The position numbers and the translations under genes are program-made. Shown one piece after another: positions 1-64,000 of a DNA stretch of 64,000 nucleotides. Source of the DNA: Lachnospiraceae bacterium (GTDB lineage Bacteria; Bacillota; Clostridia; Lachnospirales; Lachnospiraceae); NCBI GenBank assembly GCA_017617545.1, contig JAFZVZ010000001.1:50371-114370 (forward strand). Reading direction: 5' to 3'. The notes under the pieces are model-generated. The model was not told where the DNA came from. It did not search any database and was given only the letters and a program-made list of their open reading frames with translations. How positions within the stretch are numbered: the first letter of the stretch is position 1; the number at the start of each line of letters is the position of its first letter.

Positions 1-1
1 G

Positions 2-283
2 GTCAAGGAAGAGCTGCAGAAGGCAGTTGATGTGTGCGCAGGCGCGTACAAGCAAGTGTATGAACACATGCAGGAGGTTGTGGAGCGTCCGTTCTATACG
101 GCCTATACAGACTTTACCTCTGCACAGGGGTCGTCGGTTGGTTTCCTCGGAAGCAATCTCAAGAATATGGTGCTCGGCTGTGCGGTCGGCGCAATCCTCG
201 CATGCGGACTATGGTTTGTGAGCGCATTTACCGCTGAACTGAAGCGCGGAAGCCGCAAAGAAGACGGAAAGGAGGAGGCATAA
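2..283 (+). CDS. C-terminal end of a membrane protein, probably Wzz-like chain-length determinant (5' end outside window)
   Basis: The reading frame is open from the window edge to a TAA at 281-283, so only the last ~93 residues are seen. They contain one hydrophobic segment (NMVLGCAVGAILACGLWFVSAF) followed by a short basic, charged cytoplasmic tail (KRGSRKEDGKEEA). A membrane-proximal C-terminal helix with a short charged tail is the layout of Wzz/chain-length-determinant polysaccharide co-polymerases. The next gene starts one base after the stop and is also a two-TM protein with a long extracytoplasmic part, so the two probably form one polysaccharide-export operon. Family assignment is inferred from layout and context. 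Confidence 0.5.
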   Translation, partial: VKEELQKAVDVCAGAYKQVYEHMQEVVERPFYTAYTDFTSAQGSSVGFLGSNLKNMVLGCAVGAILACGLWFVSAFTAELKRGSRKEDGKEEA

Positions 284-284
284 G

Positions 285-2018
285 ATGAAGAATTCGAATG
301 CTGTTAACTCCTCCAAAAGTACAAAGAGCAACAGAAAGAAACTTCCGGTGCTGTGGCGCAGAGTGATCGGTCTGCTGTGTTGCGCGTTGGTAATCGGCAT
401 TATCGTGTCCTTTGTGACATTTTTCAAGAACCGCTCGGAAGACCGTGTGTCCGTAACGTTGCAGATGTCATTTGACGGAGCAGCGGACGGTATCGCGCCG
501 AACGGATATCGTTTCGATGTCGCAGAGCTTTTGTCTGACGAGGTAGTGACGGGGGCTCTGAAAGCGACGTCGCTTGACGGCAAATGCACGGTGGACGAAA
601 TCCGCAAGTGTATCACGGTTTCCGGACGGTATCCGTCAGACATAGTAAGTCAGACGATGAGTTACGATTCGCTGCTGGATTTTACGGCGAATCGACAGCT
701 TACGATTGATAAGTTTCACCCGACACAATTTACGATCACGTTGGAAAATCCGGCGGATAACAGATTGTCGAAGGCGCAGATGCAGTCGTTGCTTGAGAAT
801 ATCATTGCAGAGTACAAGAAGTATTTTGCAGAGGTAGCTGTTATGGGTCGGCCCGGCGATGCGGAGCCGTTTGATCTTGCGGATTACGACTATGCGCAGC
901 AGTTGGAGATCATAGAGCGACGTATACGGATCATGGGAAGCTATGCTTCGGAGATGTATGAGAAAGAGCCTTCGTTCCGCAGCAGTGACGGCGGGTTCAA
1001 TGATATCGTGGTTCGCCTTCATAACCTGATCAACAATGACATCAGCCGCATCAGCGCTAAATTGACGCTGAACGCGTTGACAAAGGACCCGGAGCGTCTG
1101 CTCTCGCAGTACCGTTACGAGCTGAAGAATTTGAACAACCAGCTTGCGGCTCAGAACAAGGTACTTGCGCTTGTGGACAAGATGGTGGGCGCGTACGAGA
1201 AGGCGGATATCCTCTACATCAGCACGCAGGATGCGCTGACCAAGATCGATGGTAACTCCTCGGAGACCTACGATAAACTGGTTGAGATCCGCAAGGATAT
1301 CGCGGACAGCAACACGAAGCTCAACTCCCGCAAGGAGGACATTGTCCTGAAGCTGCAGGATCTGCTTGGCGGCGTGGACAGTAAGGTTGTAGTGAATTCA
1401 GATTCGGAATTTGTCAACCGCGAAGAATCTGCAGATCCGAATGCTAATACGTCGGACAATGAACCCGGCGAGAACGATACCACGGATATCGACGGAAGCG
1501 GTTCAGGTGATACCGATGCTAATTCCGGTGATAATAATGGTGCCGGGGAGAACGGTAACAATAGCGGTTCCGGTGACGGCAAGATCGATGACAACGGTTC
1601 CGGTAACGGTACGGCAGATATCGATATCACCTCGTGGACCGATGAGCAGATCGTAGCGGCACTCCAGAAAGCTGCCGAGAACTCGGCAGGACAGCGCGAG
1701 TCGCTCGAGAAAGAGATCAGCATGCTCGTCGCCCGTTGCGACGAAGTTATGAGGGATTTCAGCAAGATGCTTCAGGACTGGAACGCGGAGAAGGTTAACG
1801 ATCTTACGATGGAAGTCGGCAGGTATGCCTATTCCCGCCAGGGGGTTGTTTCCTCGGCATTCATCCGCAACGGCATCAAGCGCATGGGTCCGTTCATGGC
1901 AGTGGCAATGATCATCAGCCTGATCATGATCATCGTCTCGAATGTGAAGGATGAGAAGAAGCATAGCGACGTGAAGAACAACGATGCGTTGACGAAAGCC
2001 GTTGGCAACGAAGACTGA
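285..2018 (+). CDS. Wzz-like two-TM membrane protein with large extracytoplasmic coiled-coil domain
   Basis: 577 aa. A TM segment near residues 27-47 follows a basic N-terminus, and a second TM (about residues 530-552, FMAVAMIISLIMIIVSNV) precedes a short charged tail. The region between is predicted outside the cell and is helix-rich. It is interrupted by a low-complexity Asp/Gly/Asn/Ser stretch at about residues 385-445, followed by more helix. Two terminal TMs around a helical domain fit polysaccharide co-polymerases, which set chain length in Wzy-type polymer export. No kinase domain is present. It starts one base after the upstream partial gene. A GC-rich hairpin at 2078-2105 ends the transcript. 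The family call rests on topology only. Confidence 0.55.
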   Translation: MKNSNAVNSSKSTKSNRKKLPVLWRRVIGLLCCALVIGIIVSFVTFFKNRSEDRVSVTLQMSFDGAADGIAPNGYRFDVAELLSDEVVTGALKATSLDGKCTVDEIRKCITVSGRYPSDIVSQTMSYDSLLDFTANRQLTIDKFHPTQFTITLENPADNRLSKAQMQSLLENIIAEYKKYFAEVAVMGRPGDAEPFDLADYDYAQQLEIIERRIRIMGSYASEMYEKEPSFRSSDGGFNDIVVRLHNLINNDISRISAKLTLNALTKDPERLLSQYRYELKNLNNQLAAQNKVLALVDKMVGAYEKADILYISTQDALTKIDGNSSETYDKLVEIRKDIADSNTKLNSRKEDIVLKLQDLLGGVDSKVVVNSDSEFVNREESADPNANTSDNEPGENDTTDIDGSGSGDTDANSGDNNGAGENGNNSGSGDGKIDDNGSGNGTADIDITSWTDEQIVAALQKAAENSAGQRESLEKEISMLVARCDEVMRDFSKMLQDWNAEKVNDLTMEVGRYAYSRQGVVSSAFIRNGIKRMGPFMAVAMIISLIMIIVSNVKDEKKHSDVKNNDALTKAVGNED

Positions 2019-2029
2019 CTAATTTAAGG

Positions 2030-2045
2030 GACTGACTAGTCAGTC
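2030..2045. repeat. 16-bp perfect palindrome GACTGACTAGTCAGTC
   Basis: This perfect palindrome lies 11 bases after the stop of the Wzz-like gene. A direct copy of its left half (GACTGACTA) overlaps that stop codon at 2013-2021, so alternative pairings are possible. Its role is unknown: it could be an operator, part of the 3' end structure, or a mobile-element footprint. Confidence 0.6.
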
Positions 2046-2077
2046 AGAGAAAGTGACCTGAAAAACATGAGAATTTT

Positions 2078-2110
2078 CCCCCTGAGCCCTGACCGGTTCA
2101 GGGGGATTGC
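2078..2110 (+). terminator. Probable intrinsic terminator after the Wzz-like gene
   Basis: CCCCCTGA (2078-2085) pairs with TCAGGGGG (2098-2105) around an 11-nt loop, followed by a weak T-rich tail (attgctttgtctt). It lies 60 bp after the stop codon and just before the promoter of the GH13 gene. Confidence 0.5.
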
Positions 2111-2116
2111 TTTGTC

Positions 2117-2145
2117 TTGCAAGGGTTGCGCGCAGGTGGTATACT
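2117..2145 (+). promoter_or_regulatory. Sigma-A-type promoter of the GH13 gene
   Basis: TTGCAA at 2117-2122 and TATACT at 2140-2145 are separated by exactly 17 bp. It lies downstream of the ATG at 2067, which argues that the real start of the GH13 gene is the later ATG at 2196. Confidence 0.7.
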
Positions 2146-2195
2146 GTTCAGGAAGTTTACAAGGAGCGGGCGTTCGCAGGAACGCCGAAGGGATC

Positions 2196-4343
2196 ATGGT
2201 GAGTACGGAATCACAGACAATGGAAAATCAAACCGAAGGACTTTCGGTGACGCGGGATCTGGAGCCGTTCGTCCCCGAGGCCGTCTTCAGCGACGGCACG
2301 GAGATGTTCCGCTCGCCGTGTGAGCCGGAGATGTACGACACCGTGACAATCCGGCTGCGCGTCGGCAGAAACCAGGCGGGCAGAGTGTCGATCGTGTTCA
2401 GGGAGCGCACGCGATGCGTGGACATGAAACGGTACCGCAGTGACGACCGCTTCGACTGGTACAGCGCGAAGGTGGAGCTCATCGACCAGTACCTCCACTA
2501 TTTCTTCGAGGTGGCGACGCAGCACGGCGTGTTCCGCTACGACCGGCTCGGCGTGATGCTCGCGGACCGCGAGACGGTGCCGTTCCGGATCACCCCCGGC
2601 TTTCACACGCCGAAGTGGGCGAAGGGCGCGGTCATGTACCAGATCTTCGTCGACCGCTTCTGCAACGGCGACCCGACCAACGACGTACAGACAGGGGAAT
2701 ACTACTACATCGACCGCTACGCACAGCGCGTGACGGACTGGAACCGCGCGCCGGACGCAAGCGACGTGCAGGAATTTTACGGCGGTGACCTTCGAGGGGT
2801 CATTCGGAAAATGGACTATCTCCGCCGGCTGGGTGTCGAGGTCCTCTACTTAAACCCGATCTTCGTCTCGCCGTCGAGCCATAAATATGATATTCAGGAT
2901 TACGACCACGTGGATCCCCACTTTGGCGTGATCACGAAGGACGCGGCGACGGGTCTCTGCGAGGGAGACACGGTAAATGCCCATTCGGCGCAGTACATCG
3001 CGCGCGTCACGAGCCACGAGAACCTCACGGCGAGCAACGAGCTCTTCGCGGAGTTGGTGCGTGAGGCGCACGCGAGAGGGATGCGTGTTGTCATCGACGG
3101 CGTGTTCAACCACTGCGGTTCCTTCAACAAATGGATGGATCGCGAGGGCATATACCGCAACGCGGAAGGCTTTGACGATGGCGCGTACGGCGTGCCGGAC
3201 AGCCCGTACCGTACATTTTTCGATTTCGAAAAGAACGCGGAAAATGCAGGGGACGCGAACGGTTTTTCCGCGAACCCGGCGGACGCTGACGATCCGTACG
3301 ACGGCTGGTGGGGCCACCCGACGCTCCCGAAGCTCAACTACGAGGAGTCGCCGAAGCTGAAAAATTACATCATGCGCATCGCCCGCAAATGGATCAGCGC
3401 ACCCTACGGCGCGGACGGCTGGCGGCTTGATGTCGCGGCGGATCTGGGGCACAGTAAGGAGTACAACCACGAGTTCTGGAAGGAATTCCGCAGGGACGTG
3501 AAGGCCGCAAACCCCGAGGCGCTGATCCTCGCGGAGCACTACGGAGACGCGTCCGAGTGGCTTGCCGGCGATGAGTGGGATTCCGTGATGAACTACGACG
3601 CGTTCATGGAGCCTGTGAGCTGGTTTTTGACCGGCATGGAGAAGCACAGCGACGAGTACCGCGAGGACATGCTCAACAACGAGAAAGCGTTTGATTTTGC
3701 GATGCGCTGCAACATGGCGCGCTTCCAGACGGCATCGCTGCAGGCGGCGATGAACGAGCTTTCCAACCACGATCATTCGCGCTTCTTGACGAGGACCAAC
3801 CGACGCGTCGGCCGCACGGCGACCGTGGGCGCGGCGGCAGCGGACGAGGGCGTAAATCCGGCGGTGATGCGAGAGGCCGTGATGATCCAGATGACCTGGC
3901 CGGGCGCGCCGTGCGTCTACTACGGCGACGAGGCAGGCCTGTGCGGCTGGACCGATCCCGACGACCGACGCACATACCCGTGGGGCCACGAGGATCTGCA
4001 GATGATGCAGTACCACCGCGAGATCATCCGCATCCACAAATCCTACGAGGTGCTCCGAACGGGATCCCTGGTGATGCTCGTCGAGGAGCCCGGCATCCTG
4101 GCATATGCCCGCATGAACGAGACCGACACCGTGATCACCGTGGTCAACAACAACGAGGAAGACCGCGAAGTCACGATCCCGGTGTGGCGCGCCGGCGTCC
4201 ATGACACCCAGTCACTCGTCCGTCTGATCCATACCAACCGCGACGGTTACGGCATGGACACTCAGATCTACATCCCCCGCGACGGCTACATCACCTTGTG
4301 TGTGGCAGCCACCGGAGGCACCGTACTCAAGAATATGCGGTAG
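2196..4343 (+). CDS. GH13 alpha-glucan hydrolase (neopullulanase/cyclomaltodextrinase-like)
   Basis: 715 aa, no signal peptide, so probably cytoplasmic breakdown of imported maltodextrins. An N-terminal beta-rich domain (about 25-140, CBM34-like) precedes the (beta/alpha)8 barrel. The four GH13 motifs are intact: VIDGVFNHCG, DGWRLDVAAD with nucleophile Asp412, LILAEHYGD with acid/base Glu447, and LSNHDHSRF with transition-state Asp526. A small C-terminal beta domain ends the protein. This layout is typical of neopullulanase, maltogenic amylase and cyclomaltodextrinase enzymes (GH13_20); the exact specificity cannot be told. I placed the start at 2196 because the 2067 ATG lies upstream of the promoter; 2220 is also possible. 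The gene appears monocistronic. Confidence 0.9.
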   Translation: MVSTESQTMENQTEGLSVTRDLEPFVPEAVFSDGTEMFRSPCEPEMYDTVTIRLRVGRNQAGRVSIVFRERTRCVDMKRYRSDDRFDWYSAKVELIDQYLHYFFEVATQHGVFRYDRLGVMLADRETVPFRITPGFHTPKWAKGAVMYQIFVDRFCNGDPTNDVQTGEYYYIDRYAQRVTDWNRAPDASDVQEFYGGDLRGVIRKMDYLRRLGVEVLYLNPIFVSPSSHKYDIQDYDHVDPHFGVITKDAATGLCEGDTVNAHSAQYIARVTSHENLTASNELFAELVREAHARGMRVVIDGVFNHCGSFNKWMDREGIYRNAEGFDDGAYGVPDSPYRTFFDFEKNAENAGDANGFSANPADADDPYDGWWGHPTLPKLNYEESPKLKNYIMRIARKWISAPYGADGWRLDVAADLGHSKEYNHEFWKEFRRDVKAANPEALILAEHYGDASEWLAGDEWDSVMNYDAFMEPVSWFLTGMEKHSDEYREDMLNNEKAFDFAMRCNMARFQTASLQAAMNELSNHDHSRFLTRTNRRVGRTATVGAAAADEGVNPAVMREAVMIQMTWPGAPCVYYGDEAGLCGWTDPDDRRTYPWGHEDLQMMQYHREIIRIHKSYEVLRTGSLVMLVEEPGILAYARMNETDTVITVVNNNEEDREVTIPVWRAGVHDTQSLVRLIHTNRDGYGMDTQIYIPRDGYITLCVAATGGTVLKNMR

Positions 4344-4471
4344 GATAGCCGTCTCGGAAAATGCAGGAAGAAAACAGGTTTTAACTCAATACACATACGC
4401 ATAACACAGACCCACAGGTACGCAAAGCCATTTGCAATCCGTATCGTTCCTGTTTGCGGAGCAGATACAAG

Positions 4472-4776
4472 AGGTGTGCTTGTACCTAATCTGCTCCAGC
4501 GAACGCAAAGGTTTTCCTCGCGCTACACAGAGCAGAACCGATCCGCTTGCCGAGTGAAGCATGTGATGAGTCCTTGGCGAGCGTGAGTGCGAATAGAGGC
4601 GATGCGAGTGTGTTTGAGCGAAGCGAGTTCGCGAGCAGCGCCTCTTGGTATGAGCGCGTGACGGTCGCCTAGTACTCATCGACCGCAGAACGAGGCATCG
4701 GATCGGTTCTGCAGAAACCTGTGTGCACGAGGAAAACCTTGATTTTCTGCGGCAGATTAGGTACAATACACACATG
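4472..4776. repeat. Giant foldback element A (about 305 bp inverted-repeat hairpin)
   Basis: Long arms pair end to end. TTGTACCTAATCTGC (4480-4494) pairs with 4752-4766 (perfect, 15 bp). AGGTTTTCCTCG and GCAGAACCGATCCG in the left arm each have perfect complements in the right arm. Near 4567-4583 GATGAGT..GGCGA pairs with its mismatched complement ending at 4681, and GAGGCG/CGCCTC closes the inner stem. The loop holds TGTTTGAGCGAAGCGAGTT (4611-4629), identical to the loop of element B at 17571-17589; both are followed by GGTATG. There is no ORF of note inside. With 4344-4471 and 4777-4828 it fills the whole gap between the GH13 gene and the ABC operon. Confidence 0.8.
4739..4767 (+). promoter_or_regulatory. 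Promoter in the right arm of foldback A, reading into the ABC operon
   Basis: TTGATT (4739-4744), 17-bp spacer, TACAAT (4762-4767). The -10 overlaps the 15-bp perfect arm of the foldback, and the first downstream ORF starts at 4829. The fit to sigma-A consensus is good but transcription is inferred. Confidence 0.55.
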
Positions 4777-4828
4777 ATGCGCGCACAGCGCGGCGGCGCC
4801 CGGGAGAAGGGGCCGGAATGGAGGACAT

Positions 4829-4933
4829 ATGAATTTTTTCAGCAAGAAGAATCAGAAGAGAATCGTCACCATCCTTGCAATCGTACTTGTAACGGCAATG
4901 GTAGTTGCCCTTCTGGCATCGATGTTCCGCTAA
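4829..4933 (+). CDS. 34-aa single-TM peptide at the head of the ABC operon
   Basis: Predicted peptide: a polar basic N-terminus (MNFFSKKNQKR) followed by one TM helix (IVTILAIVLVTAMVVALLAS) and a short MFR end. GGAGG at 4820-4824 sits 4 bases before the ATG. It lies 22 bp upstream of the ABC ATPase gene and behind the promoter at 4739-4767. Short Lys-rich one-TM peptides of this kind are common and poorly annotated in Firmicutes; some, such as the stressosome-anchoring Prli42, are functional. Membership of that family is not claimed. Confidence 0.6.
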   Translation: MNFFSKKNQKRIVTILAIVLVTAMVVALLASMFR

Positions 4934-4955
4934 AACCGGAGCAGTAGGGGAAGAA

Positions 4956-5645
4956 ATGATAGAAGTCAACGGCATCACGAAACAGTACGGGAAGAAGGTA
5001 GTGCTGCGGGACGCGACATTTTCCGCGAAACAGGGCGAGTGCGTCGCCATCGCGGGCGCGAACGGCAGCGGCAAATCCACGCTTCTCAAGATCCTTGCGG
5101 GCACACTGCGCGCGAACGGAGGCACGTTCACGGCGTTCGGGCATGACATGCTGAAGGAGCCTGCGGAGAGAGAGCGACTGATCGGATATGTGCCGCAGGA
5201 GAACCCTCTGATCGCGGAACTCACGGCGCTTGACAACCTGAAACTGTGGTACTGCAACAGCCGCTACGATATCGAGCAGGAGCTCGAGCGTGGCACGCTT
5301 GCGATGCTCGGGATCCCGGAATTTCTGCACGTTCGCGTGGACGCGATGTCGGGCGGTATGAAGAAGCGTCTGAGCATCGGCTGCGCGGTGGCCAATGACC
5401 CGCCCGTGCTGATCCTCGACGAGCCCGACGCGGCGCTCGATCTGATCTGCAAGGAGGCGATCCGCGACTACCTCGCCGAGCACAAGCGGCGCGGCGGCAT
5501 CGTGCTGATCACAACGCACGACGAGGAGGCACTCAGCCTGGTGGACAAGCTGATGGTGATGCAGGACGGATATCTGCGCGAGGTCGACAAGCACCTTCGC
5601 GGAGACGGATTGCTGGCGGAGCTCAAGAAGGGGTACGTCGGCTGA
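4956..5645 (+). CDS. ABC transporter ATP-binding protein
   Basis: 229 aa. All ABC ATPase motifs are present: Walker A GANGSGKST, Q-loop PQENP, signature MSGGMKKR, Walker B VLILDEPDAAL and H-loop TTHDEE. The ATG at 4956 follows an AGGGGAAG site and is preferred to an earlier in-frame codon at 4905 that would overlap the 34-aa ORF. It is the cytoplasmic motor for the two ABC-2 permeases at 7347 and 8597 in the same operon. The substrate is unknown; ABC-2 systems export drugs, lipids, polymers or peptides. The unusual LDEPDAALD, with Asp in place of the common Thr or Ser, is tolerated in the family. Confidence 0.92.
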   Translation: MIEVNGITKQYGKKVVLRDATFSAKQGECVAIAGANGSGKSTLLKILAGTLRANGGTFTAFGHDMLKEPAERERLIGYVPQENPLIAELTALDNLKLWYCNSRYDIEQELERGTLAMLGIPEFLHVRVDAMSGGMKKRLSIGCAVANDPPVLILDEPDAALDLICKEAIRDYLAEHKRRGGIVLITTHDEEALSLVDKLMVMQDGYLREVDKHLRGDGLLAELKKGYVG

Positions 5646-5710
5646 CGTTTGACGGGAGAGAAACAGCGAGGGGAAACCTTCCCGGGAAGTGCGTTACGGA
5701 GAAATTTTAC

Positions 5711-7321
5711 ATGGAACAAAATCGGAAGCTCGTCCGACCGCCGTTTGACAGCGACGGCAATGTCGTATGGACGACGGAGGAAAAACCGATGAAGAAAAAA
5801 GCCCTGCGGTGGTGGGTATGGCTCATCCCGGTGGGGCTTATTTGCGTTATCGGGATCGGCGTGCTTCTGTATCGCTCGGCGAATCGCAAGACGCCGCAGG
5901 AACTGTGCCGCTCGGCGCTTCGCGACGCGCTCGAGGAGGCGATCGGATACCGCGAGCCGCTGATGAAGGCGATGCACGCGGAGGATCTGGCGGGATACCT
6001 GAAGGACACGCCGACGGACGTCGGGCTGTCGCTGCAGCTCCAGAACACCGATATGACGCTGGCGGATTTCGGGTTTGGCAGCGCGGAAAATTCACCCGCG
6101 CTCTCCGGTTACCGCGGCATGGGCTTTACATTCATCACGAGCTACGACGGACAGGCGGTTTCCGTCGATACGAGATTTGCCGTGAGCGCGCTCAGCCTTT
6201 CGGTGATCCAGATGCGTTACGCGAACGGCGAGCTGACGCTTGCGTCTCCGAAGATCATCAAGGAAGTGCTCTCGCTTCCCATCGGGGATGCGGCGGAGCA
6301 GTGGAGACAGTCGAGCCTGTGGGAGCTGCTGCCGGAGGCGGATCGGGAGAGCGCGCAGACCATGGTCGGCGCCGGGATCGATTACGGCAAGAAGGCGCTT
6401 GCGCTCGGGAAAAATGTGCGCGACGCGATCATCTCGGCATACCCGGGCGGCGAGTCGGCGCTCGATGAGCTGGTGGATGCCATCAGCTATGAGCAGCTGA
6501 AGAACGATGACGGCAAGGAGCTTACGGAGCGCATCGTTGTCGGCTCGGAGAAGGTGCCGTGCTACGTGTTCCGGATCAACCTGGATGAGGAAGCATTTTA
6601 CGATATCGCGGACCGGATCTCCGCGGCGCTCGGGATCACGCATGAGACAGAGCCGGGGAAAAGGGCATGGCGTCTGACGCCCCAGCCCGACGGCGGCAAC
6701 GGGATCAATCTGCTCGCGTACGTGACGAAGGAAGGCGAGCTCGCGCAGATGACGGCCGAGGTCGACGGGTTCGTGAGCGAGAAGCCGGCTCATTTTACGA
6801 TGAAGCTCCGCTGCATGGGATCGGAGGATCCGCAGGATAAGATTTTGCTCAACATCAACGGCGATGTCGACGGCGAGGAGTACGAGCTGAGCGCGAAGAA
6901 GACGGTCAAAGCGGACCGTTCCCGCGTTTCGTCGATGTTTGAGATCTCGGTGAAGGTACCGGGCATGGATCAGTACGGACTGAGCGGCAGCGCCACCTAC
7001 AATATCAGCGGCGGACTGTTGGAGGTTACGGCCAACGCGGTGCGCCAGGGCAAGACGATCGGCACGGTCGACCTGTCCGCGGAGTGCACATACAAGACCG
7101 GCTGGGACATGAAGATCCGCGAGCTTACATATCGCGATCGCGCCAGCGAAAAATTCATCACATTATACGGTCAGTTATCGATCGGTCCGTCCCGCGACGG
7201 CGTGCTGGATCCGGCGGGCGAGAAGGTTTCGCTCCTGACCCTGACGGGCGAGCAGGCGCAGGCGATCATGCAGGAGGCCATCGATCAGATCAACTGGTAT
7301 TACAGGCAATTCTTCCGGTAA
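5711..7321 (+). CDS. Membrane-anchored extracytoplasmic protein of the ABC operon, function unknown
   Basis: 536 aa. A charged N-terminus of ~35 residues is followed by one TM (WVWLIPVGLICVIGIGVLLY); the remaining ~480 residues are predicted outside the cell. That part is rich in alternating beta-like segments and has no catalytic motif I recognise. It sits between the ABC ATPase (65 bp upstream) and the first permease (25 bp downstream), so it may be an accessory or substrate-capture subunit, or a stress/immunity lipoprotein-like partner. GGAG at 5697-5700 supports the start at 5711. The overall shape recalls large uncharacterised DUF proteins found next to ABC-2 transporters in Clostridia. 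Confidence 0.7.
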   Translation: MEQNRKLVRPPFDSDGNVVWTTEEKPMKKKALRWWVWLIPVGLICVIGIGVLLYRSANRKTPQELCRSALRDALEEAIGYREPLMKAMHAEDLAGYLKDTPTDVGLSLQLQNTDMTLADFGFGSAENSPALSGYRGMGFTFITSYDGQAVSVDTRFAVSALSLSVIQMRYANGELTLASPKIIKEVLSLPIGDAAEQWRQSSLWELLPEADRESAQTMVGAGIDYGKKALALGKNVRDAIISAYPGGESALDELVDAISYEQLKNDDGKELTERIVVGSEKVPCYVFRINLDEEAFYDIADRISAALGITHETEPGKRAWRLTPQPDGGNGINLLAYVTKEGELAQMTAEVDGFVSEKPAHFTMKLRCMGSEDPQDKILLNINGDVDGEEYELSAKKTVKADRSRVSSMFEISVKVPGMDQYGLSGSATYNISGGLLEVTANAVRQGKTIGTVDLSAECTYKTGWDMKIRELTYRDRASEKFITLYGQLSIGPSRDGVLDPAGEKVSLLTLTGEQAQAIMQEAIDQINWYYRQFFR

Positions 7322-7346
7322 CGGCAATCGCGAATAGGAGCACCTT

Positions 7347-8600
7347 ATGTGGAAACTGTTTCGCAAATTCCTCGGACTTGAGGCAAAACGGGCAGTGAAA
7401 ATACTGCCGCAGTACTATCTGGGCACCGCTCTTCTGGTGGCCCTTTTCGCCGTGGTCGCGCTTGCCGGCAATGCCGCGATGAGCAAGGAGGAGAAGGAAG
7501 ACCGCGTGGAGATCGCGCTTGTGATGCAGGACACGTACCTGAAGAACTACGGCATGGACGTGCTGCAGTCGTCGGCGAGCGCATCGTCGGTGTTCCGCTT
7601 TACCGAGGTGACCGAGGAGGAGGCGCTTGCGGGCCTTAGGGACGGCACGTACGACGGCGCCATGGTGTTCCCTCCGAATTTCATATCGAGCGTGTTCGGC
7701 AACGGCGAATCCGGCCCCGCCAAATTTTACGAGCCTCCGACGATGAACAGTCTCGACCAGGGCCTGATGGAGGGCCTGATCGAGGTCGGTACCGGCCTGA
7801 TCGCGGTGTCGTCCTCGTATGTCGCGGGAGCGTTGGATATCGCGTCGCAGTACGGCGTCGAGGGCAACGCGCTCACGTACATGCAGGATGAGATGGAGCT
7901 CTACATGGCCGCCCGCGTGATCAACCGCGAGGACACGTTCGTCAAGGCGGACGCGTCGGGCACGGACGGACAGACGCTGTTCCAGTACTATTTCTGCGCG
8001 GGCATCGTGATGCTTCTGATGCTCGGCGGCGTTGCGTGCGGAACGCTTCTGAAGGGCGACGCGAAGTCCTTGGAGGACCAGCTTGCCATGCACGGGATCA
8101 AGTCCCCGCTGCTCGCGCTGGCGCGTTATCTGGCGGTGCTTCTTTTGTTCTTCATCTTCTACACGACGGTATTCTTGGTTTTGTATATGACATGGCTCGG
8201 CAAGCCCGACACCATGGAGAAGTATTTTGCGATCACGAAGTTCGCGGAGCTTCGAAACTGGTATCTCGCGGGACTTCCGCTGCTGACGCTTGCGGCGGCG
8301 CTCGTTCTCTTGGTGTACACCTTCGCGGCGAACCAGATCGGCGGAATTTTGCTTTTGTTCCTGCTCACGGCGCTGATGGGTTACGCGTCGGGCTGCATCG
8401 TGCCGTCGGCGTACCTGCCGAAGGCGGTGCGCAGCATCGGCCGCTACCTTCCGACCTACACGATGCTTCGCGTCTCGGTCGGCGGCCTGCGGCAGAAGGC
8501 GGAGTGGGCGCGCACGGGCTTTTTGCTTTTGGAAGCGCTGATCGCATGGCTGCTGACGGTTGGTATCATGTCCTGGAATCGACGGAGGGAACAGCGGTGA
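7347..8600 (+). CDS. ABC-2 type permease subunit 1
   Basis: 417 aa. Layout is that of ABC-2 exporters: one TM near residues 27-45, a soluble extracytoplasmic domain of ~170 residues, then a block of five to six TMs in the C-terminal half ending in a basic tail (SWNRRREQR). Its stop codon overlaps the GTG start of the next permease, so the two are translationally coupled and probably form a heterodimeric channel. The ATPase is the gene at 4956. Confidence 0.85.
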   Translation: MWKLFRKFLGLEAKRAVKILPQYYLGTALLVALFAVVALAGNAAMSKEEKEDRVEIALVMQDTYLKNYGMDVLQSSASASSVFRFTEVTEEEALAGLRDGTYDGAMVFPPNFISSVFGNGESGPAKFYEPPTMNSLDQGLMEGLIEVGTGLIAVSSSYVAGALDIASQYGVEGNALTYMQDEMELYMAARVINREDTFVKADASGTDGQTLFQYYFCAGIVMLLMLGGVACGTLLKGDAKSLEDQLAMHGIKSPLLALARYLAVLLLFFIFYTTVFLVLYMTWLGKPDTMEKYFAITKFAELRNWYLAGLPLLTLAAALVLLVYTFAANQIGGILLLFLLTALMGYASGCIVPSAYLPKAVRSIGRYLPTYTMLRVSVGGLRQKAEWARTGFLLLEALIAWLLTVGIMSWNRRREQR

Positions 8601-9931
8601 CCGATATGAATCGACAATCGAATGGCGCGATGCCGGAAGAGCCGATTTCGGAAAATGCTGTCGCAGCGGCGCCGGTGAATGCCGACGCGCTGTCGCACCG
8701 GGATCCGTTCGCCTCGCCCGAGGCGCTTGCGGTGAGCCCCATCACGGGCGCGGACAAGGCGAAGGGCACGGTCCGTCGCTTCTTCGTGTGGCTTTGGCTG
8801 ACAGCCAAGCGGTTCCTGAAGAAGCCGTCCTTCGTGCTGATCTTTTTGATGCTGCCCGCGGTGCTTCTTCTGTACCGCGCGCTGATCACGGCGGACGACG
8901 GCAAGCTCCACGTCGCGGTTTATTTTGAGGATAAGGATGAGTTCGCGGAGACGTATCTGAGAGAGCTTTCGGAACATGTCCCCGAGCTCTTCGTATTTTA
9001 CGAATGCACCGAGGAAGAGGATCTGTACAGCGACGTAGCGGCGGGACGCGCCGAGTGCGGCTACACCTTCGCGGCCGACCTTGCCGGCAAGCTCCTGACT
9101 GAGGACTGGCAGGGTATGATCACGGCGGTTGTGTCCGACCAGACCGCGTACGGCGAGTTCGTCAACGAGATCGCGTACATCAAGCTGATCCGCATCCTCG
9201 GCAAGGACCTGATGAAGGAATATCTCGTCAAGAAGAGCGGTCTCGTGAGCGAGAGCAACGAGGCTGAGATCGACGCAATGCTCAAGAAGAAATTCGGTGA
9301 GGAGATGGCCAACAGCACACTCGTCGAGTATGTCACGACAGCGGCGAAGAACGGTGAGCTCGTCATCGAGGAGAAGAAGCACGACGCGATCAGCGTGCTC
9401 AAGAAACCGATCCGCGGCACCATCGCGATCTTCGTGCTGCTGACGGGCCTCGCGGGTCTTGTATTCTGGTACCAGGACGACGCCGAGGGGCGCTACCGCG
9501 TCATGGCGCGCGAGCGGAGACCGTTGATCTCGTTCGCGTCCATCCTGCTGCCGACTGCCATGTCCGCTGTTGTGGGTCTTGTGTGCCTCGCGATCAGCGG
9601 GCTGTGGACCACGACCGGCCGTGAGCTGTGCGCGATGCTTCTGTACATGCTTCTGGTGACGTGCCTGTGCAACATCCTTCGGTTCCTGATCCCGTCGGTG
9701 CACGCGGTCTGCGCGATGATCCCGATCCTCGTGCTGATCAGCTACCTGTGCTGCCCGATCCTGATCGATATCGCTCAGACGATGCCCGTGATCCGCTACG
9801 TGCGCGCCGTTTTGGCGCCGCAGTACTACCTGCGGATGTTCGAGGGAAAGAGCATCGGAGCGCTTGCGCTTGTGACGGCCGTCATGCTCGGAATATCCGG
9901 GTTGCTGACGATCCCGGAGAGAAACCGGTGA
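8597..9931 (+). CDS. ABC-2 type permease subunit 2
   Basis: 444 aa from a GTG at 8597 that overlaps the upstream stop (GTGA); GGAGG at 8584-8588 is well spaced for it. ATG 8606 is an alternative. A long hydrophilic N-terminal tail (~55 residues) precedes the first TM (FVLIFLMLPAVLLLYRAL), then a soluble extracytoplasmic domain of ~180 residues, then a C-terminal block of about six TMs. The soluble domain contains a TYLRELSEHVPELF..YECTEEEDLYSDV segment similar in layout to subunit 1 (VTEEEALAGLRDG), supporting an ancient duplication. A terminator follows at 9949. Confidence 0.83.
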   Translation: MTDMNRQSNGAMPEEPISENAVAAAPVNADALSHRDPFASPEALAVSPITGADKAKGTVRRFFVWLWLTAKRFLKKPSFVLIFLMLPAVLLLYRALITADDGKLHVAVYFEDKDEFAETYLRELSEHVPELFVFYECTEEEDLYSDVAAGRAECGYTFAADLAGKLLTEDWQGMITAVVSDQTAYGEFVNEIAYIKLIRILGKDLMKEYLVKKSGLVSESNEAEIDAMLKKKFGEEMANSTLVEYVTTAAKNGELVIEEKKHDAISVLKKPIRGTIAIFVLLTGLAGLVFWYQDDAEGRYRVMARERRPLISFASILLPTAMSAVVGLVCLAISGLWTTTGRELCAMLLYMLLVTCLCNILRFLIPSVHAVCAMIPILVLISYLCCPILIDIAQTMPVIRYVRAVLAPQYYLRMFEGKSIGALALVTAVMLGISGLLTIPERNR

Positions 9932-9948
9932 TAACAAGAAATGCAAAA

Positions 9949-9984
9949 CCCGCTGCAACCGTTTGGCTGCAGCGGGCATTTTTT
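9949..9984. terminator. Bidirectional terminator between convergent transcripts
   Basis: CCCGCTGCA pairs with TGCAGCGGG around a short loop, with T6 after it on the + strand and an A-rich flank on the other side. It separates the ABC operon from the minus-strand sigma/anti-sigma pair. Confidence 0.8.
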
Positions 9985-10019
9985 CGTTGTACGGGATTCA
10001 GCGACATTTTCCGAAACAG

Positions 10020-11084
10020 TTACTCCAGCGGGATCTCCACTCCGTTGACGGTCACGGAAGCGATGTCCGTGATCGATACGAAGACCGGATCGCCGCCCTT
10101 GGTCGGCGAAAAGCCTTCCATGAGGTTGAAGTAGCGTTCCTCCTTCTTGCCGTCGTCGCCGTAAACATAACTCCCGGTGCTCATCCCGAAAGGAAGATTC
10201 GGAACCGTGTAGTACAGTGTGGTTCCGTCTTTCAGCTTGATCGAATCCAGCGTGTACTTGTAGTCAATTGACGTTCCGTGCGAGCGGAGCACCATCTCGA
10301 AAACGGTCAGCTCAACCTCATCCAGAGTGAATGTGCCAAGATCCCGGTTGACGACGACAGTACGATCCTTCGCTTCGTAATCGTTCACCCAGTCGAACGT
10401 GAGGGTTCCTACCTTCAGGTGGACAGGGAGATGACTGATATCCGTATCCGCAGAGCGTTTGTCAAAATAGGCGAGCATGAACCAGACTTTGCCGTCTCTT
10501 GCAAACGGCACGGTGCCTATCGAAGCCCCAAGGTGTGAGCCGTTGATCTCCTCCGGGAAATCAACGGTACAGTTGATGGTGACGTGAATAGGGCAAGTAT
10601 CTCCGCGAAGCCACCCGTCCGGTGCGTCGATCGGATAGTCGGTGCTGATCTCGATGATCATCGAGCACCGGCTGGCGAGCATGTCCACGACGGTAAATGT
10701 ATAGCCGTTTGCCTTGCCGCTGTAGCCAAGAGGGATGTACGCATCGTCCAGCTCCTCCGGAGCTTCCACCGCACCGAGAAGAGCGACGAAACGGTTGTCG
10801 CGGATGGCCTTGGCGGCTACGAAGGTCCCCAGCAGGAGAACGGCAACGCAGGCCGCGATCAGCACCATGCGAAGGCGGGATCTGCGCACGGGTTTTGTTT
10901 TGCCGGCGGTCTGCTGCACGGAGAGACCGAGCGACGCGAGAGTCCTGCCGGAAACAGCGGAAGCGTCAAACTCTTCTGCGGGAAGATCCTTGAGAACGGT
11001 ATCGAGCCGTTCGACATCGGCCTCCGTCAGCAGGTTTTTAAATACAGAGGGCGTGGTGCCCGTGGGTTTCTTTTGTTCATTCAT
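10020..11084 (-). CDS. DUF4179-like membrane anti-sigma factor (pair 1)
   Basis: 354 aa. A ~85-residue cytoplasmic N-terminal region rich in acidic helices, suited to bind a sigma factor, is followed by one TM (MVLIAACVAVLLLGTFVAAKAI) and an extracytoplasmic beta-rich domain of ~240 residues. This matches DUF4179-type proteins encoded with ECF sigma factors in Firmicutes. Its start overlaps the end of the upstream sigma gene by 8 bp, so the two are translationally coupled. The extracytoplasmic part is the likely sensor; the signal is unknown. Confidence 0.78.
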   Translation of the reverse strand: MNEQKKPTGTTPSVFKNLLTEADVERLDTVLKDLPAEEFDASAVSGRTLASLGLSVQQTAGKTKPVRRSRLRMVLIAACVAVLLLGTFVAAKAIRDNRFVALLGAVEAPEELDDAYIPLGYSGKANGYTFTVVDMLASRCSMIIEISTDYPIDAPDGWLRGDTCPIHVTINCTVDFPEEINGSHLGASIGTVPFARDGKVWFMLAYFDKRSADTDISHLPVHLKVGTLTFDWVNDYEAKDRTVVVNRDLGTFTLDEVELTVFEMVLRSHGTSIDYKYTLDSIKLKDGTTLYYTVPNLPFGMSTGSYVYGDDGKKEERYFNLMEGFSPTKGGDPVFVSITDIASVTVNGVEIPLE

Positions 11085-11646
11085 AGGGCGTAACTCCTTT
11101 CTTCTTCAGGATCTCACGCAGGCGAAGCTTTCCGCGGTAGAGGATATTTTCCACTTTCTTCGTCGGAAAATGAAGCCTCTCCGCAATGTCCTTCACGCTG
11201 CGCCCGAGGTAATACCGTTCGAGGAAAATGCTTCGCTCGGGCTCGCCGAGCTCCTCCAGCGAGGTCAGTACCTCGTCTTGCAGCCAGTCGCTCACGACGT
11301 TGTCGTCGGTCAGTTCCGGCGACGGCGGTTCGATCCCGTCCTCCAATGCCCGTTCCAGGGAGAGAGGGGACGGTCTCAGCGCCCTCAGCCGGTCCCGCGC
11401 GACGTTGCGCGCGACGGCATAAAGGTAACTCTTCAGGGAGCAGGCCCCATCCAGCCGGATTCTGTCACGATGCTGCCATACATTGACGAAGACATCGGAC
11501 ACGGCCTCCTCGATCTCCTCCGGCGGGAGACCCGCAAGGATGGATCGGCAGATCTTATGCACTGCGGGTCCGTATATGTGGATCAGCTGCTCCACACCGC
11601 GTTCCGGTTCCGTTGTCAACATTGCCAGGAGAGTGCGTTCGTCCAT
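11077..11646 (-). CDS. ECF-type RNA polymerase sigma factor (pair 1)
   Basis: 189 aa. Region 2 is recognisable (EEIEEAVSDVFVNVWQHRDRI..SLKSYLYAVARNVARDRLR, the polymerase-binding and -10-recognition helices). Region 4 follows a short linker (LEELGEPERSIFLERYYLGRSVKDIAERLHFPTKKVENILYRGKLRLREIL, helix-turn-helix for the -35). The stop lies inside the first codons of the DUF4179-like anti-sigma gene (8-bp overlap). It probably controls a small envelope or stress regulon. Upstream, 11690-11706 carries an inverted repeat TGAAA-N7-TTTCA that could belong to its own promoter region, but no ECF promoter can be called securely. Confidence 0.9.
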   Translation of the reverse strand: MDERTLLAMLTTEPERGVEQLIHIYGPAVHKICRSILAGLPPEEIEEAVSDVFVNVWQHRDRIRLDGACSLKSYLYAVARNVARDRLRALRPSPLSLERALEDGIEPPSPELTDDNVVSDWLQDEVLTSLEELGEPERSIFLERYYLGRSVKDIAERLHFPTKKVENILYRGKLRLREILKKKGVTPYE

Positions 11647-11813
11647 CCGGTTGCTCCTTTCCGAAGATTTCCTTTGCCCTACTATACGCTGAAACGCGTC
11701 ATTTCACTCAAACAATTTTATACGGGAGGCACTTCCTAGTCAAATAAGCGGTCAATTGCGGGTGCATTTTCCGAAAAAAGCGAAACGGATCATACGGAAA
11801 ATAATATCCGGGC

Positions 11814-11842
11814 TTTCACAAAAGGCGCTGTTATGGTATACT
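11814..11842 (+). promoter_or_regulatory. Promoter of the diguanylate cyclase gene
   Basis: TATACT at 11837-11842 is a strong -10. A weak -35, TTTCAC (11814-11819), lies 17 bp upstream. Two CGGAAAAT-type motifs (11765 and 11797) lie just upstream. Confidence 0.5.
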
Positions 11843-11900
11843 GCACTGAGCAAGGGGGAGGAACAGAACAGGGGACTATAACGACACAAAGGATTTTTCC

Positions 11901-12989
11901 ATGAAGGCTTTACGAACCATACGAAACTATCTGTTCTACTGCGGGATCGAGCGGGACGAATACAACAGGATCAAGAAGGATGCGTACATCTCAAATTTTG
12001 TTGTGTGGCGGATCCTCCTTTTCTTTATGGCTGCCGTGTTTGCTGCGCTGTGCCTGACGGCACTGGTCAACGATCTGTTACGGACCAACGTGGCCATCTA
12101 CCTGTCCGCGTTCGTGTATTTCGCCTCGGTGATCGCGTTTTTCTTTATCCTGCGAAAAGACTCGCGGGTGGCGCAGGTGCTCATCTACCTGTCGATCTTC
12201 CTGCTCTTTCTGTTCGGCTGTTTTATCTCGAAAAATAACCCGGTGGCGCCGGCGACGACATTTATCGCGCTGCTGCTGATCACGCCGATGTTCATCATCG
12301 GCCGGCCGATCTTCATGGCGATCGAGCTGAGCGCGGCGGCGACCGTGTTTGCGGTGTGGATGAAGTACGTGAAGGCGTACGACATCTGGATGGTGGACCT
12401 GATCAACGTGATCATCTTCACGGTCGTCGGCATTTTCCTGAGCATCATCGCCAACGCCGTACGCATCCGCGAGTTCGTGCTGACGCGGAAGCTCAACATC
12501 CAGAAGGACACGGACGAGCTGACCGGGCTCAGGAACAAGAGCGCCCTGACGCGCGAGATCAACGCGTTCCTCGCGGACAGCGCGAAGAACAAGGGAACCC
12601 TGTATGTGCTCGACGTCGATCGCTTCAAGTCGATCAACGACACCTTCGGGCACGATGTCGGCGACAGCGTCATCGAGCAGATTGGCGGCGTTCTTCGGAA
12701 AATGTTCGTCTCCGACGAGATCGTCGGGCGCTTCGGCGGCGACGAGTTCATTATTTTCCTGAAGAATACGAACGATCGCGATACCGCCGAAGCCATGGCG
12801 GCGGACATCATCGACCGCACATCGGATCAGGTCGCGCTGCCGGAAACGGACCGGAAGGTTCGGGTGAGCATCGGGATCGCGCTGTACGCCGGTGTCGAGA
12901 CAAACTATTCGGAGATCTTCAAAAAGGCCGACACGGCGCTGTACCGGGCGAAGGCCGATCCGGAGCGCAGTGTCTGCGTGAACGAATAA
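11901..12989 (+). CDS. Membrane diguanylate cyclase (GGDEF)
   Basis: 362 aa. Six hydrophobic helices (about residues 33-190) are followed by a GGDEF domain (about 200-355) that makes the second messenger cyclic-di-GMP from two GTP. The catalytic motif is canonical (RFGGDEF), as are the upstream DTDELTGLRNK and DVDRFKSINDTFGHDVGD metal/GTP segments. The product-inhibition I-site (RxxD five residues before GGDEF) is missing: VSDE occupies that place. No EAL domain is present. It is transcribed alone, with a terminator at 13030. Confidence 0.9.
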   Translation: MKALRTIRNYLFYCGIERDEYNRIKKDAYISNFVVWRILLFFMAAVFAALCLTALVNDLLRTNVAIYLSAFVYFASVIAFFFILRKDSRVAQVLIYLSIFLLFLFGCFISKNNPVAPATTFIALLLITPMFIIGRPIFMAIELSAAATVFAVWMKYVKAYDIWMVDLINVIIFTVVGIFLSIIANAVRIREFVLTRKLNIQKDTDELTGLRNKSALTREINAFLADSAKNKGTLYVLDVDRFKSINDTFGHDVGDSVIEQIGGVLRKMFVSDEIVGRFGGDEFIIFLKNTNDRDTAEAMAADIIDRTSDQVALPETDRKVRVSIGIALYAGVETNYSEIFKKADTALYRAKADPERSVCVNE

Positions 12990-13029
12990 AAATAACCGCG
13001 AATTCAACGGAGGAACGTGCCATCAGTTC

Positions 13030-13055
13030 AACGGAGGCCCGTGCCTCCGTTTTGT
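13030..13055 (+). terminator. Intrinsic terminator after the diguanylate cyclase gene
   Basis: ACGGAGGC (13031-13038) pairs with GCCTCCGT (13043-13050) around a 4-nt loop and runs into TTTTG. The next promoter's -35 begins within its tail. Confidence 0.75.
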
Positions 13056-13083
13056 TTACATTTGCGGGAAAGCATGCTATAAT
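13055..13083 (+). promoter_or_regulatory. Strong sigma-A promoter of the AIRS-like/Lrp/aminotransferase operon
   Basis: TTTACA (13055-13060), 17 bp, perfect TATAAT (13078-13083). The first gene starts at 13218, leaving a leader of about 125 nt in which I see no clear riboswitch. Confidence 0.75.
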
Positions 13084-13217
13084 AAAGCGATTATGGGGTA
13101 GTGTACCCACAGACCCGCTTCCCGGGCAGGAAGGTGATATCCGGGAGCCCGGAAGACCTGCTTTCGGCAGCGTGCGGAAGCCGCGGGAATGCGAACGAAT
13201 CGAGGAGGGCGTCACGG

Positions 13218-14270
13218 ATGATCGGTCCGGTCGGTACAGCGGAAAATGAGCGTCTGACGACGCGGCTCGGTCGCGAGCGATACCTGCGAAGGCGGCCTGC
13301 GGGATTCGGCGAGGACGCGGACATCACCGCGCGGATCGCGATCGCCGCGGAAGCCGACAGGGCGCTGCGGACCGCAACCGGAACAATGTCGGGCACGGAT
13401 CCCCGGATTGCCGCGATGGCGGCGGAGCGAGCCTCGGCAGCCCTGGCCGCGATCGGCCGGGAGGCAGCGGCGATGACACTTCTTCTGAGCGTGCCCGAGG
13501 AGATGCCGGAGGCAGCCGTTCGCGAGTATCTGCGGCCGGCGTACGCGGCAGCGGCCTTCGAGGATGTGATCATCGTCCGGGAGAAGCGCGAGAACGTGCT
13601 TGCCCATGTGAGCGCGTGTGGCGAACAGACGGCGGACGCCGGTACAGCAGCGGAAACCGGGACGACGGAAGATGCTGCAGAGGCAGGTGCTGCCGACACT
13701 GCAGGGCAACCGGCGGGAGACGCAGACAATGCGGCGGAACCGACCTGGTACATAGTGATGGCGGGAACTGCGGGCATCGAAGGAACACTTCTTCTGTACG
13801 AGGCGAACCGTGAAACCATGGAAGCGCGGTACCCGAAGCATTTTCTGGAGAGTGCGGAGGAGCTTCCGAAGAAGGCAACGACGGCGGAGATCATCCGCGC
13901 AGGCCTTGCGGGAGGCGCGGCTGCGGCAGTGCCGGGTGGCGACGGCGGCGTATACGGCGCGCTGTGGAAGCTCGGCGAGAAGTTGCGGTGCGGCATGCGG
14001 ATCGAGTTACCGGCAATACCGATCGCGCAGATCACCATAGAAACGTGCGAGATGATCGATACCGATCCGTATCAGATCCCGGCCGGAGGGAGCGTGCTGT
14101 TCGTGACAGCCGAGCCTGAGAAGTTGCTTCGGGCGTTGCAGGATGCATTTTCCGAAACGGGAGCACCGGCCGATGCAGCCGTCATCGGATATCTCACGAA
14201 GGAATCCGCCAGAGTGCTTGAAAATCGCGGCGAGGAGCGGTACCTGGAACCGTACCGCGGAGGAATATAG
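13218..14270 (+). CDS. AIR synthase-related / HypE-like protein
   Basis: 350 aa. The C-terminal half matches the PurM/HypE (AIR synthase-related) fold: AGLAGGAAAAVPGGDGGVYGALWKLGEKLRCGMRIELPAIPIAQITIETCEMI, then DPYQIPAGGSVLFVTAE and a final VIGYLTKES..LEPYRGG. In the family these enzymes use ATP to activate an amide or carboxylate (purine synthesis, hydrogenase maturation); the Clostridial subgroup beside Lrp and aminotransferase genes has no assigned substrate. An Ala/Gly/Thr-rich insert lies at about residues 137-175. GAGGAGGG before 13218 supports this start over the ATG at 13101. Confidence 0.75.
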   Translation: MIGPVGTAENERLTTRLGRERYLRRRPAGFGEDADITARIAIAAEADRALRTATGTMSGTDPRIAAMAAERASAALAAIGREAAAMTLLLSVPEEMPEAAVREYLRPAYAAAAFEDVIIVREKRENVLAHVSACGEQTADAGTAAETGTTEDAAEAGAADTAGQPAGDADNAAEPTWYIVMAGTAGIEGTLLLYEANRETMEARYPKHFLESAEELPKKATTAEIIRAGLAGGAAAAVPGGDGGVYGALWKLGEKLRCGMRIELPAIPIAQITIETCEMIDTDPYQIPAGGSVLFVTAEPEKLLRALQDAFSETGAPADAAVIGYLTKESARVLENRGEERYLEPYRGGI

Positions 14271-14302
14271 AAAACAAATCAAACCAACAGGAGGACATAC
14301 AC

Positions 14303-14791
14303 ATGGCAGTGGACATGAGAATACTGGAGAGTCTGGACCAGAACGCCAAACTCACGGTGAAGGAGCTCGCCGTAATGCTCGGTGAGAGCGAGGAGAGCGT
14401 CGCGGCTTCCATCAAGGAGATGGAGGAGGACCGCGTGATCTGCGGATATCCTACGCTGATCAACTGGGACAAGACCGATCGCCAGCTCGTTACGGCGATG
14501 ATCGAGGTCAAGGTGACGCCGCAGAGAGGCCAGGGCTTTGACAAGATCGCGGAGCGGATCTATCAGTTCGAGGAGGTCGACGCCGTGTTCCTTATGTCCG
14601 GCGGTTTTGACCTGTGCGTGATGATCCACGGCAAGACGCTGCAGAGCGTGGCGGAGTTTGTTTCGAGCAAGCTCTCGCCGATGGATTCGGTGCTCTCGAC
14701 GTCGACACATTTTGTGCTGAAGAAGTACAAGGAGCACGGACTTCCGCTCGTTCAGAAGATTGAGGATGAAAGGATGCTGATTACGCCATGA
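14303..14791 (+). CDS. Lrp/AsnC family transcriptional regulator
   Basis: 162 aa. N-terminal winged helix-turn-helix (MRILESLDQNAKLTVKELAVMLGESEESVAASIKEMEEDRVICGYPTLINWDK) and C-terminal RAM ligand-binding domain (VTAMIEVKVTPQRGQGFDKIAERIYQFEEVDAVFLMSGGFDLCVMIHGKTLQSVAEFVSSKL). Such regulators sense amino acids and usually control nearby amino-acid genes. Its TGA overlaps the ATG of the aminotransferase, so the pair is co-translated. Confidence 0.93.
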   Translation: MAVDMRILESLDQNAKLTVKELAVMLGESEESVAASIKEMEEDRVICGYPTLINWDKTDRQLVTAMIEVKVTPQRGQGFDKIAERIYQFEEVDAVFLMSGGFDLCVMIHGKTLQSVAEFVSSKLSPMDSVLSTSTHFVLKKYKEHGLPLVQKIEDERMLITP

Positions 14792-15960
14792 GAAATCCAC
14801 TGAATCCGGCGGTTGTCGGTATCAAACCGTCGGGTATACGTAAGTTTTTTGATATTGTTACGGAGATGAAGGACGCGATCAGTCTTGGTGTCGGCGAGCC
14901 TGATTTTGCGACGCCGTGGCACATCCGCGAGGAGGGAATCTACTCGCTCGAGAAGGCGCGCACGCACTACACTTCGAACTCCGGTCTGATCGAGCTGCGT
15001 CGGGAGATCAGTTCGTTCGTCGAGCGCCATTACGACGTCCATTACGAGTCGAAAAATGAGATCCTCGTGACGGTCGGCGGCAGCGAGGCCATCGACCTTG
15101 CGATCCGCGCGATGGTCTGCCCGGGCGACGAGGTCATCATCCCGCAGCCGTGCTACGTCTCCTACGAGCCGTGTGTCATCCTGACGCAGGGCGTTCCTGT
15201 GACGATCCCGCTGCAGGAGAAAAATGAGTTCCGCCTGACGGCGCAGGAGCTGCGCGACGCGATCACCGAGAAGACGAAAATGCTGGTGCTGCCGTTCCCG
15301 AACAATCCGACCGGTGCCATCATGACGCGCGAGGACCTCGAGGCGATCGCTGAGGTGTGTATCGAGAAGGATATCGTTGTCGTCTCGGACGAGATCTACA
15401 GCGAGCTTACGTACGGCACGAAGCACGTTTCGATCGCTTCGCTGCCGGGCATGTGGGAGCGCACGATACTGATCAACGGATTTTCCAAGGGACACGCGAT
15501 GACGGGCTGGCGCCTTGGCTACGCGTGCGGACCTGCGGAGATCATCCAGCAGATGATGAAGATCCATCAGTTCGCGATCATGTGCGCACCGACGGCGAGC
15601 CAGTACGCGGCGATCGATGCACTGAAAAACGGAGACGAGGACGTTGCGATGATGCGCGATGCCTACGATAAGAGACGGCGGTACGTGCTGCACGAGCTGC
15701 GCGACATGGGCCTTTCGTGCTTTGAGCCGTACGGCGCATTTTACGTATTCCCGTGCATCGCGGAGTTCGGCATGAGCAGCGAGGAGTTTGCGACGAAACT
15801 GCTTCAGGAGGAGAAGGTTGCGATCGTGCCGGGCACGGCGTTCGGAGACAGCGGCGAGGGCTTCCTGCGGATCTCCTACGCGTACTCGCTTGAGAGCCTC
15901 AAGGAGGCGCTCGGACGGCTTCGCCGGTTCGTCGTGAAGCTGCGCGCGGAGAAACAATAA
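14788..15960 (+). CDS. PLP-dependent class I/II aminotransferase
   Basis: 390 aa, fold-type I aminotransferase in the AspAT/PatA subgroup. Visible features are the substrate-binding SLGVGEPDFATPWHI near the N-terminus, LPFPNNPTGAIM, DEIYSELTY with the cofactor-contacting Asp and Tyr, and the PLP-lysine motif INGFSKGHAMTGWRLGY. It starts inside the stop of the Lrp gene (ATGA), so the regulator probably responds to this enzyme's substrate or product. The exact amino acid cannot be told. Confidence 0.92.
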   Translation: MRNPLNPAVVGIKPSGIRKFFDIVTEMKDAISLGVGEPDFATPWHIREEGIYSLEKARTHYTSNSGLIELRREISSFVERHYDVHYESKNEILVTVGGSEAIDLAIRAMVCPGDEVIIPQPCYVSYEPCVILTQGVPVTIPLQEKNEFRLTAQELRDAITEKTKMLVLPFPNNPTGAIMTREDLEAIAEVCIEKDIVVVSDEIYSELTYGTKHVSIASLPGMWERTILINGFSKGHAMTGWRLGYACGPAEIIQQMMKIHQFAIMCAPTASQYAAIDALKNGDEDVAMMRDAYDKRRRYVLHELRDMGLSCFEPYGAFYVFPCIAEFGMSSEEFATKLLQEEKVAIVPGTAFGDSGEGFLRISYAYSLESLKEALGRLRRFVVKLRAEKQ

Positions 15961-15962
15961 GC

Positions 15963-16460
15963 ATGATAAACATCGTATTACATGAGCCGGAGATCCCGCA
16001 GAACACCGGCAACATCGGGCGCACCTGCGTGGCGACAGGGATGCGGCTTCATCTGATCAAGCCGCTCGGCTTCTCGCTCGACGAGAAGCAGCTGAAGCGC
16101 GCGGGGCTCGACTACTGGCCGGACCTCGACGTGACGGTCTACGAGGATTACGAGGATTTTCTCTCGAAAAATGAGGGCGCGAAGATCTACTACGCGACCA
16201 CCAAGGGACACAAGGTGTACACGCAGGCGCAGTACGAGCCGGACTGCTACATCATGTTCGGCAAGGAGAGCGCAGGCATTCCCGAGGAGATTTTGCGCGA
16301 CCATGAGGACACGTGCGTCCGCATCCCGATGATCGGTGAGACGCGCTCGCTGAATCTCAGTAATGCCGTGGCGATCGTGGCGTATGAGGCGCTTCGGCAG
16401 CTCGATTTCGAAGGAATGAAGATGAAAGGCGAGCTGCACCGGCTTACATGGAGCAATTGA
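15963..16460 (+). CDS. trmL: tRNA (cytidine(34)-2'-O)-methyltransferase TrmL
   Basis: 165 aa, the usual TrmL length. SPOUT (knotted) methyltransferase with motifs typical of TrmL: LHEPEIPQNTGNIGRTCVATG at the N-terminus, MFGKESAGIPEEIL in the middle and IPMIGETRSLNLSNAVAIVAYEALRQ at the C-terminus, where SAM binds in the knot. It methylates the wobble ribose of tRNA-Leu species. It is the fourth gene of the operon, two bases after the aminotransferase stop. Confidence 0.93.
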   Translation: MINIVLHEPEIPQNTGNIGRTCVATGMRLHLIKPLGFSLDEKQLKRAGLDYWPDLDVTVYEDYEDFLSKNEGAKIYYATTKGHKVYTQAQYEPDCYIMFGKESAGIPEEILRDHEDTCVRIPMIGETRSLNLSNAVAIVAYEALRQLDFEGMKMKGELHRLTWSN

Positions 16461-17348
16461 ATGGCGGTTACGGCGTGGTATTGTACGGAGAACGTGAGAG
16501 TTAAAGCAAAACGTATGAGAAGGCAATTCGAACTAGTGAAAGCAGTGTTACTGATCCTGATTCTTGTTACGGCGATACTGACCGTCGGATGCACGCCGGA
16601 GAGTCCGCCGCTGGATCCTCCCACAATCACGCCGACAGCTGATGAGAGCGAGGGAGCAAGTATAACCCCGACGGACAAGGACGATGATACGCGGAATACG
16701 TATGTGGTGGCAAAGGGTGCGGCTTCGGAGTACGAGCTGTACACGACAATGGTCGCTTTTCTGAACAACGGCTTTCATTACGCGGACTTGAACGACGTGT
16801 ATGATCTCACGATGTCATCCGTATTTTACACCAAATGGCAGAGTCAATACGGGTATAATTTTACGCAAGGGATGAGTTGCGAGGAAGCGTACAAACTTTT
16901 CGCAGAACTGAAGAAAATCGCATCGCAGATGGAGGCGCCGACCAATGACGCCGAGGCGGCACAGCTTGATTTCGACGCCTTCAAGGCAGCATTTCCGGCA
17001 GACAGGCAGCAGCAGATCAATGAGCATCTGAACTCATTTAAGACGCTGATCGTAGGATATTTCTTCCGACTCGAGGTGGAGTATCAGGCGCAGGAAGGGA
17101 TCAGTCCGTTCCGGACGCCGCAGACGACGTGGACCGTTGTACCGGCAGAAGAATACAGTGCCAGGCAGGTAGATGCAAGCGAGCTCAGCGAAGATGTGGT
17201 CAGCAGTTTTCCGGCGATCAAAGCGTACGATTTTGATGGATTTGCCGATGGAAACGCGAGCTACAGAAGTGGATACTATTATACTGAGATCAACGGGCGT
17301 TACTACCTCCTCGGGGTCTACTCCGAGGGGAAAGCAAGCGCAAGGTGA
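16461..17348 (+). CDS. Probable lipoprotein, function unknown
   Basis: 295 aa from ATG 16461, directly after the trmL stop; an in-frame ATG at 16515 is an alternative and would put the basic N-terminus (MRRQFELVK) immediately before the hydrophobic core (AVLLILILVTAILTVGC). The Cys follows TVG, an acceptable though not ideal lipobox, and is followed by a Pro/Thr-rich linker (PESPPLDPPTITPTADE). The remaining ~220 residues are predicted outside the cell with no recognised domain. It is last in the operon; foldback element B lies downstream. Confidence 0.65.
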   Translation: MAVTAWYCTENVRVKAKRMRRQFELVKAVLLILILVTAILTVGCTPESPPLDPPTITPTADESEGASITPTDKDDDTRNTYVVAKGAASEYELYTTMVAFLNNGFHYADLNDVYDLTMSSVFYTKWQSQYGYNFTQGMSCEEAYKLFAELKKIASQMEAPTNDAEAAQLDFDAFKAAFPADRQQQINEHLNSFKTLIVGYFFRLEVEYQAQEGISPFRTPQTTWTVVPAEEYSARQVDASELSEDVVSSFPAIKAYDFDGFADGNASYRSGYYYTEINGRYYLLGVYSEGKASAR

Positions 17349-17489
17349 GAAAACCTGCTGCACATGGCCCGAAAACCGAAAAACAATAACAAAAAAACGT
17401 AAGCCTCATGCAGTAGACAAAGGGGTTAGCGTAGCAACAATAAAAGCGGAGCATAGCAGTACCTCATATTCCGACCAACGAACTTGGCG
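17349..17489. other. Intergenic stretch with nothing recognised
   Basis: This precedes foldback element B. It is slightly AT-rich, with no convincing promoter, terminator or ORF. With element B and 17674-17700 it makes up a 352-bp gap before mutS2. Confidence 0.5.
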
Positions 17490-17673
17490 GGAGGAGCTGC
17501 GTATAAGTCCGCAAGGAAGCATTGCAAAGCATCTTAGGGCGGGCGAGGGCGCATATAAGCCGTTTCGAGATGTTTGAGCGAAGCGAGTTTCGAAGAAACG
17601 GCTTATGGTATGCGGCCGAAGCACACCCTTAGTTGCTTTAGCAGCTGACGCGCGGACTCATACGCAGTCCGCC
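17490..17673. repeat. Foldback element B (about 185 bp), related to element A
   Basis: The outer arm CTGCGTATAAGTCCGC (17497-17512) pairs with 17652-17667 with one mismatch. Next AAAGCATCTTAGGG pairs with CCCTTAGTTGCTTT, and then GCATATAAGCCGTTTC with GAAACGGCTTATGGTATGC. The loop TGTTTGAGCGAAGCGAGTT (17571-17589) is identical to that of element A, as is the GGTATG that follows the inner stem. Both elements carry the same T-T mismatch within a CTT(A/G)G-type block of the stem. It lies in the 5' region of mutS2. Confidence 0.78.
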
Positions 17674-17700
17674 TGAAATAGCCGTTGGAGGGGAATAATC

Positions 17701-20064
17701 ATGAACGACAGAGCGATTCGCGTACTGGAATTTGACAAGATACGCGAAATGCTGATACATTACGCCGGCTCGACACTGGGCCGGATCCGGGCCGGCGAGC
17801 TGATGCCGGTGACGACGCTCGAGGAGGCGGATCTGCTGCAAATGCAGGCCGAGGACGCGACGAAGCGGATCGACAAGAAGGGAAGTCTTTCGTTCGGCGG
17901 GATCGGCGACATCGGCGAGAGCCTCGTGCGACTCGAGCACGGAGGGTGCCTGACGGCACCGGAGCTGCTGCGGATCGGCGGCATTCTGAATGCGACGCAG
18001 CGGGTGAAACAGTACGGAACAACGGGCACGCGCGGCGAGGACGCGCCGCAGGACACGCTCACGGAGCGGTTTGACTTGCTGGAGACGCTGCCGGAGCTGT
18101 GCAGGGAGATCAACCGATGCATCCTCTCGGAGGAGGAGATCGCGGACGACGCGAGCGCGGGACTTCGAAGCGTTCGTCGGAAAATTAAGGCAGCCAACGA
18201 TAAGATCCATGAGCGCATGGCGTCCATTCTGGCGCAGGCGTCGCAGCAGGGACTGCTGCAGGACGCACTGATCACGCAGAGGGACGGACGGTACTGCCTG
18301 CCGTACAAGAGCGAGTACAAAAACCAGGTGGCCGGCATGATCCACGATCAGTCGGCGACGGGATCGACCTCCTTCATCGAGCCGATGGAGGTCGTAAAAC
18401 TGAACAATGAACTGAGGGAGCTTGCGATCCAGGAGCAGGAGGAGATCCAGAAGGTGCTTGCGGCACTGTCGGAGCTCGTGGCGCCGAAGGTGCCGGAGCT
18501 CAAGTACAACGGCCAGTGCCTCGCGGAGCTCGACCTGATCTTCGCAAGGGCGATGTTCGGCCGCGCGATCCGCGGCAACCGTCCGGTATTTACCGACAAC
18601 CGCACGATCCGCATCATCCAGGGACGGCACCCGCTGATCCCGGACAAGCAGGTCGTGCCGATCGACATCGCGCTCGGCGCGGATCCGTCGATGATCGTGA
18701 TCACCGGCCCGAACACGGGCGGCAAGACGGTCACCCTCAAGACGGTCGGCCTGTTCACGATGATGGCGCAGGCGGGACTGCCGGTGCCGGCCAAGTCCGG
18801 CACGGAGATGGGTATTTTCCGCGAAGTGTACGCGGACATCGGCGATGAGCAGAGCATTGAGCAGTCGCTCAGTACATTTTCCTCACACATGACCAACACG
18901 GTGCACATTCTCGAGGAGGCGGACGAGGAGGCGCTCGTTCTGTTCGACGAGCTCGGCGCGGGCACGGACCCGACCGAGGGAGCGGCGCTCGCCACGGCGA
19001 TCCTGATGCATCTGCACCGGTTCGACATCCGCACGATCGCGACGACGCACTACGCGGAGCTCAAGCTCTTCGCACTGCGCACACCGGGCGTGATGAACGC
19101 CTGCTGCGAGTTCGACGTGGAGTCGCTACGGCCGACGTACCGGCTGCTGATGGGCATCCCCGGGAAGAGCAACGCATTTGCCATCTCGAAGAAGCTGGGT
19201 CTTTCGGACACCATCATCGACGAGGCGGAGGCGCAGATCGGCGAGTCCGACAAGAATTTCGAGGACGTGATCACCGACCTCGAGAGCAAGCGCCAGGCGA
19301 TGGAGGCGGAGCTGCTCGCGGCGCGCGAGGACCGCAGAAAAGCGGAGCAGATGCGCGCGGACTGGGAGCGCAAGACCGGCGAGATCGAGGCGAAGAAGGA
19401 GGAGATCCTCCGGAAAGCACGCGAGGAGGCGCGCGACACGCTCGAGGAGGCGAAGACGTACGCCGACGAGTCGATCAAGCGCGTGCGCAAGCTCGAGTCC
19501 CACGTGTCCTCGGCGGATCTGGAAAATGAGCGCCGCCGCACGAGGGAGAAGCTGAGCGAGCTCGAGGAGAAGATGCCGCAGATGAAGCCGGCGGCCAAGC
19601 CGTCGAAACAGCACAAGGCATCGGATTTCCGCATCGGCGACCCGGTGATGGTGCTGAGCATGAACCTAAAGGGCACGATCCACTCGCTGCCGAACGAGAA
19701 GGGCGACTGCTTCGTCACGATGGGCATCATGACCTCGAAGGTCAACATCGCGGATCTCGCGAAACTCGAGGATGAGACGCCGAAGAAGGACAGCTCCGGT
19801 GTAAAGGTCGCTACGGGCGCGAAGAGCCTGACGATCCGGCCGGACATCAACCTGGTCGGTCTCCGCGTGGATGAGGCGCTGGCGGAACTTGACAAGTACC
19901 TCGATGACGCGTACCTCGCGCATCTCGCGAAGGTGACCGTGATCCACGGGCGCGGCACGGGCGCGCTTCGCACGGCAGTGCACAATCATTGTAAGAAATT
20001 AAAGTACATAAAGGGTGTGACCATCTCGCCCGACTACGGTTCAACCGAGGTGGAGTTCAAGTAA
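17701..20064 (+). CDS. mutS2: MutS2 family ATPase/endonuclease
   Basis: 787 aa, the usual length. Order: N-terminal core/lever region, MutS-type ATPase with Walker A TGPNTGGKTVTLK and Walker B ALVLFDELGAGTDPTEGA, a long charged coiled coil (about 520-625), a KOW-like segment (DFRIGDPVMVLSMNLKGTIHSL) and a C-terminal Smr nuclease domain (NLVGLRVDEALAELDKYLDDAYLAHLAKVTVIHGRGTGALRTAVHNHCKKL). There is no mismatch-recognition domain, as expected. MutS2 is tied to suppression of recombination and, in Bacillus, to splitting collided ribosomes. The start follows GGAGGGG. Confidence 0.95.
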   Translation: MNDRAIRVLEFDKIREMLIHYAGSTLGRIRAGELMPVTTLEEADLLQMQAEDATKRIDKKGSLSFGGIGDIGESLVRLEHGGCLTAPELLRIGGILNATQRVKQYGTTGTRGEDAPQDTLTERFDLLETLPELCREINRCILSEEEIADDASAGLRSVRRKIKAANDKIHERMASILAQASQQGLLQDALITQRDGRYCLPYKSEYKNQVAGMIHDQSATGSTSFIEPMEVVKLNNELRELAIQEQEEIQKVLAALSELVAPKVPELKYNGQCLAELDLIFARAMFGRAIRGNRPVFTDNRTIRIIQGRHPLIPDKQVVPIDIALGADPSMIVITGPNTGGKTVTLKTVGLFTMMAQAGLPVPAKSGTEMGIFREVYADIGDEQSIEQSLSTFSSHMTNTVHILEEADEEALVLFDELGAGTDPTEGAALATAILMHLHRFDIRTIATTHYAELKLFALRTPGVMNACCEFDVESLRPTYRLLMGIPGKSNAFAISKKLGLSDTIIDEAEAQIGESDKNFEDVITDLESKRQAMEAELLAAREDRRKAEQMRADWERKTGEIEAKKEEILRKAREEARDTLEEAKTYADESIKRVRKLESHVSSADLENERRRTREKLSELEEKMPQMKPAAKPSKQHKASDFRIGDPVMVLSMNLKGTIHSLPNEKGDCFVTMGIMTSKVNIADLAKLEDETPKKDSSGVKVATGAKSLTIRPDINLVGLRVDEALAELDKYLDDAYLAHLAKVTVIHGRGTGALRTAVHNHCKKLKYIKGVTISPDYGSTEVEFK

Positions 20065-20077
20065 CTGAGAAAACGCG

Positions 20078-20099
20078 GAAGCCGGTGCTTGCCGGCTTC
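20078..20099 (+). other. Hairpin after mutS2 without T-tract
   Basis: GAAGCCGG pairs with CCGGCTTC around a 6-nt loop. No run of T follows, so it is not a standard terminator; it may be a processing or 3'-end-protecting hairpin. A CGGAAAAT-family motif follows at 20126. Confidence 0.5.
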
Positions 20100-20167
20100 G
20101 GAGGAGATGCGGGAGTGCAAGCAGCATTTTCCGAATGATCTGTACATGCAGGAGAAAGGACAACAAC

Positions 20168-20902
20168 ATGGCAGAGAAACAGAAGATATTGATCGTGGAC
20201 GACGATCTGAACATTGCGGAGCTGATCGCGTTGTACCTGACGAAGGAGTGCTTTGACACGCGCATCGTCGGGGACGGCGAGGAGGCCGTGAAGCAGTTTG
20301 ACGAGTTCAAGCCGAACCTGGTGCTGCTCGACCTGATGCTGCCCGGCATCGACGGCTACGAGGTGTGCCGTCAGATCCGCAAGACGTCCGACACGCCGAT
20401 CATCATGCTCTCGGCGAAGGGAGAGATTTTCGACAAGGTGCTCGGCCTCGAGCTCGGCGCGGACGATTACATGATGAAGCCGTTCGACACGAAGGAGCTT
20501 GTGGCGCGCGTCAAGGCCGTGCTGCGTCGTTTCCGCAGCGAGCCTGCGGAGGCACAGACGTCTGCGGTCGTGCGGCAGGCGGAGGAGCAGCAGGGCGAGT
20601 TCGTGACGTACACGGACCTCGTCATCAACCAGACGAACTACGACGTGACATACTGCGGCCACAAGCTGGAGATGCCGCCGAAGGAGTTCGAGCTTTTGTA
20701 CTACCTCGCGTCGCATCCGAACCAGGTGTTCACCAGAGAGCAGCTTCTCGAGCGCATCTGGGGCTATGAGTATCAGGGCGAGACGCGTACGGTCGACGTT
20801 CACATCAAGCGTCTGCGTGAGAAACTGAAGGACAACGACGAGTGGAGACTGTCCACCGTCTGGGGTATCGGTTACAAATTTGAAGTGAGAAATCAGGTAT
20901 AA
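20168..20902 (+). CDS. OmpR/PhoB-type response regulator, WalR/VicR-like
   Basis: 244 aa. Receiver domain: acidic pocket DDD near residues 11-13, phospho-acceptor Asp in NLVLLDLMLP, conserved Lys in YMMKPF. The C-terminal winged helix (EMPPKEFELLYYLASHPNQVFTREQLLERIWGYEYQGETRTVDVHIKRLREKL) is typical of PhoB/WalR and contains the WalR-like GETRTVDVHIKRLR. A ~25-residue linker rich in Gln/Glu separates the domains. ATG 20168 follows AGGAGAAAGGA. The partner kinase gene starts 6 bp later and an HtrA-like gene follows, an order that recalls walRK...htrA in Bacillus. Confidence 0.93.
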   Translation: MAEKQKILIVDDDLNIAELIALYLTKECFDTRIVGDGEEAVKQFDEFKPNLVLLDLMLPGIDGYEVCRQIRKTSDTPIIMLSAKGEIFDKVLGLELGADDYMMKPFDTKELVARVKAVLRRFRSEPAEAQTSAVVRQAEEQQGEFVTYTDLVINQTNYDVTYCGHKLEMPPKEFELLYYLASHPNQVFTREQLLERIWGYEYQGETRTVDVHIKRLREKLKDNDEWRLSTVWGIGYKFEVRNQV

Positions 20903-20908
20903 TCCTCC

Positions 20909-22303
20909 ATGAAGAACAAGATATGGCAGAAATATCTCCTGTGCATGGTGATCGTTCTTGTTCTGGTCGGATTGGCGATCAACCTGATCGGATACCGTCT
21001 GGCATGCAAGGAGTATGAGAACGAGCACCGCAGGAAACTGCAGGACGAGAGCCGGCAGATCTCCGTGGAGTACGTGAAGGAGAGCCGAAACGCCGGACTT
21101 ACAAGTGAAATGTTCCAGCAGCAGCTGCAGTCCGTAAGCCGGATGATCGACTGCGAGATCTGGATCGTCAGCCAGCAGGGAAGCATCCTGATGTCGACGG
21201 AGTCGGAGCTGGTCGGATCCTACGTGCCGAGGTCGGTGCTTGACCAGAACTGGAACCGCAAGACCGAGGTCGATGGGCTCTACGACGGCAAGCGCGGTCT
21301 TGCCGTGGATTCCGTTCTCTCGGGCACGGACATCTGGGGCTACGTCGTCGTGAGCAAATCGTGGGATTCGATCATCGCGGACGCGAGAAAGCTTCTCTTC
21401 CGCATCGACATGACGGCGCTGGCGTTCCTTGTGATGGGCACCGCGCTGTGGGCCGGATTTGCCATGTACCACACGCGAAACGTGCGCATCCTGCAGGAGG
21501 CGGTCGTGCACTACACCAACGGTGATTTTGACCATGAGATCAAGATCGATTCGCGCGATGAGTACCGCGACCTCGCGAACGCGATCCACCTGCTGGCGGA
21601 CCAGCATGCGAACCTCGTTGAATACCAGAAAAACTTCATCGCGAACATCAGCCACGACTTCCGGTCACCGCTCACCTCCATCAAGGGGTACGCGGAGGCG
21701 ATCAAGGACGGCACGATCCCGTATGAGATCCAGGGCAAATATCTCAACATCATTCTGTTTGAGACCGACCGTCTGGCGAACCTCACAAACGACCTCCTCG
21801 ATCTGAGTAATTTCGAAAATAAGGGCGTACATCTTTCCTTCACGAACTTTGACATCACGAAGATGCTCAAGCAGTCTGCGATGACATTCGAGGGAAAATG
21901 TTCGCAGAAGAACCTGAAGATCCGTCTTTCCTTCCCGGAAAATACGCTGATCGTCTACGCGGACAAGGGCAAGATCCAGCAGGTGGTTCACAACCTGATC
22001 GACAACGCCATCAAGTTCAGCCATCCGGACGGGATCATCTACGTTTCCGTTATGGAGCGAAAGGAGAAGGTGCTTGTGTCCGTGCGGGACACCGGTATCG
22101 GCATTCCGAAGGAGAGCATCAGCAAGGTCTGGGAGCGGTTCTACAAGACCGACCTGTCGCGAGGCAAGGACAAGCGCGGCACCGGCCTGGGCCTGTCCAT
22201 CACGAAGCAGATCATCGCGGCTCACAACGAGAACATCAAGGTGAGCAGCACGGAAGGCGTGGGAACAGAGTTTGTGTTCAGCCTGGCGAAAGCGACGGAA
22301 TAA
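20909..22303 (+). CDS. Sensor histidine kinase, WalK-like partner
   Basis: 464 aa. TM1 (residues ~9-28), an extracytoplasmic sensor of ~130 residues, TM2 (~170-190), HAMP linker (HTRNVRILQEAVVHYTNGDFDHEI), HisKA with phospho-His in FIANISHDFRSPLTSIKGY, and HATPase_c with N-box NLIDNAIKFS, G1 VRDTGIGIP and G2 KRGTGLGLSI. The cytoplasmic PAS domain of Bacillus WalK is missing, as in many Clostridial homologues. Co-transcribed with the response regulator. Confidence 0.93.
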   Translation: MKNKIWQKYLLCMVIVLVLVGLAINLIGYRLACKEYENEHRRKLQDESRQISVEYVKESRNAGLTSEMFQQQLQSVSRMIDCEIWIVSQQGSILMSTESELVGSYVPRSVLDQNWNRKTEVDGLYDGKRGLAVDSVLSGTDIWGYVVVSKSWDSIIADARKLLFRIDMTALAFLVMGTALWAGFAMYHTRNVRILQEAVVHYTNGDFDHEIKIDSRDEYRDLANAIHLLADQHANLVEYQKNFIANISHDFRSPLTSIKGYAEAIKDGTIPYEIQGKYLNIILFETDRLANLTNDLLDLSNFENKGVHLSFTNFDITKMLKQSAMTFEGKCSQKNLKIRLSFPENTLIVYADKGKIQQVVHNLIDNAIKFSHPDGIIYVSVMERKEKVLVSVRDTGIGIPKESISKVWERFYKTDLSRGKDKRGTGLGLSITKQIIAAHNENIKVSSTEGVGTEFVFSLAKATE

Positions 22304-22367
22304 GCGCGGCGCAGGCAACATTTTCCGATGAATCACAGCGTCTTCGGGACGCAGCATGGAGATCGAA

Positions 22368-23648
22368 ATGGGTATATTCAAAAGATCGACTGACAACAAG
22401 AACAAAAAGTCATTTTTCGATATGTCGGACGGCAGATACGACGCGGCCGACAGTTACGGAGTTATCAACGAGGAACAGACACCGCAGAACCGGAGTCTCC
22501 GTCGACGGAAAATTCTTACCATCATCCTCACGGTCATCTTCGGCGCAGCGCTGTTCGGCGTGATCGCCTCCGTTACGTTCAAACTGACTTCGGACATCAT
22601 GAACGGCGGGGACAACAAGACCCCGGTCGACGTGAACCCGAACAAGACAACTCCGACCGTCACGGGAACCGTGGAGCCGGTCATCGACCCAACCGCGTTT
22701 CTGGCGCTTGAGTCGCTGTACGCGGGGGTCCGCGCGACGGCGAGAACGCTCAACCCGTGCATCGTGGAAGTCTCGGCCGTGAGCTATGTGACCGACCCGG
22801 TGTTCGGAGCCAAGACGGCGGAGAGCAGAACATTTTTCGGCATCATATTCTGGGACAACAGTGAGGAATACCTGATCCTGACACGCAACGACGTGCTCGA
22901 CAAATCGTACGAGGATCTGATCGTGACGTTCAACCGCGGCACTACCGCGGAGGCGCGCGTCGTGCGCCGCAACGAGGAAGTCAACCTCGCGACGATCGCG
23001 GTGTCCAACAGGGATATGAGCGATTACGACAAGGACGGGATCTCCGTGGTTTCGATCGGCGATTCGGGCCAGTGCGACATCGGTTCGGCGCTCGTCGCGA
23101 TCGGTTACGTGAACGGCCGCAGCCGCTCGGTGGACATCGGTTTCATCACCTCGGAGAAGGAGACGGTTTACATCCGCGACAACTCGCTGGAGCTGATGGA
23201 GACCAATATGTCGCTCAATGAAGGCGCGTTCGGCGTGGCGCTCAACGCGAACGGCGAGGTAGTCGGCATCATCACGGAGGCGTTCGGCAAGAGCAACTGC
23301 ATCCGGGCCATCTCCATTAACAGTATCGGCAATATCCTGAACGATATGCTGAATGACAGCAAGGCGGTTTCCTTCGGCGCGATGATGACCGATATGGACA
23401 GCGCGACACGCAAGAAACTGAGTATCAAGAACGGTATCCTCCTCACTGAAGTGTTCGACGGCACTGCCGCCGACGCTGCCGGGTTCCGCAAGGGCGACAT
23501 CCTTGTGAAGTTCGAGGACAATGATCTGTATTTTGTGAGCCAGTTTAATATGCTTCTCCGCCAGAGCGAGAAGGAAGAATCTGTCACGATCGTCTTCCTG
23601 CGCGGGGACCAGGAGATGAAAGCTGAACTGAAGATCCGGAAGGAGTAG
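22368..23648 (+). CDS. HtrA/DegP-like membrane pseudoprotease with PDZ domain
   Basis: 426 aa. A ~50-residue cytoplasmic tail, one TM (LTIILTVIFGAALFGVIASVTF), a Pro/Thr linker, a trypsin-like HtrA domain (about 110-320) and a PDZ domain (about 330-425, GILLTEVFDGTAADAAGFRKGDILVKFED). Alignment by eye with HtrA shows all three catalytic residues replaced: TNNHVV becomes TRNDVL (Asp175 for His), TDLAVI becomes VNLATI (Asn206 for Asp), and NPGNSGGAL becomes NEGAFGVAL (Phe288 for Ser). The fold landmarks (NANGEVVGI) are kept, so it is a pseudoenzyme, probably a scaffold or sensor for the kinase encoded upstream. ATG 22368 has GGAGA 7 bases upstream and is preferred to 22356. Confidence 0.82.
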   Translation: MGIFKRSTDNKNKKSFFDMSDGRYDAADSYGVINEEQTPQNRSLRRRKILTIILTVIFGAALFGVIASVTFKLTSDIMNGGDNKTPVDVNPNKTTPTVTGTVEPVIDPTAFLALESLYAGVRATARTLNPCIVEVSAVSYVTDPVFGAKTAESRTFFGIIFWDNSEEYLILTRNDVLDKSYEDLIVTFNRGTTAEARVVRRNEEVNLATIAVSNRDMSDYDKDGISVVSIGDSGQCDIGSALVAIGYVNGRSRSVDIGFITSEKETVYIRDNSLELMETNMSLNEGAFGVALNANGEVVGIITEAFGKSNCIRAISINSIGNILNDMLNDSKAVSFGAMMTDMDSATRKKLSIKNGILLTEVFDGTAADAAGFRKGDILVKFEDNDLYFVSQFNMLLRQSEKEESVTIVFLRGDQEMKAELKIRKE

Positions 23649-23662
23649 GCAGGTTAACTGTC

Positions 23663-23895
23663 AACCGAGAGTTTTCCTTCGACGCGGCGCCTACCACCGT
23701 ATAAAAGCCTCGGCTCGCAGGAAAATGCTCGCTACGGCTTTTATCGGTGCTCTCGCCACGTCTGTAAAAAGTAGGGGGCGACTAACCGAGAGTTTTCCTA
23801 CGACGCGACGCCTACCACAAATAAAAGCCTCGGCTCGCAGGAAAATGCTCGCTACGGCTTTTATTCGTGCTCTCGTCGCGTCTGTAAGAAGTGAT
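23663..23895. repeat. Tandem pair of foldback hairpins (C1 23663-23783, C2 23784-23895)
   Basis: Two near-identical ~115-121-bp units each start with AACCGAGAGTTTTCC and fold on themselves. In C1, GACGCGGCG pairs with CGCCACGTC and CACCG(T)ATAAAAGCC with GGCTTTTATCGGTG. In C2, GACGCGACG pairs with CGTCGCGTC and CACAAATAAAAGCC with GGCTTTTATTCGTG. The shared loop is CTCGCAGGAAAATGCTCGC. Differences between units fall at paired positions and mostly keep pairing. They fill the 349-bp gap between the htrA-like gene and yhaM. Confidence 0.8.
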
Positions 23896-23997
23896 CCGGG
23901 AGCGGCAATGCCTGTGAGTGGGAACTGCATAGGGGGAGATGAATTATCCGTTAGAGTGCTGAGGGAATACAAGGGAGATAGAAAGGATAGGTTTTAT

Positions 23998-24942
23998 ATG
24001 AGGTATCTGAAAGAGTTGTATGAGGGTGAGATGGTACAGGAGGTGTACCTTTGTAAGCAAGTTCAAAACCTGAAGACCAAGGCCAACAAGTCCTACATGG
24101 CGCTCACGCTGCAGGATAAGACCGGCACGTTTGATGCCAAAATCTGGGAGTTGAACAACGGGATTGAGCACTTCGAGGCGATGGATTACATCAAGATCGA
24201 CGGCCAGGTCACTTCGTTCCAGGGTGCGCTGCAGCTGAATGTCAAGCGCGTGCGCCGCGCGAGCGAGGGCGAGTACGACCCTTCGGATTACATGCCTTGC
24301 ACGGACCGGAATGTGGACGAGATGCTCGCTGAGCTGGGCAAATTCGTTCAGTCCGTGAAGCAGCCGCACCTGCGGAAGCTGCTCGGTGAATTTTTCGAGA
24401 ACAAGGCGTTTCTTGACATGTTCCGCAAGCACTCCGCGGCGAAAATGGTACACCACGCATTCATCGGCGGTCTCCTCGAGCACACGCTGAGCGTGACGCA
24501 GATCTGTGACTGGTACGCGCAGCACTACCCGCTTCTGAACCGCGACCTTCTGGTCACGGCGGCGATGTTCCACGATATCGGCAAGCTCAAGGAGCTGTCG
24601 GTTTTCCCGGAAAATGATTACACCGACGAGGGCAACCTCCTCGGCCACATTTACATGGGCACCGAGATGATCGGTCGGAAAATAGAGGCGATCCCTGATT
24701 TTCCGAAGACGCTCGCCGCGGAGCTCAAGCACTGCATTTTAGCGCACCACGGAGAGCTGGAGTTTGGCTCGCCGAAGAAGCCCGCGCTGTGTGAGGCGCT
24801 GGCGCTTTCGATGGCGGACAACCTCGATGCGAAGATGGAGACGCTCAAGGAATTGATGCGCGACGGCAACCAGAACACGACGAACGGGTGGTTCGGTTTC
24901 CAGAAGCTGCTGGAATCCAACATCCGCATCACGGAAGTATAA
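23998..24942 (+). CDS. yhaM: 3'-5' exoribonuclease YhaM
   Basis: 314 aa, the exact usual size. An OB-fold nucleic-acid-binding domain (QNLKTKANKSYMALTLQDKTGTFDAKIWE, residues ~20-110) is followed by an HD phosphohydrolase domain with the metal ligands in GGLLEHTLSV, MFHDIGK and LAHHGELEFGSPKKP. YhaM trims RNA 3' ends in Gram-positives. The real start is ATG 23998 behind AAAGGA; an upstream in-frame ATG at 23725 lies inside the foldback repeats and is rejected. Confidence 0.94.
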   Translation: MRYLKELYEGEMVQEVYLCKQVQNLKTKANKSYMALTLQDKTGTFDAKIWELNNGIEHFEAMDYIKIDGQVTSFQGALQLNVKRVRRASEGEYDPSDYMPCTDRNVDEMLAELGKFVQSVKQPHLRKLLGEFFENKAFLDMFRKHSAAKMVHHAFIGGLLEHTLSVTQICDWYAQHYPLLNRDLLVTAAMFHDIGKLKELSVFPENDYTDEGNLLGHIYMGTEMIGRKIEAIPDFPKTLAAELKHCILAHHGELEFGSPKKPALCEALALSMADNLDAKMETLKELMRDGNQNTTNGWFGFQKLLESNIRITEV

Positions 24943-25031
24943 GGACCGCGGGCCGGTCGGCGGCTGAAAAACGTCCGCATTCGGAGCAGATTTAGCAGGT
25001 GTCGGTGAACCCGGCCGGAAAGGATGTCCGA

Positions 25032-26483
25032 GTGTTTACGAAAAACCAGATCGTTCCGGTTACAATCGAAGATATCAGCGATACAGGAGAGGGGATCGGT
25101 CATGTCGACGGGTTCACTCTTTTTGTGTCTCGGGCGGTTCCCGGCGACACTGTGCGTGCACGCATTATAAAGGCAAAGAAGACATACGCCATCGCGAAGG
25201 CGGAGGAGATCCTCGAACCCGCGCCCGGACGCGTCACGCCGGAGTGCCCCGTGGCGGGCTCCTGCGGCGGCTGCCAGCTCTCGTACCTCTCATACGAATC
25301 GCAGCTGGTGTTGAAACAGAAAAAAGTGGAGGACTGCATCCGCCGGATCGGAGGATTTGCGGACGTTTCCGTGCTGCCGATCATCGGCATGGACGAGCCG
25401 CGCGCATATCGCAACAAGGGGCAGTTCCCGGTGGGACCTGCGCAGGGAGCAAAGACATTTTCCGCTGACGCGAAGAAGGCGAATGCTTCCCCGAAGGCAG
25501 GCGCCTCAATCGGTTTCTACGCGGGGCACAGCCACCGCATCGTGCCGACCGCGTCCTGCGGGATGCTCTGGCCGGGCCACGAGGAGATCCTTGCGAAGGT
25601 GCGCGAGTACCTCGCGGTGAGCGGAGCGACACCCTATGACGAGGAGACCGGGCAGGGACTTGTGCGTCACATACTGATGCGCAAGGGCTTTGCGACCGGC
25701 GAGATCGTTGTGTGCCTCGTCGTCAACGGGACGAAGATCCCGAAGCCCGAGTTTTTGTGGGAGCTTTTAAAGACGGTTCCCGGCGTAGTCGGGCTTTGCC
25801 TCAACGTAAACCGCGAGAAGACCAACGTCATCCTCGGCGACAAGTTGATCCCGCTGTTTGGGAAGGCTTCGGTCACCGACTGTATCGGCGATGTGCGATT
25901 TGAGATCTCACCGATGTCATTTTACCAGGTGAACCCCGTGCAGACGAAGGTTCTGTATGACACGGCGCTTGCGTACGCGGGCCTCACCGGCAACGAGACC
26001 GTGTGGGATCTGTACTGCGGGATCGGCACGATTTCCCTCTTCCTCGCGAAGGCCGCGAAGAAGGTGTACGGCGTCGAGATCGTTCCCGAGGCCATTGAGA
26101 ACGCGAAGGAAAATGCCCGCGCCAACAATATAAAGAACGCTGAATTTTACGTGGGAGCGGCTGAGGATGTGTTCCCGCGACTTGTAAAGGAAAACCCCGC
26201 GATCGGCGCGGACGTGATCGTCGTCGACCCGCCTCGCAAGGGCTGCGATGAGAAACTCCTATCGACTATGCTCGCGATGGCGCCTGAGCGCATCGTCTAT
26301 GTCTCCTGCGACCCCGCGACGCTTGCTCGCGACCTCAAGGTCCTGTGCGCCGGCGGCTACCGCATCGACCGCGTGCAGCCGGTCGACCAGTTCCCTGGGA
26401 GCGTGCACGTTGAAAGTGTCGCCCTTTTACAGAAGGGGAGCAGCACCCGGAAGACAACAGTTACGTTCGGTAGAGAGATTTAA
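25032..26483 (+). CDS. 23S rRNA (uracil-5-)-methyltransferase, RlmD/RlmCD family
   Basis: 483 aa from GTG 25032 (AAAGGA 8 bases upstream); an earlier GTG at 24999 is possible. An N-terminal TRAM domain (NQIVPVTIEDISDTGEGIGHVDGF) is followed by an iron-sulfur cysteine set (ECPVAGSCGGCQLSYLSYESQ). The Rossmann methyltransferase domain carries VWDLYCGIGTISLFLA, the substrate segment DPPRKGCDEKLL and the catalytic Cys in VYVSCDPATLARDL. It uses SAM to make m5U in 23S rRNA. Firmicutes often have two such paralogues, so the target base is not assigned. Confidence 0.92.
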   Translation: MFTKNQIVPVTIEDISDTGEGIGHVDGFTLFVSRAVPGDTVRARIIKAKKTYAIAKAEEILEPAPGRVTPECPVAGSCGGCQLSYLSYESQLVLKQKKVEDCIRRIGGFADVSVLPIIGMDEPRAYRNKGQFPVGPAQGAKTFSADAKKANASPKAGASIGFYAGHSHRIVPTASCGMLWPGHEEILAKVREYLAVSGATPYDEETGQGLVRHILMRKGFATGEIVVCLVVNGTKIPKPEFLWELLKTVPGVVGLCLNVNREKTNVILGDKLIPLFGKASVTDCIGDVRFEISPMSFYQVNPVQTKVLYDTALAYAGLTGNETVWDLYCGIGTISLFLAKAAKKVYGVEIVPEAIENAKENARANNIKNAEFYVGAAEDVFPRLVKENPAIGADVIVVDPPRKGCDEKLLSTMLAMAPERIVYVSCDPATLARDLKVLCAGGYRIDRVQPVDQFPGSVHVESVALLQKGSSTRKTTVTFGREI

Positions 26484-26521
26484 GAAGACAATCAAAAAAC
26501 TGTAAATGCAAGGGGTGTCGA

Positions 26522-27298
26522 ATGGAAAAGATCGAGTGGCACGACAGTGAAAACATAGATCAGATATTTAGGCCTTTTGTAGAAGGAAGACCTGAATACC
26601 CGGTTGTATGTCCTGATTGTGGAGCGAAAAGCGGGCATATCTATATTAACCGATATGAAGATACTAATCGTGGCGGAGCGTGGGCGTGGTGCAGCAATTG
26701 CCATTCTTACGGTCATTACAGTTATCTTGTCCCGGTATGGTGGCACAATCATTCCTGTGTAGATCAAAGCAAGTTATGTGCAGCAAACCCGGATGAGGTT
26801 GCGCAATATGAAACCGCACTGGATGATTTTGTGAATAACGGATTAATGCGTTATTGTATGTCTGACGATATTTGCAGGTACTGCATTCGTAAAGAGTACG
26901 AAAATCCCAAGATAAGCAAATGCCCTGAATGCGGTAATGAGACACTTCTTTGCACTTTAGACGGAGCCTGCATGGTTCTTAAGTGTAGCAACTGCGAATT
27001 TGATGTAGTTGGAGCAAGCTTTTTTCCGCCTTGTATGAATGATTGCCTTGATTATACCATCACGGCGAGAAATATAGAAAAATCGAAGAAGATCAAGGTA
27101 TCAAAAGTATTCGGATTGAATGTAATAGAATTGTTAAGGGTATTAGAAGAAAAAGAAATGGTTCAGACTACAGCTAAGCTTTACGAAGCGGTGCAGATAA
27201 TCAAGAGTCTCATCAAACTTGGAGTGGGATACGAAATATCCCCGGAATTAACAAAGAAATATCCTGACTTGTTGGATTGTAAGTATCTATGCGAGTGA
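26522..27298 (+). CDS. Unrecognised multi-zinc-ribbon protein in AT-rich island
   Basis: 258 aa. At least two zinc-ribbon-like CxxC pairs flank residues 25-60 (CPDCG...CSNCH) and 135-165 (CPECG...CSNCE), with a further CMSDDICRYC between them. The C-terminal ~70 residues are Lys-rich and helical. No TM or signal is seen. Base composition is much more AT-rich than the neighbours and codons ending in A/T dominate, pointing to recent transfer. Zinc-ribbon proteins of this kind often bind nucleic acids, but no function is claimed. It is followed by a second gene of the same composition at 27576. Confidence 0.65.
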   Translation: MEKIEWHDSENIDQIFRPFVEGRPEYPVVCPDCGAKSGHIYINRYEDTNRGGAWAWCSNCHSYGHYSYLVPVWWHNHSCVDQSKLCAANPDEVAQYETALDDFVNNGLMRYCMSDDICRYCIRKEYENPKISKCPECGNETLLCTLDGACMVLKCSNCEFDVVGASFFPPCMNDCLDYTITARNIEKSKKIKVSKVFGLNVIELLRVLEEKEMVQTTAKLYEAVQIIKSLIKLGVGYEISPELTKKYPDLLDCKYLCE

Positions 27299-27575
27299 AG
27301 TTGATAATGAAAAGTGAAAACGTGATACAGTATACATGAATCGGACTAAAGACAGATTTGATTCTAAGAAGAAGTCCGATGAAAAACTGTGCTCCGAAAC
27401 TGCGCAGAGGTGGTAAAACTGTGCTCCGAAAACAATGCCGACACATGTCGAGACGGTATTCCTGCTCGAGCGGCTTCGGGATGCAAAGAGTGGACCATAA
27501 ACCCCGTCCCTATGGACCATCCTTCGGATGTAGCAAATCGAATGCACTGCATAGTAAAAAAGGAGGGGAGAAAAC
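27299..27575. other. Intergenic region of the AT-rich island with a 17-bp direct repeat
   Basis: AAAACTGTGCTCCGAAA occurs at 27383-27399 and again at 27415-27431, 32 bp apart. A second short repeat, GGACCAT, occurs twice near 27493-27517. I see no ORF matching the island's codon use and no clear terminator. A strong AGGAGGGGAG site at its end belongs to the next gene. Confidence 0.5.
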
Positions 27576-28457
27576 ATGTGTTTGTCAAAGGAGATATTGT
27601 TGCGAGATGCAAAACTGGAAGATAAAACTCTTAATGAGAAAGAGGATGAGGCGAAAACCAATCCGTTTGAATTGTTAATGCGTTACTTTGTAGCGCAAGA
27701 TAGATGTTTAAATAAATGCATACCAAAAGAATGCGAGAATGGCGAGTCTGTAAAAGGAATATATGAAAAGTTGGGGTGGAAGGATGTAATTGAGGGGCGT
27801 TTTGACGTGATCAATTCTTTTTGGCAGACGTTTACTTGGGCAATGCACGATTCATTTCCGAGTATTTATTGTGAGGCTGATAAAGGAAATATCAAAATAT
27901 ATAAGTATTGTTACAATGGTTATCAGTCGTTCCCCCAAAAATATATAGAGTCAGAAGAAAGAAGCCAAATTCGCCAACAAGTGGAGGAGTTACTTCGAGA
28001 GAACCCGAAAATCAGAGAATTTGCTGCAATTTGCCATTGTGTCGCGAATTTTATGCCTTGTCCCGACGGAGACTTTAATGTGGCAAAGGGGAGTAGCCGA
28101 GCAAAAGATTACTTACCGTTGATGATTGACTTAATTCAAGAGTGTATTGAGAAGAACGAGCCGCTTCAATACTCCTTTCGCAACAAGGAGAAAATAATTG
28201 AAGTGGAACGGTTGAAAGAATGGCGAAAGTGGTTTGTTAATAACCGGGAGGGGTACTGTTTGTCAGGATATTATGAAGTAGTAAATAATGACAGCGAACA
28301 TGAGATTATAAAAGGCAAGATGTTGTTTGAGGGGCAAAAATTGGGCAATCCTTTTCCGAAGAGCAAAGAAGAATTAACCAATTGTATTGAAGCTATTTGG
28401 AGTAGAATTGACGAGAGGGCAAATATGTTATTGGCTTGCAAATTGAGTGAGAAATGA
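27576..28457 (+). CDS. Unrecognised 293-aa protein in AT-rich island
   Basis: 293 aa, soluble, no signal or TM. It contains a Cys/His-bearing stretch FAAICHCVANFMPCPDGDFN around residue 155 and a helical central region with many aromatic residues (INSFWQTFTWAMHDSFPS). It recalls uncharacterised Clostridial DUF proteins with an ANFMPCP...FN core, but I cannot name a family with certainty. A perfect AGGAGG lies upstream. Composition matches the zinc-ribbon gene and not the flanking genes, so the pair was probably acquired together. Confidence 0.65.
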   Translation: MCLSKEILLRDAKLEDKTLNEKEDEAKTNPFELLMRYFVAQDRCLNKCIPKECENGESVKGIYEKLGWKDVIEGRFDVINSFWQTFTWAMHDSFPSIYCEADKGNIKIYKYCYNGYQSFPQKYIESEERSQIRQQVEELLRENPKIREFAAICHCVANFMPCPDGDFNVAKGSSRAKDYLPLMIDLIQECIEKNEPLQYSFRNKEKIIEVERLKEWRKWFVNNREGYCLSGYYEVVNNDSEHEIIKGKMLFEGQKLGNPFPKSKEELTNCIEAIWSRIDERANMLLACKLSEK

Positions 28458-28500
28458 TTGGTCGATATAGTAACAATCTATGAATAAAGGACAAACGCAT

Positions 28501-29307
28501 ATGCACAATATGGACAACTTTACTGACGAACGAGACCTCGCCCTGCTGGACGAGGATCGATACACATTTTTCGTATTGAAGAGGCTGCTGGGCGGCACGA
28601 ACACGCTGCTGTTGTCGGATCATGCGCGGCTGATCATCTGCTTTTCGAGCGAGCCGTTCCCGGTGTGGATCTGGACGCCGGATGACGCGTCCGAGGAGGA
28701 ACTGGAGCGGGCGTATGTGATCTGCAAGGAGAACGGCCTCATGGACGGGGCGCACCGCTTCAACATCAAATACGAGCCGGCGGATTATTTTACGAAGCGG
28801 GCGGTTGCGGACGGTGTGACGTTCACGATCGAGACGAATATGTTCGCCTATGACAATCCCGAACCGATCGCGCCGAAGGACGTCTGCGCGGGAAGCCTTC
28901 ACCAGTGTACGGCGGACGATGTCGACGCGCTTGTCGAGCTCATGGATATGTTCCACCATGCGATTGACATGGATTATGAGACGCTGGAGGAGTATCGCAT
29001 CAAGGCCGAGGACGGGGTGAAGCACGGAAGCCTCTACGTCTGGAAGGACGCGTCGGGCAAGACGGTTTCGTGCTGCAACTGGCGCCCGACCGGGGAAATG
29101 GCGGCCATCGGGTTGGTATTCACGAGGGAGGAAGAACGGCGGAAGCATTACGCGGAAAATCTTGTATATCAGGTCACGATGATTGCGAAAAATGCGGGGT
29201 TTCTGCCGATGCTCTACACGGACGCGGACTATGTGGCGTCCAACGCGTGCTACGAGAAGATCGGGTACATTTTACGCGGAAAGCTCTGTACGATCGCTCC
29301 GCAGTAA
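28501..29307 (+). CDS. GNAT family N-acetyltransferase
   Basis: 268 aa. The C-terminal half is a GNAT domain: MAAIGLVFTREEERRKHYAENLVYQVTMIAKNAGFLPMLYTDADYVASNACYEKIGYI, with the acetyl-CoA loop region and the final YEKIGY. The N-terminal ~130 residues form an additional domain seen in two-domain GNATs, possibly a degenerate acetyltransferase. ATG 28501 has AAAGGA nine bases upstream and is preferred to 28480. The substrate is unknown. Composition returns here to the GC-rich norm, marking the right edge of the island. Confidence 0.85.
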   Translation: MHNMDNFTDERDLALLDEDRYTFFVLKRLLGGTNTLLLSDHARLIICFSSEPFPVWIWTPDDASEEELERAYVICKENGLMDGAHRFNIKYEPADYFTKRAVADGVTFTIETNMFAYDNPEPIAPKDVCAGSLHQCTADDVDALVELMDMFHHAIDMDYETLEEYRIKAEDGVKHGSLYVWKDASGKTVSCCNWRPTGEMAAIGLVFTREEERRKHYAENLVYQVTMIAKNAGFLPMLYTDADYVASNACYEKIGYILRGKLCTIAPQ

Positions 29308-29324
29308 CAGAAGGGAAACAATTC

Positions 29325-30110
29325 ATGAAGATCGGAAGTTCCAACGACACTGCAGCAGTGATCGAACAATATTCAACCTCGAAGGGCCTGGGGACGAGGA
29401 TTTCATTTCACGAACGATACTCGACCAACAAGCAGGGTTACGGCCCGTGGATCGTGTCCAATTACTCGATCTCGGAGGGCATGAGAGTGTTCGAGATCGG
29501 CTGCGGCACGGGAAGCATGTGGATGGGGCAGGATGAACTGATAGAACGATGCAGTGAGCTCATCCTGTCGGATCAGTCCGAGGGCATGCTCGCCACCGCG
29601 AAGGGCAATCTTGGTGAGCGCAGTCCGATACGGTACATGCAGGCGGACATTCAGGATCTTCCGTTTGAGGACAAGTCCTTCGACGTTGTCATCGCGAACT
29701 CCATGCTCTACCATGTGCCCGACATCGAACGGGGCATTCGCGAAGTCCGTCGGGTCCTCAAGGACGGCGGCGTGTTCTACTGCGCCACGTATGGGGAGCA
29801 TAACTTTTCGGACACGCTCGCGCAATGGTTTGCGCTGGGCGGCGAGAGCTTTCAGCCGAACCACAATTTTACGCTGGAAAACGGCGCGGATAAGCTGGCG
29901 GTCGCGTTCACCGATGTTCAGGCGCTTTTCTACGAGGATTCGCTGCACGTGACGGACATCGACGACCTTGTCGAGTACACGCGAAGCCTCGTGTCGCTCA
30001 AGGCGATCGCGGATATTCCCGTCGAGCGGATCCGTGCGATACTGGAGGAACACGAGGTCGACGGCGCGCTGGATCTGCAGAAGGAATACGGTATGTTTGT
30101 GTGCAGGTGA
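29325..30110 (+). CDS. SAM-dependent class I methyltransferase
   Basis: 261 aa. Motif I VFEIGCGTGSMW, motif II LILSDQSEGMLATA, motif III/IV YMQADIQDLPFEDKSFDVVIANSMLYHVPDIERGIREVRRVLKDGGVFYCATYG are those of the Methyltransf_11 (UbiE-like) group. ATG 29325 follows AAGGGAAAC. It lies 17 bp after the GNAT gene, so the two may modify the same small molecule; the substrate cannot be told. Confidence 0.88.
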   Translation: MKIGSSNDTAAVIEQYSTSKGLGTRISFHERYSTNKQGYGPWIVSNYSISEGMRVFEIGCGTGSMWMGQDELIERCSELILSDQSEGMLATAKGNLGERSPIRYMQADIQDLPFEDKSFDVVIANSMLYHVPDIERGIREVRRVLKDGGVFYCATYGEHNFSDTLAQWFALGGESFQPNHNFTLENGADKLAVAFTDVQALFYEDSLHVTDIDDLVEYTRSLVSLKAIADIPVERIRAILEEHEVDGALDLQKEYGMFVCR

Positions 30111-30140
30111 CATAGATAAAATCAACAGGAGGGAAACACG

Positions 30141-31061
30141 ATGGGTTTGTTTGACAGGTTCAAAAAGAAGAAAAAGCAGGAAGTTGTTGAGCAGCCGAAA
30201 GAGACGGTGGAGCTGCCGCCGGTAACCGAGGAAGATCCCGGAACGGCGGGGTGGGATGCCATTGAGCAGGAGTTTCTGCGCGCCTACCCGGGGCAGACGG
30301 AGCCGAAGCATTACGGCACGCTCGTAAAATGGGTGTTCGGCGGCAATGATCCGCTGGACGGCATCAGCATCTACGACGGCGGCGAGTACTATCATTTTGT
30401 GACGTTCGGCCTGACGGAGCTCTACGGCAAGGAATCCCGGAACACGGAGCTCAGCGGCTACGGCTATGAGATGACGCTCAAGCTGAAGAAAGAAGGTCTC
30501 GAGGACGAGGAGGCGGAGCTTCGGAACGTGTGCGGCATCCTGCAGACAATCGCGCGGATCACGTTCACGAAGAGCGAGTGCTTCTTCCCTAACGAGTTTA
30601 TCTATACCGGGCAGAAGGAAGGCATGGACGCGAAACAGACGTCGCAGCTTACGGGCTTTATCGTGATCACCGACCCGACCGTGAACACGATCGAGACACC
30701 GAACGGTCGTGTGGAATTCCGCGAGCTGGTCGGTGCTACGGACGCGGAGCTGAAGTCGCTCGGCAACAGGGAATCCGTGGCCGCGTTCTATGAGAAGCTC
30801 GGCTCGGATCTGACCGATTGGCAGAGAGCGTCGATCGTCGAGGCGGTCGAGGAGACCGATGAAGACGAGACTGCTGAGAACCGCGATACGGAGGATGCGG
30901 CGGAAAGATTTTCCGCTGACGAAGAAAGCAGTGACGTTGCGGCTGAGGCGAACCGTGCCGTTGAGGAGATCAGTGAAACTACCGTTGACGGCATCGACTC
31001 GGAAGAGACCGTCGACGCGGACGAGGAGAGCAGAGCTTACGCGGAAGAGGAAAATGATTGA
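30141..31061 (+). CDS. Suppressor-of-fused (SUFU) domain protein with acidic tail
   Basis: 306 aa. A basic N-terminal patch (MGLFDRFKKKKKQ) is followed by a bacterial SUFU domain at about residues 35-220 (GWDAIEQEFLRAYPGQTEPKHYGTLVKWVFGGNDPLDGISIYDGG..YHFVTFGLTELYGKE, ELSGYGYEMTLKLKK, NGRVEFRELVGATDAEL). A ~85-residue tail is almost entirely Glu/Asp/Ala/Ser/Thr. Bacterial SUFU proteins often serve as immunity or chaperone-like partners in toxin loci. Its stop overlaps the start of the metallophosphoesterase gene (TGATG), so they are translationally coupled. Confidence 0.82.
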   Translation: MGLFDRFKKKKKQEVVEQPKETVELPPVTEEDPGTAGWDAIEQEFLRAYPGQTEPKHYGTLVKWVFGGNDPLDGISIYDGGEYYHFVTFGLTELYGKESRNTELSGYGYEMTLKLKKEGLEDEEAELRNVCGILQTIARITFTKSECFFPNEFIYTGQKEGMDAKQTSQLTGFIVITDPTVNTIETPNGRVEFRELVGATDAELKSLGNRESVAAFYEKLGSDLTDWQRASIVEAVEETDEDETAENRDTEDAAERFSADEESSDVAAEANRAVEEISETTVDGIDSEETVDADEESRAYAEEEND

Positions 31062-33850
31062 TGAAGTACGCGGTCATATCCGATATCCATGGGAATCTTC
31101 CCGCGCTTGCGGCGGTCCTTGCGGACGCGAAGGAGCAGGGGGCAGATGCCTACATATTCGGCGGTGATTACTGCCTGAGCGGCCCGTACCCGAACGAGTG
31201 CCTGGAGCTGATCCGCTCGATCCCGGGAGCATACATCATCCGGGGAAACGAGGAGGGCCATCTGGAAAAGCTGATCGGAACCGATCCGGCCGGCTGGACC
31301 GACGGGCAGATGCAGATCACCTACTACAACTACAAGATCCTTTCCAAGGACAACTTTGACTATCTGATGGCGCTCCCGAAGGCGATCGATCTCGAGTACA
31401 ACGGCGTGCCGATCCACATCGCGCACGATAAGTCGGTGTTCCTCGGGGATACGGTGTGCGACTATTTCTGCTCTTCCCTGATCGCGACGAAATACGCCGG
31501 AAGGACCATCACGAAGGAGCAGCTGGTACGCGATATCTATGAGATGGTCGACGGCGATGAGACGTTCCGGGCGAGGCTTGCGGAGATGTCCGCGGGCGTG
31601 TACATCTTCGGCCACTCGCATGTCCAGTGGTGTTATCAGTCGAGAGACAAGCGTATCATTACCATGAACCCAGGGGCTTGCGGGCTTCCGCTTGACTGCG
31701 TCCTCGGAAGCGTCCCGTACTCCATGCTCGAGATCTCGGAGGACGGCGAGGTTGCCGTCGACGAGCGCCGGGTGGCATTTGACGTTGAGGCGTACGCGGA
31801 GATGCTCACGAAGACGGAGCAGTACCGCGAGGCCACCGTATGGACCAAAGTCATCCTGAAGGAGCTCCGCCACGCGCGGGAACACCTGGCATTTTTCCTT
31901 CCGTTCACGGAGCAGTACGCGCAGAGCATCGGCGACGAGAGGCGCCCCTACGCGGTCGATACGTGGGAGAAGGCGTACGAGCAGTGGGAGCGGTCGCTGG
32001 GAGGTTATACCGTACGCGCGACACCGATTTTGCGCTACCGCGAATACTATACGTTCCAGGGGTATTACCGTTTGGATGTCAGCCCGACTGCGTCCGGCGG
32101 CACGACCGGTGAGGAAATCTTCGCCAAGGCGGTTTTATACGTCGTAAAATGGCTGAAGGAACGTCTCTCGGCGGATTCCTACATGAAATCCATGATCGAG
32201 GCGGAGTACTCCGAGGTCGAGGATTACAAGGATTTTCTGCTCCGGCTTAGGAACAGCCGGGGATTTGAGCAGCGCGGTGAGAAGGAGTACGACCTGAACA
32301 TTTTCTGCTACACCAAGCCGGATCTGAACTGGGCGCTTCGCCTGACCGAACCGGACAACGGCAGGGAGACGCAGGCGTATCCCGGACGGATTTTCATCAC
32401 CGATATCAGCCTTCAGTGCGCGGACGGCGCGGTACGGCTCGCGATACGGCTGACCTGCCGTGAACCGCAAAATATCACGAGCGAGGCCCTTTTGTTCCGC
32501 ACGGCGTTTCTCAGCGAGATCTACAAGGATCCCGATATCATGATGTACGAGGGCACGATGCCGGGATCGCGGTATCCCGCGAACGGCAGGGTCATCGAGC
32601 TGAACACGAAGTCGGAGACGGACTGCAGGGACATGTACGAGGGACTGCTCCTTGCGAAGGAGCGGCAGATGCCCGTGGCGTTCCTGCCGGCCGGCGAGGA
32701 GGACACGGAGGTGTACGCCGACAAGCTCGGCGGCATCGCCTATGTCGTGATGGAGCAGGAGGCGAAAAATTACGCCAAGCTCTTCGGGAAGACCATGGGC
32801 CGCAGCGAGCTTAGCGACGCGATCAAGGCAGGACGGTACATCTGCTTCATGCCCCTCGGATGCGAGGGCGAGGACGCGCAGATTTTCGACGACCGCGATG
32901 AGCTCAAGCGTTTCCTGAAGCGCTACACCGTGCACCGTGACGGGATCTCGAAGAAGCCCGGGATCACCTTCGGGGACAACCTCTTCTACAAGAAGCTGTG
33001 GGCGAGATACATTACCGAGGTTGAGGACGCCGCGGATACGGAGCTTTTCGAGCAGTTGAACGAGCGGATCAGCATACTTCAGCAGAAGGCGTCCGACCCG
33101 GTGAAGGAGGACGAGTTCAGGGCGCAGACGGAGTCGCTTCAGCGCGACATCGAGGAGCTGAAGGAAAGAATTGAGAGCCTGAAGCGCAAGAACAAGGACT
33201 ACATTGAGCAGATCAACGAGCGAAAGAGCGAGAACAACCGCTTAAAGGCAAAGCTTCGCGAGTATGAGGCGGTGCCCGAGGTCGATGAGGCGGCCGTTGC
33301 CCGTGAGGAGAGCCGGAAGCGCAGGGAGCAGATCCGCGGGGAGGCGGAACGGTATCAGGAGAGATTTTCCGTGAACCCGACCAAACGGGATGACGTGATC
33401 CCATGGATCAGGGAGAATTTTTCGGAGAGGATCGAGGTACATCCGGACGCGGAGAAGTCGTTCCGAAAGTACGCCACCTCCGACCTGCCGATCGGCAAAT
33501 TCTGCGGCGCGGTCATTCTTCTGAATGCCGTTGCGGACAACCGGTACGGCGAGTTGAGCGGGGATGTTCTCGAGGAACTCAAGACGGACGCGTTCCCGTA
33601 CTGCGAACTATCAAAGTCGGGGTTTGACAGGGATACGGCTCCGCCGGCAGCGTTTATCCGTCTCGCGGGCGAGAGCGAAAAGCGGCTTTTGAACGAGCAC
33701 CTCAAGTATTCCGCGAACACGAACTCGGCCTTCCGGATGTATTTCCTGTTCGACGATGAGCATAAGCGCATCGTGATCGGTTCCATGCCGGATCACCTGG
33801 CGCAGTCGGTGACCGATTCGAACTTCGGAAACCGGAGGGAGAAGGCGTGA
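31061..33850 (+). CDS. 929-aa metallophosphoesterase / unknown middle region / coiled-coil fusion
   Basis: An N-terminal calcineurin-like (YfcE/MJ0936-type) phosphoesterase spans residues ~1-235, with metal motifs DIHGN, GGDYC, GNEE, AHD and FGHSH. A middle region of ~400 residues (240-650) shows no family I recognise. A coiled coil lies at about 665-735 (LFEQLNERISILQQK..NRLKAKLREYE), then a basic segment and a C-terminal globular domain (~770-929, with PWIRENFSERIEVHPDAEKSFRKYA). Simple YfcE-type enzymes are ~160-240 aa, so this is a large fusion. The true start is ATG 31061, overlapping the SUFU stop by one base. It may hydrolyse a nucleotide or nucleic-acid phosphodiester; the role is unknown. 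Confidence 0.75.
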   Translation: MKYAVISDIHGNLPALAAVLADAKEQGADAYIFGGDYCLSGPYPNECLELIRSIPGAYIIRGNEEGHLEKLIGTDPAGWTDGQMQITYYNYKILSKDNFDYLMALPKAIDLEYNGVPIHIAHDKSVFLGDTVCDYFCSSLIATKYAGRTITKEQLVRDIYEMVDGDETFRARLAEMSAGVYIFGHSHVQWCYQSRDKRIITMNPGACGLPLDCVLGSVPYSMLEISEDGEVAVDERRVAFDVEAYAEMLTKTEQYREATVWTKVILKELRHAREHLAFFLPFTEQYAQSIGDERRPYAVDTWEKAYEQWERSLGGYTVRATPILRYREYYTFQGYYRLDVSPTASGGTTGEEIFAKAVLYVVKWLKERLSADSYMKSMIEAEYSEVEDYKDFLLRLRNSRGFEQRGEKEYDLNIFCYTKPDLNWALRLTEPDNGRETQAYPGRIFITDISLQCADGAVRLAIRLTCREPQNITSEALLFRTAFLSEIYKDPDIMMYEGTMPGSRYPANGRVIELNTKSETDCRDMYEGLLLAKERQMPVAFLPAGEEDTEVYADKLGGIAYVVMEQEAKNYAKLFGKTMGRSELSDAIKAGRYICFMPLGCEGEDAQIFDDRDELKRFLKRYTVHRDGISKKPGITFGDNLFYKKLWARYITEVEDAADTELFEQLNERISILQQKASDPVKEDEFRAQTESLQRDIEELKERIESLKRKNKDYIEQINERKSENNRLKAKLREYEAVPEVDEAAVAREESRKRREQIRGEAERYQERFSVNPTKRDDVIPWIRENFSERIEVHPDAEKSFRKYATSDLPIGKFCGAVILLNAVADNRYGELSGDVLEELKTDAFPYCELSKSGFDRDTAPPAAFIRLAGESEKRLLNEHLKYSANTNSAFRMYFLFDDEHKRIVIGSMPDHLAQSVTDSNFGNRREKA

Positions 33851-33888
33851 TTTTTCACGCCGGGGACAGCGGAAACGCCGAAGGAAGG

Positions 33889-33917
33889 TTGTCATTTTTC
33901 GAAAAATGAGCTATGCT
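33889..33917 (+). promoter_or_regulatory. Promoter of the phosphoribosyltransferase gene with a palindrome in its spacer
   Basis: TTGTCA (33889-33894), 17 bp, TATGCT (33912-33917). The spacer is largely filled by the 14-bp perfect palindrome ATTTTTCGAAAAAT (33894-33907), an obvious candidate operator. Confidence 0.6.
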
Positions 33918-33921
33918 ATAC

Positions 33922-33990
33922 AGGTGGGGTTTCCGTTGCTTCGAGAGCACGCGGAGAGCCACGATAAGATGGAAAATCGAAACCCGAAAG
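33922..33990 (+). ncRNA. Structured 5' leader of the phosphoribosyltransferase gene (candidate cis-regulatory RNA)
   Basis: The expected transcript starts near 33924. GGGTTTC (33927-33933) pairs with GAAACCC (33979-33985), enclosing about 45 nt. An inner hairpin forms from CCG(T)TGCT and AGCA(CG)CGG around TCGAG. The ribosome binding site AAGGAAGG follows directly after the closing stem. The layout, a closed multi-stem domain just before a purine/pyrimidine salvage-type gene, suggests ligand control. The sequence does not match purine, PRPP or other riboswitch consensus I can recall. Confidence 0.35.
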
Positions 33991-34003
33991 GAAGGTTTAT
34001 CAC

Positions 34004-34564
34004 ATGAAATACACAATGGAAATCGCAGGACTGCAGCGGGATCTGCCGCTGTGCAAAATCACGGACGATCTGTACATCGCGGCGTTCATCTGCTTCGGTG
34101 ATGCGGAGGTGACGGTGGCGTGCGCGAGGGAGCTTCTGGCGCTTGTGCCGGCGGACAGCTATGACTACATGCTGACGGCGGAGGCGAAGAGCATTCCGAT
34201 CATCCACGAGATGGCGCGGCAGTCCGGCGCGACGAAATATTTTATTGCCCGCAAGGGACCGAAGGTGTACATGCCGGATCCGATCCGCGTGACCGACCGT
34301 TCGATCACGACGCGCGGGGAACAGGCACTGTACCTCGGCCGCGACGATGCGGATATCATCAAGGGCAAGAGGATCCTGCTTGTGGACGACGTGATCTCCA
34401 CGGGTGGTTCGCTCCGCGCGATGGAGGAGCTTGTGCAGGCGGCCGGCGGTATCGTGACCGGACGCGTGGCCGTGCTGGCTGAGGGCGAGGCGGCAAGCCG
34501 CAGCGACATTCAGTTCCTGGCACCTCTGCCGCTGTTCAACGCGGACGGAAGCATCAAAGACTGA
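34004..34564 (+). CDS. Adenine phosphoribosyltransferase-like protein
   Basis: 186 aa, type I phosphoribosyltransferase fold. The PRPP-binding motif is intact (ILLVDDVISTGGSLRAM), and TAEAKSIPIIHEMARQSGATKYFIARKGPK resembles the APRT dimer/flexible-loop region. It would join a nucleobase to PRPP in purine salvage. Length fits APRT (~170-185 aa), but the N-terminus differs from standard Apt, so a related base is possible. It has its own promoter and a folded leader; the esterase gene follows 19 bp later. Confidence 0.8.
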   Translation: MKYTMEIAGLQRDLPLCKITDDLYIAAFICFGDAEVTVACARELLALVPADSYDYMLTAEAKSIPIIHEMARQSGATKYFIARKGPKVYMPDPIRVTDRSITTRGEQALYLGRDDADIIKGKRILLVDDVISTGGSLRAMEELVQAAGGIVTGRVAVLAEGEAASRSDIQFLAPLPLFNADGSIKD

Positions 34565-34583
34565 CGAAAGTGAGGACGGATAC

Positions 34584-35591
34584 GTGAAGACTTTCCGCAG
34601 AGATATCTGGGAAGAGGGCGAGTACACATACGCTGCGGCGTACGGTTTCGTTCCGAACATTCATGCGTTTCTGCATGAGGAGGACGATTCGGCGAGAGAC
34701 GCCATGCTTGTTGTGCCGGGCGGCGGCTATTGCATGCTCGCGGCGCACGAGGGCGAGCCGGTTGCGAAGATTTTCTATGAGCAGGGCATGAACGTGTTCG
34801 TGCTCACGTACACGACGGACATTACATTTGCCGTGCCGCTGAAGAAGCAGCCCCTCAAGGACATCGCGCGCGCGATCCGCTACATTCGCGCCAACGGCGA
34901 GGAGTTCTGTGTCAAGGGAAAGAAGCTGGCGATCTGCGGTTTCTCCGCGGGCGGACATGTGTGCGGCAGCGTGACGGTGCACTGGGACGATGTCGAGGAG
35001 ACCAACCCGGTCTACGCGTGCTTCTCCGCACGGCCGGACGCGTCGATCCTGTGCTACCCGGTCATCACGACGAACGAGTTTACGCACGGCTCCTCGATCG
35101 AGGCGCTCCTCGGAAGGGATCCGTCGGAGGAGGAACTTGCGTATTTTTCGCTTGAGAAAAATGTGGCCAAGGATACGCCGCCGACCTTCCTTTGGCAGAC
35201 GGCGACCGATATGCTCGTTCCGGTGGAGAACAGCTACCTCTTCGCGGAGGCGTGCCGCAAAAACGGCGTGCCGTTCGCGCACTATGTGTTCCCGTCGGGC
35301 TTCCACGGTCTCGGCGCAGCCAAGGGCTTCGGCTTTGACGGCTGGACGGACGGCAGTTACGTGATGGAGCAGGTGGACAGGGCCGTTGCGGCTGTGAAGG
35401 CGGGCAAGGGCGTGAATGTTCCCGAGCGCCGTGTCGAGGAACTGAAGGCGCAGTTCCCGGACAAGCAGGAGGCTCCGGAGCCGCCGAAGGACGGCGACGC
35501 GCCGGCCTTCGAGTTCAAGATCGACGAGACCCTTTCGGAGGATGTCGGCCTGTGGACCGAGCTTGCGAGAGTGTGGTTTGCGAGACTGTGA
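34584..35591 (+). CDS. Alpha/beta hydrolase (esterase, BD-FAE/Aes-like)
   Basis: 335 aa. The oxyanion segment LVVPGGGYCMLAAHEGEPVAK and nucleophile elbow CGFSAGGHVCGS (GxSxG) are present, as is a late HGLG-type histidine (FPSGFHGLG). The Asp is likely in TATDMLVP. No signal peptide. These intracellular esterases often remove acetyl or acyl groups from plant-polysaccharide sugars. A ~60-residue acidic/Pro-rich C-terminal extension follows the catalytic domain (KQEAPEPPKDGDAPAFEF). TTG/ATG use was resolved to the start at 34584 (GTG). Confidence 0.87.
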   Translation: MKTFRRDIWEEGEYTYAAAYGFVPNIHAFLHEEDDSARDAMLVVPGGGYCMLAAHEGEPVAKIFYEQGMNVFVLTYTTDITFAVPLKKQPLKDIARAIRYIRANGEEFCVKGKKLAICGFSAGGHVCGSVTVHWDDVEETNPVYACFSARPDASILCYPVITTNEFTHGSSIEALLGRDPSEEELAYFSLEKNVAKDTPPTFLWQTATDMLVPVENSYLFAEACRKNGVPFAHYVFPSGFHGLGAAKGFGFDGWTDGSYVMEQVDRAVAAVKAGKGVNVPERRVEELKAQFPDKQEAPEPPKDGDAPAFEFKIDETLSEDVGLWTELARVWFARL

Positions 35592-35618
35592 CAAGTGTCT
35601 CATTTTACGGAAAATAAG

Positions 35619-35715
35619 TACTGCCAGACGGCAGTTTAGCGGACAATGCGGTTGAAAGACCGCGTTGTTGCGTTTGAGAGAAGTTTTGGGAAACGCTGAG
35701 TCAACCGGCGTTTCC
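35619..35715 (+). repeat. Three successive hairpins in the flippase leader
   Basis: ACTGCC/GGCAGT (35619-35634), AATGCGGT/ACCGCGTT (35645-35666) and GGAAACGC/GCGTTTCC (35689-35715) follow one another in the 148-bp gap before the flippase gene. None has a T-tract. Confidence 0.6.
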
Positions 35716-35739
35716 GCAGTTGTGAGGGTCGGTGGAAGC

Positions 35740-37206
35740 ATGGCGCAGCAGCAGGAGAACAATCGAAACCGCTCGATCACCCGGAACATTTCGTACAACA
35801 CGGTCATCACCGCGTTGACGTATCTGTTCGGGGCGGTCATCATGATGTACGTGAGCCGTAAGCTGCAGCCGGCGGCCAACGGCAGGGTGGATTTTGCGAA
35901 CTCGATCGTGCACTATTTCATCCTGTTCGCGGGGCTCGGAATGCCGTGGTACGCGATCCGCTGCTGCGCGAGGTTCCGCGAGGACCGGAAGAAGCTCACG
36001 AAGGTATTTTCCGAACTGTTCAGCCTCGGGCTGCTGCTGGCGGTGATCAGCGGTGCCGTGCTGACGGTGCTGTGCTTCACGGTCAATCCGTTCAAGGACA
36101 ACCGTGTTCTCATGCTGATCCTCGGAAGCGTGATCGTGTGGAACGCGATCGGCTGCGAGTGGCTCTACAAGGGCCTCGAGCGGTACCGCTACCTCATGAT
36201 CATCTCGATCATCACGCGGACGACGTCGCTCGTGCTCGTCTTCCTGGCGGTGCGCTCGCCGGACGACATTCTTTTGTACGCGGGGCTTTCCGTGCTGCCG
36301 ACGGCGGCGATGGCCGTGTGCAATTTCATTTTCCTCGGAAGAGAAGTCGATGCGCGCTTCCGCTTCCGGATCAACACGGATCACCTGAAGCCGCTGTTCA
36401 TCTTCTTCGCGATGAGCTGCATGACGACGATCTACGTCAACCTCGACATTGTCATGCTGGGACTGATGAAGGGCGACTATGAGACCGGTCTGTACAGCCT
36501 GGTCTCCAAGGGCAAGACGCTTCTCACATGCTTCGGCGGTGTCATGATCGCGGCGGCGCTGCCGCAGGTGACGGTCGCGTGGAGCGAGGGCAATAAGGAG
36601 CGGTTCCGCGAGATCACAAGGCGCTCGATCGGGCTGATCATGGCGGTCAACCTGGCGCTTCTGGCGTTCGCGCTCGTGTACGCGGAGGACTGCGTGCTCG
36701 CGATGGGCGGCGGATCGTACGTGGGTGCGACGAAGGCGTTCCGCATCATGGTCATCTCCATTGCGCCAATCGGCCTGAGCAACATCCTCGGCGGCCAGAC
36801 GCTCGTTCCCGCGGGGCGGGAGAAGAGGCTTCTGTTAGCGGAAATCCTCGGCGCGGTCGTCAATCTCGTGCTCAACCTGTACGTGATCCCGCGCTACTCG
36901 ATCAACGGAGCCTCGGCGACGACGCTGATCTCGGAGGTTCTCGTGTGGATCGTGTGCCTGTACTACGTCTGCCGCGAGGTCGGTCTGCCGATCCGTGACA
37001 CGCTGCCCGATGTGCGTACGCCGATCGCCTGCGCAATCGCGGCTGTGCCTGCGTATTTTCTGCAGCTGCCGATCGGCAACGTGTTCGTGCGGCTGGCGGC
37101 GGAGGCGGTTGTATTTTTCGGGATCTACGCGCTCGTCGGATGGCTTATGCGTGAGCCGGTTATCCGCGAGACGGTGCGCAGGGTTCTGCGTTTGGAGAAG
37201 AATTAG
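35740..37206 (+). CDS. Polysaccharide flippase (Wzx/MVF-like)
   Basis: 488 aa, 12-14 hydrophobic helices spread along the whole chain with short loops; no soluble domain. N-terminal SITRNISYNTVITALTYLFGAVIMMYVSRKLQPAANGRVDFANSIVHYFILFAGLGMPWYAIR is typical of the PST/Wzx oligosaccharide-flippase family, which moves lipid-linked repeat units across the membrane. ATG 35740 is preferred to an upstream in-frame ATG at 35665 because of GC-rich codon use and length. It may act with the Wzz-like proteins at the left edge, although it is 35 kb away. Confidence 0.87.
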   Translation: MAQQQENNRNRSITRNISYNTVITALTYLFGAVIMMYVSRKLQPAANGRVDFANSIVHYFILFAGLGMPWYAIRCCARFREDRKKLTKVFSELFSLGLLLAVISGAVLTVLCFTVNPFKDNRVLMLILGSVIVWNAIGCEWLYKGLERYRYLMIISIITRTTSLVLVFLAVRSPDDILLYAGLSVLPTAAMAVCNFIFLGREVDARFRFRINTDHLKPLFIFFAMSCMTTIYVNLDIVMLGLMKGDYETGLYSLVSKGKTLLTCFGGVMIAAALPQVTVAWSEGNKERFREITRRSIGLIMAVNLALLAFALVYAEDCVLAMGGGSYVGATKAFRIMVISIAPIGLSNILGGQTLVPAGREKRLLLAEILGAVVNLVLNLYVIPRYSINGASATTLISEVLVWIVCLYYVCREVGLPIRDTLPDVRTPIACAIAAVPAYFLQLPIGNVFVRLAAEAVVFFGIYALVGWLMREPVIRETVRRVLRLEKN

Positions 37207-37237
37207 TTAGAAATCAAATTAAATATCAAATTATTTA

Positions 37238-37265
37238 CCCCGGAATGCAAGATTCCGGGGTTTTT
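37238..37265 (+). terminator. Strong intrinsic terminator after the flippase gene
   Basis: CCCCGGAAT pairs with ATTCCGGGG around 5 nt, followed by TTTTT. Confidence 0.9.
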
Positions 37266-37322
37266 CGTGTTGACATTATCACTTTAGAGCGGTAAAATCG
37301 ATGTGTTGTGCGACTGCCCGGG

Positions 37323-37347
37323 GAAATGCTGATCAAATCAGCGTTTC
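37323..37347 (+). repeat. Short palindrome GAAATGCTGAT-CAA-ATCAGCGTTTC
   Basis: This 11-bp-stem hairpin lies in the leader of the sortase-anchored protein gene. Similar hairpins occur at 35689, 42131, 45849 and 46454. Confidence 0.6.
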
Positions 37348-37438
37348 TTCAGTGGATCTGTCGACGACGCGAAAGTGAATACGGCAGCGGGGAGCTGCAG
37401 AAAGGTGTGAAGCGGAACACAGTTTCCGCGAGAGGAAT

Positions 37439-40240
37439 ATGAAGAGGGTAAAAATGAACGCAAGACGCGTGGGAGCAATCCTTCTGGCGTTGTGCCTGCT
37501 GATCACGTGCGGGCATTGCGCGGAGCTTGGCAACAGCCTGGCGAAGGTTGCGAAGGCAGCGGAGGCAGAGCCGGCGGAACCCGGGGAAACGGGTGAGAGT
37601 GAAGAACCCGTGACGGGAGAGGGCAGCAACCTTACCGAGGGCAGTGAAGACCGGACGTATGATGAGTACACGTTGTACAATTTCGTGAAGGTCGGCGACA
37701 AGTACGGTCGTCTTCGCAAGACAACGATCGAAGTGAAGAACAACGCTTCTCACTATCTCAGCAAAGATTATAAACAAGGACAGCGGTATCCCATCCCGGT
37801 GGATGATTTCCGGTTTGCTGAGGGTGCGGAAGCAGACTACAACTTCTCCGGCGAGTACTTCGTATACAACAATGAGAAGTATGCATGGTCTGAGGATTTT
37901 GATGCTTCGGATGCGAAGTATGCGGATTTTGCGGGCTATTATGTAGTCAAGGGAACTACGGATGAATACGGTGTCGCTGCGATCAAGAACAAGATCGGCG
38001 GAACGTCGCTGACGGGTTTCCAGGCGTACTATTATGATGAGGATGAAGGTTATAAAGCGGTCTCGTTCAACGACAAGAACGCGGATTCGTTCCATCGCGA
38101 TTACGAGATCGAGTTTGTGAGTTGCAAGCCTCAGGATCTCTACAATTACGCAAAGATCGGTGACACGTATTACCGTCTCGGAACGGTGACGAAGATTGGT
38201 GCGCAGGATATCAACTCGGTCGAGACCGGTGAACTTGCTGACGGGACATACCGGTGCAAGGAGTATGATTTTACGAATGCGACGCTGACCGTAGGCGGGA
38301 TCAGCTACATTTTCCGTGACGCAGATTATAAGCCGGAGAATGACGATAACTATGTATCTTACTACACGGTCGACTTCAGTGAGACCGTGGTCAGCAAGCA
38401 GGATGCGCTTGCCGATGAAGAGTGGTATTACACGGAAGCCGGCTGGATCGAAGGCGTGAAGTGGTTTGACGAGGAGGGCAATCTGCTGTCCTATGACACG
38501 GTTGCGTTCCACCGCGATTACACGGTGACGCTTCACAAGGTGTATACGGTAAATTTTTTCGATGGGGAAAATGAGTTCCCTCTCGCGGTGTTTAAGACAG
38601 AGCAGTTGGGCGTTGTACCCGAGTACAACGGCGCTGAAGTGACCGATATCACCGACGAGGAAGCAAAGTCGGTAGTCGTGTTCATTGGATGGAACACCTT
38701 CGATGATGAGGGAAATGCCACGTTCTATGCGAAGGACGCAGACCTCGCGCCGGTGACCGGTGATCAGGACTATTACGCTGTTTACAAGACGTATTACACG
38801 GTTACGTTCCTCGATGCGAACGGCGAGGAGCTGCAGACCGGTGAGGTCGCAGAGGGCGAGCAGCCGGTATTCAACGAGGGCAAGGATCCGGTTTCCGAGG
38901 ACGAGAACGAGGAGTTCAAGGGCTGGAAGGTGTACGTTGCGGATGCTTCGGAAGAGGAAAATGAGCCTGCTGAGGATGGATCCTCCGAGGAAGTACTCTA
39001 CACGCAGGAGAGCCTGCCGGCAGTTACCGCTTCGGTGACCTACATGGCAGTGTTTGAGAAGAACGATGAGCCCGGCGATGAGCCCGGTGATGAGCCGCAG
39101 GAGTCGAACAAGAAGGGCAATGACATAACATTTTACAAGGGTGACAAGACGGTTGAGCCGATCTGCGTCAAGGATTCGGTGGATGACAGCCAGACGTATG
39201 AGACGTTCGGCAGCGTGAAGATTGACGGACAGCTTGTCTCCCACGTGAACTACGATACGGCTAAGGGAAGCCTGATCCTGACCTTCGACGCCGCGTATCT
39301 CGAGACGGTTGCTCTCGGTGATCACAAGGTTACCATGCATTTCGTCGGTGAGACTCAGGAGGATGTCGATGTAACGCTTCATGTGCTGAGCCGTAATTCC
39401 GAGGACGAGCCTTCGGAGGAGCCGGTGAAGACGAAGCATGAGTACTATCTTGCATCCGGTGACAACGGCGTTCACGTAAAGAGCACGAGCGACACGCTGA
39501 CGTTTGTGTTCAAGTGCAGAGGAACGGAGACGGACGAGACGTACCATCATTTCGCGGCGTTGAACGTGGATGGCAAACTTGTGTCGACGATCAACTACGA
39601 TGCAGCGGAGGGAAGCCTTCTGCTGACGCTGACGGCGGATTATCTCGAGTCGCTTGAACTCGGTGCACATACGCTGACGGCAATGTTCGATGACGGCGAC
39701 GATGTGGACGCTCATTTTACGATCGTTGAGAAGACGGAAGAGCCTTCCGAGCCGGAGCAGGGCGAAGATCCCGAAGAGCCGGAGAAGGAGGATGAGCCCA
39801 CGGAGCCCGAGAAGAAGGATGAGCCCGTTGAGCCTGAGAAGAAGGACGAGCCTGCTGAACCCGCGAAGAGTGATGAGCCCGCTGAGCCCGCGAAGACGAA
39901 CGAGCCCGCTAAGGCTACAGAAACCAAGCCCGTGGAGGTAACGCCCGCAAAGGCGGAGGCTACAACAATCCCTGCGAAGGCCGACAGCGCCCTGACGGGT
40001 GGTGACAGCACGACGAAGGTTGAGCCTGCCAAGACGGAGGAATCCTCGAAGACGACCGTGGACGTTGAAACGAAGACGAACACCACGCAGAAAGCCGATG
40101 ACGTCACCGGCAGCACGACGGGTGAGGGAAGCACGCCGAAGACCGGCGACACGATGGGCCCGGTTCTCCTGCTTGCACTGATCGCAGCCGTTGTCATGAT
40201 GACGCTGGTATTCTGGAGAAAGCGCTCTGTTCAGTTCTGA
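37439..40240 (+). CDS. Sortase-anchored surface protein with repeats
   Basis: 933 aa. Signal peptide (basic MKRVKMNARR, hydrophobic AILLALCLLITCG), long extracellular part, then the cell-wall sorting signal TPKTGD, a hydrophobic stretch (VLLLALIAAVVMMTLVFW) and RKRSVQF. Three tandem ~110-aa modules start YTLYNFVKVGDKY, LYNYAKIGDTYYRL and related. Next come Flg_new/InlB-B-like segments (YTVTFLDANGEELQTGEVAEGEQPVF), then two homologous ~95-aa repeats (about 555-650 and 660-760) sharing V(K/N)(I/V)DG(Q/K)LVS..NYD.A.GSL.L. A wall-spanning Glu/Pro/Lys-rich stretch (EPEKKDEPVEP units) precedes the sorting signal. Likely an adhesin or envelope structure. Sortase is not in this window. Confidence 0.88.
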   Translation: MKRVKMNARRVGAILLALCLLITCGHCAELGNSLAKVAKAAEAEPAEPGETGESEEPVTGEGSNLTEGSEDRTYDEYTLYNFVKVGDKYGRLRKTTIEVKNNASHYLSKDYKQGQRYPIPVDDFRFAEGAEADYNFSGEYFVYNNEKYAWSEDFDASDAKYADFAGYYVVKGTTDEYGVAAIKNKIGGTSLTGFQAYYYDEDEGYKAVSFNDKNADSFHRDYEIEFVSCKPQDLYNYAKIGDTYYRLGTVTKIGAQDINSVETGELADGTYRCKEYDFTNATLTVGGISYIFRDADYKPENDDNYVSYYTVDFSETVVSKQDALADEEWYYTEAGWIEGVKWFDEEGNLLSYDTVAFHRDYTVTLHKVYTVNFFDGENEFPLAVFKTEQLGVVPEYNGAEVTDITDEEAKSVVVFIGWNTFDDEGNATFYAKDADLAPVTGDQDYYAVYKTYYTVTFLDANGEELQTGEVAEGEQPVFNEGKDPVSEDENEEFKGWKVYVADASEEENEPAEDGSSEEVLYTQESLPAVTASVTYMAVFEKNDEPGDEPGDEPQESNKKGNDITFYKGDKTVEPICVKDSVDDSQTYETFGSVKIDGQLVSHVNYDTAKGSLILTFDAAYLETVALGDHKVTMHFVGETQEDVDVTLHVLSRNSEDEPSEEPVKTKHEYYLASGDNGVHVKSTSDTLTFVFKCRGTETDETYHHFAALNVDGKLVSTINYDAAEGSLLLTLTADYLESLELGAHTLTAMFDDGDDVDAHFTIVEKTEEPSEPEQGEDPEEPEKEDEPTEPEKKDEPVEPEKKDEPAEPAKSDEPAEPAKTNEPAKATETKPVEVTPAKAEATTIPAKADSALTGGDSTTKVEPAKTEESSKTTVDVETKTNTTQKADDVTGSTTGEGSTPKTGDTMGPVLLLALIAAVVMMTLVFWRKRSVQF

Positions 40241-40310
40241 GATTGAGACAGCCCAGGAGAGAAACGACGCGTTTCGCGGAAAGAATTTTCCGAAATAAAG
40301 ACATAAAAAT

Positions 40311-40340
40311 ACCGCCCCGGATGATCCGGGGCGGTTCTTT
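40311..40340. terminator. Bidirectional terminator between surface protein and glnA
   Basis: Perfect 11-bp stem ACCGCCCCGGA/TCCGGGGCGGT with a TGA loop, T-rich on the + side and A-rich (T-rich for the minus strand) on the other. Confidence 0.9.
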
Positions 40341-40352
40341 GTCTCGTAAGCT

Positions 40353-41783
40353 TTACAGGTCGAAATACTGGGCAAATTCCGCGGGATGAGGGATCTTATT
40401 GATCTCGCGGGCCTCATTTTCCTTGCGCTTGATCCAGATGTCGATCAGACGCTGCGGGAAGACGCCGCCGGCGGTGAGGTAGTCGTGGTCCGCGCGGAGC
40501 GCGTCGAGCGCCTCGAACAGCGAGGTGGGCAGACCGTCGATCTTCGCCTTCTCCTCATCGGAGAGCGAGTAGAGGTTGAAGTCGTAAGGGCCCCAGCCGT
40601 TCGCGTGCGGATCGATCTTGTTCTTGATGCCGTCTAAGCCGGCCATCAGGATCGCAGCGTACGCAAAATACGGATTGCACGTAGCGTCGGGGTTGCGGAG
40701 CTCGAAGCGCTTGGCGTCAGGCGATTTGGCGTAGGCCGGAATGCGGATGACGGCGCTGCGGTTGGCGGTCGCGTAACCGATGGTGACCGGAGCCTCGAAG
40801 CCCGGCACAAGGCGCTTGAAGGAGTTCGTGGAAGGGTTCGTGAACGCGCACAGGGATGCGGCGTGCTTCAGAAGGCCGCCCATGAACCAGTGGGCCGTCT
40901 CGCTGAGACCTGCGTAGCCCTCGGCATCGTAAAATACAGGCTTGCCGTCCTTGCGGAGAAGCATGTGCACATGCATGCCGTTGCCAGCCTCGGTCGCGAT
41001 CGGCTTCGGCATGAAGGTCGCCGTCTTGCCCTCGCGGATCGCCTGGTTCTTGATGACGTACTTGGTGATCATCGTGCGGTCCGCCATCGAGCAGACCTCA
41101 CCGAGCTCGACCTCGATCTCAAGCTGGCCGGAGCCGCCGACCTCGTGATGGTGGTATTTGACGGGCACGCCCATCTCCTCCATCAGCATGCACATGCGGC
41201 TGCGCGTGTCCTGCGTGATATCGTTCGGCGCGGAGATGTGGTAACCGCGCTTCGGGTTGACCTGGTAGCCCTTGCTGTCGTCGGAACTCGCGTTCCACTC
41301 AGCCTGCTGTGTATCGACCTCGTAGGAGGCACCGTTGGATTTGACCTCGTACCAGGCGTTGTCAAACACATGGAACTCGAACTCGGGTCCGATGATCATC
41401 GTGTCGGCGATGCCGGTGGATTTCATGAAGTCCACGGCAGCGCGGATGACGTTGCGCGGGTACTGGTCGAATGGACGGTTCGCGGGCGAATCGATGATCA
41501 TCGCGTCGCCGGACATCGAGAGCGTCGGCACTTCGCAGAACGGATCGATCGCGGCGGTTGCCAGGTCCGGAATGAAGACCATGTCGCTGTTCTCCACCGG
41601 GGCAAAGCCGTAGTTGGAGCCGTCGAAGCCGATGCCGTAGCGAAGCGTGTCATCGGTGAAGCGGGCCACGGGAATGGAAATGTGGCGCCAGCGGCCGTCA
41701 ATGTCGGTCATCTTGAAATCGATCATGGCGATGTCGTTCTCCCTGCAGAAGAGCTGGACATCAGATACGGTTCTCAGTTGCAT
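40353..41783 (-). CDS. glnA: Glutamine synthetase type I
   Basis: 476 aa. Catalytic signatures: beta-grasp segment YGIGFDGSNYGFAPVENSDM, metal/ATP core GPEFEFHVFD, KYHHHEVGGSGQLEIEVE, ATFMPKPIATEAGNGMHVHMLL, and RSAVIRIPAYAKSPDAKRFELRNPDATCNPYFAYAAILMAGLDGIKNK. It makes glutamine from glutamate, ammonia and ATP. No adenylylation Tyr loop typical of the E. coli enzyme is evident. Start at 41783 (AGGAGGTG upstream on this strand). The gene is monocistronic, with a terminator shared with the convergent surface-protein gene. No GlnR-type repeat was recognised in the promoter. Confidence 0.96.
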   Translation of the reverse strand: MQLRTVSDVQLFCRENDIAMIDFKMTDIDGRWRHISIPVARFTDDTLRYGIGFDGSNYGFAPVENSDMVFIPDLATAAIDPFCEVPTLSMSGDAMIIDSPANRPFDQYPRNVIRAAVDFMKSTGIADTMIIGPEFEFHVFDNAWYEVKSNGASYEVDTQQAEWNASSDDSKGYQVNPKRGYHISAPNDITQDTRSRMCMLMEEMGVPVKYHHHEVGGSGQLEIEVELGEVCSMADRTMITKYVIKNQAIREGKTATFMPKPIATEAGNGMHVHMLLRKDGKPVFYDAEGYAGLSETAHWFMGGLLKHAASLCAFTNPSTNSFKRLVPGFEAPVTIGYATANRSAVIRIPAYAKSPDAKRFELRNPDATCNPYFAYAAILMAGLDGIKNKIDPHANGWGPYDFNLYSLSDEEKAKIDGLPTSLFEALDALRADHDYLTAGGVFPQRLIDIWIKRKENEAREINKIPHPAEFAQYFDL

Positions 41784-41855
41784 CAAAAAACACCTCCTCC
41801 AAAAGGTTTCCAAAACGCGCCGCCGGGCGGCGCACAACTTGTTTGTCTAATTTCC

Positions 41856-41884
41856 ATTGTTACCTCTTCCACAGGTTTTGTCAA
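41856..41884 (-). promoter_or_regulatory. Promoter of glnA
   Basis: On the minus strand, a perfect -35 TTGACA (41884-41879), 17 bp, AACAAT (41861-41856). It lies ~73 bp upstream of the glnA start. Confidence 0.65.
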
Positions 41885-41941
41885 GAAAAGATTGAGGGAA
41901 ACGGCGAAGTGTGATATATTGGAAAATGCGAATCGGTGTCA

Positions 41942-41963
41942 CCGTCCTCGAGTGTGAGGACGG
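41942..41963 (+). promoter_or_regulatory. Leader hairpin before the 46-aa ORF
   Basis: CCGTCCTC pairs with GAGGACGG around GAGTGT, 23 bp before the ORF at 41986. A TATATT -10-like sequence and a CGGAAAAT-type motif (41920) lie just upstream. Confidence 0.5.
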
Positions 41964-41985
41964 CGCTTACAAAAGGAGAAATACG

Positions 41986-42126
41986 ATGATCGATTTTGAT
42001 GAAGAATTGAAAAAATACGTTCCCAGCATGGAGATCAGCGAAGCGGAGGAAGCAGTGCTGAGCCGCGAGATTTCCGACGCTGCCGATGTCATTGAGCGTA
42101 TCCTTCAGGAGAAGAAGGAATTGTAA
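41986..42126 (+). CDS. 46-aa acidic small protein
   Basis: MIDFDEELKKYVPSM then EISEAEEAVLSREISDAADVIERILQ: an amphipathic, Glu-rich, probably all-helical peptide with no TM. AAAAGGAG precedes the start. It is followed 60 bp later by the zinc-ribbon/TPR protein and likely shares its transcript. Function unknown. Confidence 0.65.
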   Translation: MIDFDEELKKYVPSMEISEAEEAVLSREISDAADVIERILQEKKEL

Positions 42127-42130
42127 TTAA

Positions 42131-42156
42131 GGAACTGCTTAAGATCAGCAGTTTCC
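42131..42156 (+). repeat. Short palindrome GGAACTGCT..AGCAGTTTCC
   Basis: This hairpin lies between the 46-aa ORF and the TPR gene and is related to the small palindromes at 35689, 37323, 45849 and 46454. Confidence 0.55.
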
Positions 42157-42185
42157 CTAACGCGACAGAAATAGGAGAATAACCA

Positions 42186-43625
42186 ATGATTTGTCCGAAA
42201 TGCGGCGCGAACATGATCATCTCAAAGGGTGTGTGCGCCAAATGCGGTTACGACATTGAGGTAAACCGTCAGACCAGGAAGTATTCCTGTTATTTCTATA
42301 ACCGAGGGCTGGAGCGGGCGCGCAACCGCGACCTTTCCGGTGCGGCGGACATGCTTCGCCGCGCGCTGAAGATCAGCAAGAAGAACGTCGACGCGCGCAA
42401 CCTGCTGGGCCTTGTGTATTTTGAGATGGGCGATACGGTCTCCGCGATCCAGGAGTGGATCATCAGCCGGAGTTTTCTCGAGGAAAATAACCCCGCCATG
42501 CACTATCTCGAAACGCTGCGGTCCAACCCCTCGAAGCTTGACAACTTAAACCTTGCGATCCGCAAATACAACGGAGCGGTGGACGCGGTCGCTCACGACG
42601 GTGACGATCTTGCGATCCTTCAGCTCAAGAAGGCCGTCAACCTGAATCCGAAGTTCATCCGCGCTTGGCAGATGCTGGCGCTGATCTACATGAAATACGG
42701 ACAGATGGACAAGGCGCGCACGTGCCTGCGCAAGACGCTCGCGATCGACGCGACCAACACGGTCTCCATGAAGTATCTGCGCGAGATTCGCGCGATGCTG
42801 CGCGCGAACCGCAAGCTGCGGGTTTCCGTGACGGAGGCCGAGGAGGAGCAGGAGGCTGCTGAGGTTGTAACGACCAAGACGTACGCTTCCTACCTGGAGG
42901 AGCAGGACCACATCGACTACCGAGTGCTGATCTCGCTGCTCGTGGGCATTTTCCTCGGAATCATGGTCGTATACTTCCTCGTCGTGCCCGGGATCAAGAC
43001 CGGCATGCGCCAGGAGTTCAAGAGCACGCAGGGTGAATACGCGGAGCAGATGTCGAAGTACCTGACGGATATCGACGCGCTCGAGAAGGAGTCGCAGTCG
43101 CTCCGCAACAAGATCGATATGCAGGAGACCGAGCTGGAGGCCAACGCGGCGGAGCTCGAGGATCTTCGCGATAAGGCCGGCGGTATCAACATGTTCAACA
43201 TGACGGCCTACTACCTCAGCCTCAAGCAGAAGGGCGAGGCGACCAAGGATGAGCTCTTCATTCTTCAGAAGCGCATCCGCGCGGTTTCCGAGGAGGAGCT
43301 GGCGAACAGCTCGGCGAAGCAGATCTACGACCGCGTCCTTGCTGATTACCCGGATGTGCAGTCCGTCACGATGACGAGCTCCGAGCTGTTTGAGAAGGGG
43401 CGCGCGCTGTATGACAAGTCGGACTACAAGGGAGCGCTGGAGTATTTTACGTACTCGTACGAGAAGTCGGCGGATAACGAGAAGAACATGTACTTCCTCG
43501 CCCGCACGTACCACCTGCTCGGCAACACGAGCGCGGCGCTGCGGTATTACAATGAGTACACGGAGCGTTTCCCCGAGGGCGAGTTCATCTCGTCGGTGAA
43601 CGGGTATGTGAAGCAGCTGCAGTAA
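42186..43625 (+). CDS. Zinc-ribbon/TPR membrane protein
   Basis: 479 aa. An N-terminal zinc ribbon (CPKCG..CAKCG, residues 3-21) is followed by cytoplasmic TPR-like helices (about 35-205), an acidic linker and one TM (VLISLLVGIFLGIMVVYFLVVPG, ~250-272). Outside the membrane, a coiled coil (~280-335) and two to three further TPR units end in FEKGRALYDKSDYKGALEYFTYSYEKS..YYNEYTERFPEGEF. TPRs on both sides of the membrane suggest a scaffold for envelope or division proteins. Partners unknown. Confidence 0.8.
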   Translation: MICPKCGANMIISKGVCAKCGYDIEVNRQTRKYSCYFYNRGLERARNRDLSGAADMLRRALKISKKNVDARNLLGLVYFEMGDTVSAIQEWIISRSFLEENNPAMHYLETLRSNPSKLDNLNLAIRKYNGAVDAVAHDGDDLAILQLKKAVNLNPKFIRAWQMLALIYMKYGQMDKARTCLRKTLAIDATNTVSMKYLREIRAMLRANRKLRVSVTEAEEEQEAAEVVTTKTYASYLEEQDHIDYRVLISLLVGIFLGIMVVYFLVVPGIKTGMRQEFKSTQGEYAEQMSKYLTDIDALEKESQSLRNKIDMQETELEANAAELEDLRDKAGGINMFNMTAYYLSLKQKGEATKDELFILQKRIRAVSEEELANSSAKQIYDRVLADYPDVQSVTMTSSELFEKGRALYDKSDYKGALEYFTYSYEKSADNEKNMYFLARTYHLLGNTSAALRYYNEYTERFPEGEFISSVNGYVKQLQ

Positions 43626-43633
43626 AGTAAGAA

Positions 43634-43668
43634 AATCCCCACAGTTGTTGAGACTGTGGGGATTATTT
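43634..43668 (+). terminator. Intrinsic terminator after the TPR gene
   Basis: AATCCCCACAGT pairs with ACTGTGGGGATT around 7 nt, followed by ATTTAT; it may also serve the convergent glycosyltransferase gene. Confidence 0.85.
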
Positions 43669-43711
43669 ATGTAGTTGATCTTGAAGTTGTTGATAAGTCC
43701 GGCTGCCGTGC

Positions 43712-45766
43712 CTAGCGGGGCGCCTTGACCGTGTACATCAGCCGGTTCATCATGTACAGCGGCGAGAACCTTGTCTCGCGGATCAGAAGCGGGATGTAAC
43801 TGCTGCATTGGCTGCAGTGCAGGCACATGGCAGCGACCTCGCGTCCGTTCTCTTTCTTCGTAAAATAAGGGATGTGGTTCCGGAAGCGGAACTCCTTGGT
43901 CTTCCGGCTTTCGCTGTATACGTACTCGTCGGTCTCGAGGTTGTCGGCGAGGGACAGACCGTAGTCCCAGACGACGGACTGGCCGGCGAACTGGTCTTTC
44001 TTTTTGTCGGAAGCGTCCGTTGCGGCGGCTTCATTTTCCGAAGCATCAGCAATCTCCTTGACTTCGCAGAGGTTGCGGTAGCGGAAGTTGCCGTCGTACT
44101 CCGAGAGGATCTTGCACCAGGCGGTGAGCAGGACCGTGTCCGTGATGCGCGAAGGCTTGCCCTCGGCGGTCTGCTTGTTGCACACTTCCTTCAGCCAGTT
44201 CGTGTTGGAGCGGTAGACGTACATCACGAAATCGAGGAACTGGCGCAGGCGGTCGATGGTCCAGTACGCGCAGTGAGGCGAGACATTTTCCCGAAGGAAC
44301 TCGTCGGAGGCCGTGCCGGTGCAGGCGAAATCGGCGTCGTCGATGGTGAGCTCGCACAGGTTGCCGTAGACGAGCACGTCGCTGTCGCAGAGGAAGCAGC
44401 GCTCGACGCCGCGGTCCTTCATGAAGCCGTACAGCGCAAAATGCCGCTCCAGGCAGGCGAGGTCGAACTCTCCGACGGAATCGGTGCCGAACGGACGGAA
44501 AATGTTGCGGAATTTGGCGGTCTCCTCCTCGTTGCAGGCGGAGGCGTTGACCCAGTTGCCGATGTAGCCTCGGTTCGATTCGTCGCCGAGCAACACGATG
44601 TTGCGGTAGCCGCAGGAACGGCCGGCGCGCTGCAGCACGTCGAAGACGTAGCTGTCGTCGCCCTTGTGGCAGAACACTACGGGGCAGGTGCCGGACAGGT
44701 CACGGTTGAGCACCGGATATTGAACGCGGTTGTCCGCGGAAAATGTCAGATACAGAAGGAACGGGTAGCACGCGGACAGGAAGCGCAGAGCCTCCAGCGG
44801 TTCCTGCGCGGTGACGGACTGCCCGGAGACAAGCGCGCACAGGACGACGAAGATGTCCATCTGCAGACGATCCTCGCGCGCAACCTCGCCGCGCCAGTTG
44901 ATCTGGATCAGGCGTCGCACACGGAGGAACAGAAGGACTACCGTGACCAGCTGCGCGACCGCGAAGATGCGGACCGTAACACCCTTGCCGATGATCAGCG
45001 CGTCCACGGGCACGACGACGCGCACAAGCGTGAGGAGCGTGTCGAGCAGGTAGTAGGAGACGTGTCCCATGTAGTTTTCGTTCGGGAAACGACGGCGGTA
45101 AGTGACGTCCGTCAGGATGCTCGGGTGCAGACGGTAAATGGTCGAGATGACGCCCGCCTGGTACAGAATACAGAACATAAGCATCAGGATCACGCACACG
45201 CGGATGGCGTAGGTGTCGTTGCGCTGCCACAGGCGCGAGATCAGGTAGACCGGGATCACAAGGAGCGCGGGGTACCAGACGAAGATGCCGTACACAAGCA
45301 CTGCCGCGGCGCTTAGCCCGTAGCGAAGGGCAGGGCGGCGGAACTTAAGAAACGTCACCAATGCGGCGCACAGAAGCACCGTGCGGAGCAGCTCCGAGGG
45401 CTGCAGCACAAAGAGAATATCGATGCCGCAGAAGCCGGCGTACACAAGGTAGGAGACGCGGCGTTTCACATCGATGATATAGACCGTGTAAAGGTAGAGG
45501 GCCGAAGCCAGCAGGATGCCGAGTATAAAGTAGAGCGTGTACCCGGGCTGCGGCAGGGAGAGCTCGCGAAGCGACCGGCACAGCGCATCATAGTCCTCGG
45601 TCATGAAGCGGAACGCGCCGTCCTTGTGGAGCGGGCGATACAGAATGAGGAAGAAGAGAATGCCGTCGATGAGCAGCTTCAGAAACGCGACGAAAAGAAC
45701 CCGCCGGCTGTCAGCGAGGCGGGGAAATACGCGCAATTCGTTTGTCTCTGCAAGGGAATGTTCCAT
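43712..45766 (-). CDS. Polytopic membrane protein fused to a glycosyltransferase domain
   Basis: 684 aa. About nine to eleven TMs occupy residues ~20-340. The C-terminal half is a soluble domain with FLCDSDVLVYGNLCELTIDDADFACTG, containing the DxD metal/nucleotide-sugar motif of GT-A glycosyltransferases. Its tail holds Cys pairs (MCLHCSQCSSY). This combines a GT-C/Wzy-like membrane part and a GT-A part in one chain, suited to lipid-linked or surface polysaccharide assembly. Start 45766 (AAGGAG nine bases upstream) is preferred to 45802. Confidence 0.7.
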   Translation of the reverse strand: MEHSLAETNELRVFPRLADSRRVLFVAFLKLLIDGILFFLILYRPLHKDGAFRFMTEDYDALCRSLRELSLPQPGYTLYFILGILLASALYLYTVYIIDVKRRVSYLVYAGFCGIDILFVLQPSELLRTVLLCAALVTFLKFRRPALRYGLSAAAVLVYGIFVWYPALLVIPVYLISRLWQRNDTYAIRVCVILMLMFCILYQAGVISTIYRLHPSILTDVTYRRRFPNENYMGHVSYYLLDTLLTLVRVVVPVDALIIGKGVTVRIFAVAQLVTVVLLFLRVRRLIQINWRGEVAREDRLQMDIFVVLCALVSGQSVTAQEPLEALRFLSACYPFLLYLTFSADNRVQYPVLNRDLSGTCPVVFCHKGDDSYVFDVLQRAGRSCGYRNIVLLGDESNRGYIGNWVNASACNEEETAKFRNIFRPFGTDSVGEFDLACLERHFALYGFMKDRGVERCFLCDSDVLVYGNLCELTIDDADFACTGTASDEFLRENVSPHCAYWTIDRLRQFLDFVMYVYRSNTNWLKEVCNKQTAEGKPSRITDTVLLTAWCKILSEYDGNFRYRNLCEVKEIADASENEAAATDASDKKKDQFAGQSVVWDYGLSLADNLETDEYVYSESRKTKEFRFRNHIPYFTKKENGREVAAMCLHCSQCSSYIPLLIRETRFSPLYMMNRLMYTVKAPR

Positions 45767-45797
45767 GCGGCAGAACTCCTTCAAAAATATCAAACCT

Positions 45798-45826
45798 ATC
45801 ATACCCTTTTTTCGATTGTTTGTAAA
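45798..45826 (-). promoter_or_regulatory. Promoter of the membrane glycosyltransferase gene
   Basis: Minus strand: TTTACA (45826-45821), 17 bp, TATGAT (45803-45798). Confidence 0.65.
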
Positions 45827-45848
45827 CGATTGATTGCGAATGGGCGGG

Positions 45849-45875
45849 AAAAGGCTGATTGAATCAGCGTTTTTT
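45849..45875. repeat. Short palindrome AAAAGGCTGAT-TGA-ATCAGCGTTTT
   Basis: It lies between two divergent promoters, so it is not serving as a terminator for either gene. It is closely related to the palindrome at 37323. Confidence 0.55.
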
Positions 45876-45882
45876 CTTGGGG

Positions 45883-45912
45883 TTTACAATTTTGCTCTGT
45901 CTATGGTATAAT
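45883..45912 (+). promoter_or_regulatory. Promoter of the 129-aa exported protein gene
   Basis: TTTACA (45883-45888), 18 bp, perfect TATAAT (45907-45912). Confidence 0.65.
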
Positions 45913-45983
45913 AACCGTGATGTAAATTTGCTTGGTTCCGTCGGTTGCGGCGTATCGTGACCCGGCGAGAACAAGAGGTAGGT

Positions 45984-46373
45984 ATGAGAGAGGGCTTCGG
46001 ACGAACCGCATATTGCCTTACGAGGGCGGCGAAAGCGATCACGATTTTGCTTGCCTTTGCTTTCTTTGCGGTCTTGTGCGCGGACCGGTGCCTTGCGGCG
46101 CCGATCAACGGAGGAGCCGGTAAGACGCAGGTTGCCTTTGAGAGCAACAACACGACCTATGTCGATGAGCTCACGCCCGCGATAACCGAGGAGGCGGAGG
46201 ACAAGACGGTTGCAGCGGACGGCGCGGAGCCGACGCCGAGCCCGAAACCGAAGAAGCAGCTGGCGGCAGAGCAGTACGCGCTCGGTGTTATCCTGGCCGG
46301 CGGCATCGCGCTCGGCATGATGGTGGCGCTGTTCTTCTACTACACGAAGCAGAACAATATCCACAGGGATTGA
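45984..46373 (+). CDS. Small exported membrane protein, function unknown
   Basis: 129 aa. A signal-like hydrophobic stretch (AITILLAFAFFAVLCADRCLA) is followed by ~65 polar residues with a Pro-rich EPTPSPKPKK linker, then one TM (YALGVILAGGIALGMMVALFFYYTK) and a short basic tail. This gives a single-TM protein with an external N-terminal region. ATG 45984 follows AGAGGTAGG; an earlier ATG at 45945 is possible. It stands alone between its own promoter and a strong terminator. Confidence 0.65.
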   Translation: MREGFGRTAYCLTRAAKAITILLAFAFFAVLCADRCLAAPINGGAGKTQVAFESNNTTYVDELTPAITEEAEDKTVAADGAEPTPSPKPKKQLAAEQYALGVILAGGIALGMMVALFFYYTKQNNIHRD

Positions 46374-46404
46374 GCGAGATCCAGTAATCGAATAACAATA
46401 ACGA

Positions 46405-46430
46405 AAGCCGGGGACGAGCCCCGGCTTTTT
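46405..46430. terminator. Strong intrinsic terminator
   Basis: AGCCGGGG pairs with CCCCGGCT around 5 nt, followed by TTTTT; the A-rich left flank makes it weakly usable for the minus-strand genes too. Confidence 0.85.
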
Positions 46431-46453
46431 CGATTCTCATTTTCCGAATATAA

Positions 46454-46504
46454 GGGAACTGCTACCGACGGGCTCTTCGTGAAAAGCCGATCGGTAGCAG
46501 TCCC
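46454..46504. repeat. Long hairpin GGGAACTGCTACCGA..TCGGTAGCAGTCCC
   Basis: A ~14-bp stem with an inner GGCT/AGCC stem lies in the 272-bp gap between the 129-aa gene and the Cys-rich small gene. Around it I see only AT-rich sequence (46505-46645) with no further gene. Its GGGAACTGCT start links it to the small palindromes at 35689-45875. Confidence 0.6.
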
Positions 46505-46645
46505 CTGCGCGTAATATAAAGAGGAAAAAGAAAACTGTCATACTTGTTGTGAAACAGTATAGCAAATGCAGTTATAGAATGCAATCGGTATCGCTGTTCA
46601 TATTTTTACTTGTTTTTCGAAAAATAGCATTATTTTTACATTTTC

Positions 46646-46855
46646 CTACATCTGCTTGCGAACGACAAGATATTCGTCGCCGTTCCGGTAGAACGGACAG
46701 GCGAACGACTCGCCGCGCATGAAGTGCGCCATCTCATCCTCGTCCAGATCCTTGCTGCACGTGTAGCACTCGTAATCCTCATCGTACTCGTAGTACATGC
46801 AGTAATCGCAGTTGGTCGGAGGAGAGGGCTTCCTCGGTGATTTCCGATCGGGCAT
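46646..46855 (-). CDS. 69-aa Cys-rich conserved protein (DUF6472-like)
   Basis: Cys pairs CDYCMYYEYDEDYECYTC and a later C-PFYRNGDEYLVVRKQM close a small metal-binding-like domain. The pattern NCD-C--Y-YDE-YECY-C---LDEDEM---M--E---CP-----DEY--VRKQM is one I recall from a short Lachnospiraceae/Clostridia family (DUF6472). Start 46855 with AAGGAG upstream. It lies 31 bp after the class A PBP gene on the same strand, suggesting co-transcription. Confidence 0.75.
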   Translation of the reverse strand: MPDRKSPRKPSPPTNCDYCMYYEYDEDYECYTCSKDLDEDEMAHFMRGESFACPFYRNGDEYLVVRKQM

Positions 46856-46886
46856 GGCAGAACTCCTTTTGTAATCAACGGTTTTC

Positions 46887-49625
46887 TCAGTCGGTCGTTG
46901 CGCCTCCGCCTGCATCCGGCGGTGTCCCGCCGTCGACGGCACCCGGATCCGGGGTAGGTGTCGGCACCCAGCCCGCGCCGTGGATGGAACAGGTGGTGTA
47001 CGACGAGCTGACGATGTATGCACTGTCGGACGTTCCTCCGTGAGCAAGCGTCTCCGCCGTCTCGGTCTTCTTCAGAAGCACGCGGGAATGCGTGGACGGA
47101 CAGGTGGAAGATGCGCGCTGGCCGGACTCGTCGCAAATGACCACGCGCTCGTGGCAGGTACACAGTTCGTACGGCTGAGTTCCGTTTTCGAAAGATTCTT
47201 CCTTGATACAGTTGCCGCCTGCGTACGCGTCGCAGAGACCGGGAACAGCCAGCTTGCCGCACTTGATACAGACGTTGGCAGTGACGATGGAATCGGGTTT
47301 CGGAAACGCAAGGTCTTCCTCCTCGATCTCCTTCCCGTTCTCGTCGAGACCGTATCCCTTGGCTTTGTGCACATCCTCCATGATGTACCGCCATAGGTAT
47401 CGGTAGTATTGGTTGTTGGTCTGTGGCAGGTTGTTGTCGTACCCGCTCCAGATAACGGCTGTGTACCACTGTGTGAAACCGGCGAACCAGAGGTCGACGT
47501 TGTCATGCGCGGTACCGGTCTTGCCGGCGATCGGAATCTTGTCCAAATCCTTGAACTTACAGGTGGAACCGGTACCGATCTTGGTGGTGTCAACAAGAGC
47601 GCTCGTGAGAAGGTATGCAGTCGAAGGCTTCATAACCTGCTTCGAGGTCTTGATGTTGTTGAGAAGAATGTTGTTGTCGTGATCGTACACTCTCGTGTAG
47701 TAGCGGGGCTTGTTGTAAACACCCTCGTTGGCGATCGCGGCGTAGGCTGCGGTCATCTCCAGCACGGAGCAACCGTTAGTGAGACCGCCGAGCGCGATGG
47801 ATACGTTGTAGTCGGAGTATCCGTCGCTGCCGTCCGTATCAATACGGGAAAAGCCGAGCTTCTGGAGGGTGGATACACCGATCTCCGGCGTGACGGCGAT
47901 CATGCACTGGCACGCGACGACATTTCGCGAGTCGTAAATACCCTGGCGGATGGTCGAGAGGCCCTTGAAGTAGTTGTACCAGCTTCGAACCTCCTCGGTG
48001 CTGTTCGGGTATACGAAGTAGCAATCATCGAAAACACTTGCGAGAGTATAACCGCACACATCGATCGCGGGCAGGAACGAAGCGAGAACCTTGAAGGTGG
48101 AACCTGCCTGACGGTAGGTGTTGCTCGCGCGGTTCAGGACACGGTTGCCGACTTTCTCGCCGCGGCCGCCGCACTGTGCGATGACCTGGCCGGTGTGCTG
48201 ATCCATGATGACCATTGCGCACTGCGGCTGCAGGGAGAAGGAGCGGGACTCTACCGGCTCGTTGTATTTGACGCCCGGATTGTCCTTCTCGAACTTCTCC
48301 GCCATGGCTGCCTTGAACTCATCGATCATCTCGTTGAAGGCTTCATAGTCGGTCGTGTACGCGCTGATACCGGTGCTGCCGCTCTTGTGGTAGAACAGTT
48401 TCTTGGAATCCTTGAAATCGGAATAATATTTCAGCAGATCGTTCAGGTGATAATGCTTGGTGATCTTTCCGTCGGTGCTGACGAACGAGAGCGCGTAGGT
48501 CTTGGCAAGCTCGTAGTAGGAACCGGACTTCACCTTCGGAAAATACTCTTCGTTCGTGAAGTACGAATCCATGATCGACTGAACCTCGCGGTCCTGCGTC
48601 GTGTAGATCCGAAGACCGCCGGTGTACAAAAGCGAGTTGGCAGCCTGCGCCGAATAGCCCTTGGCCTGCAGGTCATCGAGAAGCTGCTCGATCAGCTCGT
48701 CGACGAAGTAGGAGTACTGCTGCGATGAAACGGCAGCGGTAATCTCAGCCTGCTGCTGAAGACGGATATACACATCGTCCGTGTCGGCGATCGCCTCGTC
48801 GTATTCTTCCTGCGTGCAGAGGCCTGCGTTGAGCATGTTGTTCAGACAGTCCTCGCGACGACGGCGGTTGTCCTCCTCATGACGCAGAGGGTTCATGCCG
48901 GAAGGGAAGTATGCGACCGGTGCGATGACCGCGGCCTCCGAGATGGTGAGCTCGCTGACATCCTTGCCGAAGTAGCGCTGAGCGGCATCGCCGATGCCGA
49001 AGGCACCGTTGCCGAGGTTGATGGTGTTGAGGTAGTACTCGAGGATGGTTTCCTTGTCCATCTTGTCCTCGAGCTTGACGGCAAGATACTGCTCCTGAAC
49101 CTTACGGACAAGCTTGTCCACCGAGCTTCGCTCGTTACCGCCGCCGAACACCTGGTTCTTCAGGAGCTGCTGCGTGATCGTACTTGCACCGTACTTCAGG
49201 CCTCGTACCTTCACAACGGAAAATGCGGCACGGAAAATACCGCGCACGTCAATACCGCGGTGCTGGTAGAAACGCTCATCCTCCATCGCGACGAAGGTGT
49301 CGCGTACCTTCTGGGGGATCGTCTCGATCGGCGCGTAGATCTTGTTCGTTCCCGCGCCGACGAGCTCCACGATCTCCATGCCGTCCGGATAGTAGATCTT
49401 GGACGAGAACAGATCGGGGTGAACGTCGATGCCGTCGATGCTCGGCGCCGTGGAAATGGCGCCCTGATAAGCTCCGTAAGCGGCGAAGCTGCCTGCTACG
49501 ACCATGAAGACAAGTCCCACCAGCGCGATGCGGAACAGCCAGATGCGCATCATGCTGTAGAACCGCCGCACGGGCGATTTCAGGTATTTCTGCTTACGAA
49601 TGATGTTGTAATGACTGTAATTCAT
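46887..49625 (-). CDS. Class A penicillin-binding protein (PBP1A-like) with Cys-rich tail
   Basis: 912 aa. N-terminal TM (~residue 30-52), GT51 glycosyltransferase domain with the catalytic Glu in MEDERFYQHRGID and YGASTITQQLLKN, then a transpeptidase domain with STFK, SRN and KTGT motifs all intact. It polymerises and crosslinks peptidoglycan outside the membrane. After the transpeptidase comes a ~120-residue extension with ten or so Cys (CIKCG..CDAYAGGNC..CTCHERVVICDE..C..C), ending in a Pro/Thr linker. Start 49625 follows a weak AGCAGG. Transcription comes from a TTTACA-17-TATACT promoter with upstream WalR-like boxes. Confidence 0.93.
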   Translation of the reverse strand: MNYSHYNIIRKQKYLKSPVRRFYSMMRIWLFRIALVGLVFMVVAGSFAAYGAYQGAISTAPSIDGIDVHPDLFSSKIYYPDGMEIVELVGAGTNKIYAPIETIPQKVRDTFVAMEDERFYQHRGIDVRGIFRAAFSVVKVRGLKYGASTITQQLLKNQVFGGGNERSSVDKLVRKVQEQYLAVKLEDKMDKETILEYYLNTINLGNGAFGIGDAAQRYFGKDVSELTISEAAVIAPVAYFPSGMNPLRHEEDNRRRREDCLNNMLNAGLCTQEEYDEAIADTDDVYIRLQQQAEITAAVSSQQYSYFVDELIEQLLDDLQAKGYSAQAANSLLYTGGLRIYTTQDREVQSIMDSYFTNEEYFPKVKSGSYYELAKTYALSFVSTDGKITKHYHLNDLLKYYSDFKDSKKLFYHKSGSTGISAYTTDYEAFNEMIDEFKAAMAEKFEKDNPGVKYNEPVESRSFSLQPQCAMVIMDQHTGQVIAQCGGRGEKVGNRVLNRASNTYRQAGSTFKVLASFLPAIDVCGYTLASVFDDCYFVYPNSTEEVRSWYNYFKGLSTIRQGIYDSRNVVACQCMIAVTPEIGVSTLQKLGFSRIDTDGSDGYSDYNVSIALGGLTNGCSVLEMTAAYAAIANEGVYNKPRYYTRVYDHDNNILLNNIKTSKQVMKPSTAYLLTSALVDTTKIGTGSTCKFKDLDKIPIAGKTGTAHDNVDLWFAGFTQWYTAVIWSGYDNNLPQTNNQYYRYLWRYIMEDVHKAKGYGLDENGKEIEEEDLAFPKPDSIVTANVCIKCGKLAVPGLCDAYAGGNCIKEESFENGTQPYELCTCHERVVICDESGQRASSTCPSTHSRVLLKKTETAETLAHGGTSDSAYIVSSSYTTCSIHGAGWVPTPTPDPGAVDGGTPPDAGGGATTD

Positions 49626-49777
49626 ACGTTTGCCTGCTTTCTTTGTGCACATAGAGTGCGGATCTGAAACTGCGGCGCCCCACGCGCCGTTCCCCGGGTG
49701 ATCCGTTCCGCGGGAGCGTCCGGACAGGTCTCCGGAGACAGGATTCCGCGGGATTAAAGTATAATAATCACACTGAA

Positions 49778-49806
49778 AGTATACCACAAAATGCAAATCG
49801 TGTAAA
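49778..49806 (-). promoter_or_regulatory. Promoter of the class A PBP gene
   Basis: Minus strand: TTTACA (49806-49801), 17 bp, TATACT (49783-49778). Confidence 0.7.
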
Positions 49807-49815
49807 CCGAGCCCA

Positions 49816-49864
49816 GGTTACGATTCGGTTACAAATGCTTTTTAACTGTTACAAAAGAGTTACA
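49816..49864 (-). promoter_or_regulatory. WalR-like direct-repeat boxes upstream of the PBP promoter
   Basis: On the + strand GTTAC(A/G) half-sites start at 49817, 49828, 49848 and 49859, spaced 11, 20 and 11 bp. Read on the minus strand, 49864-49848 is TGTAAC-N5-TGTAAC, an exact fit to the known WalR consensus TGTWAH-N5-TGTWAH. They sit ~11 bp upstream of the -35. Confidence 0.55.
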
Positions 49865-49912
49865 TTTTTGTGTTTCGGAAAATGAGCCGCCGCGACAGGG
49901 AAGAGCGGATGA

Positions 49913-50563
49913 TCAGTGGATGATGATCTTCCCGTCGATGTCGGAGTACCACACAGGGTCGGCTGCCTCCCAGAGAGCTTTGCCCTGTGAAGCATCCGCC
50001 ACGGCGGATTGGAACGAGGCGCAGTCCTCCTCGGGGAGAAGGACAGAGTACGTCACGTCGTCGGCGTACACGGTGTCCGTGAGAGGGTAACCCGCCTCCG
50101 CGATGCGGTAGGAGATCTTGCCGCCGGCAGTGTAATCGGCGCGGATGGTCACGGGGACCGCCCGTCTGCGAACGGCGACGGCACAGTGGGCAAGGCCCTC
50201 CTTCACGGCGTCGCGGTACGCCCTCGTGAGGCCGCCGGTGCCGAGCAGAATGCCGCCGAAGTAACGGGTAACGACAACGCACACATCGCGCAGCTCCTCC
50301 GCGAGGAGGATGTCGAGCATCGGGCGCCCCGCGGTGTGCGGCGGCTCGCCGTCATCGCTGCAGCGCGTGAGTTCCGCGTTGGCGCCGATCACGAACGCGG
50401 AACAGTTGTGGCGCGCGTCCCAGTAGCGCTTCTTCTGCTGCTCGATGAACGCCGCGGCTTCGTCTTCGGTTGTCACGGGCGCGAGCGTCGCGATAAAGCG
50501 GGATCGCTTGATCTCAATCTCGCCCTGACCGCCGGAATACAGATATCGGATCGATGGAGTCAT
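49913..50563 (-). CDS. YigZ/IMPACT family protein
   Basis: 216 aa. The N-terminal UPF0029 (Impact) domain shows KRSRFIATLAPV..EAAAFIEQQKKRYWDARHNCSAFVIG..CSDDGEPPHTAGRPMLDIL, followed by VVTRYFGGILLGTGGLTRAYRDAVKEGL and a C-terminal EF-G-V-like domain. Related proteins influence translation or nucleotide handling, but the bacterial role is not settled. Start 50563 (AAGGA nine bases upstream). Confidence 0.9.
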   Translation of the reverse strand: MTPSIRYLYSGGQGEIEIKRSRFIATLAPVTTEDEAAAFIEQQKKRYWDARHNCSAFVIGANAELTRCSDDGEPPHTAGRPMLDILLAEELRDVCVVVTRYFGGILLGTGGLTRAYRDAVKEGLAHCAVAVRRRAVPVTIRADYTAGGKISYRIAEAGYPLTDTVYADDVTYSVLLPEEDCASFQSAVADASQGKALWEAADPVWYSDIDGKIIIH

Positions 50564-50607
50564 AGTGGCTTTCCTTGACAATTTAACAGTATGTATGTAA
50601 ACTTGTA

Positions 50608-50781
50608 TCAGCGAATGCAGTTGCCCTCGCGGTCGTAATGGTAACCGGTTTCCGCAAGGCGCGCAAGCAGTTCATCCTCGGCGATGTCCTCGTCCTCGCA
50701 CAGATCACTGAGCGAGGAGTAGTAATCCCGAAGCTTGAGATTTAAGTAGCTGACAAGCATGGCCGGATCCTGTGGCAACAT
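50608..50781 (-). CDS. DUF4250 domain protein
   Basis: 57 aa: MLPQDPAMLVSYLNLKLRDYYSSLSDLCEDEDIAEDELLARLAETGYHYDREGNCIR-type sequence, the usual size and pattern of DUF4250 (MLP-DP-ML-S-LN-KLRD-Y-SLD-LC). Small, soluble, helical; function unknown. Start 50781, AAAGGA upstream. Confidence 0.85.
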   Translation of the reverse strand: MLPQDPAMLVSYLNLKLRDYYSSLSDLCEDEDIAEDELLARLAETGYHYDREGNCIR

Positions 50782-50871
50782 GTTGATACATTCCTTTCCG
50801 TGGTGGATTTTACAACAGTGCCATTGTAGCACGGAAGGCCGTAAGAAACAATCGGTTACCGGGAGAATACA

Positions 50872-51174
50872 ATGAGAAATACCCCGAAATTCCCTATTGT
50901 GGTGCTGATGATCACACTGATCTTATTTATCGCATCGCTTGTTCTTGCCTTTGTCGGAGCGTTCCGGAGCGGAGCGGGAGATCCCCTCTTTATGACCGGA
51001 GCCGCCGGCTTTTTGATCGTGCCGCCGTTCGGATGGATCATGGTTGCCATCTACAACCGCGTGCACAAGGAGGACAAGAACCTGAACGCGACGGCCGCGC
51101 GCGCGGACGCGAAGGACGCGGGGAAGGATCCCGCGGAAGCGTCGGAGCGCAGCGACACGGAGGATACGAAATGA
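50872..51174 (+). CDS. 100-aa two-TM membrane protein
   Basis: Two hydrophobic helices (VVLMITLILFIASLVLAFVGAF and FMTGAAGFLIVPPFGWIMVAIY) are followed by a charged, Ala/Asp-rich cytoplasmic tail. There is no recognised family. Its TGA overlaps the ATG of the next gene (ATGA), so the two are translationally coupled and may interact. Confidence 0.7.
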   Translation: MRNTPKFPIVVLMITLILFIASLVLAFVGAFRSGAGDPLFMTGAAGFLIVPPFGWIMVAIYNRVHKEDKNLNATAARADAKDAGKDPAEASERSDTEDTK

Positions 51175-52505
51175 ACAATACAAACAGATACGCGCGGGCC
51201 GCGGCCGGAAGAAGACGGTCGGGTACAATGCGGGCCAGAAGGCGGAGACAGCTGATCTGCATCATGGTCTGCTTTGTCGTGTGCGCGGTTGCGGGATGGT
51301 ACGGATATCATTCCATTGCCAAGACCGAGAAGCCGGAGATCGTGCTTCCCACGCCTACCCCGACGGTAGCGGTCAAGGATATCAGCAACGCGGGTTCCCA
51401 ACCCGCGCTCCCGTATAACCTGTATCTGCAGAAGTACCTCGATTCGCTTGATGAGAATGATATCTGGATGGAGGACTTCATCGACACGAGAACGCCCCGC
51501 ACCGTCGTCAAGGGCATGTACCAGACGGCGAACATGATGGAGAAGCAGATGGACTACATTCTCGATCTCGTGGACACCACGGGTCTGAATGCGGTCATTT
51601 TCGACCTCAAGGAGGACAACGGATATCTGACGGTCCGCGTGCAGTCGGAGAAACTGCGCGAGCAGGGCAAGCTGGATCCCCGTATCACCGACATCAGCAA
51701 GGTCATCAACGTGCTCAAGGAGCACAATGTATACTGCATCGCGCGTGTCGTGTGCTTCCGAGATTTCGCGACGGGCGAGAAGACGCCGGATTTTGCGCTG
51801 AAGAAGAAGGACGGAACGAGATATAAGGACAACGAGGGTCACTACTGGCTGAACCCGTTCAACCAGGATCTGTGGGAATTCCTCGTGGAGATCGGCCGCG
51901 AGGCGGCGCGCATCGGATTTGACGAGGTCAACTTCGACTACTGCCGTTTCGCAACCAACAAGATCTCCGAGGCAGATTTCGGACAGGAGCTGACGAACGA
52001 GAGCAAGGAAGCGGCGATCACGGGCTTTATCCGCTATGCCTGTGAGGAGCTGAAGCCGATGGGCGTGTTCGTGTCCGTCGACGTATTCGGTGTTGTCTTA
52101 AGCAGCGTGATCGACGCGGCAGCGGTCGGTCAGAACTATGCGGAGATGGCGCGCTATGTGGACTACATCTGCCCGATGGTTTACCCGTCGCACTACAGCG
52201 GCGGCTACTACAACCTGAAGGTGCCGGATGCCCAGCCGTACGAGCTGATCTACAACGCGATGCTCGACTCGAAGAAGAAGCTTGCCTCCAACAAGGCGAG
52301 GGGTCGGTGCGCCGAGGTGCGCCCGTGGATGCAGGCATTTACCGCGACATGGGTCAAGGGCCATATCGATTACGGCCCGGAGCAGATGACGGCGCAGTTC
52401 CAGGGCGTCTATGACGCGGGCTACACAAGCTGGCTGTTGTGGAACCCGGGCGGCGCATACTCCAAGCTGAAGGAGGCGCTGGAGAGGCCGGAGGACAGTC
52501 CGTGA
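51171..52505 (+). CDS. Membrane-anchored glycoside-hydrolase-like protein (DUF4015-type TIM barrel)
   Basis: 444 aa. Arg-rich N-terminus, one TM (LICIMVCFVVCAVAGWYGY), a Pro/Thr linker (PTPTPTVAV), then a barrel domain with GLNAVIFDLKEDNGYLTV, VYCIARVVCFRD, WLNPFNQDLWEFLVEIGREAARIGFDEVNFDYCRFA and ICPMVYPSHYSGGYYNL. This pattern is that of the DUF4015/putative glycosyl hydrolase group of extracytoplasmic enzymes. Acidic residues in FDEVNFDYCRF are candidate catalysts. The substrate is probably a cell-envelope glycan. It starts inside the stop of the two-TM gene. Confidence 0.85.
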   Translation: MNNTNRYARAAAGRRRSGTMRARRRRQLICIMVCFVVCAVAGWYGYHSIAKTEKPEIVLPTPTPTVAVKDISNAGSQPALPYNLYLQKYLDSLDENDIWMEDFIDTRTPRTVVKGMYQTANMMEKQMDYILDLVDTTGLNAVIFDLKEDNGYLTVRVQSEKLREQGKLDPRITDISKVINVLKEHNVYCIARVVCFRDFATGEKTPDFALKKKDGTRYKDNEGHYWLNPFNQDLWEFLVEIGREAARIGFDEVNFDYCRFATNKISEADFGQELTNESKEAAITGFIRYACEELKPMGVFVSVDVFGVVLSSVIDAAAVGQNYAEMARYVDYICPMVYPSHYSGGYYNLKVPDAQPYELIYNAMLDSKKKLASNKARGRCAEVRPWMQAFTATWVKGHIDYGPEQMTAQFQGVYDAGYTSWLLWNPGGAYSKLKEALERPEDSP

Positions 52506-52600
52506 TGCTGCAGGTGCGTTCCTGAACGGATGCAGACGGCATCCGTGTGAATGTATACTTTGGAAAATGAACGGTGATCCGGAGATTAGGTCATCGTAGG

Positions 52601-52641
52601 GCGGGGAGTGCGAACGATCGCGCTTCCCGCATAATTGCGGG
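52601..52641 (+). promoter_or_regulatory. Two mutually exclusive leader hairpins before the transglutaminase gene
   Basis: Stem 1: GCGGGGAGTGCG (52601-52612) with CGCGCTTCCCGC (52619-52630). Stem 2: CCCGCA (52626-52631) with TGCGGG (52636-52641). The right arm of stem 1 is the left arm of stem 2, so only one can form. No T-tract follows. The rest of 52506-52724 holds a -10-like TATACT near 52552 and a CGGAAAAT-family motif at 52561. Confidence 0.45.
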
Positions 52642-52724
52642 GGAATAACGAAACTCGGGAACAGGGGGTCAGGAGTTTCGGACAGATGAAAGGAGTTCGC
52701 GTCGGGGGACGCGAAATAGTAGTT

Positions 52725-55076
52725 ATGCAAAAAAAGAATATCAGTTTGCTCGGAAACCGGGCCGGCATCATCCTGCTGGCTTTTTTGTTGTGCGCCGGTA
52801 TGCTTGCCGGTTGCAGCAAGGACGAGAAGAAGAACGGTACGGAGGACGCGGCAACGGCAACCGTCACGGTGCCTGCGAGCGCAACCTCGTCGCCGACGCC
52901 GACGGTGCCGTTTATGAAGACGGCGTATGAGACCGTCGGACGGAACGACGTCTACCGCGTACCGTGGTCGACTCCCGAGGGCGAGTGGATGACAATGAAC
53001 ACGATGTGCGAGGGAGAGTATGCGCTGTTGTGGCTGAATCCTGCCTACGATTCGGTCGAGTACGACGCGGTCAATGCGTTTCTGCTGATGAGACCGGCGG
53101 TGAACGCGGAGCAGAGCTTTGTCAAGGTGGAGTATCCGATCACCGGACCGAGGCTGCTGGCGAACGGCACGGTCATCCTCGAGGAGCAGGACACCGGCCG
53201 CCTCCACGTGCTTGACAGCACGCTGAAGGAGACAGGCAGCTTCCTGCCGAGCGGGGAGGATGGGTCGTTCCTGCTCGGAGTTTCGGAAGACGGTCTGCTG
53301 TGGAACGAGGATAAGCAAAACGGAACGCTGCTGGCGACCGATCTGAAGGGACAGCCCGCGGGCGAGTATAGTATTGATCCGAGGTACGAGATAACCTCGT
53401 ATCTCTGCACCGAGGGAGGCAGCAAGGTCTTCACGGCGAAAAATGTAAGTACTTCGGAGATCCTGTATTGCTTCCTCTCCGCGTCCGGAGAGCTCACATA
53501 CCGGGACGAGAACGAGGCATTGCTCGGGGATGACTGGAAGGCGGAACGGATCGCTCCGCTGAGCGCGCCGCTCAACGTGATCTCCGACAGCACCTGGTTT
53601 TTCCACGCGCCTTCGGATTATCGCAAGGGCGTCGCTTTTCCGAAAGCAACGGAGAGTGAGCAGGTCAATTTCGTCCGGGGCGATACGATGGGCAGCATCG
53701 AGTACCGAAGCAACGGATCGGATCCCATGGTGATGGGATACCGCCTTTACGATATGAAACAGAGGACGGTCTCCGAAGTGCTGTACGCGCCGGAGATTCC
53801 CGGCTACTTTTACCTCGGGATGCGGGGAACGGTCGGCGACGGCATCGTGCTGTTCGAAGGCAGTAAGGAGGATGGCGGCAGCGAACTTTTGCTGTGGGAC
53901 GCGTCGCACACCGAATCCCCGATCGCGGGCTTCTGCGATTTCGCGAAGGACGACCTTTCGGAGTGCCTCGCGGCGCTTTTGAAGGAGGCAGAAGGGTACG
54001 GCATCGTGATCACGCCGGACCGCACGACGGACGACGGGACGCTCACGTCCCTCGGGGATTTCATGGCGGAGATCGAGTTCGTCAACTCGTTCCTGATCAC
54101 GGCGAAGAACGATCCGGAGCTTCTGAAGACAAGTAACGGTGACGCGATCCGGCCGGAAAATATGCGCAACAACGACGGGGCAACCTACACCTTTAACCCG
54201 CACGTATTTTCCAAATTCTATACGAAGGAGCACGGCGAGAAGCGGAGAGACGCATTTTTCGCGTACGTGGACGCGGTCCGCGCGGGCGAGGACCGCTACC
54301 GCTGCACCGAGGGAGACGCTGCCTGGAGCAGCGGACGGTTCGCTCTCATGTTTTTCCCTTACGCGGGGTTGTACGTCGACGCGGAGTACACCGGGGACGG
54401 CTGGGCGGACATCATCTACAAGATCCCGAAGGAGGAGTTCCTCGCGAAGGAGCGGGAGTTTGAGGCGAGGATCGAGGAGATCTTAAACAATATTCTCGAG
54501 GACGATTACACGGATTTTGAGAAGGCGCTGGCGCTTTATGAGTTCGTGACGGAATACACGGTCTACGACTACGAGATGATGGAGCACAACGGCGAGGAGG
54601 AGTGGAACGTGAAGCAGTCCGCCTATCGGGTCCTCGATGAGCAACAGGGAATCTGCGGTGAGATCGCGATCCTGTACCAGTACCTGGGACTGCAGTGCGG
54701 GATCGATGTCGACGAGGTTGTCGGTGCTCCGTTCGAGTACGGCGCGGATTCGCACGCGTGGAATTACATCTGCCTGGACGGATCAGGGTACCTGATCGAC
54801 GCCACGTGGGGGCTCACGGAGAGACGGAAGCCGGACCTGAAGTATTTCCTCTTCACGGACGAGCTGCGCGAGACGAGAGACGGCTACGACAGCGCCTCCT
54901 ACGATGTCGGCTTCAACGGAATGTACGGGGCGCGGAAGAAATTTTCCTTCGAGTGTGAGGACGAGCGTTACGCAGACCTCTGGGAGGGAACCTACGTCGC
55001 GTTCGACGAGGAGCAGAATTGCATTTTCTACCGTGACCTGAACGGCAGCATGAAGCGGTTTGAGTACGGGGAGTGA
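52725..55076 (+). CDS. Transglutaminase-like lipoprotein
   Basis: 783 aa from ATG 52725; 52686 and 52635 are alternative in-frame starts. A lipobox (LLAFLLCAGMLAGC) and a Ser/Pro/Thr linker precede a ~530-residue region with beta-propeller-like repetition (FLLGVSEDGLLW, YLCTEGGSKVF, FLSASGELTY). The C-terminal transglutaminase-like domain has the full triad: Cys in QQGICGEIAILYQYLGL, His in DSHAWNYICL, Asp in YLIDATWGL. Transglutaminase-like proteins in this setting are usually peptidases or peptidoglycan-linked enzymes rather than crosslinkers. Confidence 0.85.
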   Translation: MQKKNISLLGNRAGIILLAFLLCAGMLAGCSKDEKKNGTEDAATATVTVPASATSSPTPTVPFMKTAYETVGRNDVYRVPWSTPEGEWMTMNTMCEGEYALLWLNPAYDSVEYDAVNAFLLMRPAVNAEQSFVKVEYPITGPRLLANGTVILEEQDTGRLHVLDSTLKETGSFLPSGEDGSFLLGVSEDGLLWNEDKQNGTLLATDLKGQPAGEYSIDPRYEITSYLCTEGGSKVFTAKNVSTSEILYCFLSASGELTYRDENEALLGDDWKAERIAPLSAPLNVISDSTWFFHAPSDYRKGVAFPKATESEQVNFVRGDTMGSIEYRSNGSDPMVMGYRLYDMKQRTVSEVLYAPEIPGYFYLGMRGTVGDGIVLFEGSKEDGGSELLLWDASHTESPIAGFCDFAKDDLSECLAALLKEAEGYGIVITPDRTTDDGTLTSLGDFMAEIEFVNSFLITAKNDPELLKTSNGDAIRPENMRNNDGATYTFNPHVFSKFYTKEHGEKRRDAFFAYVDAVRAGEDRYRCTEGDAAWSSGRFALMFFPYAGLYVDAEYTGDGWADIIYKIPKEEFLAKEREFEARIEEILNNILEDDYTDFEKALALYEFVTEYTVYDYEMMEHNGEEEWNVKQSAYRVLDEQQGICGEIAILYQYLGLQCGIDVDEVVGAPFEYGADSHAWNYICLDGSGYLIDATWGLTERRKPDLKYFLFTDELRETRDGYDSASYDVGFNGMYGARKKFSFECEDERYADLWEGTYVAFDEEQNCIFYRDLNGSMKRFEYGE

Positions 55077-55121
55077 CCGGAGAAAACAGGACGGAGACAG
55101 TTTATTTTCCGAAGAAATAAC

Positions 55122-55155
55122 GAAAGAGGGCACCGTTTGAGTGCCCTCTTTCTTA
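55122..55155. terminator. Bidirectional terminator between convergent genes
   Basis: GAAAGAGGGCAC pairs with GTGCCCTCTTTC around 7 nt, T-rich on one side and A-rich on the other. Confidence 0.88.
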
Positions 55156-55178
55156 CTGCTATGAAGAACCGTAGCGGA

Positions 55179-56171
55179 TCAGTCTTTGAAGCTGAACATC
55201 CAGTCCTCGAGAAGTTGGTTTGCCGTCTCGCCTCTGGTACCTCCGTTGTAGTAGAAGAGACTGATATGGTATTCCACCTTGTTCTCTGCCCAGAAGTACT
55301 CCTTGTCGACCCTGGCCAGGTCCGCGCTTACCCCTTGATCGTCGTGGTTCGTATATACGATCTGGAACTCGCGGTTATTAAACGTAACGCTGTCGGACGT
55401 AAATAGCGGTTCGTTGCCCGAATCGCCGCCGCTGACGGATGTATACAGGATTGCCCGTGAAACCTCGTCATATTCGGTGATCACATAGTAGTTCAGATAC
55501 GTGGTTATGGTATCGATCGAATACCCGACAGAGAGATTGATCCAGCAGACCCGGAAGTCGGGAACCTCCGCGGGATCGGTCGGTCTGTCCGGGAAACGCG
55601 GGTCTGTGCCGATGATCTGGATGTATATATCAAACGGGGTATAGTCCTGCATGAACGACGGGAAAATGATCCTGTCGCAGCCGATGTAATCAAACGCCTC
55701 CTGTAAGGTTTGGAATTTGATCGTGCAGAAGCCTGCAAGACCGTCGCTCAGGGTTATGTTCTCCGCTGCTTCCGCGCCCGGAGTGTAGTTGTCGGGATCG
55801 TGCAGACGATACCAGTTCGCCAGCATGTACTGCGTGGAGTTCAGAATATCGCCTTTGACTTCGGACAGCGGGATCCGCATGTCCTCGTTCGGCTCGAACG
55901 ACATGATCGCATTGCCTTCCTCGTCCGTACCGGTGCTCACGACACCGCCGCGGTTTCCGATGAGGCCGGTCGCGTACGCGGCGACCGTGCCGAGCAAGAG
56001 AACCATGCATGCAGCCAGAAGGAACATCATTTTTCTACGCGCAGGGCGTCTCACCGCAACCTTCTCGGAAGAAGTGTCGCCGTTCATCGCCTGTATCCGG
56101 AGCTGCTCCGTGTCGCGGAGCAGGGACTCATCGGTCTTGCCGATGGCGTCCAGTAATTGCTCTCTATTCAT
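55179..56171 (-). CDS. Membrane anti-sigma factor (pair 2)
   Basis: 330 aa. A cytoplasmic ~45-residue N-terminal region, one TM (MMFLLAACMVLLLGTVAAYATGLIG) and an extracytoplasmic domain of ~255 residues. The layout parallels the gene at 10020 (TM after a short charged segment, beta-rich outside domain) and the start again overlaps the sigma gene by 8 bp. Sequence similarity outside the TM is low, so the sensed signal probably differs. Confidence 0.72.
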   Translation of the reverse strand: MNREQLLDAIGKTDESLLRDTEQLRIQAMNGDTSSEKVAVRRPARRKMMFLLAACMVLLLGTVAAYATGLIGNRGGVVSTGTDEEGNAIMSFEPNEDMRIPLSEVKGDILNSTQYMLANWYRLHDPDNYTPGAEAAENITLSDGLAGFCTIKFQTLQEAFDYIGCDRIIFPSFMQDYTPFDIYIQIIGTDPRFPDRPTDPAEVPDFRVCWINLSVGYSIDTITTYLNYYVITEYDEVSRAILYTSVSGGDSGNEPLFTSDSVTFNNREFQIVYTNHDDQGVSADLARVDKEYFWAENKVEYHISLFYYNGGTRGETANQLLEDWMFSFKD

Positions 56172-56724
56172 ATAAGCCCTCCTTCTTCAAAAACTTCTTC
56201 AGTTTCCGTCGCACGCGGTAAAGCATACTCTTGGCCTTCGATTCGCTCATTCCGCAGTACGACGCCATGTCCTTGAGGGAGTCAAAATAGAAATACCGTC
56301 CGAGAAACAAGTGCCGGGCTTCCGCCGGCAAATCCTTAATGAACCGGGCTATCGCCTCCTCCAGGAGACCGTCATCATGCTCCGCTACAGCGGAGGCGGG
56401 ATCTTCGATGACATCACCGAGTTCTTCGAGGGATATCGCATATTCCGCGCTCTGACGCTTCTGCCGTTGCCGGTAGCGCAACCGATCGATCGCCTTCTGC
56501 CTCGTGATCTTGATGAGGTAGGCGGAGAGGACCTCCGGCCGGTAATCGGGCATGGAATTCCAAGCGGTCAGGTACGTGTCGTTCACGCACTCCTCCGCGT
56601 CCTGCTCATCCCCCAAAATCTGCAGGGCAACCTTCATCAGGTATCGCTGATACCGATTCATGGTTTCCCGTATCGCCTGCTCATCGCGCTGAAAAAACAG
56701 TTCAACAATCTCTGCGTCAGTCAT
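56164..56724 (-). CDS. ECF-type RNA polymerase sigma factor (pair 2)
   Basis: 186 aa. Region 2: MDRYQRYLMKVALQILGDEQDAEECVNDTYLTAWNSMPDYRPEVLSAYLIKITRQKAIDRLRYRQRQKR type (AEECVNDTYLTAWNSMP). Region 4: LPAEARHLFLGRYFYFDSLKDMASYCGMSESKAKSMLYRVRRKLKKFL. The end overlaps the anti-sigma start by 8 bp. On the minus strand upstream, TGCAACCT near 56795-56788 resembles an ECF -35 (GCAAC) and could be an autoregulated promoter; this is tentative. Confidence 0.9.
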   Translation of the reverse strand: MTDAEIVELFFQRDEQAIRETMNRYQRYLMKVALQILGDEQDAEECVNDTYLTAWNSMPDYRPEVLSAYLIKITRQKAIDRLRYRQRQKRQSAEYAISLEELGDVIEDPASAVAEHDDGLLEEAIARFIKDLPAEARHLFLGRYFYFDSLKDMASYCGMSESKAKSMLYRVRRKLKKFLKKEGLYE

Positions 56725-56830
56725 GCTTGTTACCTCCCTACGTGTTTCTTCCCCTCACCCTATCATCCGACATCGCGGCCCGCAGGTTGCATTTTCCGAA
56801 CAAAGGAATTGATATTTCTTCGGAAAATGA

Positions 56831-56863
56831 AAAACGGGCGCAGGAGAGACTTCCCCGCGCCCG
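56831..56863 (-). terminator. Terminator of corA
   Basis: Read on the minus strand, CGGGCGC pairs with GCGCCCG, followed by TTTTTC. Confidence 0.8.
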
Positions 56864-56880
56864 AAATGATTCGGTGATCC

Positions 56881-57798
56881 TCAAAACCACTTTTTCTTCT
56901 TGAGAATGATCAGACATGTCACGACGATCAGCAGGCACACGCCCGCGACGATCGGGTACGCGTACGGCGAGTCAAGCTCGGGCATATGCGTAAAATTCAT
57001 TCCGTACCAGCCGGTGATCAGCGTCAGAGGCATGAAGATCGTGGCGATGATCGTGAGGAAGGTCATGTTGCGGTTCTGCCGGAGATCGAGCTGCGAGTGG
57101 TAGAGGTCGCGGATCTGCATCGTGTGCTCGCGGAGAGCCGTAACGTTCGACTGCAGACGCTCCGTGCGCTCGATGAAGAGGCGGAAGAAACGGAGGTTTT
57201 TCGAGGAGAAGAAGGCGTTCTCGTTTTCCTCAAGCTCCTGGCCTAAGTCGATCAGCTGCTCGTAGTGGGCGCGCAGGTCGAGAAGCTCACCGCGGATGTC
57301 CACAAGGCGCTCCATGACGTCCTCGAGATCGCCCGCGAGGATGCGGTCCTCCATCGAGTCCATCTCCTTCTCATATTTCTCCAAGGCGATGAGGTCGCCC
57401 GCGAGAATACCCTCGAGAAAATCGTAGATGAAGCGCTCCAGCGAGGGGAATTTCCAACGCTTGCTCGCCTGGATGCGGTCGAGGATCTTCTGCGCCGTTC
57501 CGTCGTCATCGATGATGACGATACCGCGCTCATCGATCGCGAAGAGGAATGTGTGCGGCTTGTTGTCGGGCTGCGTAAAATCCGGGATCGCGAAGCAGCC
57601 GGTCAGTGAATCGTAGTTCACCTGGATGTCCGTGATGTCATCCCCCTCCGCTTCGAGATCGAGGTCGATACCCATGTCGAAGAGGTCCTTCCCGGTCTCA
57701 AACTCCTCGAGGGAAACGTTGGCAACGTAGGGAACCTTGCGGTTTCCGATATCTTCAGCGCTGCACTCGGTCAGCGTGTTTTTGATCTGGTAGTACAT
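56881..57798 (-). CDS. corA: CorA-type Mg2+/divalent cation channel
   Basis: 305 aa. A soluble N-terminal alpha/beta domain and long helical stalk (about 120-240) are followed by two C-terminal TMs; the signature YGMN lies at the first TM end (LTLITGWYGMNFTHMPELDS). The cytoplasmic C-terminus ends in KKKKWF, the usual CorA basic sphincter. It admits Mg2+ (and often Co2+/Ni2+). Start 57798 with AAAGGA upstream. Confidence 0.93.
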   Translation of the reverse strand: MYYQIKNTLTECSAEDIGNRKVPYVANVSLEEFETGKDLFDMGIDLDLEAEGDDITDIQVNYDSLTGCFAIPDFTQPDNKPHTFLFAIDERGIVIIDDDGTAQKILDRIQASKRWKFPSLERFIYDFLEGILAGDLIALEKYEKEMDSMEDRILAGDLEDVMERLVDIRGELLDLRAHYEQLIDLGQELEENENAFFSSKNLRFFRLFIERTERLQSNVTALREHTMQIRDLYHSQLDLRQNRNMTFLTIIATIFMPLTLITGWYGMNFTHMPELDSPYAYPIVAGVCLLIVVTCLIILKKKKWF

Positions 57799-57872
57799 AC
57801 GGTGGGTCCTTTCTGCCCCGTGGCGGTTGATGGTGTTATTATACTCTGTCAGGGGGCGGTTTGGCAACGAAA

Positions 57873-57908
57873 AAGAAACCGAAGCGCAGAGGCTTCGGTT
57901 TCTTTTTT
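57873..57908 (-). terminator. Terminator of the YD-lipoprotein gene
   Basis: AAGAAACCGAAGC pairs with GCTTCGGTTTCTT; A/T-rich on both flanks, so usable on both strands. It lies just after the stop of the gene ending at 57941. Confidence 0.85.
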
Positions 57909-57940
57909 CTCCGGTTGGTTCAGTATTCGTTCGGAGCTCC

Positions 57941-60640
57941 TCAGCAGTACCATGTGGTGCTGAGGAGGATCAGATGTTTATTCACATAAAGGTAGGTTTT
58001 GATGAAGCCTGTATTTTCCGAGTCATGGGTGTTGACCATGACAACCTGCACGCCGTCGGAGACATCGAACAGCGTCCACTCCACGGGAAGCGCGTTCTGT
58101 GTGCAGCTTCCGTTCTTGTTCCAGGAGTATATGTCGTGGTTGTTCAGTTCGGCAGACAGGTCAAACTGACCGTCGTTTACCACATGGAGATGATATTGGT
58201 AGGTGCCGCCGTCGTTGGCTTCGTAGGCACAGTAATGCTCAACAAGGATCGGGGACGTCTGATCATCCAGATAATATGCCCCGAGGATGACCGAATAGTA
58301 GCAATCCGGGTCGCTGACCGGACGACGCACCGACGCGTTCACGACGATGATATCGCTCTTCTCGAACGGGAGCCCGACCATCTCGCAGACCGCCTTCGCC
58401 TCGTCTTCATATCGGGAGGTGCTGGAGAACCAGCTGTACAGGGTGTCGCTCGACGGTTCGAACGGGGCCTCCTCCGTCTGCAGGGTCTGCTCGACGCAGC
58501 ATCCGTCTATAAGGAAACGGGTGAAGACGGCATAGTAGTACAGTTCTTTCGTGTCATCGATGCCGCTGACCAGGAAGCCGTAGTCGTCAACGTCGTTGTT
58601 CTCCGCATACTCGGGAGCGTGGCCGTAGACGGCGTATTCGTAGATCTCGACGGTTTTGTGCTCATCGAGCTCTTTGGAGCTGAGAAGGTTCAGCTTGCGG
58701 ATCGGAATGTCCTTGAACTCCTTGCGCAGCTCGGTGAGATACTGCTCCTTATGCTCCCGCAGGAGGGCTGCATTTTCCGAGGCAAATTCGGAGTACTCGG
58801 TGTTCATCAGGGTATCCGGGTTGTACTTGCCGGAGAGATCGGTGAGGACCGTTGTGCACACCTGCGTTCCGGACGTGTTGCTGACCGTATCGGCAGTCAT
58901 GCTGTTGAGAGTGCTGTCCGAAGCGTAGGCGTAACGGTACGTCGTCGTGATATCGGCGCTGCCGCTGCCGGTATCCTCAAGCGTAAACTGTCTCTCGCGT
59001 CCGGTCAGCAACCAGTTCTTATCGTACGTATACGTGATGATCTTGTGCTCGTCAAAGTTATGGTACTCTTCGCGGATCACGTAATTCTTCTCATCGTACT
59101 TGTAGTTCGCGTATAAGCCGCTGCCCTCCACGAGCTCGTACCGGGTCAGATGTCTGTCCTTGTTCCGCTGGAAGTTTCTCGTGTAGAAGAGGTCGGTTCC
59201 GGAATACGCCTTCTCGTCAAACTTCCACGTGTCGGCCTTCAGCATGTCTCCGGTGATCAAACCGTAGAAGGTGAGGAGAGTCTTATCTTCGGCTTCTCCG
59301 GGGATCCCGAAGAAGGACATCGAATCGTAATCACACGGCTCGTCATAGATACTGTTGTCATACTGAACCCGCGGAAAGTAGCGGTCGCTGTCAATGCTGC
59401 CCCAGTATGCGCGAAGATGAGAGGTAGTCTCCAGGTTTTGGCGGAGTTCCGTGTCCGGGATGAAGATCTCGGCTTTGTAAACTTCGTCGGTATAACTATC
59501 ATCACGGGTGTATACGAGCACGGAACCGTCAGCGTAGTATTTTACGCTGTATTCCACGACGGCCGTTATCCCGTCATCTCCGGGAGTGTGCTGTTCCGTC
59601 CAGCCGGTCAGCCGGTTGTTCTCGTCCTTGTGATAGAAGTATTTTGTTACTTCCGGCAGAGCGTCGGTGGTTTCGTGGGTTACGGCGATCAGATTGTCCG
59701 CGTCGTCGTACTCGTAGACAGTGCGGGTTTCGTAGGGCGGATCCGGATTGTCCGCGGACGGTATGGGAAAGCCGATCGGATATCCGTTGTACTCCGATCT
59801 CAGGCTGCCGTTTTCGTTGTACGTGTAGGTGGTGAAATCGGTGAGGTAAACACCCTTGTCTGTACAGTAGTCAGCTGACACGAGGATGTTTCCCTTCGCG
59901 TCGTAGGTAAAGCAGGTATAGTATCGGTTCTGAGAACTCGGTGAGCTTATGAAGGTGCAGAGACCGTTGACGGTCTCATCAAAGGTGTAGAGATATTCTC
60001 TCGCGCCATCTGCGAGATCCAGCGCGTAACCGTTTTTCGCCGTGTAGAGCGTTACCTGCTTGCCGTCGGTAAGTGTGAAGATCTGCATCATCGGCTGAAA
60101 CGCATCATCCATGTAGCAGACCTCTTCCGCGAGGGCGGTGAGGTCGAAGGCGTCCGGGTAATTCGCTTCAAACCACGGAAAATACCTGAGTGTCGAGTAA
60201 ATACTGTTGCTGTGCATCACATCCGCCTCGATACCCTGCGTGTTGTAGGTGGTTGTCTGCTTGTAAGCGTATGCCGCATCGCCTAAGAGAGCGCGGTCGC
60301 TGATCTCACGGTCAATGGCATCTTTCAGATGATCAAAGGACGAAAGAGACGGGAGATTGTACGGCATCTCGAGCGTGGAAGTCGGGACGGCGGTGGGTTC
60401 TGCCGTCGGTTCGGGACCCGCCGTCGGAGTAGCCTCTGCGGACGGTGTAACCTGGTCCGTGACAGCCGGAGTAGCGGACGGTGTTGTCTCCGAAGTCGGA
60501 GCTACCGTGGCGGTCGGCTCTGCGGTCGGAGTGACCTCGGGATCGGTATTGTTGCCGCATCCGGTCAGTGTTGCCAGAGCGCAGATGCCCAGCGAGGCAG
60601 CGGCCAGAAAAGAGGTAAAAGTGCGCTTGATCGTATTCAT
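57941..60640 (-). CDS. YD/RHS-repeat-like lipoprotein 1
   Basis: 899 aa. Lipobox in ATLTGC (Cys ~28) is followed by a ~65-residue Thr/Pro/Ala/Glu linker of PTAEPTATVAP type. The body contains tyrosine/aspartate YD-type repeats known from RHS proteins: FTYDAKGNILV, YTYNENGSLRSEY, YEYDDADNLIAVTHE, YKYDEKNYVIREEY, YTYDKNWLLTGRE. About five recognisable units are spread out rather than packed. RHS repeats usually build a beta-shell around a toxin, but there is no toxin domain and no self-cleavage motif here. A paralogue lies directly upstream. Confidence 0.78.
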   Translation of the reverse strand: MNTIKRTFTSFLAAASLGICALATLTGCGNNTDPEVTPTAEPTATVAPTSETTPSATPAVTDQVTPSAEATPTAGPEPTAEPTAVPTSTLEMPYNLPSLSSFDHLKDAIDREISDRALLGDAAYAYKQTTTYNTQGIEADVMHSNSIYSTLRYFPWFEANYPDAFDLTALAEEVCYMDDAFQPMMQIFTLTDGKQVTLYTAKNGYALDLADGAREYLYTFDETVNGLCTFISSPSSQNRYYTCFTYDAKGNILVSADYCTDKGVYLTDFTTYTYNENGSLRSEYNGYPIGFPIPSADNPDPPYETRTVYEYDDADNLIAVTHETTDALPEVTKYFYHKDENNRLTGWTEQHTPGDDGITAVVEYSVKYYADGSVLVYTRDDSYTDEVYKAEIFIPDTELRQNLETTSHLRAYWGSIDSDRYFPRVQYDNSIYDEPCDYDSMSFFGIPGEAEDKTLLTFYGLITGDMLKADTWKFDEKAYSGTDLFYTRNFQRNKDRHLTRYELVEGSGLYANYKYDEKNYVIREEYHNFDEHKIITYTYDKNWLLTGRERQFTLEDTGSGSADITTTYRYAYASDSTLNSMTADTVSNTSGTQVCTTVLTDLSGKYNPDTLMNTEYSEFASENAALLREHKEQYLTELRKEFKDIPIRKLNLLSSKELDEHKTVEIYEYAVYGHAPEYAENNDVDDYGFLVSGIDDTKELYYYAVFTRFLIDGCCVEQTLQTEEAPFEPSSDTLYSWFSSTSRYEDEAKAVCEMVGLPFEKSDIIVVNASVRRPVSDPDCYYSVILGAYYLDDQTSPILVEHYCAYEANDGGTYQYHLHVVNDGQFDLSAELNNHDIYSWNKNGSCTQNALPVEWTLFDVSDGVQVVMVNTHDSENTGFIKTYLYVNKHLILLSTTWYC

Positions 60641-60761
60641 GATGTTCCCCCTGTCAGCGTGTATTATCCGTCATGCAGGCCGAGGCATATGCCCCGGCCC
60701 GCGATATCATTTATCCGTTTATCTTTTTTGAATCCATGGCCGCGTCAATGCTGCGGTTTTA

Positions 60762-62954
60762 CTAGTGCTCAAAAGCGCGTGCGACCCAGTCGAGGCCTGA
60801 TTTGGAAATGTGGATGCCATCCGGTACCGCGTTCGTCGTCGCGGGGTTCTCGGCCCACCAGAAGATGTAGCGGAAGTCGCCGTAAACCGCAACGCCGTAG
60901 TAGCAGCTGAATTCATTTTCGTCGTACTCGGTTTCCCCTTGCAGGGCATCGCCGAGGATAGCCTTGATCTCCTTGTAGGACATCGTGTTATCCAGACCGT
61001 TGCCGAGACCGACCTTCAAATTGCCGGAAATGGAGTTGTCTACATAGACGATCAGGGTCTTCATCGAAGGATCCATCGTCTCGGTGCATTGGTCGCACAT
61101 AAATTGCACTGCGCTGTCGAAGTAGAAGCCGCCGTTGTGTCCGAGGACAAGATCCTTATCCTCACCGAAGTAAGAGTATACATAGTCACGGTCGATCTTG
61201 CTGATCACTTCGCCCGCGGTCATGTCGAGGTACTGCGAGACATCGCCGTACTTGATGCCCTTGTACAAAGCTAACGTTGTGGTGCATGCATTTTCCGAAG
61301 AACCATCATTGATGAGCTGCTTGTCTGCGGTCATGCCGGTCAGCTTGCCGTTCGCGTCGTAGGTGTAGCGGTAGGTCGTCCTGGTGTGGACTTCACCCGA
61401 TCCGGTGTCGGACAGATCGTATGTTTCAACTCGCTCCGTCAGGCGGTTGTTCTTGTCGTAGGTATAGTCGTTCGTAGTGGTCTCATCGAAGCTGAAGTGA
61501 TAGGTATGGATCAGACGCTTCGCATCGTCATACCGGTATTCTCTGGTATATCCGTTTCCGCCCTCGGTGGAGTACTCGCCCGTCAGCTGACCGTCCTTGT
61601 TGAACACAAGGAACATATAGTACCACAGGTTATCGTTGATGTATTCCTCGGTGGAGGCGTACCAGGTGTCTCTGTTCAGAGTGTCCTTGGACATCTCGCC
61701 GCGGAAGCAGGTGTAATATCCGTCCTTGAGAGGAAGAGGCATCTGCTTCGAAATTCCGTAAAGGAATTCATATTCCGCGTTTGTTTCACTGTAATACAGA
61801 TAGTCCATATCCGTCGGGTAATCGAAGCCATTTGTGTTTATGCGCAGGTGCGAAGCGGTAAGAAGATTGTTGAGGTACGCCTCGGAAGGGATGACCAGGG
61901 TTCCGTTGAGGTATTCTTCGGTTGCACTTTCCGCATAGAAGAGAACGCGGCCGTCCGGAAAATATTTGATGTTGACGGGGGTCGAGTCTGTTACGGACCA
62001 GCCGGAAAGGCGACCGTCGGCGTCCTTGGTAAGAGTAATCGTCGTTACTTTGGCCTGAAGGGGCTCCATGCCTCTCTTGATCTTCGACGTTTCGGAGATC
62101 AGGTTGTCGTCCTTGTCGTAGGCATATAAATACTCGGTGACATCGTCATATCCCTTGCCGGGGTTTGAGCAGGAGGCCTCGACCTTGCGGATGAGACGAT
62201 CCTGTTCATCATACTCATATGCGACCCTGACGTAGTTCAACAGCTTGTTGTCATTCTTGCCGTACGTTGCAGAATATCTGACACCGTGAATGTCAACGGA
62301 ACAGGTGTAGATATCGCTGCTTCCGACGTTGTAATCGTACAGGAGGACGGGGGTGCCGTCCTCCAGTCTGTCGCCGGAGGGAAGATACTCACGCGCGTTG
62401 CCGTCGTAGTCCAGTGCATCACCGTAGGTTGTATGGTAGACGGTTGCCTTCTTGCCGTCGGTGAGCGTGAAGATCTGCTTCTTTATGCAGAAATTGACGT
62501 CCATATAGCGGGTGACTTCCGTGTAGACTGCGGATGAGCCGGACTCCGGGAACGACGGGAAGGCGTTCAGGTCGCTGTAGCCGTTTTCCGACCAGCTTTT
62601 GTTGCCGACGGTCTTGGTGTAGGTTGTCGTCTGCTCGTAGGTGTATGCGGAGTCTGCGATGATCGCTTCGTCGATGAGCTTCTTCGCGCGCTCAAGGGAA
62701 AATGCGGGAAGCTCCGCCGGAGGCTCTACCGTAGGCTCTGCGGTCGGCGTCGGCGCCGTCGTAGGAGTCGCTGCGGTTGTCGGAGTAGCCTCGGCCGTCG
62801 GTGTAGCCTCAGCGGACGGAGCAACCGTGGCGGTCGGCTCCGCGGTCGGAGCAGCCTCGGAATTGTTCTTGTTGTCGCAACCGGTCAGTGCCGCGAAAGC
62901 GAGAATGCCGGTCAGTACGATCGTGCCGATCGTGTGGATGCGTTTGCGTGTCAT
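60762..62954 (-). CDS. YD/RHS-repeat-like lipoprotein 2
   Basis: 730 aa, paralogue of the downstream lipoprotein. Lipobox AALTGC, then a Thr/Pro/Ala/Glu linker, then YD-type units: YEYDEQDRLIRKVE, YAYDKDDNLISETS, YRYDDAKRLIHTYH, YTYDKNNRLTERVE, YTYDANGKLTGM. The two proteins share the N-terminal ~250-residue plan (AYTYEQTTTYTKT / AAYAYKQTTTYNT, IFTLTDGK in both). The promoter on this strand has WalR-like boxes upstream. Probably a surface-exposed, wall-associated protein; function unknown. Confidence 0.8.
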   Translation of the reverse strand: MTRKRIHTIGTIVLTGILAFAALTGCDNKNNSEAAPTAEPTATVAPSAEATPTAEATPTTAATPTTAPTPTAEPTVEPPAELPAFSLERAKKLIDEAIIADSAYTYEQTTTYTKTVGNKSWSENGYSDLNAFPSFPESGSSAVYTEVTRYMDVNFCIKKQIFTLTDGKKATVYHTTYGDALDYDGNAREYLPSGDRLEDGTPVLLYDYNVGSSDIYTCSVDIHGVRYSATYGKNDNKLLNYVRVAYEYDEQDRLIRKVEASCSNPGKGYDDVTEYLYAYDKDDNLISETSKIKRGMEPLQAKVTTITLTKDADGRLSGWSVTDSTPVNIKYFPDGRVLFYAESATEEYLNGTLVIPSEAYLNNLLTASHLRINTNGFDYPTDMDYLYYSETNAEYEFLYGISKQMPLPLKDGYYTCFRGEMSKDTLNRDTWYASTEEYINDNLWYYMFLVFNKDGQLTGEYSTEGGNGYTREYRYDDAKRLIHTYHFSFDETTTNDYTYDKNNRLTERVETYDLSDTGSGEVHTRTTYRYTYDANGKLTGMTADKQLINDGSSENACTTTLALYKGIKYGDVSQYLDMTAGEVISKIDRDYVYSYFGEDKDLVLGHNGGFYFDSAVQFMCDQCTETMDPSMKTLIVYVDNSISGNLKVGLGNGLDNTMSYKEIKAILGDALQGETEYDENEFSCYYGVAVYGDFRYIFWWAENPATTNAVPDGIHISKSGLDWVARAFEH

Positions 62955-63010
62955 GATGAATCCCCCCTGTGGTTCGTACGGTGTGGGTCCGTATCGGATT
63001 GTATGACACT

Positions 63011-63038
63011 AGCATAACACGAAAAAGTTACAAAACAA
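63011..63038 (-). promoter_or_regulatory. Promoter of the YD-lipoprotein genes
   Basis: Minus strand: TTGTTT (63038-63033), 16 bp, TATGCT (63016-63011). The -35 is weak, which is common for activated promoters. Confidence 0.5.
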
Positions 63039-63048
63039 GTATTATTGT

Positions 63049-63108
63049 GGTTACGATTGTGTAACAAATAATTACATCTTTGTTACGGAGAGTTTTCGAA
63101 TTGTTACA
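63049..63108 (-). promoter_or_regulatory. WalR-like direct-repeat boxes upstream of the YD-lipoprotein promoter
   Basis: On the + strand half-sites start at 63050 (GTTACG), 63071 (ATTACA), 63082 (GTTACG) and 63103 (GTTACA), spaced 21, 11 and 21 bp; a further GTTACA at 63027 lies inside the promoter. On the minus strand 63087-63071 reads CGTAAC-N5-TGTAAT. GGTTACGATT at 63049-63058 is identical to 49816-49825 upstream of the PBP gene. The same 26-bp stretch also forms an inverted repeat GTAACAAA..TTTGTTAC (63061-63086). The 320-bp gap 62955-63274 otherwise holds only the two promoters. Confidence 0.5.
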
Positions 63109-63122
63109 GCGGAAAATAAGAC

Positions 63123-63151
63123 TTGATTTTTCGTGTCGGGCGTGATAATAT
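63123..63151 (+). promoter_or_regulatory. Promoter of clpB
   Basis: TTGATT (63123-63128), 17 bp, TAATAT (63146-63151). No CIRCE (HrcA) or CtsR heptad repeat was found nearby. Confidence 0.55.
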
Positions 63152-63274
63152 TGTTATAGATGTAATAGAACAGACAAACAGAGAGGAAAGAGGAGCCCGC
63201 GAACCGCTTTGCGGCGGGCGCGGAATACGGTAAAAGACGCCGGCGGGAAGTGCGGCGTCGGATCGGAGGAAGTT

Positions 63275-64000
63275 ATGAACATCAACAAGTTTACGCAGAA
63301 ATCAACGGAAGCCGTTCAGGCGGCGGAGAAATTGTGTTATGAGTACGGCAACCCGGAGATGCGGCCGGAGCACCTTCTGTACGCGATGCTTCAGGACAAT
63401 GAGGGCTTGATTCCGAAGCTCTTGGAGAAGATGGGCATCGTCACGGAAGTTTTCGAAGCGCAGGTGCGAGGGCTGATCGAGCGGATGCCGAAGGTGCAGG
63501 GCGCGAACCTCGTCGTGTCGCAGGACCTCAACAAGGCGTTAATGTACGCCGAGGACGAGGCGAAGGCGATGGGCGACGCGTACGTGAGCGTCGAGCACCT
63601 TTTCCTGAGTATGTTAAAGAACAGCGGACGCGACCTTGCGGGAGTTCTGCGGAGTTTCGGCATCGACCGTGACCGTTTCCTCGCGGTGCTCGCGGAGGTG
63701 CGCGGCAACAAGGCCGTGACGACCGACAACCCCGAGGCGACCTACGACAGCCTCGGCAAATACGGCTACGACCTCGTGGAGCGCGCGAAGGCGCAGAAAC
63801 TCGACCCGGTCATCGGACGCGACGCGGAGATCCGCAACGTCGTGCGGATCCTTTCCCGTAAGACGAAGAACAACCCCGTGCTGATCGGTGAGCCGGGCGT
63901 TGGCAAGACGGCGATCGCCGAGGGTTTGGCGCAGCGGATCGTCGCGGGTGTCGTGCCTGAGGGCTTGAAAAATAAGAGCATTTTCGCGCTCGACATGGGC
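63275..64000 (+). CDS. clpB: ClpB disaggregase (N-terminal 242 aa, cut by window end)
   Basis: The frame runs open from ATG 63275 (GGAGGA four bases upstream) to the window end. Clp-N double repeat: [34 protein letters not shown] and [34 protein letters not shown]. Then the first AAA+ module with [11 protein letters not shown] and Walker [11 protein letters not shown]. ClpB/ClpC differ downstream of this point; the N-domain/AAA spacing and lack of CtsR-mcsAB genes favour ClpB. It refolds aggregated protein together with DnaK. Confidence 0.88.

Follow-up and report, generated by a model that had tools for sequence, protein, structure and literature searches.

The octamer CGGAAAAT is highly over-represented throughout the genome of a rumen Lachnospiraceae bacterium (GCA_017617545.1), and we consider it probable that this word forms the core of a system of DNA-uptake sequences in a monoderm genus of rumen Lachnospiraceae, one that acts as the Neisseria DUS and the Haemophilus USS do. 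The window, the whole stretch of DNA that was analysed, comprises 64,000 nt (contig JAFZVZ010000001.1, positions 50,371-114,370). The original prediction from the window had likened the word to a USS or DUS, and this idea survives: the density, strand balance, occurrence in six frames, inverted pairs, clade-dependent forms, absence beyond chance from two prophage islands and the accompanying T4P, ComEA, ComEC and DprA genes all fit. The alternatives that it named, a Chi-like signal, a methylation motif and a nucleoid-protein site, fared worse, there being no strand skew, no conserved methyltransferase in three Pfam families and, for nucleoid proteins of the silencer type, no enrichment in phage DNA.

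Over-representation and sequence specificity

The over-representation is confirmed as real and genome-wide. Our recount of the window gave exactly the predicted 78 copies of GGAAAAT/ATTTTCC (44/34) and 48 copies of CGGAAAAT/ATTTTCCG (27/21; about 48 had been claimed), and the example coordinates were correct within 2 bases. The expectation of only a handful by composition was also borne out, with a mean of 2.58 and a maximum of 9 in 100 dinucleotide shuffles (0/100 reach 48) and 3.7 by a second-order Markov model. The whole 2.73-Mb genome contains 1,797 copies (869/928 by strand), a number within the hundreds to thousands of DUS and USS, at a density of 0.66/kb or 9.7x expected; the reversed word, used as a control, occurs 12 + 5 = 17 times in the same genome.

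In a 383-kb genome sample the octamer was found at 10.9x expected, and most of its one-letter neighbours were far lower, so that neither Markov-level counts nor equal enrichment of similar octamers was observed. Changes at positions 5-8 gave 0.17x to 1.5x, those at position 2 1.1x-2.3x and those at position 4 1.4x-3.3x (C highest), while changes at positions 1 and 3 retained 4x to 13x. The weaker GNAAAAT form is enriched as predicted, with 104 copies of CGTAAAAT against 8.2 expected and 100 of CGAAAAAT against 17.7. The octamer is embedded in a wider consensus, TTCGGAAAATG, whose logo has a one-sided T-rich flank directly adjoining the core. The codons that the word forces are indeed disfavoured: the 39 predicted genes contain AAA 193 times and AAG 740, AAT 166 and AAC 552, and GAA 306 and GAG 1085.

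Table 1. Positions of the octamer and associated features in the 64,000-nt window.
Feature	Position	Strand	Remarks
CGGAAAAT, 27 starts	2805 3238 4355 6084 8649 11164 11795 12696 13240 18178 21936 22506 24608 24676 29153 35608 44496 44737 48537 49217 49231 49876 54154 56821 60176 61956 63110	+	
CGGAAAAT, 21 starts	5018 10006 11766 14147 18814 20126 22320 24698 25457 30908 33364 36006 38309 40285 44033 46439 55104 56791 58013 58772 61290	-	
Inverted pair	11766..11802		ATTTTCCG ... CGGAAAAT; intergenic
Inverted pair	24676..24705		CGGAAAAT ... ATTTTCCG; within predicted gene
Inverted pair	56791..56828		Intergenic; adjoins predicted terminator hairpin (56863-56835)
Same-orientation pair	49217..49238	+	14 bp spacing
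Octamer outside predicted genes	4355..4362	+	
Octamer outside predicted genes	10006..10013	-	
Octamer outside predicted genes	20126..20133	-	
Octamer outside predicted genes	22320..22327	-	
Octamer outside predicted genes	40285..40292	-	Right after T-rich tail of terminator-like hairpin (40335-40311)
Octamer outside predicted genes	46439..46446	-	Close to terminator-like hairpin (46428-46404)
Octamer outside predicted genes	55104..55111	-	Right after T-rich tail of terminator-like hairpin (55152-55122)
Octamer outside predicted genes	63110..63117	+	
MutS2 gene (MutS_V, Smr)	17701..20064	+	Contains the exact octamer at 18178 (+) and 18814 (-); served to identify named relatives

Strand, frame and spacing

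The octamer occurs in all six reading frames, extending the predicted occurrence in all frames, and shows no preference for the coding strand (224 sense, 220 anti). A signal for recombination or segregation, of the Chi or KOPS kind, would suit the length, density and genus restriction of this short over-represented word. Known signals of that type are strand-biased, however, whereas in 21 stretches the G-rich (leading-type) strand carries 167 copies and the opposite strand 164; we therefore rejected this reading as highly improbable.

Genes contain 235 copies, 10-fold more than the 23.5 left after synonymous-codon shuffling, and the word is 2.4x denser between genes (1.47/kb) than in coding DNA (0.61/kb). 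The prediction of one or two copies in the majority of intergenic gaps was overstated, as the exact octamer averages 0.28-0.34 per 20-800 bp gap in the sample. A neutral mutational or codon-usage bias favouring the octamer could account for a word common to closely related genomes. It is barely plausible given the specificity at most core bases, the excess over synonymous shuffling, the occurrence in all frames, on both strands and between genes, and, on the same chromosome, the loss of the word from prophage islands and from the pilus operon.

The mean spacing of copies is 1.25 kb in the sample. Over 883 kb the average is ~0.70/kb (618 copies), and the spread is even, counts in 5-kb windows having a mean of 3.49 and a variance of 3.34, as expected under a Poisson distribution. 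Pairs less than 40 bp apart are 27 times in opposite and 2 times in the same orientation, and the opposite orientation is favoured also in some spacing bins past hairpin range. As to a role of inverted pairs as terminators, inspection by eye placed over half of the 29 listed pairs wholly or partly within predicted genes and showed no typical T-run after the word pair; some single octamers come after separate terminator-like hairpins.

Word forms among relatives

The host genus is Gram-positive, as judged by its family. Among the genomes compared, which include a 22-genome set (G numbers) and named relatives that are MAGs, the octamer is enriched in one Lachnospiraceae genus and strongly so in one clade. 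In the source bacterium and the majority of its near relatives the octamer occurs about once per 1.5 kb or somewhat less, a second clade leans to CGGCAAAT, and a third has little or no word. The sister genus is at chance (obs/exp 0.56-1.46 in the 14 genomes computed, of 15). The word form tracks both the ComEC tree (18/22 genomes) and the pilus-protein tree (16/22), with A-form, C-leaning and word-poor clades, although G007, a member of the A clade, is itself C-leaning. The A and C forms represent a shift of ratio and not clean dialects: CGGCAAAT is found at 2.6-4.2x in A-form genomes and at 3.0-6.7x in C-leaning ones.

Retention of octamer sites is modest. The exact word is retained more often than control words (0.25) between the source genome and A-form relatives, at 41/107 aligned own sites and at 41/73 in the reverse direction, while retention against the C-form clade is at control level (5/38, controls 0.13). 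Own copies that are not shared are rarely one step from the word (12/66, controls 0.39). A similar pattern of retained and unshared copies in Neisseria is interpreted as gain by recombination (PMC2397512). Per-base identity was 0.75 and 0.85 against 0.80 in controls, the value over own copies (0.75) being no higher than that of the controls.

Scarcity in prophage islands and the pilus operon

Two prophage islands of relative G005 contain 3 copies against 7.1 expected in 75 kb, whereas their flanks contain 49 against 5.6 in 105 kb (p = 7e-9), an absence beyond chance that makes these islands of one relative poor in the word as recently acquired DNA would be. The type IV pilus operon is likewise a desert, with 7 copies against 48.4 in six A-form genomes and 6 against 30.4 in five C-form-clade genomes. 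In the source genome the operon lies in a 22.3-kb octamer gap, the longest in the third of the genome read, while GC-matched DNA away from the operon holds 0.76/kb. The match of this desert to the uptake reading is a fit made afterwards, because we found no description of one in the DUS literature available to us.

These regions bear on a further reading, in which an abundant protein of the nucleoid or of chromosome organisation would bind strictly at this 8-bp site in ~1,800 places and packing selection would keep the sites, species differing through changed specificity. The even spread, strand balance and six-frame occurrence are all consistent with this, inverted pairs would suit a dimer, the absence from prophages could reflect incomplete amelioration, and windows of GC 0.46-0.53 hold 0.76/kb, not below the sample average. 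We nevertheless consider it unlikely. Silencer-type proteins sit on foreign DNA, yet the two islands hold chance level at most; AT-poorer genes hold slightly more copies (0.61/kb at GC ≥0.53, 0.44/kb in lower-GC genes); and the reading gives no reason for a pilus-operon desert in both enriched clades. A xenogeneic-silencer site of the H-NS, Rok or Lsr2 type was rejected on the prophage counts, AT-rich DNA in general being mixed.

Competence, pilus and methyltransferase genes

The source genome encodes T4P, ComEA, ComEC and DprA, the machinery expected for competence. Across the 22 genomes we observe pilins in 17, ComEC in 20, ComEA over the cut-off in 21 and DprA in 20. ComEC is in two pieces in G015 and interrupted by stops in G016, which carries words at 2.8x/4.5x despite this. 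These genes do not predict the word, because the word-free species G006 and G017 have the same machinery, and an uptake-like distribution might then arise by exchange outside T4P and ComEC, such as a gene-transfer agent or vesicles with sequence choice. That route is hardly credible in view of the conservation of the T4P operon, ComEA, ComEC and DprA across the genus and of the scarcity of phage-type genes in the families tried (the source genome has a single tyrosine integrase, and an HK97-type portal gene occurs in 1/22).

Pilins and ComEA are candidate receptors. A GspH-like pilin is only a lead as a putative receptor: it is without a GRxR tail, its charge follows the word poorly, and its NCBIfam matches are below cut-off. 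A scan of window genes yielded none of the ComFC type that had been hoped for; the phosphoribosyltransferase encoded at 34004-34564 is of the adenine-phosphoribosyltransferase type (NF005592, 1.6e-59; ComF model only 9.6e-4).

Methylation offers another possible origin. Like the octamer, HIP1 of cyanobacteria (GCGATCGC) is highly iterated, genome-wide and lineage-specific; it is palindromic and methyltransferase-linked, and cyanobacterial word changes accompany methyltransferase changes (PMC4390886). An orphan or restriction-linked methyltransferase could similarly mark the octamer, with repair or protection raising its number as proposed for HIP1, and the source genome has one strong N6/N4 methyltransferase match. 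The octamer is, however, non-palindromic with no dyad in its logo, and no conserved cognate methyltransferase was found with three Pfam families in 22 genomes. Strong matches are patchy (PF01555 <1e-20 6/22, PF02384 <1e-20 4/22, PF00145 4/22), and none of the three families gives a match over the cut-off in two genomes of the A form, G002 (completeness 100) and G009 (95), which makes this reading very unlikely.

Comparison with known uptake sequences

Tags by which bacteria recognise and take up DNA of their own kind are best known from two Gram-negative families. The DUS of Neisseriaceae, with its dialects and ComP minor-pilin receptor, is similar in many features: ~1 copy/kb within and between genes, inverted pairs, dialects that follow the core tree, scarcity in recently acquired DNA and unshared copies whose divergence is too great for point mutation (PMC3630211, PMC2397512). 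The octamer differs in its unrelated word, its host class (Clostridia), its forms as a ratio shift, its inverted pairs, which do not look like typical terminator hairpins, its pilus-operon desert and its much lower site conservation, 97% identity being reported for neisserial DUS (PMC2397512). For the octamer, receptor and uptake are inferred. The USS of Pasteurellaceae has a core of similar length, an AT-rich flank and similar density and spacing, USS and DUS counts being 1,465 and 1,892 at ~1 kb (PMC7811141); the octamer is unrelated in word, and its T-rich flank is one-sided and directly beside the core.

Gram-positive Com systems and type IV pili comprise the same kinds of machinery genes as our host. 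Veillonella parvula is a Firmicute with an outer membrane. It is naturally competent and favours isogenic genomic DNA, but no word of at least 10 bp at 100 or more copies is reported, the cause being left open by its authors (PMC5397411); here TCGGAAAATG alone has 83 copies per 383 kb. The portions of PMC6370729 and PMC8897410 available to us describe no Gram-positive uptake sequence.

A proposed model for octamer-directed uptake

We infer binding, uptake preference, drive and receptor as follows. Double-stranded DNA would be bound best at T-rich-CGGAAAATG by a protein of the envelope, the likeliest candidates being ComEA and a minor pilin of the conserved type IV pilus; the retracting pilus would deliver the bound DNA to ComEA and ComEC, and the incoming strand would be recombined with the help of DprA. 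Word-bearing fragments would enter more often, and biased uptake with homologous recombination would raise the word frequency wherever shared chromosomal DNA recombines, on both strands, in all frames and most between genes, while phage DNA and non-exchanging loci would remain word-free. Drift of receptor specificity could then yield, by clade, a strong A form (CGGAAAAT), a lean to the C form (CGGCAAAT), or little or nothing.

Short uptake sequences have been called a need unique to Neisseria and Pasteurellaceae (PMC3630211). If the uptake reading is true, sequence-selective uptake would need no outer membrane, uptake sequences would have arisen a third time, in a separate series of forms, and uncultured rumen Lachnospiraceae would be naturally transformable. 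More tentatively, and with considerable doubt, the octamer may be a self-recognition word in Gram-positive gut Clostridia, with forms that shift or are lost, read by a product of the T4P operon from which the word has been purged; the locus setting the dialect would then not itself be spread by dialect-matched uptake, and would be a genetic-isolation locus of a kind with mating-type or speciation loci. The pilus-operon desert makes the search for a receptor concrete and ties uptake specificity to species barriers in a way that can be tested.

Abundance and anatomy of the word

Using whole-window counts, we observe 48 copies of the octamer CGGAAAAT (its A form) against 2.6 expected in the 64-kb window, confirming the window-wide excess noted originally. 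The source genome (2.73 Mb in 45 contigs) contains 1,797 copies, 869 forward and 928 reverse, with 17 copies of the reversed word, and 20 other stretches of it (383 kb) contain 283 copies where 25.9 are expected. AT-rich octamers in general, whose equal enrichment was the proposed refutation, are not enriched in this 383-kb sample. In the same sample, substitution at positions 5 to 8 yields words at 0.17-1.5x expectation and at position 2 at 1.1-2.3x, while position 3 is tolerant (T 12.7x, A 5.6x, C 4.0x), position 1 takes any base (4.5-6.2x), and position 4 weakly accepts C (3.3x). The flanks of 94 intergenic copies have T at -1 in 62% and G after the core in 65%, and the extended motif reads T-rich(-8 to -1)-CGGAAAAT-G-M. 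One longer version, TCGGAAAATG, is found 83 times against 1.7 expected (48-fold, 383-kb sample). The MutS2 protein of the window groups with those of uncultured Lachnospiraceae, many of ruminant-gut origin, and is 95% identical to that of 'Lachnoclostridium sp. UBA1175'.

Placement in genes and on strands

Genes called with a home-made codon-score finder in 447 kb carry 235 copies, compared with 23.5 (range 14-44, 20 runs) after synonymous-codon shuffling. The copies occupy all six frames of these genes, in agreement with the frame independence suggested earlier, at a density of 0.61/kb compared with 1.47/kb in intergenic DNA. Across 883 kb, sense and antisense copies number 224 and 220, and counts per 5 kb are Poisson-like (mean 3.49, variance 3.34). 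With the leading strand deduced from GC skew, 167 copies lie on the G-rich strand and 164 on the C-rich strand, a balance that argues against both Chi and KOPS signals; a Chi-type reading fits poorly. We also rejected a terminator or promoter element: in a scan of window positions 40000-59000 ordinary hairpins adjoin some copies without having the word as their stem, and the word is equally intragenic on both strands.

Neighbouring copies less than 40 bp apart are in opposite orientation in 27 cases and in the same orientation in 2 (883 kb). Opposite pairs are again in excess at 120-160 bp (10 vs 1), 320-480 bp (44 vs 25), and 640-1000 bp (92 vs 53), with no excess at 480-640 bp (27 opposite vs 31 same) or beyond 1 kb; in some distance bins the bias thus extends to about 1 kb, past hairpin range. 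None of six control words significantly favours inverted pairs, and the majority lean the other way. Inverted pairing was rejected as a trait of the word family, being found in CG[AT]AAAAT only below 20 bp and hardly at all in [AGT]GGAAAAT. Sampled stretches of A-form relatives have a weaker bias (18 opposite vs 11 same below 320 bp).

Forms of the word among clades

We compared whole-genome counts with Markov expectations from samples for 21 of the 22 genomes of the genus, G020 having no sample; the relatives' genome sizes are rounded, and loci L099 and L101 read as N. Nine genomes, including the source, have CGGAAAAT at 5.6-10.6x expectation and its C form, CGGCAAAT, at 2.6-4.2x, while G004, G007, G008, G013, G015, G016, and G018 have CGGCAAAT at 3.0-6.7x and CGGAAAAT at 1.2-4.3x. 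Both words are weak in G001, G012, and G021 (1.7-3.1x; the expectation for G021, like those for G003 and G014, comes from a sample below 10 kb), and G006 and G017 are without either (1.1-1.2x). The forms thus represent a shifted ratio and not exclusive dialects. A midpoint-rooted ComEC tree of 18 genomes, drawn without G015, G016, G020, and G021, yields three clades: the nine A-form genomes with C-leaning G007; G013, G004, G001, G018, and G008; and G012, G006, and G017. A tree of four pilus proteins (16 genomes) recovers these three groups and adds G016 to the second and G015 to the third.

Genomes from the family's other genera have the word at chance level, with observed over expected values of 0.56-1.46 in 14 of 15, the fifteenth (G029) being masked and the expectations for G026, G030, G032, and G044 coming from samples below 10 kb. 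An apparent enrichment in sister genera, seen with a reversed-word control, disappeared under the second-order Markov expectation that we used in its place. In G058, a genome of the same order outside the family (GC about 0.60), CGGAAAAT occurs 90 times against 31 expected (2.9x), which may reflect a small-sample error in the expectation or a second lineage.

A further explanation, a methylation word, fits poorly: in the three Pfam families searched, methyltransferases are patchy across genomes.

Turnover of sites

Of 107 own copies that align to A-form relatives, 41 have the exact word retained there (controls 0.25), as do 41 of 73 of the relatives' copies when the comparison is reversed; in alignments of 80-95% identity the counts are 28/55 and 28/34 (controls 0.33), all of them non-independent in that one own copy is set against several relatives. 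Retention against the C-form clade is no better than in controls (5/38 vs 0.13). Per-base identity over own copies is 0.75 vs 0.80 for controls, so that they are not more conserved, since copies that are not shared tend to carry several base differences: 12 of 66 are one step away (controls 0.39). In Neisseria a comparable pattern was interpreted as gain through recombination (PMC2397512); such multi-base differences could also be produced by poor alignment in loose regions. Among one-step changes, GGAAAATG to GGCAAATG is the commonest for that version (5/9), and CGGAAAAT changes to CGGCAAAT in 1 of 12.

Prophages and the pilus operon

An HK97-type portal gene is present in one of the 22 genus genomes (G005), at two places. 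The two islands there encode portal, terminase, tape-measure, tail, head, and serine-recombinase genes, and their 75 kb contain 3 copies of CGGAAAAT (7.1 expected) compared with 49 (5.6 expected) in 105 kb of flanking chromosome (p = 7e-9), a contrast that is partly circular, since we drew the island borders visually, guided by 5-kb counts and GC. The phage genes fall inside these borders. In the source genome, GC-poor genes carry somewhat fewer copies than GC-rich genes, though chance predicts more. A high AT content is not by itself enough to keep the word out: with intergenic DNA counted as well, 1-kb windows of GC 0.46-0.53 have 0.76/kb.

The type IV pilus (T4P) operon, examined as candidate machinery, turned out to be where the word is missing over the greatest length in the one-third of the source genome read (22.3 kb, contig 7; the next is 8.8 kb, with gaps that end at a stretch edge being at least the length given). 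Within hand-set spans taken from pilin coordinates, and with related operons non-independent, the operons of six A-form genomes hold 7 copies vs 48.4 predicted from the genome average (none in G002, G005, or the source genome, G000; 1 in G011; 3 each in G009 and G019), and those of five C-form-clade genomes hold 6 vs 30.4 with both words pooled, four of the 6 in G018. On the pilB side the word is back within about 1 kb in G000, G002, G005, and G008, and at the opposite end the gap extends 2-9 kb beyond the span. Recent acquisition does not explain the desert, since the pilus genes share the three groups of ComEC. On the uptake reading the pilus locus may be one that does not exchange; alternatively, it may avoid its own signal.

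Features located in the source genome and in the G005 prophage
Feature	Location	Description
T4P operon and downstream neighbours (beta-CASP metallo-hydrolase, O-antigen-ligase-like)	G000 contig 7: 43761-66075, loci L160, L220	22-kb motif desert
Identical 39-base stretches with AGGAAAAT	window 23704-23742 and 23824-23862	120 bp apart, in the region of the predicted start of an HD-domain gene
SUFU-domain protein	window 30141-31061	PF05076, 7.6e-24; the protein directly after it (930 aa) has a metallophosphoesterase domain at its N-terminus
899-aa protein	window 57941-60640	no Pfam or NCBIfam match
RHS-repeat protein	window 60762-62954	adjoins the 899-aa protein
C5 cytosine methylase gene	L211:11850-15105 (G005 prophage)	adjoins an N6/N4 methylase with a ParB-like domain

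Competence genes and proposed biased uptake

We found N-methyl pilins in 17, ComEC in 20, DprA in 20, and ComEA over cut-off in 21 of the 22 genomes, the last being the receptor-type gene sought at the outset; the ComFC gene also hoped for was not found among the window genes scanned. Restricting the count to the 13 best genomes and to E of at most 0.001 leaves pilins, ComEC, and ComEA in 13 each and DprA in 12, with no DprA match in G009 (completeness 95). The own T4P operon encodes a T2SSE/PilB ATPase and five to six pilins, and by similarity and order further genes in it look like PilT, PilC, PilD, PilM, and PilN. One pilin resembles GspH and ComGD with scores below cut-offs; the charge of the GspH-like pilin did not predict the word convincingly. 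On contig 31 about 4 kb separates ComEA from ComEC, in DNA of normal word density (14 copies in 20 kb). In G016 (contig 57) stop codons interrupt ComEC, and in G015 (contig 63) the gene is in two pieces (loci L144-L147 for both genomes), through either real loss or assembly error.

A whole-word literature search with the octamer, its complement, and two sub-words found no paper, most subscription papers being outside its reach. Titles and abstract openings of the searched literature name no Gram-positive uptake sequence (Firmicutes, Lachnospiraceae, Clostridia), which does not prove absence from print. The nearest reported case is Veillonella parvula, a Firmicute for which uptake bias is reported together with a negative screen for long repeated words (PMC5397411).

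The main rival explanation is a chromosome-structuring protein behind the word. Biased uptake with recombination gives the least forced explanation. Distribution, forms, absences, and gene content are shown by the data; receptor binding, selective uptake, and drive are inferred. Biased uptake of word-bearing DNA followed by recombination would raise the word count, and would account for its independence of orientation and frame, its intergenic excess, its lineage-specific forms, its fast turnover despite high density, its absence from prophages, and its link to the pilus locus.
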